A stretch of DNA of 64,000 nucleotides from Chloranthus sessilifolius (taxonomy: Eukaryota > Streptophyta > Magnoliopsida > Chloranthales > Chloranthaceae). The notes under the pieces were generated by a model. The model was given only the letters and a program-made list of their open reading frames with translations, had not been told where the DNA came from and did no database searches. The first letter of the stretch is position 1, and each line of letters starts with the position of its first letter. Below, one piece after another: positions 1 through 64,000 of this stretch. A program made the translations under genes and the position numbers. The stretch is from assembly GCA_021018995.1 (NCBI GenBank), contig CM037587.1, forward strand, positions 92,127,751 through 92,191,750, in the 5' to 3' direction.

Positions 1-540
1 TCATGTTAAATGTTAGTTAAATATAATAATTTACATTTTATAGCATAGATTAGTTATAGATGATAATATAGTACATATTCAAATTAGACTCTTAATGTAT
101 ATTATATTAATCCTAAATTACTATAATTGTTTTGATTTTTTTCTTTTTTAAAAAATTTTAGTTGTTTTGACCATTTATTATTTTATAATTCGGTGACACG
201 TATCGACTTACACAGGATGTGTAGGTCCCAGTATGGGCCGATACTATTACTAAGATTGATACCGAGATTTTAAATCCTGCTCTTATCTATCGAGAACAAG
301 TAAAGGGCTGACCAACTTGCCAATGTAACAGCTTCAGCAAGCCAGGTCACTATGCAATCTCATACGAAAGTAATGTCAGTATGGGAGGGAGAGCGATGGA
401 TGAGGGCTAATGTCATTGTAATCTGCCTGACCAGGCCCCTAATCCGAGCCTCATGCCTTTTTCTCTTTTCTTTCTTTCTCTACTTATATTTTTTGGCAGT
501 TAGTAGATACCAAAAGTGTTAAAAAAAAAACCGTCAATTA
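1..540. other. AT-rich non-coding stretch
   Basis: No gene is visible here. The first 200 bases are AT-rich. From about 200 to 540 the sequence is more mixed and ends in a poly-A-like run just before LINE-1. It probably belongs to an intron or flank of the PP2C gene whose exons lie further right on the minus strand, but no exon could be recognised. Confidence 0.5.
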
Positions 541-544
541 GAAG

Positions 545-3500
545 AGACGAAGCGTCATACCCCGGGAACTTGCGCGACTACAGTAGGGGATGTCAAATGG
601 AAAGGGAGCTGGGGGTGCATAATCATCCTCTGGCATCGGCAGGCGAGCTTAGTGTTGTTTAATCATGAAGATGCTGTCTTGGAACGTGAGAGGTATCAGT
701 GGCAGATTCAAGTGTGTCGGGGTCAAGCGGGTCATCGCATCCATCAATCCAGTGGTCATTACACTTCAAGAAACCAAATGGGGAACCTGCGACAAGATCA
801 AAGTCGCGTCGGTGCTCGGGGGGAACCGATAGGAATGGATTGGAGTTGATTCCGCAGGGGCCTCGGGCGGAATTCTTGTGGCCTAGGATTCGACACTACT
901 CAAGAAAGTGGACGCCGAGGTGGGACTATACTCGGTTTCAGTTGTGCTTTGGAACAGAGACACAGGCAAAGTGTGGACATTTTCCGGAATTTATGGTCCA
1001 ACGGATGATCGATAGCATGGCGTTTTCTGGTTCGAACTGGCAGCCATTTCGGCTAGATGGGAAGACCTTCAGCGCTTGGGGTTGGGGGGGGTAGACTTTA
1101 ATGCCATAAGATGGGCGCATGAAAAAAACGGTGGGCTGCCAGACATGGCGGTGATTAGAGATTTCAATGCTTTCATTTCAGATTGGGAGTTGCTGGACAT
1201 CCCTCTTACGGGAGCTAGTTTCACCTGGTCCAATCTTCAGGAAGTCCCCTCCTTAAGCCAGCTCGATTGTTTCCTATGCACTTCTGAATGGATGGACCTA
1301 TTTCCGGCAGCCAGGCTTGAAGCTCTTGCCAGGGCTGTGTTGGACCACCAACCTATTCTGCTGATGTGCGACTCTAGGGGGAGAGGACCGTCTCCGTTTT
1401 GATTCAAGAATATGTGGCTGCTGGATGAACAGTTGAAAGAGTTGGTTCTTTCGTGGTGGAGTGAGTCAGTCCCTGCAGGGACAGCCTTATTCCGGTTTAC
1501 TTCCAAGCTCCACCGTCTAAAGGGGAGCATCAAGGCTTGGAACAGAGAGGTGTACGGACTAGTTCACATCGCAAAAAGAGGCTTTACTCCTTCGGCTGAA
1601 AGAGATTGACAATCTCGAGGAGATGAGGAAAGACTTGAGCGGACGCAAAAGAAGTAGTTCAACGACAAATGTAGGGCCGAAGAGGTGTACTGGAGACAAA
1701 AATCCAAGGTTCGGTGGCTGAGAGAGGGGGATCACAACACAAAATTCTCTCATGCGGTGGCCAATGCGGGGAACAAAACCAATTACATGAGCAACATTGT
1801 GGTTGATGGGGTCCCATATTCCGAGCTGGAGCAAATCCGACACAAAGTCGTCAATTACTATTCTAACCTATAAACTGGCGAGGGATTTCTTCGGCCGGAG
1901 CTGGACGGGCTAACGTTCAATTCCATCTCGGAGGACGAGCGCACCGATATGGAGAAACCTTTTAGTGAAGAAGAGGTGTGGCGGGCCATCAGGTTCGGTG
2001 GGAAAAACAAATCGTCGGGCCCTAATGGCTTCACAATGGAATTTTATCGTACATTTTGGCCGACCCTGAAAACGAAATTGATGGAGATATTTCGTGAGTT
2101 CCATGCCAACAGATTCATTGGCCGATGCCTTAATTCCACCTTCATAACACTCATCCTCAAAAGAAGTGGGGCTGAGGATATATCAGACTTCCGGCCAATT
2201 TGTCTTATCAATTGCCTGTATAAAATCATCTCCAAAGTTCTAGCCAATAAAATCAAACCGATAATGGGCAAGATCATTTCGAACAATCAGGGAGCGTTTG
2301 TTCAAGGAAGACAATTGGTCAACCTAGTCACAGTTTCCCAAGAGGTGATACACTCAGCCAATCTCTCTCGTCAACCTACTACCCTTTGGAAGGTGGATAT
2401 GGAGAAGGCCTATGATCGTGTCAGTTGAGACTGCCTAAACTACATGCCTGGCAGATTTGAGTTTGGGCCGACCTGGAGGAGATGGATGCGTGCCTATTAC
2501 TCATCAGCATGGTTTCCGGTACTGATCAATGGCACGCCTGCTGGGTATTTCAACAGCTCTAGAGGTCTCTGCCAGGGAGACCCGATTTCCCCCTTCCTAT
2601 TCAATATGGTGCCCTGGCTGGTCTCATCGCGTGCGCGAAACAGATGCAGCTCATATCGGGGGTTATGGTGGGATCACAAGGTCGAGCTATCTCGCACCTC
2701 CAATATGCCAATGACACCATCCTATTTGGACACTGATGTAGAGGAGTTCAGTAACTTGACAGACATTCTTGCCGTAAATGAGGCTGTATCCGGGCAACGC
2801 ATCAACTTTCACAAATCAGTGATTATGGGAATCGGTAATAGGGAGCAACATATGGATGAATTAGCGGCAACCGTCAACTGTCCAATTGAGAAACTCCCCA
2901 TCAAGTATCTGGGACTGCCACTAGGCCTCAAAAAACCATCAGCGCGGGCGTGAGAATCGGTAATTCAGCAGTTTGAGCAGAGGTTGTCTTCGTGGAAAGG
3001 TAAACTCCTAAGCAGTGGAGGTCACCTTCTCCGGGTTAAATCCGTTCTCTCTAGCTTGCCCATATTCTACATGTCGATGTTCATTTGCCCGACAGGGGTC
3101 ATCCATCGGCTAGAGCAAATACAAATAAACTTTCTTTGGGAAGGTTTGGGTCTAGACAAACGCTTCCATCTAATGAACTGGGAGGCCTACCAGCTCCATG
3201 TTTTGCGGAGGACTTGGCATTTGAAGTATGAGGGGATCTAATGTTGCACTTCTAGGGAAATGGTTCTTGCGTGCTGGTTTGGAGAGCGAAAGAGGAAGCC
3301 TTTGGAGAACAGTGCTGGTTGAGAAGTGCGGGCAATCGAGTGGGAATTGGGGCATCAACACCACGGTCCACAAAGGTACTTCGGCATGGTGGAAAGCCAT
3401 CTGCGGGACTTGGGCTTTATACGCCAGATGGATTCGATTCAAATGGGGTTGCGGCACCCGAATTCGGTTTTGGGAGGATGCTTGGGCTGACAGCGACCAA

Positions 3501-4430
3501 CTTAAATTGGCATTTCCGGACATCTATGCCATATCCACTAACCAGGGGGGCTGATCAACGATTTTGTCTCAGACTCCAGCAGGGGAAGGATATGGGAGGT
3601 CTCCACTGGTAGGCTCCTAAGGTGTCATGAGATGACCTCCTTCACCAAACTGATGTCCACGCTCTACAGTATCCTCCCAAACTCTCAACACCAAGATCAG
3701 CGGGTATGGGCCACAAGCAAAGACGACAGTTTCAGCGTCAAGGCGTATTATCAAATACTTACGAGTCGTCCTCTAATCAGATTCCAAGGAGCGAAGGTGT
3801 GGAAAATGGACATCCCACCCAAAGTTAGATTCTTTGCATGGACATTGCTCAAAGGTAAAATCCTAACCATTGATCAGTTCATTCGTCAGGGAAAGGAGAT
3901 TCCCAACCAATGTGTAACGTGCCATCAAGAGGAAGAATCAGCTATACATCTGTTCCTCCACTGCCAAATGGCCCACAAGGTCTGGGGTGCGATTCTCACT
4001 TCGTTTAGCCTGGTCTGGGCTACCCCACCAACTACATTCCTGCAGTTCCTGGCATGGGCATCGGTCAGTATTGAGGGACCACTTCGAGAATACTGGAAGG
4101 CGGCTTTTTTCCTTGTCTGTTGGAGTATATGGCTCAAGAGGAATGGGAGATCATTCGAAAATAAACGCAGGCCGGCGAGGATGGTCATCAAGTCTGTCAG
4201 GGATTTTATGTGGTTTTGGATTTCCAGAAGAAGTGATGTTGATGGGGGAGAGTCTAGAGAGTCTGCTCCTTGGGACCCGGGATACATTTTTGTAGTTTTG
4301 GCCCCAGTGGCTGAGCCACGTGTCTTGTTGATTGTATTTTTTTATCTCTTTTGATCGTGTCGTTGTATCTGTCTTTCAGCACCTTGCTGGCTTTCAATAA
4401 TTAGCTTTTTACCAATCAAAAAAAATTTCT
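545..4430 (+). mobile_element. LINE-1: 5'-truncated L1-type non-LTR retrotransposon
   Basis: The element carries only the end of ORF1 and a broken ORF2 (endonuclease, reverse transcriptase, zf-RVT zinc-binding domain). Its 3' end shares a short homologous tail with LINE-3 (the gatcgtgtcgttgtat-like block followed by a 'cagc.ccttgctg.ctttcaat' block) and stops in a short A-run near 4420, as expected for target-primed reverse transcription. It belongs to the same subfamily as LINE-3 at 12.6-19.7 kb: both ORF2s start MKMLSWNVRGI. The 5' limit is approximate. It lies antisense to the PP2C gene. Confidence 0.85.
665..4354 (+). pseudogene. LINE-1 ORF2 (endonuclease-reverse transcriptase), decayed
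   Basis: Read across several frames, the order is an exo/endonuclease/phosphatase domain (from ATG 665 to about 1400; QETKWG motif, then a DFN-type block at 1095), the RT domain (about 1950-3240; EKAYDR palm motif near 2400) and a zf-RVT C-terminus (about 3780-4100; CVTCHQEE then HLFLHC). Numerous stops and frameshifts break it, for example TAG inside the endonuclease and TGA right after EKAYDRVS. The RT box that should read YADD reads YAND near 2705, so even a repaired frame would lack a canonical metal-binding aspartate. The element is dead and antisense to the PP2C gene. Confidence 0.85.
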
Positions 4431-4479
4431 CACTAATCTTACAAGTAAGATAGGTCTTTCCCCGTCTCCTACTTGTGCC

Positions 4480-4725
4480 TGTATCATTTCAATCCTTCAT
4501 ACAAGTGCTATTTCAAAACTCTGATGGACATGCCATAACCAGCTCAAACAACATTCTTGAATCTTCACCTTTACTAAGGTTGCACCCAAATTCCTTTCAT
4601 GTACTCATTCCTAATTATATTCTTTCTTGTTGCGCCACGCATCAACCTTTGCATGCGCGCTCCGCTACATGTATTCTCTTCTTATCACTTCTTCCTAGTC
4701 CAACAATTTGCACCATACAGTGATA
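4480..4725 (-). mobile_element. RTE-type LINE fragment, C-terminal RT region
   Basis: On the minus strand a degenerate reading gives RGATRKNIIRNEYMKG. This matches the C-terminal part of plant RTE-clade LINE polyproteins, which carry an 'MRG.TR..RIRNEYIRG' block. Only about 80 codons are left, with stops. It points opposite to the RTE scrap at 5.2-5.7 kb, so the two are separate insertions or a rearranged copy. Confidence 0.5.
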
Positions 4726-5184
4726 CAGTCTCACTGCCACATTATAAAAAAGTCCCTTCGAGTAGTACCCATTGATCATAGAACACACGGCTTGCATGCC
4801 TCCACTTAGCCAACCCTACATTGATCTTGCTTGAGATGTCCTCTTAAACTACCATACTATTGTATTGTATATCGAAATTTAACAACATAACATGAATAAA
4901 AATTCTATTTGGCCAAATCACCTCTAGACTCTCGTTTTTGCTAAACTGCACTACATATATTTCAGCTTTGTTCTGCTAATTTTTAAAACCCCTTAATGCT
5001 AAGGTCTTTCTCTAAAGTTCCAACCTATTATTTCATTGTTTTCCTATATGGCCAATTAACACATCATTATCCGGAGAACACATGCAACATCATCTTGTAT
5101 TTATGTTGGCAATCCATCCATAACCATCGAAAACAATATCAAACCAAAACAATAAACAACAAAAGGTGTAACAAGTGTATAAAC

Positions 5185-5735
5185 CTTTTCATTGGGACAA
5201 GTTCAGATGATGGATTTGAAGAGGATGTCTCAAATAGGATTAATGCAAGTTGGATGAAATGGAGACAAACAAGCGAAGTATTCTGCAATCCAAGAATTTC
5301 ACTTCGATTGATGGGGCATTTTTATGAGATGGTAAAACTTGCCAAACTACATGGTGTGGAATGTTGAGCTACGAGGAAGCGATGAGAAGATAAGAGTACA
5401 TGGGAGCTAAGATGTATATGCTAAGATGGGTGTGTGGAGTAACAAGAAAGGATAAATTGGAAACGAGTACATAAGTGGAAATTTGAGATAGCGAAAGGGA
5501 AAATTTTGGAAAGTTACCTCAGGTGGTTTGGACATGTCTGTCAGAAGCTAGAAGCAACCCTGTACTGAGGGTTGAGATGCCACAGCACAAGGAAATAGGA
5601 GAAGAGGAAGGCCAATGAAAACCTGGAGAGAAGCAGTGAAAAGCGACATGAAAGATTGCAACTTTGTGGAGAGCTTAGTGCTGATAAAAAATAAGAGGAA
5701 AAATACGACTTGCAAAGTCAACCCCAAATAGAGGG
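5185..5735 (+). mobile_element. RTE-type LINE fragment, C-terminal RT region
   Basis: The plus strand reads EDVSNRINASWMKWRQ, then MLRWVCGVTRKDKLE, LRWFGHV and RRRGRPMKTWREAV in shifting frames. This is the typical end of plant RTE-clade LINE proteins ('DVSHRIKAGWMKWR ... MLRWMCG.TRKDKI ... LRWFGHV ... GRGRPRKTW'). Frameshifts and stops show it is a fossil. It lies just downstream of PP2C exon 4 relative to that gene's direction, so it is within or beyond the PP2C intron that follows exon 4. Confidence 0.7.
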
Positions 5736-5810
5736 GATATGATGATTGTGTCAAATAATGCATAAGGCACTAAATCTACAAAGAGGATGAGTTTAGCGGA
5801 AAACTAGTAC

Positions 5811-5952
5811 CTTTAAGCTCATGAGTTGAGTGACAATCTTCTGAGCATAGAAGAGCTTTTGAGTCCCCAACATTGGCAACTAAAATTTGACCTTCAGCTA
5901 TAAGAACAATAGTGGCTGTAGTTCCTGCTTCCAGATTGTTTTCTAAGGCTTC
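5811..5952 (-). CDS. PP2C gene, exon 4 (GTTAT and VGDS motifs)
   Basis: The acceptor is tgcag|GAAGCC and the donor CTTAAAG|gtacta. It encodes EALENNLEAGTTATIVLI and then EGQILVANVGDSKALLC, the central PP2C strands. It ends with one base of a split codon. No exon 5 was found in 1-5800 on the minus strand, where the expected DHHP.R.DE..R motif is absent, so the next exon should be off the left edge. Confidence 0.88.
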
Positions 5953-8900
5953 CTGCATTTGTTTCAAGAAAAGAAACTAAAATCAAATAGGGACGGGGAA
6001 ATGTGCAGTCTTACTAAAGAGACATGTATAATCTAAGAAACCAAATTATCACTACAAGAAACTAAAGAATCAATAATTACCTTAGAAAATGTTGCATCAA
6101 TATCATGTATTGTCCTCAACAATGATTCCTTCAGGATTTCCATGTGAAATGACCCATCAAAAATTCTGGACAATATCCACTTGGATCTGTAATTGTAATT
6201 ATACCTGCTTTAGTTAGACATGGCTGTCCTTGTTTAAAAAGAAGCCCCAGGATATCAGAAAAAGTTAACTGCAATGATTCTGCTTCTGTAGGCACCCCAA
6301 AGTTTGTGAATGGTATGAGTAATGCATTTCACCCTTAGTTACTAGCAAGCGTCAAGAAGGTGCATGGGGCAGGGAATAGAAGCAGCCAAAGAAATGAATA
6401 GTGATACATATATATATATAAGAGAGAGAGAGAGAGAAAGAGAATTGGGGAAACGCATCTGGACGCAGCCCTGGAGGACTGCACTTACATGCCAAATCAC
6501 ATGCCACGTGGCATGTGACACCCAAAACAACAGCCGTTTTGGGTTGTCCAGCAACGAGGTATGTGGTTAAAAAAAATGCTTTTTGGACTCTTTTGTCCTT
6601 ATTTCATGGGTCAAAGATAAGGTGACGCCCCACAAACCTGGTGCATTATATTTAGGCACCTTTAACCACATTTACAATGGTGGATATGCATCGGATCAGG
6701 CCCAAATTTTTTGGATGATTCCTGAGCGATGTTATCCAAGTTTCCATGGCACCCGATCCTAGCGCCTGGTTCAACATAATGCCCAGCTGGTCTGGACACA
6801 GCCCTTAGAGCTGCCACCGGACGCATAGTCCAGGGCTTCATATATATAAATACATTCTTTCTGTCCCCAGATGTACAAAAACTATAGAACTAATTGTATC
6901 TAGTATAAGGTTTGAGAGGTCAAGAGGAATCACATCAAGGATGTAAATGAAAAACTATCCTAGCAAGAAAAACAAGCAAAATTCCAAGACACAAAATTTT
7001 GGGATCATAAATTGACAGAAATAACCAAACCAAGACAAAGATATGAAAATTCAAGAAGACGACTCTGACATATGAGCACTGCAGGAAATAGCTTGGATAT
7101 GGTCCACAAGCTCACATTTAGTGTCAAGCAAACAAGGGGTCCAATAGATATACCAAACAGAAAATTTTAGTTCAGAAGTTCTACACTTTCACCATGTGAG
7201 AAAATGCAAAGTTCAACATCGAGGATAAAATAATTAGTAATAATTAGATCTTGAGCGACAGAATGATGTGGGTCCCAATGGCATGCATTCTGCCGATTCC
7301 GTTGGACGTTTTCTCCACCGAACGTCGGATACAGTGAATCTGTGGCCTTAACGGGTGGTTTCAGGGACTATGGTTGACAGACGCCACTCTAGTAACATGA
7401 TGGGAAGGACACGTGGGGTGATTTCGGGAAAAGAGACAAGTCTTTCCTACGCTACCTCAGTCTCTTGCGTCAGTGATACGGGTAGCAGCAGATCTGTGCG
7501 GGTGAACGGCTACGCAGGGGATGCAACCTCTACCAGCAGCACATGGCCTCCTGGCTCATGGCCTACTGTGACAGGGTTTGTGGCTGAAAGGGTCACTATG
7601 GACCGACAAGGGTCTATCGAATTTTTAATCAAGCAATCTGGGTCTTTTGGCCCCACTAATAATTGACTAAGAAGAGAGTTCTTTGAATTAAGTGTCATCA
7701 TTTCTAAATGGGATAGTCCGGTTTGTATTGGGGGGGGGAGGGTGGACTTTAATGCCCTCTACAATGTAGAAGAAAAAAGAGGAGTGATAGATCTGTCGGT
7801 CAAAGATCTGTCTGTGGAGCTTATTTCTCAAGGATCTCTTTTTGATTTGGGAATGTTGGGGGGAAGGTTTACGTGGACTAATGGTCAAGATGACCCTACT
7901 CTATGTAGACTTCGCAGATTTCGGTATGGAGTTGAATGATCTGGTGGTTCATTGTTGGGCTAGGGCTACTACGATTTTGGATCACAAGCCTCTTGTTCTT
8001 AGCTCCAATGTTAGTTCTAGAGGGGGCTCCGCTCCAGGCCCTTTCAGATTCGATAACTCGTGGTTGAAGAATGATGATTTTTGACAAAGGGTTCACGATT
8101 GGTGGAATCAGGACATCATGGGAACAGCATCTTTCATCTTCTCTACTAAACTGAAGAACCTCAAACTTAAAATTAAGCAATGAAATAAAGATGTTTTTGG
8201 GAAAACGTCCTGAATTAAAGATCGCATCCTGTCCGAAATTGCGGTTTTCGACTGCATGGAAGAAATCTTGCCAGTATCTCAGAAAGAAAGAGAAGTGCGT
8301 ATGGCCCTCAAAATGGCTTTTAACAAAAAAGCTTTGTAGAAGCAACAATGGCGACAAAAGTCAAAGGCGCATTGGCTTCGAGAAGGAGATGGCAACAGTA
8401 ATTTTTTCCATTCCGTTGCGAATGGGAGAAGGAAGTGCAATCGGATTTCGCTCGTCATTATTAATGGTACAACTTATATGGAGCCTAACAGTATTCATGC
8501 CAACATCGTGGATTTTTATAAGGATTTGTACTCGTCGGATGATGTTTGCAGACCTCAGCTGAATGGTATATTGTTCGATTCTATTGATGCGGAAAAAGCT
8601 AGCTTCTTGGAAAGGCCTGTTAGTGAGGAAGAAGTGAAGGAAGCTATTGAGATGCTGGGATCCAACAAATCTCTGGATCCGGATGGTTTTACTATGGAAT
8701 TTTATAAATTCTGCTGGGATATTATTGGCACCGACTTTATCGGTTTCTTGTCTGATTTTTATGCTTCTGGCAGATTGGCCAAGAGTATAAATTCTACTTT
8801 CATTGCCCTCATTTCGAAGTGTCAAGGGGCTGTCAACATTTCAGATTTTAGACCTATTAGCCTCACCAGGTGTGCTTACAAAATCGTCGCAAAAGTTTTG

Positions 8901-11900
8901 GCTAATCGTTTTAAGGGAGTCATTGGGACTCTTTATCTCTAATGCCCAAGGGGCCTTTATTCCGGGAAGACAGTTGCTCGATGTGGCGGTTACGATGGTG
9001 AAAACTCTCAATTCTATTAAAATGTGTAATGATAAGGGATGGATTTTCAAAATCGAAATGGAGAAGGCTTATGACCGGGTTCAGTGGGAGTCTCTTGATT
9101 ACATCCTCCACAGAATGGGGTTTGGTGTGGTTTGGAGATGGATGAAGGGTTGTTATGCTTCGGCTCAATTCTCGGTTTTGATCAATGGTGTTCCTCATGG
9201 TTTCTTCCGGAGTAAGCGGGGACTTCATCAGGGAGAGGGAGACCCGCTGTCACCTATGCTCTTTAACTATGTTGGGGACATGGGTTAAAAATTCGAAAAA
9301 ACGATAAGTATCCTCCAGCCCAAAAACCAATACGTATCGGTTCCGAACGATGCATTCCAATGTATCGTCCGGAATTTTAGGTTTTTGTATGGGAGGCACC
9401 GATACGGTACCTTGAATGTACCGTATCGGTGAGGTCCAAATCCGATACGTATCAATATCGGACGATATTTTGACTCATGGTTGGGGAGGCTTTGCATAGA
9501 CTTTTCCACTGGGCCAAACAGCTAAATATTATTTCGGGATTCAAGGTGGCCAATAATGGGCCGTCTATTACGCATCTCCAGTATGTTGATGATACGGTGG
9601 CTTTTTGCAACGGTAGACGTGGGGTTCACGAAGTTAAAGTGGTTGTCGATCTTCTCGTTATTTTTTAAGGGGTATCGGGGCAGAGAATTAACCTTCATAA
9701 GTCTAGTCTTGTGGGAATCAATATGAGCAACGATGACACGGACCAAGTTGTGGGTGCTATTGGGTGTAAAAAAGATAAATTGCCGATTACATATCTGGGA
9801 ATCCCTCTAGGTTTTGGGATGCGCAGAGTGGCCAGATGGGAATCGATGGTCCAAAGGTTCCAAAAGCGGCTCGCTACGTGGAACAATAAGCTACTTAGTG
9901 ATGGTGGGAGATTAACCTTCATCAAATCGACTTTTGCGTCTCTCCCAATCTTTATGATGTCTCTTTTTTTTGCCCCGGTCAGCATAACTAAGAAAATGGA
10001 GAAAATTGTTCGTGATTTTCTATGGGCGGGGGATCGAAAGAAACTACACTTAGTCAACTGGGAGGATTGTTGTGATAGCCGAGTTGTTGGGGGTGTGGGG
10101 ATTAGGAGATTACAGCTTGTTAATAAAGCTCTGCTCACGAAATGGCTTTGGAGGATTGAGGATGACAGAGAAAGGGATAACTTGTGGTGGCAAATGGTTA
10201 CTTCTAAATGTGGTATTACCAATGAGGTTTGGAATGTTCCGATGATCTCGCGTCATGATTCGGCTTGGTGGAAAGCAGTCAAGGGGTCTCTTACTGATTT
10301 TCAGAGAGGGATTTCTTTTAGTTGGGGTGATGGCGAGTGGACTCGCTTCTGGAAGGATAGATGGGTGGGCAACTCCTAGTAATAGGAACCTTCTATTTAG
10401 CATGCGGTTCCCGCTTCCAACCATAAAACTATTCAATTTTAAGCTTTTGATGATGCTCCCGCTTCCAACGTACTACACGCTTCATGCCGCTTCGTGCAAC
10501 AAAGGGGCAACTACCCTCTAGAGACAACTTTCCCGAGAATTTTTACTCTCGGATTTTAAGGAGTTGTTATTAAGGAATTTGTTGAGATGACTAATGGAGG
10601 CCCGGTTTGGAATGTGAGTACTCGGTGAAATCTCAAGAACTGGGAGATGGAGGAGTTCGAGAACTTAATAGCGATTATTCAGGGGACTACTCCCAACAGC
10701 GCCAACAGGGAGTGTAGAATTTGGAAAAAGAGCACAAAGGGTGCCTTTTCAGTGAAATCTTTCTACGATTCTCTCCTTCTAAATGACAGTAATCATAATC
10801 CCCATATATGGTGGTTGGGTTTTTGAAAGGTTAAAATTCCACCAAAGGTAAAGTTTTTCTCTTGGTTTGTGGTTCGTCGTAGAGTCCTGACTAGGGGATC
10901 AGTTGATGAGAAGAAATATCCCGGTCCTTAACAAATGCCTTCTTTGCATGAGGGGAAGAGAATCTGTGTCGCATGCTCTGTTGCACTATCAGTTCTCTCG
11001 GACCAGTTGGAATACTTTATTTGATATTCAGTGGGTTCTTCCGTGTTGGCCTGCTCAGATGATGGAAATGTGGAAGGAGGTTCTTGTGGAGGGTGACAAA
11101 CGGGATTTGTGGCCTATTATTGTGTATGCGGTGTTTTGGGCTATTTGGTTGGAGAGGAATAATAGGGTTTTCAGATTAAAGGAAAAACCGTTCAAGTTTG
11201 TTATCCGAGATATTAGGGATTTCGTGATCAGCTGGAATGTTGTATATGTGGCAGATCTTACCAATGGTTTTCAGCAACTTCTCATTCAATGGGATTGCCT
11301 TCTCCCGCAGATTTTGCGCTTTCTTTTGGATGATGAGGTTTGTTGTTGCCCTGTGAACCTGCTTTGCAACTGGGGTGAGTCTTTTTTTTGTTTGCTTTGC
11401 CCTGTGGACCTGCTTTGCAACTGGGGTGAGTCTTTTTTTTTTTTTTTTTTTTTGGAGGGGGGGGGGGGGTCCTCTTTCTTTGGGTAGTTTCTTATACCCA
11501 CTAAGGTATGTACTCCTTTTGTTTTTCTAATATATTTCCTTTGTTACCGTTTCTAAAATAATTATTATTATAATTAGATGTCTTGATCAGATATTCCAAA
11601 AACTCAACATAAATAAAAGAACTCACCTTCCATGATCCAAATTACGTCGATCCTGTTCTATAACCTGATTGGACACTTGAAAAATTGCATCTAGTTCTCC
11701 TTTGAAAAGCAACCTCTCAATAGATTTCTTAAATGGAATAGAATATATGCTATCAAGAAGGAAATAGATATGCAGGAAAAAATACTCCTGCAGAAGTTTC
11801 GAAGCCATCTCGCTAGCTTCAGCACCATTATGACCATCAAAAATTGCAACCATTCCAACATCAATCTCCTTAACCCCTGTCCTACCTGTTAGAAGTTCCG

Positions 11901-14900
11901 AACTCAGTAAAAGTGGAATAAATAGGTTAGTAGCTGTTTTTTTGTTCGAATTCAAATATATATTTCTTGTAGAAAATAACCAAAGAGCATATTCCACTTC
12001 CTTCACATGATTCAGCTCATGCATAAACAGTGGAAAAAAAAAATTCATTGGTGACATTAGTGCATGATAGGGTACACTGGTGCACAGGGGCACTGTACGA
12101 AGCTGCAGGAGTTATGTTCCACATTGGTCATATAGTCACAAAAGCCTCCGACTTTTTCAAAAATCAGAAAAAGTCGGTGACTTGCAGTCATCACAACTTT
12201 ATCACCAATTAATCAACTAAGTCGCGACTCTCCCGATTAATTGGTGATGTTCGTGGTGTGGTCCGATTTTTTCTTCCTTATCACTTATCAGATTTTTTAC
12301 TATTGTGTTCAGTTTGTTCATATTTAGGTTTTGCCTATCTTCTACTATATTTTTCAGTAGTATCTTTATTTTTAACTTGAAATATATTATGATACACTTT
12401 TTATTTCTTTTTTATTTTATTTTATTTTTCCCGATTTTTGTTCAACTTTGACTGCTATGACTTGTTTTTGCCGATTTATTACGACCCCCGACTTTGTGGC
12501 TATATTTGGTCCTGGTTAGATTAGGGATTTTTTAAATGTTCCGTGGGAAGAGTAGAGAAGATTGATTCTCATAAAGACAAATTAGATACCTCCAAGGCTC
12601 CAACCTCGTGAGAAATGGCTTTGGTGCCCAAGTGAAAAATGGCTTTGGTGCTAAGAGCTGGGGATTGGTTTTGCACCACTTGCCGGAACCTTAACTTCTG
12701 GCGTACGAAGAAGGTCTGCCACCGGTCAGGGTGTGGCTCAACCGGAGTGGATAGGGTGGTGGTTAAGGCTGCCGATGATCCTATAGCTGGCAAGTTTGTT
12801 AATCGCCAAGAGGTCCTCAATGAGTGCCAGCTGCGAGACCTTGGAGACAGATGGTCTATCGCCGGCAAGAATTTTAAACGAGATTCAGGCTCGCACTTGG
12901 GAGGAGCTAGCCACCGCCGTCGAGGGATTTCGTTTGCCGATGTTGTGGGGACGGATGACCAGATCCGGAGGGAGGAGGAGTTGGTGGACGTCTCAGCTAC
13001 CCCCTTCAGTTCGATACCATCTCACATTGCCAAATCGGGACGTGGTAGAGAACGGCTGGAATTTAACTCCTCCCAGTTTGGGTCTCTTGCAAAGAATTTA
13101 CAACAGTATTGGGTGGTATTATACACCGTAAAAGACACACTATCACTATTCCATTTACATAGGTGGATACAAAGATCCTAGGGTTACACAGAAAGACCAG
13201 CCTTATCTACAATCACATTAACTAAGTTTCTCCTAAGGTTCCCATCAGAGAAGGGAGCCTGGGATTTCTGTCGCAAAAAATTCTTCCGGATTGACGAAGC
13301 CCCAGTGGAGTGTGGTGGGGGAACCATCTGTGGGTGATATTCAGTTAGAGCCGTGGGAAGGTGGGGTCTGGATCCGATTGATTGGCCTTCCAATCCACTC
13401 TTGGAATCCTGAGGTCCTTAGGGGGATCAGGGATCAGTGCAGTAGATTCATTCTCGCTGACCAGAGCTCCGTCAACCTCTAAGATACTAGCGCAGTCCGA
13501 ATCGTGGTCACCGTCGATGCCTGGGAGCACATTCCCAGGTCGTGCGAGATTTGCCTCGACGGTAAAAAACTCAGGGTCTTCATAGAAATGGCGCTCATGG
13601 AGAGAGTGCTCGTCCCGCAACAGTCGAGCGATGAAGCCGCAAGGTCTCGAAAAGCCAGGGTAGACATATTCAGTGGTGCCGCAGAAGAAATCTCGTCGGA
13701 GGTCGAACCACTCGTGGACAGGGTAGATAGGTCATGTTGGCTTATATCGCGATGCTCGGAGGGGGGCAAGGCCGCGGATCCGTCGTGTCACGGTATACAC
13801 AGGGGGTCGTCCTTGACGGCGAGGGGGATTGGTTCCTTGGGGGTTGATGGGAGAGCTCATGCTTCAAGAGAGGAGATTGAAGAGGGTGAGACCCTCGACG
13901 ATCTTCAGGCCCTGAAAGATGAGTTTCCCTACTTCGGGGCTGGCGTGGGGGATACTCTCAATACAACACGATCATCAGAACAGCCGAAATACCACATACC
14001 GCCGAAGTTGATGAAGAATGACAAGTCTCCCAGCTGTACCGACATGGATCTCTTACCGTCGATGTTATCAACGATCAAGAATGTGTCGTACTCCGAAGAA
14101 GGCAACGTACACCTGCAGTTGGAGGTGGTGGGTGAGTCGATGTGGATGTCGGCAAGGAAGGACAAGGTCTGTAGCCGTACCTAGGACCCGATGGAGTAGA
14201 AGCTCTACGTTGCCATTTGGGGAAGGAGAAATCACTGAGATGTGCTGGGGTTGCAACACGTCACGGACCAAATGAAGCTTCTGGAATCCATCCAGCGCGT
14301 CAGTAGAGAACTGACCTCGGGCAGCTTAGGAGGGGGATGGAATGGTCTCTTGGTTCTGATGTAGCACGTGGCTGGCAGTCGAGTTCCTTGAAACCCAGTC
14401 GTCTAGACACGTGGCAGAGTCGTGTCACTAACGTTCCATGTGGGACACAGCTGGCGGGAGGTAACTCTTGGGTCATTTATGTCTTTAAACCGTGGGGTAA
14501 CAGCTGATTAGCTAGCATGGGGTCCATGGTGAGGTTGGTTCGAATTTTGGCTGGGCTGCATTTGATGGATCTGTTTCCACAGGCTTATGGTGGAACAGAG
14601 GATCTGAAGTGGACCCGGGCAGAGAGGGGAGTGACCCGGCGAGTTCAAGAAGCAGTGCAACTCTCCCCATCACACTCATCGACGTCAACAAAGCGGGAGG
14701 AATGGCTTGACGCAAATCCTAATCTGCTTGCCGACATGATTCATCTTCCCTGCTCATCTTTCTCAATCTCTCTGCCGGATCGGCTCCCAGGGATATCGAT
14801 CAAGCACATCGGGTTGGAGGACGGACCCCAAAGTGGCTGCATATTGCCGAAGCCTACCAATGAGAGCAATTACCCTATGGCCACGGTAGATGGGATTGAT

Positions 14901-17900
14901 ATGGAGACTGATTTTTCAGCCGACATCGATCATCTGATTTGTGTTGGCCGCAATCTCGAAATGTCATTCAAGGGATCCGATGAGACCCTCGAGGAGGTGT
15001 TCCGTTCCATCTTGGTTAATCGTCAAGAGCACAAGAAGAAACGTCGGGGTGGATCTCGAGAACTCGCTCGATTACAATGGGGGGTGTCAGATGGGAGGGG
15101 AGTGGGGTGTCTAAATCCCTCTTTGGGTTTCGAACGGGACAGGTGCTATCTGATTATGAAGATGCTATCGTGGAATGTGAGGGGTATCTGTGATTGGAGT
15201 AAACGGGTCGGGGTTAAACAGGTGATCGTTGATCTTAAACTAGTCGTTATTACATTACAAGAAACCAAATGGGGTTGTTGTGACAGGAGAAAAGTGACGT
15301 CGGTGCTGGGAGGAAATCAATGGGACTGGATCGGTGTTGACTTCGTGAGCGCATCAAGTGGCATTCTGGTGGCATGTAACTCGCTGCTTTTTTGACAAAT
15401 TGGATGAGGAAGTGGGGCTGTTTTCGGCCTCGGTGGTGCTTCGGAATAAAGATTCTGGAAAAGTGTGGATGTTTTCAAGTATTTACGGTCCATCTGATGA
15501 TAGAGACCGGGCTGATTTCTGGGGTGAGTTAGCTGCCCTTGCAGTCAGATGGGAAATGGATTTCCCTTTCTAGTTTGGGGGGGGCGGGGATGATTTTAAT
15601 GCAATAAGATAGGGGTTTGAAAAACAGGGTGCGCAGCCAGATGTAGCAGTGATGCGTGATTTCAACTCATTCATTTCTGATTGGGAGTTGATGGATGTTC
15701 CGCTAACCGGTGCAAGGTTCACCTGATCGAATCTCCAAGAGAATCGTTCTTTAAGCAAGTTGGATAGGTTCCTATGCAATTTGGAGTCGCTGGATATTTT
15801 CCTGGGTGCATGTCTTGAGTGCTTAGCCCGGGTTGTATCTGATCACACGACCACTGCTTCTGACTTGTGAATCGCGAAGGAAAGGGCCGACTCCGTTCCG
15901 TTTCGAAAACATGCGATTCAGGCAATTGTTCCTGTTTGATAGGCTGAACCGACACCTTCAGGGACGGCTGCTTATCGTTTCATCTCCAAACTTCATCGGC
16001 TTAAAGAAAAAATTAAGGTGTGGAATAGAGAAGTGTACGGTGTGGTTCAAGTCAAGAGAGAGGCTTTGCTCTTGTGGTTGAAGGAGTTGGACAATTTCGA
16101 AGAGATTAGAAACCTTACGGAGGAAGAGTGAGAAGATAAATACACCAAAAAAATGGAGTTCAATAATGTTTGCATGGCCGAAGATGTGAGCTGGAGACAA
16201 AAGGCCAAGGTAAGATGGCTCAAAGAGGGAGATGTCAATACCAAGTACTTCCATGCGGTTGCCAACGCGCGAAATAAATCGAATTACTTGGGTAGCATTG
16301 CGGTGGATGGAGTGCCCTATCGGGCGAGGAGCAGGTCTGGGAGAGCATCGTCGCTTTCTATAAAAAGATGTCCACAGATGAAGGGCTGCCTCGGCCTGAG
16401 TTGGACAGGATATCTTTTCAATCTCTCTTGGCGGAAGATCGTATGAGTATGGAATAGCAGTTCAGTGAAGAAGAGGTTTGGCGGGTGGTCAGGTTTGGGG
16501 CCAAGAACAAAGCACCGGGACCCGACAATTTCACGAGGGAATGCTTCCGATTTTTTTAGTTGACCATAAAGGCGGATCTGATGGAAGTTATGCACGAGTT
16601 CCATGCAACCAGATTCATAGGGCAGTGCCTAAATTCCACGTTCATCAGTCTCATTCTCAAGAGAGAAGGGGCTGAAGATATTGGCGATTTCCAACCTATA
16701 AGCCTCACCAATTGCCTTTATAAGATTATATCCAAGTTCTTAGCCAATAGGCTCAAACCTGTTATGAGCATGATAATAGCGGGCAACTACAAAGTGTTCA
16801 TACCGATCAAAAACAAAAACAAAAAAAAAAAAATCTGGTTGTGGTTGCCCAAGAGACGACCCACGCGGCTCATCAAAAAAGCCTTCCCACAACCCTGTGG
16901 AAGGTAGATATGGAGAAGGTGTATGATCGGGTTAGTTGGGATTGCTTGGACTATATGCTCAGCAAGCTAGGATTCGGCACGACCAGGAGGAAATGAATGC
17001 GGGGACGTTACTCTTCGACGTGATTATCGGTTCTGAACAATGGCACTCCTGCAGGCAAGGTAGTTAAGGCGGTGTGATGAGGTCATGGCGAAGAGGCTCG
17101 CTACACCATGACGTGGCCATAGCGAAGCCATGGCGAGGCTATTTGTTATTGTAATTTTTTTTTTAATTATTTTATCTATTAATTAGTATTTTTTTTAAAT
17201 ATTTTTTATATAAGAAAAAAATATAGGAAGAAAAAAATTAAACTCCTACTTTGATTCTAATATTGAGGATTTCATGTTCTAGTAATAAACAAATATCAAT
17301 AAATACAAATCAAATATGAAACATCAACAAATTTGCAATATGGTAAGTATAAATAAATAAATATGAAATATCAACAAATATAGAATATTAAAACATATGA
17401 AATATTAAGTACACATATGGTAGTGTCGTCGACGTTGAGGTTTCGGCAACGCTGATGTTGGTAGTTGTTGTGACGAGAGAGAGAGAGAGTTGAAGCTTTT
17501 ATAACTTATAAGTTGAGGTTTTGTAACTTGTAAGTTAACTTTTGTAACCTATACGTTATAAAAATGTCATAACTTATAAGTATTATACGTTATTATCCAA
17601 AAAATAAAATAACGTGAATAGCAACGCCATAATGCTACTCCGTCGTGGCGACTCTATGGCGTGGCTATTTAGTCGGCGTGGCTATTTGGTTATATATAGC
17701 GTTTCCCATTGCCATTCGCCATGGCGAGGCCATAGTGAGGCTATAGCGTGGCCTTGACAACCATGCCTGCAGGATACTTTAAGAGTTCCAAAGGTATCCG
17801 TCAATGGGATCCGCTCTCCCCTTTCCTTTTCAACATGGTGGGCGAAGCGTTATCTAGGCTTTTAATGCGTGTCAGGCATCTGAATCTCATAACTGGAATT

Positions 17901-20900
17901 CAAGTGGGTGCTCAAGGTAGACACATCTCGCACCTTCAATTTGCGGATGACACTATACTTTTCGGTAAGGCTGATGTTGCGGAGTTCAAATCGTTGGTTG
18001 ATGTCCTCTCGGTGTATGAGGCTGTCTCGGGACAGCGCATCAATTTTTTCAAGTCCGCTATCACGAGTATTGGTACTGATAAGTTGCTAATGACAGATCT
18101 AGTGCAAACGGAGGATTGTAAGATCGAGAAGCTTCTAATTAAGTACCTGGGGCTGCCTCTCGACCTTAGACAGCCTACTATTAGAGAGTGGGAACCGGTA
18201 GTGCAATGGTTCGAACAACGGTTGTCTTCGTGGAAAGGGAAGTTGCTCAGCAGTGGAGGCTACCTCATCCTAGTGAAGGCAGTCTTATCGTCGTTGCCTA
18301 TCTTCTACATGTTTATGTTCAAATGTCCAGTGGGAGTCATCAACTGGCTAGAGCAAATTCAACGGTGTTTCCTATGGGAGGGGTGAGGTGCTAGACAAAC
18401 GATATCACCTAGTTAACTAGGACACTTGTTAGCTGTCCGTCGAATGTGGTGGCCTGGGAACTCGTTGCTTGAGGTGAACCAATATCTTGATCCTAGGTAA
18501 ATGGTTCTGGCGAGCGGGGAGGGCGGAGGAAAGGGACAATCTTTGGCGAGTGGTGTTGCGCAAGAAGTATGGGCAGACTAGCGGTCATTGGGGTATCTGC
18601 AACACGGTTCACAAAGGAACTTCAGCCTGGTGGAAAAATGTCTGCAGCACTTGGTCATTTTTTGCTAGAGGGTTGCGGTTCAGTTGGGGTTGTGGTACTC
18701 GTATCCGGTTCTGGGAAGATGCATGGGTAGATTCGAGACCCCTCAAGGCCTCCTTCCCGGACATCTATGCCATATCATTGAACCCTCTAGGATTGATAGA
18801 GGATTTTGTTTCAAAAACTCAGGGGGGTAGATTGCGGGATGTTACTACCAGAAGATTGTTGAGGGACGAGGAGGTGACTTCGTTCTCAAATCTTATTCAT
18901 AAGCTCTATGAGGTACAGCGGAACCTTCACGGTCAAAACACGCTCATATGGAGCCTAAGCAGAGAGGGAAACTTCAGCGTTAAATCATATTACAGGATGC
19001 TTACATGCCGCCCGTTGATCAGATTCCAAGGTGTTAGGTTGTGGAAGGAGGCCATTCCTCCCAAAATCAAGTTTTTTGCATGGACTCTGTTTAAAGAGAA
19101 AATTCTAACGATAGATCAGCTTATTCGAAGGGGGAAGGAAATTCATAACTGATGCGTACGGTGTAGCAATGGGGAGGAGACCGCTTCGCATCTCCTTCTT
19201 CACTACGGGGTGGCTCATGAAGTCATCAGATTTGGAGTGTCGATATTAAATAATTTGGTATGAGTTGGGTGATGTCGGCAACTCCTTACCTTCATTTCCT
19301 AATATGGGCGTCAGTCAAAATGGAGGGTCAACTTGGGGATTACTGGATGGCAGCCCCTTTCGTCGTCTATTGGAGTTTATGGCGCGCGAGAAATATGCGA
19401 ATTTTCGAGAATAAAAGCCGCCCGGTGGGGATGATCATGAAGTCGGTCCGAGACCTGGTGTGGTGTTGGGTGGCTAGAGTCGGGAATGTTCTTAGCGTCG
19501 ACTCCTATATATGGGACCCGGGCTAAGTTGGTCGCGTCCAAGAGCTGTTTTTTTATAGCAGTTTTTTGTGTTGTTCGTTGTCATGCTGGTCTTTTTCTGC
19601 TTTTTTTGGTCGTGTCGTTGTATTGATCTTTTCAGCGCCTTGCTGCTTTTCAATATAATATCCATTACTGATATAAAAAAATAAAAAAATAAAAAATTTT
19701 ATCCCCCTAGGTTCATAGGGTCTGATTATGCAAAACCGGTACAATCTCAAATCCAAATGTTTAGGGAGTCGAAGTCTTGTTCCATCTTGGTCCTAGTTGG
19801 ATTAGGGACTTTTAAAATTTTCATGGGGAGAAGAGAAGATTGATTGACATATAGACAAATTAGATACCTCGATCCTTGTGAGAATATTTTCCCCCCTAGG
19901 TCCGTAGGGTTTGAACTTTGAGGATGCAAAAGGTTACAAACTCAAATGCAAATATTTAGATTTTGAACTATACAGTATGATTAAAGGACCTGATACAAAG
20001 ATCCAGTGGATCAAAGAAAAAAAGCAAGAAAAAAGCATCTCCAATGTGTGAATCAAAGTGGTCAACTCCCTTTAAAATGAATGGCAACAGTGAAAATCTC
20101 TAAAATCATTTTAGACATTCATTTTGAGAGCATTAACTACTTTGATTTACATAATAGAAATGTGTTTTAGTCCCCATCTCCGATACCATAAATTTTGATC
20201 ATGATCTTTTTTTAGCTCACACATGGTAACTAACCCGTTCCAAAATGAAGTAGTGGAACGCGTAATTTGTTTTTGCATGGTTTGCAATGGGTGTGACACC
20301 ATTTTTTATTGTGTTTTTCGAAGGACCTGAAACAATGATTTGACAACTCCCCAAGCCATAAATCCTCCAGACAGACCACCAGGTTTCTCACACAATAGCA
20401 AGTCCCCAAGCCACAGATTCTCCCAGAATCTAACTTTACTTCCATCTCCCACTTGAAACCTTTTCCAAGCTAAAGTGGAGAGTCCTCTCCCGAGCCCCAT
20501 GCATACTAAGGGCTCGTTCGAGAGCTCCTTTCTGTGCAGAATCTGAGTTTCAACCCAGATTTTAGGTCGATTCTGATGTTTTCTGTGTGAATCTGCCGTT
20601 TGAGAGAATGCATTGGGACTGGAGCTTTCTGCGTGAATTTGAGAGATAGCGACAGGTGCTCGTCGGAGGAATTGGATCGGAAACCCTCAGAATCTGAGCT
20701 CAGATTTCCCTCTTGCCATTATACTCAGCCAAAGGAAGAACAGTGGATAAAGTCTTCCAGCCAACGGCTATTTTCCAATAGATATGTTCAGGTAATAGTC
20801 CTTGTATCTGCTAGTTTTTGTAGGGGATTGAAAGATTATACCCAGATAAATTTTATTCGTGATTATAAATTATTTCATGGATTGGGGATTAATTCAAAGA

Positions 20901-23900
20901 TATTGATGTGGTCAATTTGAAGGAAAATTTGATTAAAAAGAACACATCCATATCTGTTCCTTTTCTCTGGGTTTTTTTTTTTATGGAAGAGCTTTTAATT
21001 CTTCATCCATCCAATGCCTCTTTTTTTCTTTTTTTCTTTTTATTATTATTATTTTATATTTTATAAAAGCAAAAATTTCTGTTAAATACAAATATACATT
21101 TCCCCTTTTCTTATTTTGCCCATTTCTCTATAGATGTATAATGTTCTACATTAAAAATATCTGTCATATTATATAATTTTTGTTAGTTCAAGTTTATTTC
21201 AATCTAAATCAGTTATAGGTTATATATTATAATTTCTTACTTTTTTTGAAGCAAATAGATTAGAAACAATGAAACAGGGGATGTTTCAGGCATTGGGACA
21301 AAAGGATTTGGTGAGGGGGCATGCTTTGAGTTTATAAAGGCTTATTTTTTACACATCAATCTAATATGTCTCAGCCAAAAATATTGAAAAACAAAGATTT
21401 AATATTGTGAGCAGATTAGATTGGCTTTCATTAATAGGAAGAAATCTAAACAAACAATGGCAACATATTCTGTACCTATCTAGGAAGGGAACCCAGAAAA
21501 GAATCCCAAGGTTTCACAAAACAGAGGTTGTTTAACCAAGGAGGCAATGGTTAGTTTGGTTTTCACTTGTCCTCAAGATACCAAACCTATGCCCTTAGAG
21601 AAATTCAAAGTATCAGATGCAAACCCAAGTGTAAATTTTAGCAAAATATCAAATAAACACATCACCCGCCTACTGATTTACATATAGCACAATTTCATAA
21701 TCATTGATCCCATCTCCATCTCACACTACCTCTAAAACCCCATCTTCACCTCCACGAGTAACTCAATTGCAATTGGTGCCTCAAACTTCATTTCCACCAC
21801 CATTACCATCTCGTGAGGCAGATCAAACCCAGCGGACCGTGACTCAAACTACATCTCCACCCCAATCCCCATCTCATAAGATAGCTCAAAACCAACCTAG
21901 ATTAATTCAACTTCTGTCGGAAGACCCTCAACATCAGGAAGAAACCTCCCATCGGCCAGCTTTGCAGTCCAAAACCCATATACTAAGCCAACATTGCTGC
22001 CGGTTAGCTTAGGTAGCCAACCTACACTAGTAGCAGAGTCTGATCCCCTAGTTACACCCACACCTTCAACTGCCACTCCAGAGTCACTTTTTTTTTATAA
22101 CCTGGGTATCCGGGCCTCTTAGAGCACCCACCTAATCCCAGGGGCATATGCGCACTCCAAATTCAGCACATGCCGGGTCAGCACAGGATATAGATCCCTA
22201 GGGTGGCCTCAAGGGGGGGAGGAGATTCGAACTCAGGTCTCCTGCTTTTGGAAGTAGGTACCTGGCCAGCTCGCTTAACCCCTTGAAGTTTCCAGAGACA
22301 CTTGCTATGCCACAATCATTAGAGACTACAGCTGATTCCCTCAATCCTGCTCAGCCACCAAGTGAATCTTCATATTGAACACAGAAAATAAATAAAATAA
22401 AAATGTACAAAGAATGAAGCATGTAAGGCTAAAACACAAGCCTACAAATGGTTCATTGTTGAGGATACAAACTGAATACTAACTTTTTAGTATATGTTTT
22501 ATATATTATTAGGGTGCATCTCTGTTTGGTGAATTTCATCTCACATTGAATTTATGGAGGCTTGAAGACTTATGATCATATGATTATGAAGTTAAGAGAG
22601 GGAGTGGGAATCATACTTCCTAAAAAATTTGTTGTATGGCAATGAGTTCCTAATTTTTTAGATTCCCTTATCGTCCAACATTAGAAATCTGAAGGACATA
22701 TAGCAGGTTTTTTGTTAATGTACTGTCTGAAAAAATTAGCTGTGCCTAAATAATCATGACTTTTCATGCTTAATCAATTGTGAAGAACTTCAGAACCAAT
22801 GATGGGTTCCACACCTTCTTGATTTATCAGCAGTAGTTTACTTATTCTGCAATGTTGAGGAATGAGGCTGGAATATGCACTAAGCCTAAACTAGAAAGGA
22901 AAGTAGCAGGTTTGTTTGTATTTCTATGAACAAAAGAGAATGAAATTACATCTAAATTTGCCAGTGAGGCCCCTGATTTCATTAGCTAGTCGCAAACATC
23001 TCCAAGGAATGGGACCCTCCCTTGTTAAATGTGATTAGCCAGCCTTGTGGATTCTAACTCCACCTGAAGCTTCATTAAATTATTTTCGCTAGAATCCACT
23101 AAGCCTTGGTAAATAGCTCTCAAAGTAACTCTGTCACCATCATCGCTATTGGCAGCATCGAAGCAGCAAATAAAGGCCCCTTCATGGTCTCTAAATAAGC
23201 ACCCACCCAACAAATAAAGGCCCCTCCACCTCTATAATTTATTGGCTGAACTGTTATCCACTAGATTTTCTCTCCTGCAGCTGTTATATTTGGGACAAGA
23301 AAATGTGATTATGATCATCAGTTATAGGCAAATATTGATGTCCTTTAGTTTTGTCAATGATTGATCCTGCATGTTGTAGTTCATATTATAAAATCTTTTG
23401 TTTCTTTGGCAGCTAAGCAAGCAACGTTGCAAATTCGTGATCTCCGACCACCACGACTTGCAGGTGGGTTGTTGTCGTTGATGGACACAACTCCATGTAC
23501 TTTAGCTTTTATATGTTTGCATAAAGTTGATTGTTACAGGGAGATAAAACCAACTGCCTTCAGCTCAGTTTCAGTTTTTGAAAATGGCCTATATAATTCA
23601 TTAGTCATAGAAGATGGTAATTTGACTTATTATTTTTTACGAACAACAAAACAAAGCAAATAGTTTTCTTAGTGTGTAAAACACTTTTGAGCCATTGATA
23701 TATGCCCAATTCTTTTAATTTTTAGCCTAATCAAACCATCAATTTTCAGGATGTTTAATAGTGCCTTATTGTGCTGCACCTGATAAATTGTTAGGAACAT
23801 TAGGATTCATGGAATCACATTTTCTTTTATCATCTCTTGTGTAGATATTCGAAACCATGGGATCTCCATAGTTTTCTGTTTCTTTTTCTTTATGTTTATC

Positions 23901-25202
23901 TTCTCTTATCTAAGTATAAGTGTTTGGAATTAGGCCGCCAATAATGAGAAGTGGAAGAGTTGGACATGGTCATGATAGAGAGGGTCCTCCAAGAAGTTAT
24001 GATAATAGAAGCAGTGAAAAGGCAAGTACAGTTGGGCAAGTTGGAGGGCATCTTGACTTCTCGTATAGGAGTACACGTTCTACGTCCAGTTGGAACAACT
24101 TTGATGGATCATACAATTATATGGTTCATGATCATCTTGAGGAGGGCAAGCCTGCCATGATGCCGTGCCACAATCCAAGACCAGATTATAGTTCTACTAG
24201 CACCTCCTTACAGGACCTGAGCAAGACCGGGCCTAGGTGCAATTTGAACAAGTTTCATAAAAAATGATCCCTACGCCGACGGCGTAGGGATCATTAATGA
24301 AAAAGATTGCAACCATCGGTGTAGGCGCATTTATTAAAAAAAAAAAAAAAAACTAAGCCGTCGGTGTAGAATATTTGAGTTATGGTGACGACACCTTACA
24401 ATCGTGCAATGGTAGTGTTAGGGACCCATTTTAAAAATAATAGTAATTAAATCAAATTCGAAAAAAGACTCCGTCAAATATGTTCAACCCCATATCGATT
24501 GGTTGCCCGTAAATTTTGAGAGAAATTCGAGTACGGCACATAAACCGATGATTAAGATCACGTTTCTACGGTCATAGCATAACCACTGATTGAATCTATT
24601 CTGAGGATTTTCTGAGAGGAACTTAAAAACAAAGGATTTTGTGTTTTGTAAGAATCTGTCAGGAATCTGAGTGGTTTAAGAACGCATATGGTGAAAATCA
24701 GGAATCTGAGTATGCTAAGAATCTGTCAGGATTCTGAGTGTCCAAAATCTGAGCTTTTCTGGGAAAAACCAGGAAACACCTGAACGAGGCCTAAGAGTTT
24801 ACAAGCCTAATTCTCCAAGTATCGCTTGACTGACCATACTTCTGGAGGAAAATATTTCTCCATTTTGCATTGGAATCCTGACCGATTCTCCAAAGCCGTT
24901 AATAATGCTTCATTCTCTCCACTGTTCATTCAAACACAACATCATGATTTTCTCCTCTACGTTTGCCTCTTCCTCCCCAAAATTGAAAGTTTTGAGTTTT
25001 AGGTGGATCTCCATCCAATTCTTACAGTCATAGTGATAAATTTCAGCGAATTGCTCCAAAATTTTGCCAAAATTCTCTGAAACAGGGGTCAAACAAAAAG
25101 TTCAGCAAAAATCCAGTGCTTTCGGCAAAAATTTTAAAATTATGTTAAATTTGGCGAAATTAATAAATTTTCAAAACTATTGCCTTTTTCAAATATTAAA
25201 TG

Positions 25203-25234
<32 letters not shown>

Positions 25235-25694
25235 GGAATAGAAACAACCCCCGCCGAAAATATTGCTAAAAACGAAATTTGTTACAGACAAGGGGCGTTC
25301 ATTGAAGCGGAGCGTTTACCAAACAACAGGGAGCATTTATTGAAGCAGAGTGTTTAATAAATATGGTTGCTTCTTAGTGCATCAGATCCAGAGACAAAAA
25401 AAAAATTGAAAAACCCTAAATCTGCGTACCAGGAAAGGGGATACGCATATTAAGCGCACAGAATGTGCGATCCTCTTGAGTTCTCCTCCGTCCCTGAAGC
25501 AAAGCAGAATGGCAATTCACTGTCCGACGACGAAAATCATCGCTGGAGAGGGTCCAACGAGGGCATTTTGGAGATTCAAAAACAGCAGGTGCGCCTCCTT
25601 CCCTATAAACCATTAGACATGTTGATGATTCTTGGGATGAGGACGACACCAAAACCAGATAAAACCCTAACAACAAGATCAACGTTTTCGCCAT
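5811..25694 (-). CDS. PP2C-type protein phosphatase, secretory/membrane type (PP2C 51-like), exons 1-4
   Basis: A Mn/Mg-dependent serine/threonine phosphatase gene whose 5' four exons are in the window: 25694-25430, 11885-11627, 6186-6081 and 5952-5811. All junctions are GT-AG and the phases fit: CCT-G|GT-AGG, AG|A-TCC and AAG|GAA. The joined protein (about 257 residues, unfinished) starts with a hydrophobic signal-like segment (MAKTLILLLGFYLVLVSS). It continues with PP2C motifs RTQEDR (metal-binding Glu-Asp), VAIFDGHNGAEASEMA (FDGH motif with Asn in place of a Gly), AGTTATIVLI and VANVGDSKAL. The N-terminal MVYREGGAPAVF and CPRW segments resemble the plant PP2C 51 group as I remember it. Later exons with the final catalytic Asp must lie left of position 1. 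Introns 1 (about 13.5 kb) and 2 (about 5.4 kb) are filled by transposons. No frame break is seen in the exons, so the gene may be functional. Confidence 0.85.
6081..6186 (-). CDS. PP2C gene, exon 3
   Basis: The acceptor is ttacag|ATCC and the donor TCTAAG|gtaatt. It encodes SKWILSRIFDGSFHMEILK and ESLLRTIHDIDATFSK, the stretch that precedes the second PP2C beta-sheet. The split Arg codon (AG|A) with exon 2 confirms the join across intron 2. The exon is 106 nt long. Confidence 0.85.
6408..6445. repeat. (TA)n/(GA)n microsatellite
   Basis: A run of alternating ta followed by ga dinucleotides with one interruption. It lies in PP2C intron 2. Confidence 0.9.
7650..11350 (+). pseudogene. LINE-2 ORF2 (endonuclease-reverse transcriptase), decayed
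   Basis: The endonuclease C-terminal half (GGRFTWTNGQ near 7860, LDHKPLVL near 7980) is followed by RT from about 8600 (SEEEVKEAIEMLGSNKS, then FRPISL near 8850). EKAYDRVQW lies at 9060-9090, LQYVDDTV near 9580 and YLGIPLGFG near 9800. The zinc-binding end lies near 10900-11030 (CLLCMRG...HALLHY). The RT YVDD box is intact, but frameshifts (near 8940 and 9240), stops and the MITE make it non-functional. Several antisense open frames of 100-175 codons here are only shadows of this ORF. Confidence 0.85.
9279..9476. mobile_element. 198-bp MITE with GATACGTATCGG motifs (MULE-type?)
   Basis: It interrupts the LINE-2 RT text just before MVGEALHRL. Near-identical 10-11-bp copies of atg(g)ttgggga at 9269-9278 and 9477-9487 look like a target-site duplication. 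The ends read inward as GGGTTAAAAATTCG and GAGTCAAAATATCG. The interior is built of palindromic gatacgtatcgg words. A 9-11-bp duplication fits Mutator-like elements. A related element is at 60168-60458. Confidence 0.7.
11346..11455 (+). repeat. Tandem duplication of about 50 bp at the LINE-2 3' end
   Basis: Two copies of a unit (ttgccctgtg, then acctgctttg and caactggggtgagtc) ending in T-runs, followed by a G-run at 11457-11470. Confidence 0.85.
11627..11885 (-). CDS. PP2C gene, exon 2 (FDGH motif)
   Basis: The acceptor is ctaacag|GTAGG and the donor GGAAG|gtgagt. It encodes GRTGVKEIDVGMVAIFDGHN and then the AEASEMASKLLQEYF helix. The DGHNG core supplies the metal-binding Asp-Gly pair. Joined to exon 1 it makes PFPGRTGVKEI with no frame break. 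Confidence 0.88.
12148..12247. repeat. Two adjacent perfect hairpins
   Basis: CCGACTTTTTC (12148-12158) pairs with GAAAAAGTCGG (12167-12177). TCACCAATTAATC (12202-12214) pairs with GATTAATTGGTGA (12235-12247). They lie in PP2C intron 1 shortly upstream of exon 2 in gene direction and may be the core of a small foldback element. Confidence 0.7.
12505..12613 (+). repeat. Direct repeat flanking LINE-3, left copy
   Basis: About 105 bp (ttggtcct, then gattaggga, agaagattgatt and gacaaattagatacct) that recur at 19780-19887, right of LINE-3. The repeat is part of a unit of about 190 bp, so LINE-3 inserted into an older tandem repeat. This is not a transposon target-site duplication. Confidence 0.75.
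12615..15155 (+). pseudogene. LINE-3 ORF1 (nucleic-acid-binding Gag-like protein), decayed
   Basis: Four frame segments can be followed: 12639-13100, 13291-13482, 13504-14184 and 14517-15155. The first begins RAGDWFCTTC and then LNF...KKVCHRSGC, which resembles a RanBP2-type zinc finger, though with looser C-terminal spacing than the family norm. WIRLIGLPIHSWNPEVL at 13370 is the conserved DUF4283-type block of plant LINE ORF1. The C-terminal region is charged (KKKRRGG near 15045). Frameshifts and stops separate the segments. Confidence 0.7.
15156..19526 (+). pseudogene. LINE-3 ORF2 (endonuclease-reverse transcriptase), decayed
   Basis: ATG 15156 starts MKMLSWNVRGI. The open frame from 14517 to 15395 runs unbroken from ORF1 text into ORF2, so the two ORFs are fused in this copy. 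The endonuclease continues to about 15870 through frameshifts. RT begins near 16450 and is cut by the MITE at 17056. LQFADDTILFG (17935-17970) is an intact RT catalytic box, followed by YLGLPL near 18150 and FAWTLFKEKILTIDQLIRRG near 19075. The zf-RVT Cys motif at 19150-19200 has lost residues (HLLLHY). The element is dead. Confidence 0.85.
17056..17765. mobile_element. 710-bp hAT-type MITE inside LINE-3 ORF2
   Basis: Flanked by perfect 8-bp duplications cctgcagg (17048-17055 and 17766-17773). The inverted ends are CAAGGTAGTTAAGGC and CATGGTTGTCAAGGC. The 8-bp duplication and CA-rich ends fit hAT. The interior has subterminal 'catggcgaggc' words in both orientations and an AT-rich core with no coding capacity. 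Removing the element plus one duplication copy rejoins the RT text NGTPAG|YFKSS in frame. Confidence 0.9.
19698..19985 (+). repeat. Tandem repeat right of LINE-3 (unit about 190 bp)
   Basis: The block attttatccccctaggttcataggg ... atgtttag at 19698-19770 recurs at 19888-19962 (attttcccccctagg ... atatttag). Between them is the segment shared with 12505-12613. Together they show a local tandem duplication that predates LINE-3. Confidence 0.75.
20210..20509 (-). mobile_element. LINE fragment (zf-RVT region), downstream half
   Basis: The minus strand reads GLSTLAWKRFQVGDGSKV and then RFWENLWLGD, the standard 'GDG..VRFWED.W' block upstream of the LINE zinc-binding domain. Its upstream half lies at 24795-24900; a PIF/Harbinger-type element separates them. 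This LINE has the same strand as the PP2C gene and was already decayed (stop at the insertion point). Confidence 0.75.
20600..22070. other. Interior of the PIF/Harbinger element without a recognisable gene
   Basis: Two open stretches (20600-20920 and the proline/serine/glutamine-rich 21704-22012, both +) lack known domains and look like low-complexity chance frames. The rest is AT-rich. Confidence 0.4.
22088..22291 (-). mobile_element. tRNA-derived SINE
   Basis: Read on the minus strand it starts caaggggttaagcgagctgg (A-box-like) and has a B box GAGTTCGAATC at 22234-22224. It continues into a unique body and ends in a poly-A tract (plus-strand T-run at 22088). Flanking 10-bp copies ccagagtcac (22078-22087) and ccagagacac (22292-22301) differ by one base. 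A truncated relative of its 3' body lies near 42955-43015. Confidence 0.8.
23025..23213 (-). pseudogene. RNase H-domain fragment (LINE/retroelement type)
   Basis: An open minus-strand stretch of 62 codons reads GGCLFRDHEGAFICCF, then RAIYQGL and LQVELES. This matches the RNase H fold of plant reverse-transcriptase-like proteins (GG.LRDH.G.F..., E..A...GL, ...VE.DS). It is too short for a whole domain and lies inside the PIF/Harbinger element, so it is a scrap of a retroelement. Confidence 0.6.
23413..24267 (+). other. Possible captured exons, unrecognised
   Basis: A short open piece bounded by splice-like sites (ttggcag|... KQATLQIRDLRPPRLA ...|gtgggt, 23413-23463) and a longer Arg/Ser/Gly-rich open frame (23920-24267; RSGRVGHGHDREGPPRS) lie inside the PIF/Harbinger element. 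The two do not join in frame at the obvious sites. I do not recognise the protein. They could be a captured host gene fragment. Confidence 0.3.
24263..24295. repeat. 33-bp perfect palindrome with CCGTCGG-type satellites
   Basis: AATGATCCCTACGCC and GGCGTAGGGATCATT flank a central GAC. Related words (accatcggtgtagg, gccgtcggtgtag) follow at 24312 and 24357 around an A17 run. It may be the subterminal region of an embedded element. Confidence 0.85.
24795..24900 (-). mobile_element. LINE fragment, upstream half of the split copy
   Basis: The minus strand reads NAKWRNIFLQKYGQSSDTWR then RLVN, the 'W...I..KYGQSS..WR.R..N' block that precedes the GDG..VRFWE block in this LINE family. It continues at 20509 across the PIF/Harbinger insertion. 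Confidence 0.65.
25029..25285. mobile_element. Small hAT-like MITE, right end damaged
   Basis: It begins CATAGTGATAAATTTC and ends aacgaaatttgttac, the same termini as the larger element at 59011-59963. The left flank cttacagt resembles the sequence at the right end (ttacagac). A (TA)n run lies at 25203-25230. It sits about 150 bp beyond exon 1 of the PP2C gene, in intron 1. Confidence 0.65.
25203..25230. repeat. (TA)14 microsatellite
   Basis: Uninterrupted alternating ta. Confidence 0.95.
25430..25694 (-). CDS. PP2C gene, exon 1 (start codon, signal peptide, motif 1)
   Basis: ATG at 25694-25692 opens an 88-residue exon. A hydrophobic stretch at residues 4-20 suggests a signal peptide or N-terminal anchor, and GRRRTQEDRTFCAL near residue 75 is PP2C motif 1. 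The donor is cct-G|gtacgc at about 25430. The ATG was chosen because the signal-like segment follows at once and homologous motifs start soon after it. No convincing TATA box was identified upstream on the minus strand. Confidence 0.85.
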
Positions 25695-25699
25695 TAATC

Positions 25700-26542
25700 G
25701 AGAATTAAATCATGAGAGGTTTGGTGTTGAGGTTTTTAGCAATTAGATCTTAAAAACCAGATATGTAAATCGGAGGTCGAAGTCGAAGAAAGCATTTGAA
25801 CTTCTCTCGAAAAACCGACACAATAAGTTTTCGATTGGATTTGGACCCCCGGGAAGCGCCTACTTGCACATAACATTTGTGCCGTTGCACATACTTTAAA
25901 GGACGACTTTTTAGGATATCTGCCAGCCTCCACTTAGTGACGTCTGGCTGTTATAGAAAAAAATAAAAAATTAATTTTAGGGCCTGGAAACAAAAAGAAA
26001 GCCCGGCATGGCCCGGCTCCTAAAATCTTAGGGCTAGAGCTTAAAAATAAGGTAAAAGGGCAGGATTAGGGCCTCGAAACTAAAAACCAGCTGTCCGTCG
26101 AGTTAGATAACGGCTTGACAAGTTAAAATCCATAAGCCTAGCCTAGCCTGGCCCGTAGATCTCTATTAATTATATACATATATTGAATATATTAATAAAA
26201 GTATATAAAATATATTATATTATTTACAATCAAATTATTAAAATAACACCTAATATTATCATTAGATTTTATTTTATTTTTATGATGTATGCCGGAAAGA
26301 TTAGTGGCAGCTGCATGCATATTAAATAGTGTCACATAGAAAGTCACCTAGTGCACCGTATGAATATGGGTTGGCGGAGAGTCCAGGTTAAATTATTTTA
26401 GAGTGTGGTAGTGTAGAGTACTTCATGAGAATAGTAGATATTAAGAGCCCAAATTAGGATCTAAGATACTTAAGTGTGCACTTGTTAAATATAATCACAA
26501 AATAGTAAAATATAAATATTTTTAGTTATAAAACATAGGATG
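25700..26542. other. Upstream region of the PP2C gene and flank of the giant MULE
   Basis: The first few hundred bases should hold the PP2C 5'UTR and promoter; no sure TATA box was picked. From 25980 to 26160 there is a cluster of gggcctgg / cccggc / gcctagcctgg words typical of decayed DNA-transposon ends. From 26160 to 26542 the sequence is AT-rich with no gene. Confidence 0.45.
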
Positions 26543-26885
26543 ATTGCCCTAAAAAATTTCCCATTATCCCGATTTATCCCAATGGAACCCCTTAAGTTAG
26601 AAATATCATAGCCAGGCTTTTTTTTTTTTTTTTGCCTAAACTACCCTTTATATATAAAGGGTTTATACTTACACTATTCCCTTTTTCCCCTTTCTTTCTT
26701 TATTTCTCACGCTGCTTCCCCTTCTTCTTCGTGCAAACCTCACCGACTTCGTGCCAACCTCCCCGACGAAGAAAACGGTAGGGTTTCTCTCTCTCTCACT
26801 GTAAGTCTCTCTATCTCTCAATGATTCTTCTTTCTCTCATTTTTCTTCTTTATTTCTCTACATCAAAATCAGAAATGAGGGTGGC
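26543..26885 (+). repeat. Giant MULE left terminal inverted repeat
   Basis: It reads ATTGCCCTAAAAAATTTCCC, then 'gatttatcccaat', a T-run, 'ctacactattcccttttt'-like text, 'cgacgaagaaaacggtaggg', CT-rich repeats and 'ctctacatcaaaatcagaaatg'. The same order occurs inverted at 50500-50845. The CT-rich stretch followed by gtaagtctct looks like a 5'UTR with a splice donor, so the TIR probably holds promoters for both outward-in genes. Confidence 0.9.
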
Positions 26886-26924
26886 GTTGGTTCCCCTTCT
26901 TTATTTTTTTTCTTCTTTGTAAAC

Positions 26925-29350
26925 TGAGTTAGGGTGGCGCAAACTGACCTAAAGTGGCGCAAACCGACCTAAGGCAGTTTGAAAATAAAGAAATGAGTGA
27001 GATAAACTACCCTGGGTCAGTTTGAAACTACCCTACGTCAGTTTAAAATGTCCTAGGTCAGTTTTAGTCATCACTTAGTGCATTCTACTCTGTAAACGGG
27101 CCTAGGGTGGCGCAAACTGACCTAGAGTGGCACAAACTAACCTAGGGCAGTTTAAAACAAATAAATGGGTGAGATAAACTACCATGGGTCAGTTTGCAAC
27201 TATCCTAGGTCAGTTTGAAACTACCCTAAGTCAGTTTTGGAGATCACCTAATACAGTCTACTCTGTAAACTGACCTAGAGTGGCACAAACTGACCTAAGA
27301 CAGTTTGAAAATAGATAAATAGGTGAGATAAACTACCTTGGGTCAGTTTAAAATGCCCTAGGTCAGTTTTGGTGATCACTTAGTGCAATCTACTCTATAA
27401 ACGGGCCTAGGGTGGCGCAAACTGACCTAAGGAAGTTTAAAACTGATAAATGGGTGAGATAAACTACCCTGGGTCAGTTTGCAACTATCCTAGGTCAGGT
27501 TGAAAATACCCTAGGTCAGTTTTGGAGATTACTTGATACAGTCTACTCTGTAAACTGACCTAGTGTGGCGTAAACTGACCTAGAGTGGCGCAAACTGACC
27601 TAGGGCAGTTTGAAAATAGATAAATGGGTGAGATAAACTACCCTGGGTCAGTTTGAAACTACCTAGGTCAGTTTTGGTGATCACTTAGTGCAATCTACTT
27701 TGTAAATGGGCCTACGGTGGCGCAAACTGACCTAGAGGGGCGCAAACTGACCTATGGCAGTTTAAAACAGATAAATGGGTGAGATAAACTACCATGGGTC
27801 AATTTGCAACTATCCTAGGTCAGTTTGAAACTACCCTAGGTTAATTTTGGAGATCACCGACATGCCTACTCAGAATACCTAGGTAGCAATCCACTAGAGT
27901 GGCGCAAACCGACCTAGGGCAGTTTTGAAAATAGATAAATGGGTGAGATAAACTACCCTGGGTCAGTTCGAAACAACCCTAGGTCAGTTTAAAATACCCT
28001 AGGTTAGTTTTGGTGATCACTTAGTGCAGTCTACTCTGTAAACGGGCCTAGGGTGACACAAACTGACCTAGAGTGGCGTAAACTGACCTAGGGAAGTTTA
28101 AAACAGATAAATGGGTGAGATAAATAACCTTGGGTCAGTTTGAAACAACCCTGGGTCAGTTTGAAACTACCCTAGGCCAGTTTTGGAGATCACACGACAT
28201 CTACTCAGAACTCGACCTAGGGTGGCTAAACCCGACCTAGAGTGACAAACCCACCTAGGTAGTTTGAAAATAGATAAATGGGTCCGGGCTCAAACTATCC
28301 TAGGTCAGTTTAAAATGTCCTAGGACAGTTTTGGTCATCACCTAGTGCATTCTACTCTGTAAACGGGCCTAGAATGGCGTAAACTGACCTAGAGGGGCAC
28401 AAACTGACCTAGGGCAGTTTAAAACTGATAAATGGGTGAGATAAACTACTCTGGGTTAGTTTGAAACTATCATAGGTCAATTTGAAACTACCCTAAGTCA
28501 GTTTTGGAGATCACCGACATCTCAGAACCCGACCTAGGATTGCTAAACCGATCTAGAGTGGCTAAACCCACCTAGACAGGTTTGAAAATAGATAAATGGG
28601 TGAGATAAACTACGGTGGTTTGAAACTACCCTAGGTCGGCTTAAAATGCCTAGGTGGGTTTTGGTGATCACTTAGTGCAATCTACTCAGAACGGGCCTAG
28701 GTGGCAAAACCTCAGATGCTTAAATCGATAAATGGGTGAGATAAACTACCGGTGGGTTTTATCATAGGTGGGTTGAAACTACCCTAGGTCGTTTTGGAGA
28801 TCACCGATACTACTTTTAAACCCACCTAGGGTGGCTAAACCCATTTAGAGTGGCTAAACCCACTCCAGGGCAGTTTTGAAAATAGATAAATTGGTGAGAT
28901 AAACTACCGGTCGGGTTGAAACTACCTAGGTCGTTTAAAGCGCCCCTAGGTGCTTTGGTCATCACCTAGTGCATTCTACTCTGTAAACGGGCCTAGGGTG
29001 GCGCAAACTGACCTAGGGCAGTTTAAAACAGATAAATGGGTGAGATAAACTACCCTGGGTCAGTTTGCAACTATCCTAGGTTAGTTTGAAACTACCCTAG
29101 GTCAGTTCGAAACTACCCTAGGTCAGTTTAAAACGTCCTAGGTCAGTTTTGGTCATCACCTAGTGCATTCTACTCTGTAAACGGGCCTAGGGTGGCGCAA
29201 ACTGACCTAGGACAGTTTAAAACAGATAAATAGGTGAGATAAACTACCCTGGGTCAGTTTGCAACTATCCTAGGTCAGTTTGAAACTACCCTAAGTCAGT
29301 TTGAAACTATCCTAGGTCAGTTTTGGTCATCACCTAGTGTATTCTACTCT
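26925..29350 (+). repeat. Left-arm tandem array of the giant MULE
   Basis: About 14-15 units. Successive 'gtgagataaact' anchors lie at 26997, 27169, 27323, 27454, 27628, 27779, 27943 and 28115, giving spacings of 131-174 bp. Two monomer types alternate. Type A has cgggcctaggg, tttaaaacagataaatggg and ttggagatcacctgatacag. Type B has aactgacctag, tttgaaaatagataaat and ttggtgatcacttagtgcag. Within each, a word of about 13 bp (AAACTGACCTAGG or its inverse) recurs several times. The tracts 28190-28310 and 28510-28970 are unusually divergent. Confidence 0.92.
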
Positions 29351-29459
29351 GTAAATGGTGCAGTCTACACTATATGGTTCAGTAGTTATACCAGTTAATT
29401 TATGATATTAATCTGTTTCCCTTTGTTTTTTAGGTCTTCATAAACCAAGGACTAAAGCA

Positions 29460-32400
29460 ATGGTAATATGTTTAATATTATTTTAATTTTTTTCAATCAT
29501 GATATCTCTTCCATATATGTGAGCATAACCTTCTACTTTTGTTTTTGCTTCTGATAGGCTCATCGTCGTGCCAGATGTACTCGAAATTCAACCGTCTCTC
29601 GCCTTGAGAGATGTCTAAAATATTTGCGGCCCGATTGTGAAGAAAGTATTTCCAATTCTTGCTTTGGTCAATTTGTAGGTGTCAGTGCATTCAAATTTTC
29701 AAATTCCATTTTTACATATGTATTAAGAAGATATAGTGTTCCGAATTTCATAACAATTGGTGAAATTAACTACCAAATCGATCCCATAGACATTGCGTTG
29801 ATTATGAGATTGAGAGTTGTCGGGGACACTTCAATTGAGTTTGACCTACAAGCCATAGAGCCCACGTCTCTTATTAGGAGATTTTTTCCTGGGCATGCGA
29901 CCTCAGTTAACGCTGATGACATAGAGGCTCTTTTTGACCGAGAACTTGGGGTAGAGGACTATGTGAAATTAAAACTCTGTCTCGTTCTTGTAGTTTTTTT
30001 GTTTTCTAATACATCTAATTCATTAGATAAAAAATACATACATCTCGTAGACGACTTAGATAGATTTAATAAGTATCCTTGGGGGCTAGTCGTCTACAAC
30101 ACACTCCTCTCAAAGATGCAAAAGGCCAGTAAATTCAACTTTGAGGCCTTCTACAATATGTATGGATGTGACATTATTGTGCAGGTGAGCCTTATATCAT
30201 TTAATGTTTACCAAATTGAAAGTTTTGTCATATTATCAAATTGAAAGTTTTAATTATTTTAACTTTTGTAGTTGTGGGCGTATGAACATCTAAACTTTAC
30301 TGCCTCGTCCGTAAGAGATGGACCATAGTTTCAGCGATTCAAGCGATGGGAGCACTATCCATTTCCTCCACACATGAGGCAAATGGAGTTAAATTTTGAG
30401 AAATGCAAACTGGTATTAAGACTTACTACAATTCTTGATTTCAAGAATGCAAATATGTGCTCTAGCATAATTTACTTCCCATTTGATTTTGTCTATGTTA
30501 GGCGTCCTTCCAGCTCACCCCTACCCAGGAGGAGTTTAAAATTGAGTTCATTCGTGAGGCTTGGGATAATAGACATCTCATGGTAATTTATTTTTCTTTT
30601 AATATCTCTCATTTGACTATTTAACGCACATATATTTTATCATGTGTTAAAAGCTCATAAGAAGGTCTTCTAGGTTCCTTCGGAGACGGCTGACCCACTT
30701 CTTCCTCTTTCACCGACCTTTTCACCGGCTCGTTTGTTGGAGCATAATGTAAGTAACCGTTTAAGTGATGTTTGGTCTGTTCTGTTAGTTATAAGTTATA
30801 ATATATTATGCTTACTGTCATTGGTAGGTGGAAGTTAGAGGTTTAAAAAGAAAAGAGAGGAAAGAAGAGGGAAAAAAATTTGAGGGAGAGGGGGAGGAAG
30901 GGAAGCAAGAGGGACACCACTCCAGAAGAAAGAAAAGATAAAAGAGAATGAGAAGTCAAGTAGCTCAATTGTTCGCTGAAAATGTTTCGCTTAAGGAAAC
31001 TCAAAAATCTTATGATGAAATCTTACGAAAAAATGAGGTAGAAATGAGAGAGATGCGGGAAACAGTACGAAAAAATGATGTGGACATAAGAGAGCTACGA
31101 GAAATAGTACAAAAAAATTATGTAAAAATGAGAGAGTTGCGTGACAGGCTCACTACGTTAGAGCAAGCAACGAGTGTCAAATCGGTTACCATGCCTGCAG
31201 ATAAGAGCCCCGAGACCAAACACACGGTAGGTCTAAAGGTTATAATCTTTTCACATAAATTTTTTGCGTCTTGGAATTCTATTTGGATGTATTCATCTGT
31301 TCGAAAATAATGATATTTTATTTTTCTTAATTTTGCGAAGCTGGATCCGGTCGCGCAGAGCATGTTGGATTTGAGTGCTCCTATTACGGTAACACATATT
31401 CACATTGTTGATTCCTTTATATAATGTCATCAATTATGTTACATTTTTTTATGTTATACTTTTGATTTCATTAGTATCCAGCTCCTATGACATCGATAGT
31501 GACACCTCATGTGCTGGCAAAGGGGCACAAAGTTGTTGTGATTACCGACTCGAGCACGCAACCATCAAAGAAGGTTAGATGTTCTTTTATGGCCTACTCT
31601 AGTATAATTTATTTTTTACGCATCATTCTCATCTAGTAAATAATATTTTCGCATCGATTTTAGATCGAAGGAGAAGTTCTAAAGGAAATTGAGAAACGGG
31701 TTAGGCCACCGTCAAAATATTTGAGGCCCCCTTTTGTGAGCGTCGACGATAGAGGGAGGATTGTGGAGGAGCTAACATCGACTTCCACCCTTGTTGACCA
31801 CACCCCCCTTCGGCCTTTGACAGATGAGGAGGAGGTCTTCCTATCAAGCCTGATTAATATACCACACCCTCCAATGTAAGTAGCACGATATCGTTAAGAA
31901 AGTTATTTCTACCCTTAAGAAAGTCATGCCTAACATAAGATCTCAATCATTGTAGGAAAGGATGCATACGTATTGGGGGCCATAGAGTTCAGTATGCGGA
32001 CTTGCAGTGTACTTTTGGGAAAAATTGGTTGAGCAGCGATGTAAGTCTCCCTCTTTGTAGCATATTCCTCCTCTTAGTAGCATCTATTAAAACTTATGTG
32101 TATATGAACTAATTAATAATGTTGACTGATGTAGGTTCTAAACCCACCTTTGATATTAATGAAAAATCGGGAGTGTGAACATTCAAATCTCTTCAAAAGA
32201 TGTTACTTTATGGATTCATATTTTATGGTAATAGGCACACTATCGGCATATTTTTCCTTTTCTTCCACCTATTTTACTTTGCATGTTAGTAATGTTTAAG
32301 AATTTATCGTAATGCAGAATATGCTACAATCAGAGTTACTTTCATTTAGAAAGTGGGCAAAGAAACAAGCAGCCGATGTATCAAAACTAGACCCGGTTGC

Positions 32401-33074
32401 ACTCCTAAAAGCTTATGCCTGGTCTACTAACCTTTGGGCACCACTAAAAGATGTTGAGTTTCTAGAGAGCGATATGGTAACTTTCTCCATTATATGTATG
32501 ATTTGATCTTGACGTTTCACATACCCTAATTTCTAGAGAATAACTTAAGTTACAAATATGTCTAGGTATTCATATGCCTTAAGAAGCATACCGCGCACTG
32601 GGCTCTAGCTATTTGTAAACCTCGCTCCCACATGATCGAAGTTCTCGATAGTATGGAAAACGTCTTACAGTATTGGAAAATCGAGCTGAAGTGTTTGGTA
32701 ATCCTACCATCTTTGATGAACTAAACTTTCCTACTACATACGTCCATAGTGATTAATATATCATATTTTGGTATGTTATATTGTATGTAGAAGGACGGTC
32801 TCTCCAAGCTATTATTTATGTCAAAGCGAGAAGAAATTCCTTACTCATCGCTTGATTGGTGGGAGGTGAGTCAGATAAATGATCGGCCCATGCAGAGCAC
32901 CCGTAATAAGCATGATTGCGGATATTTCATGATCATGTACATGAACTACCTATATAGGGGTTTACCTTTCACATTTTCTCAGGTAAATTCAATAACTATT
33001 ATAAACTAATTAAAATTATGGAACTTCATCATTGAACCTTATGTTCGTTTCTCTACATACAGGATGACATGTAA
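29460..33074 (+). pseudogene. MULE-borne Ulp1/SENP-type (C48) cysteine protease gene, 15 exons, two in-frame stops
   Basis: The predicted exons join in one frame with GT-AG sites. ATG sits alone in exon 1 (29460-29462). The others are 29558-30184, 30272-30412, 30502-30582, 30674-30748, 30828-31226, 31341-31388, 31475-31573, 31664-31875, 31956-32040, 32135-32227, 32318-32476, 32566-32697, 32791-32982 and 33063-33074 (DDM-stop). The product is about 785 residues. Its N-terminal domain is DUF1985/plant-mobile-domain-like (FGQFVGVSAFKFS, then DIALIMRLRVVG). A charged, heptad-like coiled coil lies in exon 6. The C-terminal Ulp1 domain has His (HTAHWAL), Asp (EVLDSM), Gln and Cys (QSTRNKHDCGYF). 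Such enzymes remove SUMO-like tags. TAG in exon 3 (near 30327) and TAA in exon 6 (near 30939) are the only breaks seen. Confidence 0.8.
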
Positions 33075-33079
33075 TATGT

Positions 33080-35060
33080 TAGGAAGAGGGTTGCAGTTCA
33101 GATTGGAAAGGGTGTGGCGCTGCAATAGAGGTACCCAATCCCTAATCGAAACCAATATTTTTGTTTTTCGATTTCAGCTATATTTTAGCGAGATTTGAAG
33201 GCTTCTATATAGTACTATATGTTAGACATCATTTTTTAGAATTTATGCATGATTCCATAGGTTGAATGATTACTTATTTGGATTCATTGAGATTCGATGG
33301 AATAGATTTTGCTTTTGAAAATTTTTGTTGAATTGTATATATTTGGGCTTTGATGAAGTTGTCTAACATTAGAGCCTTTTGATTGATTTTCCAAGGAATT
33401 GTTTTTACTGATGCTCAAATTATTAATTAAAAAAAAGAGGCAGAAACCATAAGATTTAATATATAGATTTGATAGAATTTTGAAGTCTCAAAAGTCTAAT
33501 TTATAAGCAATTTTTGAACTCAAGTTCCTATTTTGCAAATAGACTTTGAGCCTCAAGAAGTGAAGATTTATAGCCAACCCGTTTTGAGTTCTAATAATTC
33601 AATGGGTGAGAGGGTGTTGAGACTTTAAAATCTCATTTATATTGATTGGTTTGGATTGGTTTTGTTTAAATAGATATTTGCCCCAAAGGTGTTTGAATTA
33701 TATTGATTGGCTTGATACTCAAAGGAGGCAATTTTGGCTCACGCCAGTAAAGAGTTTGATAAACTAATCGAAGCCTCCTGAAACTTGGTTGCCAAAACCC
33801 TTTACAAAGGGTCTAGGCAAATTCTTCTTACTTAGAGGTTCTCACCTAAGGTGTTTGGATTGCTGCTGTGGATGGGAGTGCTCGACAGGTTCTGCACTTG
33901 GAGGCTTTAGCAATTAGTCGTGAGGTTCAAAGGATGCTGGAGAGGCTGCACTTTGACAGGTTTGAGTTACATATCCAACTAGTTGTTGACAGGTTTGGTG
34001 CTGAAGCCAAATGCAGTTCGAGAGGTTTAGAGAAATGCAGGGAGCTACTAGTCGACATGTTGGCTAAAGCTTGGAGTGAAATCTCGAGAGGATTGAAGGC
34101 AGATTGGTCGACAGGTTTGAGCTTTTGAATAGTCGATAGGTTCAGCTGGTTTCAGAGGTTCCTATCATGAGGATTGAGGGTGCAAGGACAGACCTCCTTG
34201 ACAAGTTCCATGGGAGGTTTGGCTGGAGATGTCAACAGCTTTAAGGGGATGCAAATGCTGGTCGACAGGTTTGAAACATCTGCTCGAGATGTTGGTTGGA
34301 GGGAACTCAAAGCTGTCGCCAAGTGCTAGTATGCTGCTGTAGTTTAATAACTCGAATCTGCTGAGGCTCTACTTGACCGGATGCTGTGCCAATGCATGGA
34401 CTTGCTGCATGGGTGTTCTCGACAGATTTATTGCTGCAATTGCCCTTTTAATGGTGCAACTTGATAGGTGTTGTAGTTGCAAAAGCTGCTGCAGTTGTTA
34501 CTTGATGGTGCACTCGACAGATTTGGAGCATTGGCTGAAGGTGTTGAGTGTGCAGCCATTTCTTTGACAGGTTTGTGAAACTGCTGCTGCATAGAATATG
34601 CTCGATAGGTTAGAACTTGGAGTACAAGTGCTGATAGGACTGAACTACAGCTTGAAAGGATGAGGAGTTCAACTCGAGATGTGCTTAATGCAGTTGCTTC
34701 TAGTGTGCAACTAAATGTTGGGCTGCTTTGGGTGGTCTGTTGCTGCATGGGTGCAAAGTGGATTCAGCAATCCACTAAAGAGGTGCTGCTAAAGTTGTTT
34801 AAAGAATTTTCTTTTCCAGAGGTGGTGCCCACCATCAATGAAGAATTTTTTTTTTAGCTGTTTAAAGAATCCAATCTGCTGATATTAATATCAACTGTTC
34901 TTTTTAGTGGCTGATGTTGAAGTTCATCAACCGGATGACGAACATCCACTTAGAGTGAGACATGTGATAAACTGTTCTTTTTAAGTAGCAACACTTTGAT
35001 AAATTATAACTACCATCATGCTTTACATTATTCACCGCAATACTTTTGATCAATTATAAC
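33080..35060. other. Non-coding stretch with recurrent TCGACAGG words
   Basis: No gene is recognised. Between about 33883 and 34680 the words ctcgacagg, gtcgacaggttt, tttgacagg and close variants occur some fifteen times at irregular spacing, in GC-balanced text unlike its surroundings. An 86-codon open frame (33868-34128) and a Cys-rich one (34373-34567) fall inside and look like by-products of the repeats. It may be part of an LTR or another retroelement control region. Confidence 0.45.
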
Positions 35061-35129
35061 TACCATCATGCTTTATTTTGAAATATACTCATTTAATATG
35101 CATATTATTGGTAAATTATATCAAACCCG

Positions 35130-35971
35130 TATCAAAGTTATTAACATTACAATATTCCGTTACATTCAAATGCTAAATCCTGTCAATGAATTTGTGCTTG
35201 TTATCTCACGATCTGCATTAAATCATCAATCTAGAAATCTTGAACAATGGATTTCGCAAAAAAGAAAGATATATCAACCACATTTTACGTTATCAATTGA
35301 TGGCCTATTCCAATTATACGAAGCCGTTGATAATGAATTCCATGACATGAGTTTTGGTTTTCTTGCAGAACTTGGATTAAAAACCATACTTATGAGCACA
35401 CCACCGACAAACATATATCACATGGTATCTCTCCCCCTCCCCCCCTTTTTCTCAATTTCTGTTGTTTTCATTTTTTTGGAAATTCAATACTACTCATTTT
35501 CTAATGAATACTTGGTTCTTGATTTTCCTTCTCAGGATAGTGTAAAATTTTCAAAGCTTGTTACATGGGCGACATCTACTGCTTTACAGTCAAACTCTAA
35601 ACAGACATCTCTGCTTAATGAATCTGATCATCTGACAATTTTGTCAGAGGAAGGAAAAAGTGAAGATTCTATGATTTCTAAGCTTTTACGTTGGGTAATA
35701 GCTTCAGTAATTCTTGGAAGGATTTCAAGCATATCTAGAGGAATAAATGCCTCATTTCCTCCAAAAAGATCAAAGATAGAGACTCTACAGTCCCTTTTGG
35801 AGCATGTCAAGAGACGGGGCCAAAGGTGGGAGAACAATTTTAATATTGATGAGGTACTTGCTGTTAACATTTTGTACTTACAACAACTTCTTGGGATTAA
35901 TTGTGGAGTGCTTCCATCAGTCATATCAGCACTTTGTCTATTGCTTCTTTCCGATACCACCAATTTACAAG
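35130..35971 (+). pseudogene. URB1: URB1 fragment: two exons of nucleolar pre-ribosomal-associated protein 1, C-terminal domain
   Basis: Exon A ends at 35424 (ATG|gtatct). It reads LNPVNEFVLVISRSALNH, QWISQKRKIYQPHFTLS and LGLKTILMSTPP. Exon B runs 35536-35971 and reads EDSMISKLLRWVIASVILG and then LYLQQLLGINCGVLPSVISA. These match the conserved C-terminal region of plant URB1, a large (>2000-residue) protein of 60S ribosome assembly in the nucleolus. Only about 240 residues are present and neither the start nor the following exons were found. Both exons are open and in frame with each other. Position inside a MULE, between its ULP and transposase genes, indicates capture. Confidence 0.8.
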
Positions 35972-36019
35972 GTTCCAAAATTTTGTTATTTATTAGAAGT
36001 TTTGATTTCCTTTGAATGA

Positions 36020-37435
36020 TTCCTTGCATCTATATGTCTCTAAAAATTGAACACTTTGAAAACCTCCAGAATTTTGTTAGTTTATTAAATTTTCTAAGTG
36101 ATATATTTTGTTAGTTTATTAAATTTTCTACATACTTGCTCCTGGGCTTGCTTCATGTAACTTATGGAATTGCCTTATCTTCAAAAGAAATTATTGTAAG
36201 ATGCATAAACCAAGTATGTAGCAATTTATGGAACATATCAACTAGTTCCTCACGTTCACCTTCTGAACCCCTGTTGACAATGTCCTAAAATTTATACATC
36301 ACTAACAAATAGTATAGCCAATTTTTAAATGCTGAGACTCTGCCAAGTTGTCACGTTCTGAATCTAGCTTGATTTGGGTTTGACTCTGCCAAATCATTTG
36401 CTCTGGATGCATGAACTCAGTTTGCATTTATTAAACTTGGCTAAGCTTTTACTGCTTCATGAAACGAGGTTTCGATGTGGGTCAAATCCCTTGCAGGACT
36501 AAGATTTAAAATCCTGAGTATAGATCCACTCAATTGGTGTATTCATTACTTGAAGGAGGTAATGCTACATAATTTTGGTACAATTTAGAGGAATACCCCA
36601 AAGCCCCTCAATACAACTATTTATAATATATTTGGAAACCAAACCCAAATTCTATAGTAACATATTAAACTGACACTAATTAACATAAAAAAAAAATTAA
36701 AATCATCCTTAATCCCATTTTAATGATAACCTTTAAAAGAACTCCTAAATGCAGTTTTAATAATCTGTCTAAAGAGAAAATATAAATGTTGAGGAGATAT
36801 ATGTAGGCTTTCGAATAGTGCAAATAAGACACTTAAATAAAGTCCGGCTATACACTTTAATAACTACCTGCTATTACTTCAATTTTGGTGAGAAAATTTA
36901 AGTTTACAATTTAAGTAGCATGACACATGATTATTAGACAGTATTATTTTTCTTTTGAACAGGTGCACCGTGGATGAAATCCATAATTGAACAGTCTTAA
37001 TTAGTAAAAATGATTTAACGTACTGAAAGTTGCATAGCATCTGATTTTATTTTCTCATTTCTTTTTGTGGCAGGCCTATTTAAAGTTGGAATCATAACTT
37101 TTAATATGTCCTTGAATATAAATTACTCAGGCCTGATGCATCACACAACAGAACTTGCAGAACACATAGCACACGAGTTAGAAGTTAATCCACATCAGGT
37201 GAAGTAATTTCTGTTCCGTTTTTAAGGAATGTTGGACATTATTACGAATGCTCCCTAGTTGGTTTAAAATTATTGTAGTAGCCATGGGTATATAATTTCT
37301 ATAGTTCAGTCCATGTTGAAGCTAGTCATACTTATTGATGCTGATAACTAAATGTATGGTTCCAGGTCCATTTGTTAAATTTTACTAGCAATGGTAATGG
37401 TTCTTTCATAAGATGGGTCATATTTCCAGAAGGGT
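36020..37435. other. AT-rich stretch, one possible exon
   Basis: No gene is recognised. At 37131-37198, between ctcag| and |gtgaag, one frame reads LMHHTTELAEHIAHELEV then NPHQ. It is protein-like and flanked by usable splice sites, but I cannot assign it. It could be another captured exon. Confidence 0.3.
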
Positions 37436-37439
37436 CTGC

Positions 37440-38785
37440 TGATTACCTACTGCAGTCTACTTTATAAACTGACCTAGGGTGGTGCAAACTGACCTAGAGT
37501 GGCACAAACTGACCTAGGACAGTTTAAAACAGATAAATAGGTGAGATAAACTACCATGGGTCAGTTTGAAATAATCCTGGGTCAGTTTAAAATGCCCTAG
37601 GTCAGTTTTGGTGATCACTTAGTGCAGTCTACTCTGTAAACGGGCTTAGGGTGGCGCAAATTGACCTAGGACAGTTTAAAACTGATAAATGGGTGAGATA
37701 AACTACCCTGGGTCAGTTTGCAACTATCATAGGTCAGTTTGAAACTACCCTAGGTCAGTTTTGGAGATCACCTGATACAATCTACTCTTTAAACTGACCT
37801 AGGGTGGCGCAAACTGACCTAGAGTGGCGCAAACTGACCTAGGACAGTTTGAAAATAGATAAATTGGTGAGATAAACTACCCTGGGTCAGTTCGAAACTA
37901 CCCTAGGTCAGTTTAAAGCGTCCTAGGTCAGTTTTGGTCATCACCTAGTGCATTCTACTCTGTAAACGGGCCTAGGGTGGCGTAAACTGACCTAGAGGGG
38001 CGTAAACTGACCTAGGAGAGTTTAAAACAGATAAATGGGTAAGATAAACTACCATGGGTCAGTTTGCAGCTATCCTAGGTCAGTTTGAAACTATCCTAGG
38101 TCAGTTTTGGAGATCACCTGATACAGTCTACTCTGTAAACTGACCTAGGGTGGCGCAAATTGACCTAGAGTAGCGCAAACTGACCTAGGACAGTTCAAAA
38201 ATAGATAAATGGGTGAGATAAACTACACTGAGTCAGTTTGAAACTATCCTAGGTCAGTTTAAAATGCCCTAGGTTAGTTTTGGTGATCACTTAGTGCAGT
38301 CTACTCTGTAAATGGGCCTAGGGTGGTATAAACTGACCTAGAGGGGCGCAAACTGACCTAGGGCAGTTTAAAATAGATAAATGGGTGAGATAAACTACCC
38401 TGGGTCAGTTTGCAACTATCCTACGTCAATTTGAAACTACCTTAGGTCAGTTTTGGAGATCACCTGATACAATCTACTCTGTAAACTGACCTAGGGTTGC
38501 GCAAACTGACCTAGGACAGTTTGAAAATAGATAAATGGGTGAGATAAACTACCTTGGGTCAGTTTGAAACTACCCTAGGTCAGTTTAAAATGCCCTAGGT
38601 CGGTTTTGGTGATCACTTAGTGCAGTCTACTCTGTAAACGGGCCTAGGGTGGCGCAAACTGACCTAGAGTGGCGCAAACTGACTTAGGGCAGTTTAAAAC
38701 AGATAAATGGGTGAGATAAACTACCCTGGGTCAGTTTGAAACAACCCTGAGTCAGTTTAAAATGCCCTAGGTCAGTTTGTTTGAT
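37440..38785 (+). repeat. Internal tandem array of the giant MULE
   Basis: Eight units with anchors at 37541, 37693, 37867, 38039, 38213, 38385, 38539 and 38711 (spacings 152-174 bp). The monomers are the same as in the arms and in the same orientation as the left arm. It separates the URB1 fragment from the CDC7 and BASS fragments. It may be a leftover arm of a second, related MULE or a recombination product. Confidence 0.92.
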
Positions 38786-39111
38786 ATTTTAGCATTTTTA
38801 CTACACATAAATTTATAGTACAACATAAAAAATCATGCATATTGAAATTTGGTTTACTACACATTCAATGCTTTTTAGGCCTTAGCGTTCATTTGGGGTC
38901 TTTGCCTAATGGCTTTCTAGTGTTCCAATTTTGATCATCCAAAGACACATTTCAAAAAGATTTAAAAAATTTCCGTTCTAAAATATCATTGCTTCAACTG
39001 ATAAAAAAAAATATATCATTACTTAAGAAATGAATTAATGGGTATATTATTCCCATACTCCGTCTTGGTGACTATACACACAACTAAATAAACATTAGTC
39101 ATTTTGTTCAG

Positions 39112-39412
39112 GTCTTATTCAGATCTCTGCATCAAGGCACCAAGGTTGACATATGGTCTGCGGGTGTGACCTTCCTTTACTTGATCATAGGAAGAATGCC
39201 ATTTGTTGGCGATCCCGAACAGTAAGTGTACTCTTTATGTAGTAGTGATTAGCCTCATTGATTTTTGTCCTTGTTTCTATCCACTGACATGGCAAAGTAT
39301 TATTGTTTTTGGCAGAAACATCAAAGACATCGCAAAGTTGAGGGGGAGTGAAGATCTATGGGAAGTGGCAAATTTAATTATGATAAACAAAGATGCTGTG
39401 TTAACTAAATAA
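39112..39412 (+). pseudogene. CDC7: CDC7 kinase fragment (two partial exons)
   Basis: Exon 1 (39112-39221) reads LFRSLHQGTKVDIWSAG then YLIIGRMPFVGDPEQ. The donor is gtaagt and the next exon starts at 39316 after ggcag, with a split Gln codon (CA|A). It continues NIKDIAKLRGSEDLWEVA and then diverges to a stop at 39412. This is subdomain IX-X of plant CDC7-type kinases (the DBF4-dependent kinase that licenses replication origins), where D.WSAGV is the conserved motif. The N-lobe, catalytic loop and C-terminus are missing, so it cannot be an active kinase. The similarity ends abruptly near 39378, a likely capture breakpoint. Confidence 0.85.
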
Positions 39413-39662
39413 CTTCTTGTCTCCCTCTTTACATGGCACAGATTTGAAAGTGGTGGGAGTCAAAGAGGAAATGTGTTTTCAACTTTCTCCTTATTATTTT
39501 TGCTTATTGATTTACATTTCTGTGCATGCTATCTGATGTTCATGAGAACTTAGTAAGTTGAATTAAAAACCTTTTAGGCACTAGAACCTGTCAAAGGCTT
39601 ATTGTTACAGATTTACATGAAAAAATCAGCTTTTAGTAGGATTGATGGAGTGATACTTGGGA

Positions 39663-39845
39663 TAGGGCTGTCAAAGAGCCAAGCCAGCTTGAAAGCCCAA
39701 TCCGGCTCTGCCAGAGAAAAATGAAGCTTCAGTCGGTTTAAAAGTTGAGCCCAGCTAACTTTTGAAAGCTCAAGTAGAGCTGAGTTTGGACTGAGGCACC
39801 TTAAAGGCTTAAACATGGCTCGGCTCGACTTTATAAAAAGCATTA
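39663..39845 (+). mobile_element. Remnant of a hAT-type MITE
   Basis: It begins TAGGGCTGTCAAAGAGCC, a start typical of plant hAT elements, and continues with 'gagccaagccagctt', 'ggctcggctcgact' words. A right end was not found. Confidence 0.4.
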
Positions 39846-39999
39846 TTTCTAATTTGTAATTTATTATGATATATAATTACATATTTTTATTTCTAATTTG
39901 TAACTAATTTTCCTCCTAGCTTCTAGCTTAGAATTGTCCTTACTTTTCCTCTTTTTAGAGCAATCTTTCGTTGTGTATTAACACATCAGGAGTTGTCAG

Positions 40000-40325
40000 G
40001 TTCTGTGCAAAGCTGAAGCAAATTATCTGGGGATGTTCCTACCAGCTCTTGAGTGAAGTGAGCCAGAATGAGAGAATAGTTGAAATGTTGACTACTCTTT
40101 TTCCCGTGTGGGTATGTATAACTTGCACACGTTAAAATGTTGGTGTGGAAATCTGTACTTGTATATTTGACAATTTAAAATCATTCAAGTTTAAATATCA
40201 TTCAGCCGAAATAATTTTTCTGAATGTTCACTTGTATATTTGGCAGGTCATGTTGAGCACACTTATTGGAATATACAAACCATCTGCTGTAATGATTGGG
40301 CACACTTATTGGAATTCATAAAGAA
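40000..40325 (+). pseudogene. BASS-family (bile acid:sodium symporter-like) transporter fragment
   Basis: The first exon (40000-40112, donor gtatgt) shows in three successive frames CKAEAN, then SGDVPTSS, then SEVSQNERIVEMLTTLFPVW. The second (from 40247) reads VMLSTLIGIYKPSAV and then loses similarity. This is the junction of the plastid-targeting region and first membrane segment of plant chloroplast BASS1/BASS2-type carriers ('...ERIVE.LTTLFP.WV.LGT..GIYKPS.V'). At least two small indels shift the frame within exon 1, so it is a decayed fragment. A 15-bp repeat (cacacttattggaat) occurs twice at its end, near the breakpoint. Confidence 0.75.
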
Positions 40326-40339
40326 GAAGTTGGGGTGAA

Positions 40340-43300
40340 AGGGATCAGACGGAGGCTTTGATTTGTTTGCGGATTTGTATATTATCTTTTGTATTGTTGT
40401 AGTGGCCAACATGTAAGACATGAAATCTTATAGACACCAAATGAATCGATAAAGTTATTTTGAATGGAAAGCCAGCTCAAAATGTCTTGCTCTCCCCAAG
40501 TTCCCATACTTTATTTTTTTTTATTGTTTGTGGTCACTGTATGCTGATTACCATGCCACAAAGTAAGATGCTATTATCATTGAATGAGATGGCCGGTGTG
40601 CTTAGTTGGCTATAATTGTGGAGAATTCAGTGTTCACCAAAATAAAATTTGAGCCAAGTGGCTTTAGCTATGCCATTGTCAGCTATGCCCTTGTGATCAC
40701 ATTTTCTTTTTAATTCTCTCATTATATTGTTGGGCTTATAACTATCTTTTAAAAAATAAGATTTCACACCATAAAACACACCACCTTATTAATTGTCGTT
40801 GAAAGACAAGACGCAACCATACCGAGTACCCTTGGCGTTACCAGAAGACTGTTGATTCGATAGTGTCTTGCTTAATTGAGTGTTTAATTGAGCCTCGCTT
40901 TGGGCCCAAATGTGATTGATTAATTTCTTCTGTACTCTAAGGGCCTCTTGCTCAATGGTAAGGATTTTCCCTTTCTTAATGAATTACTTATTGTTATTCA
41001 TTTAAAAAAAAAAAATACAGTCCACAATATTGGTGGATCCTTGTGATATTTAGCCACATTTAAGAGTGTCCTATAATGGTTTGCTTTAGGAGTAACAAAA
41101 GATGACAGTATTTTGTGTTAGGTGGTTGGGCTTGAGCACCAAGGATGATGTTTGAGTAAACCATCTTATCGATTCCGATTGTCCACACCAAATTTATCTT
41201 TCGGATTGGACATTGTTACCACCTTATTCCATGATGAAATGCATGCATCAAAGAAAGGTTCCTAACCATTCATTTATATATAGGTTCTTGGTTGCTGTTA
41301 GAGAGCCTCTCTCAATATGAAATTTGTGCCATTACAAGATGATTAGGCTCTGAGAAAGGCTAATCTTCTACTGGTTGGAGCAACCAATGTCATCATGTAC
41401 CATATAATCTCAGTACACCTAGGATCTTTACTCTCCGTTCCGCATTTGAATGAAGCCCAGATCCAACTGTTTCTTTTATGCATGCATTTCATGATAGACT
41501 AACTGTTTCTTTTATAGACTACAATCAGTCAAAAGTGTAGTTAGACAATCAGATGGACTGTAAGTAGCTTCCAAATATATTAAATTTTTAATTAGGTTCT
41601 TGAACCCAGCTTTCAAATATATAGAACTGATTGGGCACCATTGTTCACACTTCACATGGCATGATTCATCACTGTACCCTGTCGATGGACCATTGCCCAA
41701 AAATTACTTTGCTATCATAACTTTGACCTTCCAATCAATGGTTTAAACTGGATTATTAAAATGTGTTATTGACAACAGTTGCCATTTACCTGCAAAATAT
41801 GCATATGATCGGTTGGTTAAAGATTTTCTGATCAACACAGTTGTGGTTGATAAGTAGACATCAAATTCAACATTTGAGACCAACAGATGCTTATAATAGT
41901 TGGACTGAGATGGTTTAGGTCGTTGAACCACCTCTCCATACATGTGGAAAAGACACATAAATCTAGACCATCCACTGATCAGATGAATGATCATTTAATC
42001 TATTGTCATTTGATAATCCCAATTCATCCCTAACGTAGAAACAGTAACTTTAGTCATCAATATCAACTTTGATTGTAGTTTTAGGAACTTAATTGTGACT
42101 ATAGTTTATCATAAACATTTTAAAAATAGATCTGTCAGCAGGTACTATAATTGTGACTTAATTCTGCAGACTTTTTGCTCATATTGATTAAGGCTGCTAG
42201 AAATCCTAAGCCTCATATGACAGCGAAAAAATTCACAGTTGTAACATAAAAACAGGAATGTAGCATTTTGGTCAAAGACATCAGCAGTTCCTAATAAATA
42301 CACCTAATATCCTAACAGGGCACACCCAATCCAATTGTATATGGAGATGAGAATATCGCATCGCAGAGCATTCTATTCCCTTGGAGATTCAAATCTAAAA
42401 TGACCAGCCATGTGATCCATAGCGCTAATGTACTCTGGACTCAGTCGATCAATGCCCTAAAGAGAGCATACGCTTGTCTCCTTGGAACTGGTCACTTCAT
42501 ACCTTGGGGCCACTTTGGACATTGTGAGCATTCCCATAAAATCACTATCACTTTCGCAATCCATCAGCTCCTTCTAATCATTGTGAGCATCACCAAATTA
42601 AGTATTGTAGCCATCTAACCTGCATGAATAAAATAAAATTTGAGAATGACATTTCAGATAGTTTGAGCATGAAATTATTTAGCTCCTAATCACATGACAA
42701 CTGTTGGGGAGAAGAGATGAAACTTTGAACACATTCTCATACCTGCAATACAATATTCAATGAAGTAATAAATTTAAAGCAGTGCAAATATTGATAACAA
42801 TAACATATATGCATTTCGCCACCATAGACTAGTTCGAAACTGAACCAGCAGACATTATAAATAGCAGATCATAACTGCACTAGCGATAAAACATCATGCG
42901 TAGAACTAAAATCCTGCTCCTTGAGTCCCTGAGTAGATCAAATACGAAAGATCTTTTTTGAGATTGGGTATCCGACCTCTAAGAGAACCCAACTAAGTTC
43001 CCGGGTAATACCAAAGATCATTATGCACTTGTAGGTAAGTAATAAAAATTAGGATTAAATATCTCAACTTTTAAGTTTCTTCATCTCATAGCATATTAAC
43101 CAATACATGATACTTGATTGAACCACTAACTCAGCCCTCTAAAGAAATTACCACTTGGGTCATTAATGTAAAAACTAGAAAGGACAACATACATCACTTT
43201 CACCAATTCTAAGAATCTCTTCTATATGCAGTTAACTCCTCCCACAATGATTCTCCTAAGGGTGATCCTACTTAGCATCATCAATTTACTCCTAATTCTG

Positions 43301-44600
43301 CCTTTCCACCACAATCAATTCTTATGCGACATTTCTAATATTCTAAATGATTCACCTGTAGTAACTAGTAAGTGATTCAAGAACTTAGTAGCATGTCTAA
43401 ATACCTGGATACTTTCGTATACTAATTTTAAATACCTAGATACTTCTATATGTTAGTTTCAAATACTCTGTTCCAGAATTTAACCAGTTCAGAACTAAAC
43501 TAGTTTCTGTTCAGGTTGCAGTGGAAGTTACCTTTAGAAGCGTGACTATAGAACCTGCTCAACATGGCTAGTCCACCAACCCATCACATATGATGGAGTT
43601 TATGCTAAAGCTTGCCATGCTTTATGATTTTAGTATGAATCTAATTTTAGTAACTTGAACCGAAGTAGAAAATGAAATTCATTATTACTTTTTCTAAAAA
43701 TCAGAAATACAATAAATGAGTGCACTACAATAGATCATCTTTTTAATAACTGGGATAGAGGATGATGAAGGATTATTGAAGACTACAAAACTGAAGAAAA
43801 ATTAATGGTTCTTTTTTTTTGTGTAAATATTATGGGTCTTCTGAGAAGTCGGAACTCGGAAGTTGATATTTTGTATAGCCTAAACACAAGGGGTTCATCA
43901 CTGATCAATTCATCTCTATCTAATATGATGTAGATCGAGTAACAGGAATGGAATCTTCAAAATTGAGAGAGAAAATGGAATAGAAATCTAAATAGAAAGC
44001 TTTAAGAAAAGGAAATGATACGATTTGGAGGTGTTGATGGGCTGGATCTTTGGACGCCCAAAGAAGCAAGGTGAATTACCTTAATTCGCTGAAATTTCTA
44101 CAAGCCATGCATATTAAAAGACACATATTCACAAATTAGCTACTGATAATATCAAGAGGAATTCCTGCATTATGTATATGGTAAAAGTAATTTGGGTCAT
44201 GATCTGCAATTCATAGTATTCAAAAAAAAAGTTCTTCAATTCAATTTACTGTGGACCATTTTTCAGCTTGAACGGCCAATGGATCTTCAAAAGCTTTGAA
44301 GCATAAGTTAGTCCCAAGGGAAGATATTATACCAAGAAATTGGGGCAGCTGCTCCTTGCATTCAAAGAGTTACCTCGGTTTGACTCCTATCAAATTTATT
44401 TACTTTGCATGTTATCATATGAATGTAAGGGTTACCTTTGTTTGATGCTTATAAAAACTGAACTCCATCAGTACAGAGCATAAGTTGGCCGCCTCAATAG
44501 CTTTAATATAACTCTGTGAGACCTAAAAGCCCACGTGACACTATTGCATCTGACATTGGAACCTCTGAACAAATAAATAATAGAAAACATTAAATTGTTA
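40340..44600. other. Long stretch without a recognisable gene, inside the giant MULE
   Basis: No coding region could be supported on either strand. An open frame of 72 codons at 42400-42618 (+) has no recognised similarity. Near 42955-43015 there is a truncated copy of the SINE 3' body seen at 22100 (gattgggtatccgacctctaagag). The rest is AT-rich. Confidence 0.5.
42955..43015 (-). mobile_element. Truncated SINE 3' body
   Basis: ttgggtatccgacctctaag, then caactaagttcccggg, matches the body of the SINE at 22088-22291 (cctgggtatccgggcctctt...). The A/B-box part is missing. Confidence 0.5.
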
Positions 44601-44668
44601 TAGGTTATTCTAGATAAACAAACGAGAGATAAAATGCATAACAGATAGTGGAAGCAAATAAGAGTCCG

Positions 44669-47568
44669 TCAAGAAACTTTTAAAGTGACTATGTAGGCAA
44701 TGTGTACTTCTGTAGGAAAAATGTTACTTTTAGGGGGTCTTCTACAACTCTTTCGGTTGTGACCAACCTCCCTACAATTGGCGCATCGCCGGCATGCGAC
44801 CACCTCAGCGACACTCTTTCTTCTCAATTTTTTAGGTCTTCCTGTTGGTACCCTAGGAACTGGTGGCATAACTATTCTTTTCTCCTTAGGTTCGACCCAC
44901 TTATCACTACTCAGAGTGGCATGAATAATAGGCTCGTAAGTCTTACGGTACCTATCCACCGTGAACCAATCTTGAACGTATAAATAGGGACTTGTGCAAC
45001 GATTATTTATGGCTGCCAATACATGTTTACACGGGGCGCTCAAAATTTCAAATTGCCGACAAGAGCACGTGCGTTTTCTCAGATGCACGGTATTTCTAGT
45101 ATCTCCAACAATTAAAAATTCATCAAAATCAGAGGGAAATATAGTATATGTGAACGACGCTCTATCATTTTCTTTAAGAAACTTTTCGGTCTTTGGCGTC
45201 ATAATTGTGGTCCACTTTTCGGCCTCATTCCTTCTATTGTAAAAATATTCCATCACCTTCTTATGTGTACTTTCTATTAGACCAATGATCGGTAGCTCCC
45301 TAGCATCTTTCTATTAGACCAATGATCGATAGCCCAATGTTGTTTTCCAATCTGAACAATGTAGTCATACGCTCCTTCAGATATCTTCTGAATTTTACTC
45401 ATTTCTTTATCAAATTCAATTTCAGTATACGCATAACATGCTTTCTTTGTGTGTTCTATTACAAGTTCATTCTTGTACATACTCTTCAAATTTTTCTCAA
45501 TGTGATATAAACAATACCCATGCGAAGCATACCGAAAGACTTTTGGCACTGCTTGAGTAAGACCTTTTTGTCAATCACTTAGGATTACTACGCGTGAATC
45601 GTATCCTATGATCTCTGCCAATCCATGTAAAAAATATTTCCAAGAACTCCTGTTCTCTGATTCCACTACGGCAAAACACAACGGAAATATCCTCTTATTC
45701 CCATCAATGTCGGTGGCTATGAGGAGCGAAGCTCTATACCTTCCAAATAAATGTGTACCATCAACTGAAATAAGTGGTCGCAAGTACTTCCTAAATGAAT
45801 CAATGCATGGCCCAAATGCCCAAAAGATTCTCAAGAATGCATCGTCTTCCTTCGTCTGTAGGTATATAAGGCATTGAGGATCCACGCGTTTCAGTTCCAC
45901 CATATATGATGGGAGCAATTTATAAGACTCCTTCCAACTACCTCTAATATCATTGAGGGCGATCTCTTTTACACGCAAAGCCCTCTGATATCCTGTATTG
46001 GTTTGAAATCGCGTTCTCACATCACACATTATCTTCTTGGGAGTGTAGTTGCTATTTTCTTTTAGCTAGTCCTTCGCAATTGACGCCATCCAAAAACTTG
46101 TAGCTTGACAATGGATCTGTTGTCTATCTCGTGGCAACCCACAAGTATGCTATGGAGTAAATCTTTTAATTTTAAAATAATCGGAGTCTCTCATCTTCGA
46201 AGCACGTATACGCCAAGAGCATCCATCTTCACGACATCTGGCAGCAACAACCTTCCGATTAGTTTTGGTCGGTTTAATTTCGAAGTTCCCATGCATTGCA
46301 AATTCCCGCAAAGAATTATGGAATGATTTCTTCCCAGTCAATATTTGGTTTAAATTGAGAACACCATCTACGTCAGGAACACCGCTCACTTGTTGTGTCT
46401 CATCCACCACATATATGTCTTCAATAATAGGAAGCATGTCGTTTGTGTTACAAACGTGGGATTCTGTAATATCAGTCCCTCGATCATTGTGCCTTGGTTC
46501 GCTATCAGGAGGTGTACCTCTACTTTCTCTTTCGTCAAGTTCACCCCCCCTACACTCACTACAGTTCTCTGCATTGACGGTCCATATGCTGGCATCTATA
46601 CTACCTCCCTTAGAGAGTGCAGTAGCTTTCTCATTCCCAACTGTACCGATATTATATGCATTGCCCTCGAACACACCTCTCAGATCTGCGCTTATTTTTT
46701 CGTTGGCTGGATCGATGGAGACATGCACTAAAGGAGGGTCGACTTCATTTTCACTATCTGAAACACATGTCACACCAACATGCCTGTTGAAGGACGGATA
46801 ATCAAATATCAACTTAATAAATTTAATTTACGAGATAATCTCAATACTATCGACTTAGTAGATTGAATTAACCTTCCATGTGAGGACGAAGTAGTAGTGG
46901 GCAGAGTAGTTACCGTTGCCATGAATGGGGATGAAAAAGTATGCTCTTCGTTCCTACATCAATGTAAATAAAATAAATTAATTCAACAAACACAAACCAA
47001 CAAAGACATAAGTATATAAGCGAACTAATCAATACCGATCATAAATATATTACGTACCTTCTAATATAAAGATTATTCAGGTGACGGGAGTTTGACATAC
47101 AGTAGTCGATGCACTTACAGTTGTGTTACGTTGAGTCTCAAACTCCTCTGATAGGCATGTAACGGGAAGGGACTCGGTGGGTGTTAAGCTGTTAGAGAAA
47201 TCAGTCAAAGGATCAGTATGACAATCATTGTCTTGTTCGAAAGGAGCTTTTTGTACGTAAATACATATACTATACCCAACAAACTGTGGATAATGCATCA
47301 TCTCATGCACGCCATTGTCATCATCAAGGTCTATCACATACTTTCTCCCCCAACCTATGGCATTACGTAGCATACTTCAGTATTGTATCTTTGATCCGAA
47401 TTTTTGTCACCTCATATATTTTGACAATTAAATCCTCTAAACTTATCTCTCTTTCTACAACCAATACTTTCCTTTTTTCGGCCTCGTACACCAGTTTTGT
47501 AGAGTCAGAATCATTTAACCGTCCATCATAAAAGCATAATAAGTAAACTTATCTTCGGATGTAGCCAT
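44669..47568 (-). pseudogene. MuDR/MURA-type transposase of the giant MULE, decayed
   Basis: Read on the minus strand, a PB1-like N-terminal segment starts at ATG 47568 and is frameshifted near 47515 and 47375. Next come an acidic linker, the MuDR N-terminal domain (SFHNSLREFAMHGNFEIK and RCREDGCSWRIRASKM, about 46320-46190) and HTCG. The MULE catalytic domain follows (SVDGTHLFGRY near 45735, then VILSD-stop-QKG near 45570). A SWIM zinc finger (CSCRQFEILSAPCKH, 45075-45020) and a CCHC knuckle (CANCREVGH...C) close the protein. In-frame stops lie after FTP, after KD and in the D2 motif. The region that should hold the catalytic Glu is replaced by a short duplication (gaccaatgatcg twice at 45278-45327). 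Confidence 0.88.
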
Positions 47569-47759
47569 CGTAGATATCTACAAACAATGATTGTGACCAA
47601 AATAAAATTAAGTTAGACTAATCACTAGAGAGAGTCTAACTACATTAAAAATTATCAAATAGGATAACCAAACTTACAACATAGACTGCACTAGGTGACC
47701 GCCAACTCCATAGAAAGTATATTTTTCAACTCATAATACGTTAAAGAATACTCAAGAAT

Positions 47760-50490
47760 AGGTAGAACACTTCTAGGTCAGTTTACGGTCACTCTAAGAC
47801 AGTTTGCGCCACTCTAGGTTAGTTTGCGCCACCCTAGGTCAGTTTACAGAGTAGACTGCATCAGGTGATCTCAAAAACTGACCTAGGGTAGTTTCGAATT
47901 GACCTAGGATAGTTGCCAACTGACCCAGGATAGTTTATCCCACCCATTTATCAGTTTTAAACTGCCCTAGGTCAGTTTGCGCCCCTCTAGGTCAGTTTGC
48001 GCCACCCTAGGCCCGTTTACAGAGTAGACTGCACTAAGTGATCACCAAAACTAACCTAGGGCATTTTAAACTGACCTAGGGTAGTTTCAAACTGACCCAG
48101 GATAGTTTATCTCACCCATTTATCTATTTTCAAACTGCCCTAGGTCAGTTTGCGTCACCCTAGGTCAGTTTACAGAGTAGACTGTATTAGGTGATCTCCA
48201 AAACTGACCTAAGGTAGTTTCAAATTGACCTAGGATAGTTGCAAACTGACCCAGGGTAGTTTATCTCACCCATTTATCAGTTTTAAGCGCCCAGGTGGGT
48301 TTCCTCTAGGTTAGTTTGCGCCACCCTAGGCCCGTTTACAGAGTAGATTGCACTAAGTAATCACCAAAACTAACCTAGGGCATTTTAAACTGACTTAGGG
48401 TAGTTTCAAACTGACCGAGAGTAGTTTATCTCACCCATTTATCTATTTTCAAACTGTCCTAGGTCAGTTTGCGTCACCGTAAGTCAGTTTACAGAGTAGA
48501 CAATATCAGGTGATCTCCAAAACTGACCTAGGGTAGTTTCAAATTGACCTAGGATAGTTGTAAACTGACCCAGGGTAGTTTATCTCACCCATTTATCAGT
48601 TTTAAACTGCCCTAGGTCAGTTTGCACCCCTCTAGGTCAGTTTGCGCCATCCTAGGCCCGTTTACAGAGTAGATTGCACTAAGTGATCACTAAAATTGAC
48701 CTAGGGCATTTTAAACTGACCTAGGGTAGTTTCAAACTGACCTAGGGTAGTTTATCTCACCCATTTATCTATTTTCAAACTGCCCTAGGTCAGTTTGCGC
48801 CACTCTACGTCAGTTTGCGCCACCCTAGGTCAGTTTACAGAGTAGATTGTATCAGGTGATTACCAAAACTGACCTAGGATAGTTGCAAACTGACCCAGGG
48901 TAGTTTATCTCACCCATTTATCAGTTTTAAACTGCCCTAGGTCAGTTTGCGCCCCTCTAGGTCAGTTTGCGCCACCCTAGGCCCGTTTACAGAGTAGAAT
49001 GCACTAGGTGATGACCAAAACTGACCTAGGACGTTTTAAACTGACCTAGGGTAGTTTTGAACTGACCCAGGGTAGTTTATCTCACCCATTTATCTATTTT
49101 CAAACTGCCCTAGGTCAGTTTGCGCCACTCTAGGTCAGTCTGCGCCACCCTAGGTCAGTTTACAGAGAAGACGGTATCAGGTGATCTCTAAAACTGACCT
49201 AGGATAGTTTTAAATTAACCTAGGATAGTTGCAAACTGACCTAGGGTAGTTTATCTCACCCATTTATCAGTTTTAAACTGCCCTAGGTTAGTTTGCGCCA
49301 CCCTAGGCCCGTTACTAGTAGAGTAGGCATGCTAAGTGATCGCAAAAGCGACCTAGGCATTTTAAACTCGACCTCTGAGTTTTAAATTCACCAATTTATC
49401 AATTTTCAAACTGCCCTAGGTCAATTTGCGCCACTCTAGGTCAGTTTGCGCCACCCTAGGTCAGTTTACAGAGTAGACTGTATCAGGTGAACTCCAAAAC
49501 TGACCTAGAGTAGTTTCAAATTGACCTAGGATAGTTGCAAATTGACCCAGGGTAGTTTATCTCACCCATATATCAGTTTTAAACTGCCCTAGGTCAGTTT
49601 GCGCCCCTCTAGGTCAGTTTGCGCCACCTTAGGCCCGTTTACAAAGTAGAATGCAGTAGGTGATGACCAAAATTGACCTAGGACGTTTTAAACTGACCTA
49701 GGGTAGTTTCGAACTGACCCAGGGAAGTTTATCTCACCCATTTATCTATTTTCAAACTGCCCTAGGTCTATTTGCGCCACTCTGGTCGGGTTTGCCACCT
49801 AGGTCGATTCTGAGTAAGTATGTCGGTGATTACCAAAACTGACCTAGGGCATTTTAAACTGACCTAGGGTAGTTTCAAACTGACTTAGGGTAGTTTATCT
49901 CACCCATTTATCGATTTTAAAAGCGCCTAGGTGGGTTTAGCCCCTCTTGGGTTTAGCCACCTGAGCCCGTTCTGAGAGTAGCGCACTAAGTGATCACCAA
50001 AACTGACCTAGGGCATTTTAAACTGACCTAGGGTAGTTTCAAACTAACCCAGAGCAGTTTATCTCACCAATTTATCTATTTTCAAACTGTCCTATGTCAG
50101 TTTGCGCCACTCTAGGTCGGCTTTGCAACCTAGGTCGATTCTGAGTAGGCATGTCGGTGATCTCCAAAACTGACCTAGGATAATTTCAAAGTGACCTAGG
50201 ATAGTTGCAAACTGACCCAGGGTAGTTTATCTCACCCATTTATCTGTTTTAAACTGCCCTAGGTCAGTTTGCGCTACTCTAGGTCAGTTTGTGCTATCCT
50301 AGATCAGTTTACAGAGTAGAATGCACTAGGTGATGACTAAAACTGACCTAGGGTAGTTTTTCTCCCTCATTTCTCTATTTTCAAACTGCCCTAGGTCAGT
50401 TTGCGCCACTCTAGGTCTGTTTGCGCCACCCTAAGTCAGTTTACAGAGAAGACTGCACCAGGTGGCCCAACCATAACATGAAAAAAATAA
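47760..50490 (-). repeat. Right-arm tandem array of the giant MULE
   Basis: About 16-17 units, inverted relative to the left arm. 'cacccattt' anchors near 47941, 48113, 48267 and 48432 give spacings of 172, 154 and 165 bp, matching the alternation seen on the left. Divergent tracts occur at 49310-49400, 49780-49830, 49915-49990 and 50115-50160, with the same odd words as in the left arm (ggtgggttt, ctgagtaggcatgtcgg). Confidence 0.92.
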
Positions 50491-50499
50491 CCTAGGGCA

Positions 50500-50845
50500 T
50501 CTTATCTAACCCATTTCTGATTTTGATGTAGAGAAATGAAGAAGAAAAATGAGAGGAAGAAGAATCATTGAGAGAGATAGAGAGACTTACAATGAGAGAG
50601 AGAAGCCCTACCGTTTTCTTCGTCGGGGAGTTGGCACGAAGTCGGCAAGATTTGCACGAAGAAGAAGGGGAACTAGCGTGAGAAAGAAAGGAAGAGAGGG
50701 GAAAAAGGGAATAGTGTAGGTTTAAACCTTTTATATATGAAGGGCATTTTAGGCTAAAAAAATAAAAAAGGCCTTGCTATGGTATTTCTAACTTAAGGGG
50801 TTCGATTGGGATAAATCAGGATAATGGGGGATTTTTTAGGGCAAT
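50500..50845 (-). repeat. Giant MULE right terminal inverted repeat
   Basis: The inverse of 26543-26885. On the minus strand it starts ATTGCCCTAAAAAATCCCCC and contains the 'cgacgaagaaaacggtaggg' and CT-rich blocks. It would supply the promoter for the transposase on the minus strand. Confidence 0.9.
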
Positions 50846-51479
50846 TGGCCATATATTATTATCTAGATAAAGATAATATACTTGAACCTAGAGATGCAAA
50901 TATTTTTTGAAGATTATTTTTCTACTTTACCAAAACATCTCAATAGTAATGTTGACACCAATAATATTATTAATGTTATTAAAGTAGGAGAAACTTCCAA
51001 TTCTAAAAAAATACTAAATCATCTACGATGAAAATTATTATACAAGTTAGGGAAGTAAACGTCAAAGGGTGGGAACTAGTCTTGCAAAAAGATTATTCTA
51101 TTTTTTTAGGGAAAGAGAACAAAAAATATGACTAAAAATATGTGTAAATATAGAAGATAATCTGATTACTTATGAAGATATCATGAGACTAATGGTACGT
51201 TCGTTTCGCAGTAATGGCCAAATATTACGCGTATAATGTAAAAATCACGATTCAATGGTCACTTATTTTACACAGTGGTCGTTCAATTCGCAATAATCGA
51301 CGCATGCAAAATATTGTTCATTTTGTAGGTAGTTTTTAAGGCTTACGAAGCCCAAGCCTCGTAACACACAAATATTACAAGAGCTCCTCCCTAACGGCTA
51401 TAAAAATGTATTAAACCAACCCACTTTACTCACTTTTAAATTTGTAGCTTTTAAGAGCTTTTAAGAGATGCAACAACCC

Positions 51480-53150
51480 CATGTTATTCACAGTCGCAGG
51501 TGAGCTCATCTTCCTCCTTCCTGAAGATGGGTCGAGGGGATGTAACCTTGAGCAGTCCACCGAATCCGAGGCTTGGGCAGAAGATCTTAGGCAAAGCTAA
51601 TGGTGAATCTAGGGTTGCAGATTGGTAGGATGAACCTTGTTCCCATCCTGCCCAAGTTATGAAAGAAGCCATGGAAATAGGGATGGTATTGTAGGGTTGA
51701 GGTGATGGTGAAAAGGGAAAATCTAGGGTACTAGATCTAGGAGAAATGATGGAAGAAAGATTTTTTCAAGTGATGGATCTTGGATTTCTGCTATAAAAGA
51801 AAATCCAAACACCACAATCTTCAAAGCTCCCATCCTCGTCTCCTTCAGGTAACTATCTACAAATCCACCTATATCATATTTTATGTTTTTTGTATAATTT
51901 TTTTTCATGCTTTCTCTATTTTATGTATAATTTTTTTCTCTTGGCAAATCCATCTACAAAAAAAATTGCTTTAGTGTACCATCACCAAAATAATGACGAC
52001 GATCAATGCTTCAAATTCACATATGAATCGAACCTATCTTCTAGATTTGTGCCGAATTTAATCCCATGCCTTTCCTATAGAAATCATAGCTTAATTTTAA
52101 GTTAGATTATTGAGTGATTTATTCATAAAATCCATATAAAAGGGATTTTTACCAAAATGTTGTATTCCTTATTTATATTGATATCTGGGTTATATTGCTT
52201 ATGTTGCACATGATGGTGTGTGGGTTATATTGCAACCCTTTCATTCTTCAAATGTTTATGTTGAACTTTTGTTTGAATCTCTCCATAACATTCGGTTGAG
52301 AAGAACAAAAGGGTTGCTGCCATAATCTCTCCATAACAGTCACTTGAGAAGAACTTTTGTTTGTTTCAGTAGCACTTTTTGTTTCAATCTCCTCATAATA
52401 CTCTGTTGAAAACGAATGAAAGGGTTGCTGCCACATAACATCAAATAGCATGGTTACAAAACTACTAAGGGTAGTTTAATCTATAATTCGTGGAAATGGG
52501 ATAGATTCATTTGGCTGTCTGTTAATGGATTTGTTCCTAAATGAATCCCTACCGCTGATTCCCTTTTATATCCCAACATATAATTATATTCTTTACATAT
52601 GAAAAAGAAAAATTCATCCTAAACCACACTTTGCAGTGCTTATTATTACCATGGTAGAATGATATTTTTCCTTGTATATATCAGTGGTTAATAGCCTAAG
52701 GCAGCCAAATTTGTTCTCATTGTTTTCTAAGAAGCTATAATGGTAAGAGAGTAGAAACTAATTATTATTTTTTCCTATATTCATTCTTTGGATTTTATAT
52801 ATACATTCATACTTAGCGGGTGAGATATTAATTAGGCAGAGAAATTGAAGAACGCTTTCAAGTCTTATAGAATCGGCCAACGTAGACATAAGATTACGAT
52901 GGAGTTTACTATTATTTTTGCTTATTCATTATTTTCTTTAAAATTCAAGTTTGTAATAATACAGGTTGAAGCTATCATCTACTAGGTTCTTATACCCTCC
53001 ATGAAAGAGAGTGTCCTTCATGATAGCTCCAGTCCTTGGGTGTGTGTTTAAGATGATGATACTATATAATACATGTGTAATTTTCATAGCTCTTATTTAA
53101 ATGATAGTATTAACTTACTCATTACACATATGTTAGAGATTTCGTCTTTA
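51480..53150. other. Harbinger element interior, no recognised gene
   Basis: Short open frames only. At 52250-52450 a motif (ctctccataaca, gttgagaagaac, gggttgctgcc) is repeated two to three times. A stretch from about 51510 to 51680 is GC-richer and open on both strands but not recognised. Confidence 0.4.
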
Positions 53151-53189
53151 TTATAAAAAATGACTTCCTATATTACAAATATATGTCTT

Positions 53190-53978
53190 CAACAGATGGA
53201 TCGCTATTATATTACTTTTGTTGAACAAGTGTCGGGGATATATTGGACGTGGGAGGAAGCGAGAGAACAAGTACATGGATATTTGAATGCTTGTCATGTC
53301 GTAATTCGGTCCCTTGAAGAGGCAGTTGAGCGATATAATAGATTTCATGGGATACACAACCAACGTGCGATAGAAATGGTTGGGAGGTGAGACAATCAGG
53401 GGATTTGGCTACCTACCATTTAGCTGTTAGTTGTAGTTTTTGTGATTTTCATTGTTTTCAGTGTGATTTGGTTGTTGTAAGAAAATAGTACATTGTATAT
53501 ATCATTTCACATATATTGTTTTGTTTTTATGGAAGCTACTGACGGTATTTTATTGGATAAATCTCTCCCCTTCATTATGTAATATTGTGTTGTTTATCCT
53601 ATATCATAACTCTCAACTTGCGTGAAAAAGGTCTTTGACCCATTTCGTAATCATGCAGGAATGGCGGACGATCACGAATTGCACGCTTTGAACCCAATAC
53701 CTCCGCCTAGACATGTCTATCCCCCGAAAATTATCGATGTTGAAACTTACATGACATCCGTGGAGCACACTGCCAATAACTATACAATGGAAGTGATAAA
53801 TATACTCAGCTCTAGTGAAGATGATAACAACAGTGACGTAGAAGAAGATGAGGATGAGGATGAGAAAGAGGACATGGAAGAGGAAATGAATGAAGATCAT
53901 GATGATGGTGATGATTCAGAAATATCATGGGATTCCAAGAGCGATGACGACTCCATACCGAGTTCAGTGGCCCTTTAA
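53190..53978 (+). CDS. Small two-exon gene with viroplasmin/RNase H1-N domain and acidic tail
   Basis: Exon 1 (coding from MDRYY at about 53196 to about 53387, donor gtgaga) reads RYYITFVEQVSGIYWTWEE and then AREQVHGY...SLEEAVERY. This fits the caulimovirus viroplasmin/RNase H1 N-terminal fold (YYV.F.G...GIY..W.E...QV.G....F.S.EEA), a small hybrid-binding module. Exon 2 (about 53659-53978, after a cag acceptor) starts MADDHELHALNP if unspliced and ends in a long Asp/Glu tract and SSVAL-stop. Splicing between them is my inference. No RNase H catalytic part and no other viral domain is present. It lies within a PIF/Harbinger element, so it is either a captured gene or an accessory ORF of that family. 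Confidence 0.55.
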
Positions 53979-55759
53979 ATTGTAGTTGCTTCGGTGATCC
54001 ATATAAAAGCAACGATTTTTGTGTACTTAACGGGGCTTATTTGGATTTAAATTTAGCTTTTTTTAAAGAATTTGATATAGTTGTAGGCCTTATATGCGTT
54101 TAAAGTTTGTTTTTGTGATGAATATAATGGTGGTATTGGTCTAATGCTTCTCGCATCTTATACTGGTTCCAACTTTATTTTCTATCATTTATTTTAAATT
54201 CAAGTTTCATGCAAAAATGCTCTTTTATTTAGATGATTAAAAACATGTGCCAAGGTAAAAAGATGGGTTTCCAATTGGTAAATTGTTTTACTTCTCTATT
54301 TCCTTTTTGTCTTCCAATTATAACCCAAGTATTAAGCCACATGGGGTTTTAGTACTCAATTTGGTTGGGTTTTCAATTACTGCCCAAGCAAATGGTAGCA
54401 TGCAAATTAGTTCGTTACGGTAATAAGGATCTCCCAATTTGTCGTTGATGGCTCGTAAATGCGATGGAAATGAACTTTATAGTCTCATCTAACGCTACAG
54501 AAGACTGCATCACCATGATTCCATGACTCATATGCAAAGCAATATAAGCGTTAGTGACATAATATGAAAATGGGACAAATAAAATCCTCAAGGATGTTGG
54601 TCATCCGCTTGAAATAGAATTCGGTCCAAAACTACCAACAGTTTGCGCCCAAGTAGGATGTTTGGAGGTTACAACAAAATATTACACCACTTGTTCTTTT
54701 CGGTCATGTATAAAATAACATTAAAAAGGTGATTTTACGAGTTCTTTTACGGTGAAAGGAACATTCAATTTATGGCCATATATTACATGGGATATAGATT
54801 TTGCATGTGATCCAATCATTATTTTTTTACATGCAATCTACATTTTACGAGGACAGTGTTACTGTGAAACAAATGTGCCCTAAGAGGTAGTTCCTTTTGG
54901 AAAGAGGCTATCAATGATGAGATGAAATCTATTAGGAGTAATGAAACTTGAAAGTTCATAAATCTTTTTGCAGGATCAGAAGTTTTATATTGTAGATGAG
55001 TATTAAAAAAGAAATTTAGAGCGGTTGGTTCTATAGAAAAGTTTAAAGTTTGATTAGTTCTTAAAGGATATAGACACAAGGAATGTGTTGATTATAATTA
55101 TACCTATCATCCAATTGTTAGAATAATTACTATTAGAATTTCAATTGCTTTAGCCTCTTTTTATAATTTGGAGATTCATCAAATGGATGTTAAAATCAAT
55201 GGTGACTTGAATGAGGAAGTTTAGAAAGAACTGGAAGGGTACTAATTAATGAGAAGAAAGTATATAAACTTATTAAGTCATTATACTGTTTGAAACAAGT
55301 CCCTAAATAATGGCACGAAAAATATGATAATATAACCAGTAGGTTTGATTTCAAAACAAATTAGTGAGATAAATTTGTTTATTATAAAACTCTTAATAAA
55401 GTTCATGTTATTATTTACCTTTATGTCGATGACATGCTAATGTTTGGTTTCAAAAATACTATTAGAAACTAAAAAAAAATATTCTATATTCATATTTTAG
55501 TATGAAAGATATTATAAAATCAATATCATTTTGGGTATTAAAATCTAAGGAAAGTGATCTGTGTCGAAATACGACTATATTTCGCACCCTAATATCTACA
55601 CTTAGCCATCCGATGAAAGCAATCTAACGACTATTTTGTAGTTTTAGTGGTTTCAGGTATTTTCATTCATTGGATCTTGCAAAAGCATAAAAGAGCATAA
55701 TTAAAGATAACATGGGAGCATTGAACCATGAAGCCAACGGAAGCACTGAAATTCGTGAA

Positions 55760-56045
55760 GAATCGATTGATTCCATCATTGCTGAAGAGAACTATAATAT
55801 GTCACGGGTCTAAATCAATCGATTGAGTTATGAAATTCAATCGATTGAGTTTATGACGCCCATTTTTGCCACTCAAATCTGAATTTAAATTTGATCGATT
55901 GATTTCTAAAAATCAATTGATTGAGTTTATGACAGTTAAATTGTTGCTCAAATTCGAATTTAAATTCAATCGATTGATTTTGGAATCAATCGATTGACAT
56001 TTAAGTGCGTTAATTTTAAATTTTAAATTCAATCGATTGACATGC
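55760..56045. repeat. Cluster of TCAATCGATTGA palindromes
   Basis: Eight full or one-mismatch copies at irregular 20-70-bp spacing, upstream of the TATAAAA box at 56072. This is the place where U3 enhancer elements of an LTR would lie. Confidence 0.8.
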
Positions 56046-56424
56046 AAAAGAAAATTTTTCCAGTGGCTCCCTATAAAAAGATAACATGGTTTAGGGTCGG
56101 TTATCCTTCACTTTGGTGGATCAACTTTTCTTTTTCTTTTCTTTTATTTTACTTTTTTTCATTAGTTAGGTTTAATTTCTTTTTAGTTATAGTTTTGATA
56201 ATTAGTTTGTAATTATGAATCAAGGCTTTGTAAGGTTTCAGATCTTTTCCTAAAAGATCCAAACACTTGATAATTGAAGAATTTTGTTGGTGATTTCAAA
56301 TTTGTACATTGCGTATGGATCGGAGATTAGCAGCTAAAATTATTTATTCAAGGAGGAAGCGAACTCTAGGTGAGTAATTAAATTATTTTCATTTCAATCA
56401 TTATTTTTACAAATATTAAATCAT

Positions 56425-57050
56425 ACGGCTTTAAGTTTGCGCTATTGTGTTACCATCGAATACTCATTATAGTGATCGATCTTGATTATCGGTTACAATA
56501 AAAGAGTTATTCCACCTAGATTTTTGATCATGTAGACTGATATAGGATGTCGTACGATTGATAATCATTGTCATGATTGTATGTTTGTGATACGTTATGC
56601 CTTTCGCATGATTCATGTCCTAATTGAATGTGTCATAGTATTAGGATAGGGTATGCCGAATCTAATAATCTTATTCTTTTCAAATCATTTTGCTTATAGT
56701 AAAATGAGGGTTAATATTTGTTATAATTGTTGAATTGTACGGCTTTAAGTTTGTGCATATCGTGTTATCATCGAATGCTCTTTTATAGTGATCGATCTTG
56801 GTTATCGGCTACAATAAAAGAGTTATTCCACCTACATCGATCTCATAGATCAATATGTGATGTCGTACGATTGGTTTTTTTGTTGTAGTTATGTGCTTGT
56901 GATGCGTTATATTTTTCGCATGGTTCATATTGTGATTGAATGCACCATAGTGTCAGGATAGTGTATGTCGATTATCATAGTAACATTTTTATCGAATCGT
57001 TTTTCTTGTCGTAAAATAAGGGCAAATAATTTACCATTGAAATGTTTTGG
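56425..57050 (+). repeat. Two tandem copies of a 314-bp unit
   Basis: Both copies start acggctttaagtttg (56425 and 56739) and share agtgatcgatctt, gttattccaccta, gatgtcgtacgattg, cgttat..ttttcgcatg and agt.t.aggatagggtatg-type words. The copies are visibly diverged, so the duplication is old. Confidence 0.85.
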
Positions 57051-58129
57051 TTGTTGATAGAAAAATTATAAATCTAGGGTTAGCGGACTCTTTGATCATC
57101 TTTTCATCGTTGTTTGGTTATTCACTATTTTTCTTGCATAAGCTTTGTTTAGATTTCATTAATAGTGTTTTGTATAGTTGATAGTCTTTCTCATAGATAA
57201 ATCTCATATTTGGTACTTTTTTAGGTTCATTTTGTACTCTTTAGAATTAATGAAATAATGCGCTTTCCTGTGGGCTTGATACCTTTGATTTTGCCTATCT
57301 ACAATAAATCTTGTGCACTTGCAAGGGAACATTTTAAAATCGATCAACAAGGTATCTCAATCTCATTATATTTAAAAGATTTTAATAAATTCAATCATTT
57401 TGATAGAAAATCGGCTAATACTCCACTTAATGTTAATGCAAAGTAAAGAATGATGACAGATGTATATCTCAATTGGAATACCAAGAGTCATTGATAATTT
57501 TAATGCATGTGATGCATTGTATTAGGCGTGCATATGAAGTTGGTAAACTTAATAAATATACAAGTAATCTTAATCATAATCTTTGGAATGCATTAACTCG
57601 TGTTATAGATATTTAAAACATACTAGTCATTATATATTGCATTATTGTGGATATCCAAATATTTTGAAAAGCTTTAGTGATGCAAATTGGATAATTGATT
57701 CGCAAGATTTAAGTCACTAATGGATAGATATTCAATTTTGGAGATGTTGCAATCTAGAAGGGATCAAAGAAGTAAACTTGCATCACACATTTCACTATAA
57801 CATCGGCGTATGAAAAAGAAGCAGAGTGGTGAAGGAATTTCTCATAGAAGTTTAGTTAATAAGATAGTCATTACCGGTCATATATCTATTCTTTGAAAGT
57901 GTAGCAATACTATTAAAGACCTACAGTAAAATCTATAATGAAAAAAGTAAACACATTAATCTATGACATTACTATGTAAAACAATTATTAAGAGATAAAA
58001 TAATTTTTGTAATTTGTGTCAGGTTTGCTGAGAACTTAGCATATCTTTTTATCCTTTTGCTAAGAGCATAAGAAGCAATAGGGTTTATAAAACGAAAAGG
58101 ATGAGTTTACAGTCAATATCTAACACTCA

Positions 58130-59002
58130 CTTATAACAGAACCAACCTAATAATTTATTATTTAAGGTTTAGGTTCAATGGAAAGAACAAACTATAAATT
58201 TACGATGGATGAGGGACACTACAATTTGAGAATTTCTAAATTTCATCCCAAGTGTAGTAGTTTTTTACCTATAACAGATAAGGAGAGATGGACGTTGCTC
58301 TTAGTAGAACTATAACAATTTTTGTTGAGATGTTATAGTTGCAGTCACATCTTTGATAGGTCTACAAATACAAGTTTGAAAGTTTAACCGCTTTCAATGA
58401 GAAATAATTTTATATAAATACTTAAAAAATTCAGGATATTAACATAGGGCCTAAAATGTGCTGAGAATGTAAATTTAGTAGCATTATATTTCCATATGTG
58501 TGTGAGGTAGCTATGATTTGTTGTATAAGATTGAGTTAAAGATTTAAGTTCACTAAAAATCTTAGCAAACTTTGAGTTATTCTTCACCGTGTGAAAGTTT
58601 AAATATTTCATATTTTTTTTATTTATGCATATATTTTTTGCTATAGCTCTAATCTAGAAATTTTAAATAGTGAAAATTCTTAAAATTTTAAAGTTCTTTA
58701 AACTTGCTCCTTATTGGATGGTCCAACATTAACTATGCATATTTTGGACATGTGATTTATATAGAGAGGAGATGGGTTAATAAGGCTTAGAGCCAGCACC
58801 GCACAAGCATCTGTACTTGGAGTGGTGCAGTGCATTTAAGTTAATCTTTTGGAGTTAATTTTTTGGACAAAAAATAATTTAACCATCAGTTTGACCATTT
58901 GACTTTGCCCGTCCGTTTGAATTTGACCGTGGTATTTATGTTCAAATGGTGTTTTGACAACCCTTAAATGGATTGTTTATTCGGAGTGATCGACTTTTGC
59001 AC
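58130..59002. other. AT-rich stretch after the Copia remnant
   Basis: No gene is seen. It may include the Copia 3' LTR, which I could not delimit because no second LTR copy is visible. Confidence 0.4.
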
Positions 59003-59154
59003 CTTACATCCATAGTGATAAATTTCACCGAAATTCAGTGAAAATAGCCGAATTGGGGGTCAAACGAAAATTTCGAAGAAATTTCGATCCTTTTCGATAA
59101 TTTTGGTATTTTTCGACGAAATTTCGATAAATTTCAAAAATTTCGGCATTTTTT

Positions 59155-59182
59155 TTCAAGAATTATTATTATTATTATTATT
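59155..59182. repeat. (ATT)n microsatellite
   Basis: Uninterrupted att triplets. Confidence 0.9.
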
Positions 59183-59344
59183 ATTCAAATAAATTGATAA
59201 TTTAGCATTTTAGCTAAAGAGGTGCTCACAAGTCACCACCAAGCCGCGTGATATGCTTAGCAGGGAATGAAACCTTTATATAGGTGAGTAGAGTGTGGAG
59301 GCTTTTCCTCCTGCACGATGTGGGACTAAATCGATTGTAAAAAA

Positions 59345-59760
59345 CAGCAGTGGGTAGGTACCATTATACTCACTCACTGTAATCATTGACTGCCCTTGAA
59401 TCAGATGGTGGAGGTCATTTTTCGTCCTCATCTTCTTCACAATGGATCTATGGATCGTGGGGATACCATCAGACGGTTGGTTTTTTACTATACACGACAC
59501 ACATCTCAAAAGTGACCCTAAAATCATATGACCCCTATCACGCTCAAGCATGATTTTAGCGTCACTTTTTGAGATGTGTACCACATGTAATAAAAAAGTG
59601 ACCGTCTGATGGTACACTCACGATCCATATATCCACTGTGCAAAAGATGGAGATGAGAAATGACCTCCACCATCTGATCAAAGGCGGTCAATGCATGCCT
59701 AGTGGAAGAGGTGGGGTGAAAAAGCAGCCTTTGGGTGAGTATAACTGTTCCCTTTGTCAA
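59345..59760. mobile_element. Foldback MITE, copy 1
   Basis: Long imperfect inverted repeat. The left arm has gatggtggaggtca, ccatcagacggt and gacacacatctcaaa. The right arm has ttttgagatgtgt, accgtctgatgg and tgacctccaccatc. The outer ends are near 'gtaggtaccattatactcac' and 'gtgagtataactgttccc'. Related to copies at 60780-61200 and 63485-63870. Confidence 0.75.
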
Positions 59761-60167
59761 TTTGTCTTCTATAATTCTATGTTTGAGCTCCGTGTCAGTG
59801 CTTGGCCACTTGGATCAATTGCTATTTTTTTTTTTTAATATTAAATATATTTTTTATATATTTTTAATCCCCGAAACTTTTCCGAAATATATCGAAATTA
59901 ATTTGAAATGTATCGAAAGGACCTCCCACCGAAAAATTACCGAAAACGAAATTTGTCACTATGCTTACATCTACCCCTTTAGGCGAATGGTCATAAATGA
60001 TCATAGATCTATTACCGTAGATTACCGCAGAGATGTCTTAACACTACTTCAACATTTATATATAAATAATTTATTTATATCATGTTTAAAATTTTTAAGT
60101 AAATTATCTTTTCATTAAATTAAAAAAAAAAGTTCTTATTTTGATTTGATATAAATGTCACAATCCT

Positions 60168-60458
60168 GGATCAAAATATTGTCTAATACCGATACGTATC
60201 GGTTTTAGATTTGAACGATACGATAAATTAGGTTTTTCTCGGGCCCCTTAAAAACAGTTAAATTATCATTCAAATTATCGTCTATATCATCCAATATATC
60301 GTCCGCATCGGATGATAATTTAAAATTATCGTCCACTACTTTCAAATTATCGTTTTATTTTATTTTTGTTTTTTATATCGGAATGTATCGTCCTGGAATC
60401 GATACGTATTGTCCGATAAATATCAGTTTTGAGGCCGAATGATGCAATATAGAAATCC
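60168..60458. mobile_element. MITE with GATACGTATCGG motifs, related to 9279-9476
   Basis: The ends read GGATCAAAATATTGTC and, inverted, TTGGATTTCTATATTGC. The interior repeats atcgtcc / gatacgtatcgg words. A target duplication could not be confirmed. Confidence 0.55.
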
Positions 60459-60779
60459 AAGATTATGACCCATGGCTACAATCCATGTTTGAAAAATGGC
60501 GCAATCAAAATTTAATTCACTTTCTACATTAAAACGAATATTGCATTTAGGGAAAAAATTGATATAGTATAACTTTAACTATCCTATTGGCTTATGGGCT
60601 TGAGTTATTGGCTGTGACGTTTTGCCACCTGAATAACTTTAAACTTCCTTCTACGAGAAAAACAGAAAATTGAAACTGAGCTTGAGAAAATTGGATTCAG
60701 CTTCTGCCTAAGCCCACAACCCACGAAATCACAACAAACATCAAATAAATAAAAAACATAAGACACAATAATTGTTTGG

Positions 60780-61200
60780 TTACCTTTATTCCCGTCTACC
60801 AGTGATCTGGTGGGCGCTTACACTAAAACCCATTGACCGTTTTTAATCAGACGATCTTAATCCATTTTAAATCAGACGATCTTAATCAGTTTTTATACCA
60901 ATTTTTGATGCAATAGATCTTCAGACCATAAGCGTGTCATCAGACGATCAAGTTTCTGACTCCATGTCGCATTGATCCCAAAATGTGGCTCTAAAATCAA
61001 GTTTGAGTGTCATGTGTGCCATGTGATTATAGAGCCACGTTTTGAGATTTGTGTCATGTGAAATCAGAAACTTGATCATTTGATGACACACCCATGATCT
61101 TAAGATCAATTGTGCCAAAGATTAGCATAAAAAACGATCACGATCATCTGATTTAAGGCGGTCAAAGGATTTTAATACAGCCGCCCCCAGAAATTTGGCC
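60780..61200. mobile_element. Foldback MITE, copy 2
   Basis: Arms pair through words such as tcagacgatcaagtttctga (left) and tcagaaacttgatcatttga (right), and tgtggctctaaaatc with gattatagagccac. The start ggttacctttatt equals the inverse of the end of copy 3. Confidence 0.75.
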
Positions 61201-61209
61201 TAAATTGTT

Positions 61210-62880
61210 TTAGGTTCATTTCACAGCACGTTCAAATATAAATTGGGCTACTTTTTAGTCTGCACAACCATTTCCAAACGTGGATGACCGATTTCCCTAT
61301 TGACATTTGTATGCTAAAACATGAAAGTCACAAGAGCCAGGGACTAGGCTGCGTCCGGATGCGAGATCAGGTGCCAAGTGGCACGTGATCAGAGATGCAT
61401 CCAATCCCCTAAGGGTATAACAAAAGTTGGTGTGCAACTACAAATGGCGTGCCATAAGCAAAAAGTCGCATGAGGGTAGCAACCCTTTTCATATAACCAC
61501 GTTTTGCAGGAGCAATTTTTGTGGGGAGTTAGCTGTCCAAACATACCCTTTGAACTTGATGTCGTGCCATTGGCTGGAAGGAATCTTGACTTACACAGTT
61601 TCTATTTTTATTAGATGGCATGCAGTCAAGGTTTCCATCTAATTGAACACGAAATCAGGTTAATACATTAAAAACGCTAAAATCCTAATTATACAATTTT
61701 TAAATCAATTTAAAGTTTATTTAAAGAACGGAGATATAAAAATTAATCTCCAAACACATAAAATATCTAATAACTTTATTAATGCAATTTAATTGATTCG
61801 ACTTAACATCTGTTAGCATATGAACTTTCCGATTAAAAAAATTAAAAAATAGGACTAAAGATAAACTCTAGTTCGACCTAATTTATGGCCCCAAATGACA
61901 ATTTCGATTTTATCTTTTTGCTAAGGCCCAAAAGGTTTAAATCATTAAAAGGAAATCAATAAGTTAGGGTTATAAATTTATAAATAAAATCTCAATAGTG
62001 ACATAAAAAGGAAAAGATATTTTACATTTACGATTTTTCAATAGAAGAAATAAATTAGATAAATAACCTGACATATATAAAATGGATAGAAGTTCCAAAG
62101 CTTTACACCAATGAGATAATTAGCCTCACACCAAATCGCACGTGAAAAAAAAAATCGCTCTAATAAGTTTTGAGAGAATCGTACCCTCAAAGAAAACTTT
62201 GATAAAATCTCTTAATTTGCAAAAACAATATTCAATAATCATTCACTACTAAAATTATATTCACAACATTTTTACATAGACAAATAAACAATAACTAAAC
62301 ATAAAGTTCGAAATAAGAAAGTCCTAAAACATCTATAGCTCTAAAATGATAAATTTTACCTCAAAACTCGTCTAAATGCTAATGTGTGAACGAGACTCAT
62401 GAATGTCCATCCTCAAGTCACGGACGTCCGTCCTCAAGAAAACAAAATGGTGTCTAAATCACGGATGTCCATCCAAAAATCACGTCCTTGAACACGGACG
62501 TCCTTAGGCATGGATGTCCTTGTCTTAATTTTCAGAACACCTTTATTCTTCATTTAGGAACCGTTTAGAATTTTCACATGATTCCTTCACTTTCAATAAA
62601 CAGTTTTTTAAATCAGATGTCCTCATCACAAGTTCAACCAATTGGACCTGACCATTGTCCCTTAGGGTTTGTATTCCTCTAGAACTGCCTACACCCCAAA
62701 TTCATTTGATCATCTAAATAAAAGTACACATTACCAAACGCTCCTTTTATTTATTTATTAATATACGGTACGAGTTTTTCCAGTTTGAAACCAAACGCAA
62801 GCAAGCCTATAGAGGGTATCTTGAGCCAAACAATGTAGGTATTTATTAAGTCACAACTCTCTGTATGGAAGAGTGAAGAC
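61210..62880. other. No gene recognised; sequence downstream of ARD
   Basis: AT-rich. Around 62385-62525 the words cacggacgtcc, catggatgtcc and atgtccatcc recur about six times in a short cluster. The 3'UTR of the acireductone dioxygenase gene should occupy the last few hundred bases. Confidence 0.45.
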
Positions 62881-62906
62881 TAAGCAGTTATGCTGATGCC
62901 ACACTC

Positions 62907-63159
62907 TCAACGAGCTTCGACGGCATGGGTGGCAGCTTCCTTTATCCCAAAGGCTTCAATGTACTCTTTCCTGCAACCCACAACCTCCATTTTCAGTATA
63001 AAATGCGCAGGAAGCAACCGAGGCATAGAAAATGACGAGCAAATTTAATCCCAAAAAGAAACTTTTACGGGAACTGTGGCAGTATTACCTTGCAGCAAGT
63101 TCATCATGAGGACGATTATATGGAGTCCAAACTGGTTCTCCTACAAAAAGCCGCATTGC
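62907..63159 (-). CDS. ARD: Acireductone dioxygenase, last two exons
   Basis: The penultimate exon (63159-63089) is bounded by tgtag| and |gtaata; the last exon (62971-62907) follows tgcag and ends in TGA at 62909-62907. Joined they read AMRLFVGEPVWTPYNRPHDE, then LAARKEYIEAFGIKE and ATHAVEAR-stop. This is the C-terminus of plant acireductone dioxygenase, the cupin metalloenzyme of the methionine salvage (Yang) cycle that cleaves 1,2-dihydroxy-3-keto-5-methylthiopentene. The metal-binding His/Glu residues are encoded by earlier exons beyond the right edge. The split Arg codon (AG|G) and open frame suggest an intact gene. A foldback MITE lies in the preceding intron. Confidence 0.85.
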
Positions 63160-64000
63160 CTACAAAACAAAAGAGATGGATTAAAAACAGGCACAATACA
63201 TGAATGAAAGATCCCATCTTCAATCAAACACCTGATTGATCACACATCCAAAAAGTGTACTCCAAGGAACATGAAATAATGTTTACTGAAATTTGGTTCT
63301 AACATACCCACAAATGATTACAGTGTATCCATTTCAATTTTATCAACTCTGACGATTTGCCAATTTCAAGATGGACTAAATTGCTTGTTCTGTGAAAAAA
63401 ATAAATTACCCCCAAACTTAGTTTTTTATGACTAAGTTATGCTTGTTCTTCAAGAAATTAATAGGCCAGATAACTTTAATTGCACCTACGCCAAAAAATC
63501 ATTGACTTTTTGAATCAAACGATGGAGATCATATTTTGCCCCAATGTTCCACGCAAACGATCTTGATATCATTGGCGTACCATCACACCGTCAGTCTTTT
63601 AATTCTACATGGCACATCTAAAATAAGTGATCGAAAAATCATGCGGCACACATCCCGCTCAAACATATTTTGAACTCACTTTTGTCTTTTTAGGATGTGT
63701 GCCACATGAAACAAAAAACTGACCGCCTGATAGCATGCCCATGATGTCAAGATCCATTGTACAGAAGATTGGAGGGAAATACAATCTCCATCGTCGGAAT
63801 AAAAACAGTCATGGTTTTTTCCATACGTGCCCTCAAAGATTCAGTAGGTGTAAATAAAGGTAACCCTCAGTTAACGTATTATTAAGTGCATCCTCCCTTG
63901 ATCGTTTTCACACCAACTCATTGAACAGTCTTTATGCAAGCAATTAAAAAAATTCAAATTCGACATTAAGCATCATTTCTGCTTGTATCACTTTTCTGTT
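63160..64000 (-). other. ARD intron sequence up to the window edge
   Basis: Apart from the MITE at 63485-63870, no further ARD exon was found on the minus strand; the upstream exons must lie beyond 64000. Confidence 0.6.
63485..63870. mobile_element. Foldback MITE, copy 3, in an ARD intron
   Basis: The left arm has gatggagatcat, gtaccatcacaccgtcagt and catggcacatct. The right arm has ggatgtgtgccacatg, actgaccgcctgatagcat and atctccatcgtc. It ends ggtgtaaataaaggtaacc, the inverse of the start of copy 2. Confidence 0.75.

Follow-up and report, generated by a model that had tools for sequence, protein, structure and literature searches.

The element at positions 26543 to 50845 of the window (the whole 64,000-nucleotide stretch of DNA analysed here, located on contig C4 of a 2.17-Gb genome in 32 contigs) belongs to a multicopy family of giant MULEs with terminal inverted repeats (TIRs); it is a decayed copy and a mosaic. 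The host-gene fragments it carries, from URB1 and CDC7, were probably in the family already when this copy acquired its current structure. The original prediction of a ULP-bearing MULE with host-gene fragments was borne out, as TIRs, a Ulp1 gene, a MURA transposase, and URB1 and CDC7 pieces were all found.

The evidence is best explained by the following course of events. A URB1 piece would have entered an element at a site that is unbroken in other copies, with short matches between element and donor at each join. The filled form occurs repeatedly in the genome, as does a CDC7 piece that has a common internal join of its own. The captures may have been template switches made during the repair of a break inside the element. 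In the lineage of the window copy, 1.26 kb of a URB1-bearing element would have been replaced by a 4-kb block derived from a sister, containing an arm array and truncated CDC7. Copies would have been moved by MURA from intact members. Less certainly, the DUF1985-Ulp1 protein may act on the arm motif in the manner of VANC in Arabidopsis.

Ends and architecture of the element

The MULE superfamily is characterized by long TIRs beginning with G and by target-site duplications of 9 bp. The inverted ends predicted at 26543 and 50845 are present, with 83% identity over 488 columns when the array is included and 88.2% identity over the outer ~350 bp. Each TIR extends 5 bp beyond these positions, giving the tips GGATG (left) and GGCCA (right). 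The features of the element are as follows.

26538 to 26899, + strand: left terminal inverted repeat (L-type), tip GGATGATTGCCC
26911 to 29323, + strand: left arm repeat array, higher-order units built of ~20-21 bp motifs, the 12-mer present 24 times
29558 to 30244, + strand: DUF1985-containing open frame (domain at 29879-30112), making up the 5' part of the Ulp1 gene region
30942 to 31310, + strand: open frame with 42-bp repeats, within the Ulp1 gene region
32548 to 32994, + strand: Ulp1 (Peptidase_C48) catalytic domain, frame interrupted, E 3.7e-7
33532 to 35246, + strand: module A, common to copies C4b (whole) and C6a (34059-35246)
35249 to 36592, + strand: captured URB1 fragment, parent 1501-2371 and 3536-3999
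36587 to 37439, + strand: module B, beginning at the URB1 3' capture join
37440 to 41489, + strand: 4.05-kb block (middle array, CDC7 block, ~762 bp), where C6a has 1.26 kb
37466 to 38778, + strand (left-arm orientation): middle repeat array, 24 copies of the 12-mer, not in the six fetched sisters
38790 to 39835, + strand: captured CDC7 fragment, exons 39109-39222 and 39314-39376, parent L045 293-618 joined to 1481-1947
41490 to 44369, + strand: module C, also in C6a, C4b and, gapped, C11
44365 to 44369, no strand: 5-bp overlap at a join; ~2 kb extra at this point in C6a, C4b and C11
44669 to 46827, - strand: MURA transposase, frame interrupted, DBD 46332-46168, MULE 45771-45490, SWIM 45091-45002
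47772 to 50464, - strand: right arm repeat array in inverted orientation, the 12-mer present 40 times
50471 to 50850, - strand: right terminal inverted repeat (R-type), tip GGCCA

An Rfam scan of the window gave no matches at the gathering score. Outside the element, an RVT_2 (Copia-type reverse transcriptase) match lies to its right at 55248-55466, and several long + frames in 690-19152 resemble non-LTR reverse transcriptases, as judged by eye.

Sister copies

A genome search with the left TIR, which had been suggested with the original prediction as a way of finding further copies, gave 320 candidate sites. Scoring of 40 of these revealed at least seven other +/- TIR pairs 20-35 kb apart (by eye), and six TIR-paired sisters were fetched: C6a, C11, C4b, C7a, C8 and C7b. 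They measure 20.7-29.6 kb end to end; we estimate 19-24 kb for the seven copies, window included, when the LTR-like repeat shared by C8 and C7b is subtracted. TIRs, arms, ULP and MURA are common to the window and all six sisters, with ULP and MURA at 91-94% relative to the window. A GG tip was found at 12 of the 14 ends, the exceptions being the left ends of C11 and C8.

In a tree of 15 TIRs, the window, C6a and C11 group together by their left TIRs in a single clade (0.997), and their right TIRs belong to the other type. As C6a and C11, two of the six sisters, have this asymmetric pair too, the pairing of the window's ends is a lineage trait, in agreement with the predicted pairing of the two TIRs in one element.

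The window element has no target-site duplication (7 of 9 positions mismatched). Exact and informative 9-bp duplications surround C7a and C4b. Those of C11, C8 and C6a are exact only inside TA repeats, where 5 of 42 cross-pairings match too, and that of C7b is out of phase. Given the absent duplication, the two ends of the window copy might come from two insertions. (TA)n runs flank four of the seven copies (C6a, C11, C8 and C7b), which suggests a target preference.

Several peculiarities of individual sisters were also observed. The left end of C11, together with 30 bp of outer flank, occurs twice, 1532 bp apart (C11:5861957 and 5863489), either through a tandem duplication that included flanking DNA or as an assembly artefact. 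A repeat whose duplicated ends measure ~1.75 kb, by its appearance an LTR retrotransposon, interrupts both C8 and C7b, and C7b has a solo-like copy of it in its ULP region. The C7b TIRs are 100% identical over ~350 bp despite the LTR-like insertions in that copy, possibly reflecting recent homogenisation.

The Ulp1 gene and the MURA transposase

Both of the predicted protein-coding genes were recovered when frames were read with X at stops: the Ulp1-type protease by the Peptidase_C48 domain on the + strand, and the transposase by its MULE (E 8e-16), DBD_Tnp_Mut (1.3e-10) and SWIM (1.3e-7) domains on the - strand. The two genes therefore lie in opposite orientations inside the TIRs. The DUF1985 match (E 2.5e-8) reached 34.5 bits against a curated cut-off of 35.1, which is 0.6 bits below it. 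In a weak alignment with SENP2, the positions of the Ulp1 His, Asp and Cys correspond (best PDB E 0.0015; 3.2 bits for the His/Asp stretch alone), and the closest protein match of MURA, from Tasmannia lanceolata, is at 34%. According to the ORF listing, none of the seven copies has an uninterrupted MURA or ULP frame, and introns may be behind some of the breaks. MURA transposes MULEs, and we presume this role for intact MURA in the present family.

Repeat arrays and a candidate anti-silencing system

The predicted repeat-array arms were found inside both TIRs, and a third, internal array at 37466-38778 had been overlooked. The array 12-mer CTAGGTCAGTTT has 88 copies in the window, and 88 of 88 lie within the arrays. 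A chance origin of the 12-mer was ruled out by this count, as 0.01 copies would be expected.

VANC proteins have DUF1985 and are described as binding short motifs in tandem repeats of their own elements and as causing methylation to be lost (PMC5735166, PMC10398659). According to a 2026 review, VANC genes that carry Ulp1 belong to the non-TIR Vandal/Kaonashi elements (PMC13317346). The family described here can be read as VANC-like because a TIR-MULE carries a DUF1985-Ulp1 protein plus motif-dense arms. By this analogy, a form of self-protection in which the DUF1985-Ulp1 protein binds the arm motif and counteracts DNA methylation is plausible.

There is about an even chance that the arrays are merely expanded TIR or transposase-binding repeats, and that the DUF1985-Ulp1 protein is otherwise employed, with no VANC-like anti-silencing. 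Repeated TIR and sub-terminal motifs are indeed reported for MULEs and other DNA transposons (PMC3310237, PMC8277862), including repetitive TIRs in FB4 (PMC8277862); however, the occurrence of a DUF1985 protein together with dense, short-motif, noncoding tandem arrays resembles the VANDAL arrangement. We tentatively propose, as a possibility, a TIR-MULE lineage with its own VANC-like pair of DUF1985-Ulp1 protein and target-motif arms, in which the same arrays, being liable to breaks and switches, would drive both the uptake of host-gene pieces and the swapping of cargo blocks among elements. Should the arm motif indeed be recognised by the DUF1985-Ulp1 protein, anti-silencing directed at specific sequences would not be confined to the non-TIR VANDALs of Arabidopsis but would occur in TIR elements of another plant as well.

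Capture of URB1

The URB1 fragment had been predicted on the + strand, and a protein search with it matched 36 proteins at E<=0.001 (best 45% over 76% of the query); a PDB sequence search gave nothing useful. Its coding parts lie within about 35251-36000, intron included. The parental locus is on C6, and the window piece has 95.6-97.0% DNA identity to it. Alignment of the fragment to this parent, proposed at the outset, allowed the joins and the divergence to be mapped.

A search for URB1 loci returned 18 candidates, all of which were scored: the window, one parent, 11 filled loci and 5 loci with the flanking module only. The filled loci hold the main URB1 part without query 166-300, and the unfilled loci hold the flanking module alone (query 1-97). 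With 40 of the 320 TIR candidates scored, a TIR was found within 18 kb of at least 10 of the 11 filled loci and at least 4 of the 5 unfilled loci; none of the matches listed from the same 40 lay near the URB1 (C6) or CDC7 (C12) parental loci.

At all five loci without the piece, the URB1 site is uninterrupted. C6a and C4b read straight through it, and single base changes are found close to it in C4b and L046. As these loci come from one genome, they may represent loss instead of a primary empty site. A common 5' join at AAGAGAA was present in 7 of the 10 filled loci checked (11 in all), with one base altered in L039; the join is missing from L030, L034 and L035 and has been lost from the window copy. 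The words shared between element and donor are AAGAGAA at the 5' join (C11) and AGAG at the 3' join (window), and the donor positions span 1391 (C11) to 3999 (window).

The window piece lacks parent 2372-3535 and has a scar near 36104-36131 with a 26-bp copy of adjacent sequence, a filler that we interpret as a trace of template switching. The C11 piece lacks parent 1568-1717 and 2295-3625. Because different parts are missing, neither piece is simply derived from the other. Over the longer stretch of each piece, identity to the parent is 95.6% for the window and 91.8-97.9% for the other filled loci, mostly 96.7% or more, with lower values in C11 (95.8%) and L039 (91.8%). Judged from these alignments, the divergence of the window piece may leave room for a separate history. 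The origin of gene-carrying MULEs has been termed perplexing (PMC8277862); for the URB1 capture, the filled and unfilled states, the donor, the joins and a repeated filled lineage are all available in one genome.

Capture of CDC7

The prediction of a CDC7 fragment on the + strand also held. All 15 matches of a protein search were protein kinases (best 85%; 14 plant-named and 2 named CDC7), and two exons could be placed; a PDB sequence search gave borderline matches only, with a best E of 0.017. The parental locus was found on C12 (L045), from which three CDC7 exons within 2.3 kb were fetched. When the fragment was aligned to it, as had been suggested for each piece, the donor join 293-618|1481-1947, with a 4-bp overlap, was seen in the window, C7a, C8 and C7b at 93-96% identity to the parent. 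C8 and C7a have extra CDC7 coding sequence upstream of the point at which the window piece is truncated.

With 40 of 128 candidates scored, a CDC7 block of 1-378 plus ~1200-1481 was found at ten or more loci, each within 1 kb of a URB1 copy; in those ten loci the CDC7 piece is short. At an eleventh URB1 locus (C10:15617022) the same scoring found block 1349-1481 alone, which is not CDC7. As at least ten loci have both genes, co-carriage of URB1 and CDC7 is common in the family, and this pairing is nothing out of the ordinary in this genome.

At the CDC7 parent, a 17.7-kb gap separates neighbouring matched pieces (C12:108760131-108777892), perhaps an intron swollen by insertions. Within the CDC7 block of the window, segments 39830-40293 and 40308-40530 have 83-94% matches to dispersed genome loci and are probably small repeats.

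A mosaic block in the window copy

C6a has the order module B, 1.26 kb (13432-14687), module C, and the window has module B, 4.05 kb, module C. In the 4.05-kb block, the middle array is joined to CDC7 at AGTTTG, and the ~762 bp preceding 41490 had no match among the six fetched copies. The array-CDC7 join was sought in C11, C7a, C8, C7b, L042 and L043 and was found in none of them; non-array sequence precedes CDC7 there. CDC7 lies ahead of URB1 in C11 and after URB1 in the window. This secondary rearrangement, comprising the middle array plus the CDC7 block, is the peculiarity of the window copy itself. We infer that the block is an internal gap filled from a sister element.

The main rival holds that two partial elements lying head to tail were fused by deletion, the left one being TIR-array-ULP-A-URB1-B and the right one array-CDC7-C-MURA-array-TIR. 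No target-site duplication joins the outer ends of the window copy, which favours this rival, and the middle array has the orientation of a left arm, which it would be in the right element. However, the block replaces one continuous stretch of C6a, which under a fusion would be a coincidence. In addition, a search with the left-end TIR gave matches at that end and at the right end only, which means that the middle array has no terminal TIR, and the arrangement of CDC7 followed by module C was not seen in C7a, C8 or C7b. Fusion therefore appears unlikely, and we prefer gap filling from a sister. Gap filling of this kind suggests block replacement as a route by which cargo moves from one element to another, in which case the element that contains a gene piece may not be the one that captured it.

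Which host genes, and captured by which copy

Pieces of three unrelated host genes had been predicted, gathered by the window copy. URB1 and CDC7 fragments are present, but the third, from a BASS transporter, was not found, and the joins shared with many sisters speak against gathering by this copy. For BASS, the SBF family (PF01758) of Pfam had no match at E 0.1 in the three + frames of 29401-37300 and 38700-47800, nor at E 10 in those of 36000-37440, 38780-41500 and 41480-44400, and a PDB sequence search with one + frame of 41480-44400 gave nothing. A BASS fragment in the window element is unsupported by these searches.

Capture of URB1 and CDC7 (and BASS) by the window element itself is highly improbable and was set aside because the URB1 and CDC7 joins are shared with sisters: the window alone holds the query 166-300 stretch missing from the other 11 URB1 loci, and its URB1 piece is slightly farther from the parent than most, but sisters hold the same URB1 donor interval (C11 with 5' parts, parent 1391-1500, that are not in the window), CDC7 coding reaches further in C8 and C7a with the 618|1481 join shared, and BASS was not found in the + frames searched.

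Comparison with known systems

Published accounts exist for each of the features taken singly, namely MULEs with ULP, capture of genes by MULEs, multiple TIRs and the filling of gaps (PMC2528002, PMC3310237, PMC8277862). In the titles and abstract openings of the open-licence PMC literature, no description of the present combination of features was found.

In the Kaonashi elements (KI-MULE/KIU) of Arabidopsis, a gene with a Ulp1 domain is likewise reverse to mudrA (PMC2528002), and KIUs have been described as VANC genes with a Ulp1 domain (PMC13317346). Kaonashi, however, is a non-TIR MULE, whereas the family here has ~350-bp TIRs, long array arms, ~20-kb bodies and unrelated host fragments. 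The ULP-bearing TIR-MULEs of melon, rice and grapevine (CUMULE, Mutavine) combine TIRs with ULP, as here, with ULP in either orientation (PMC2528002); the passages on them in that account mention no URB1 or CDC7 cargo, no uninterrupted capture site and no such motif arrays.

As in Pack-MULEs, host-gene fragments with parents elsewhere lie between MULE TIRs and are repeated in the genome. Pack-TYPE elements are described as non-autonomous (PMC8903248), whereas the copies here retain interrupted transposase and ULP genes. Animal Pack-TIRs, for which gap filling and FoSTeST are discussed, are similar in that their capture joins show microhomology and that FB4 has repetitive TIRs (PMC8277862); the present family differs in being a plant element with its own transposase gene and with an uninterrupted site in several sister copies. 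MULEs with multiple TIRs have extra arm sequence besides the two ends, as here (PMC3310237), but the internal array of the window copy has no terminal TIR and is joined to a gene fragment. Finally, VANDAL elements with VANC combine a DUF1985 protein with short noncoding tandem motifs, as does this family (PMC5735166, PMC10398659), although VANDALs are non-TIR (PMC13317346) and the motifs described for them differ from CTAGGTCAGTTT, whereas the family here has TIRs.
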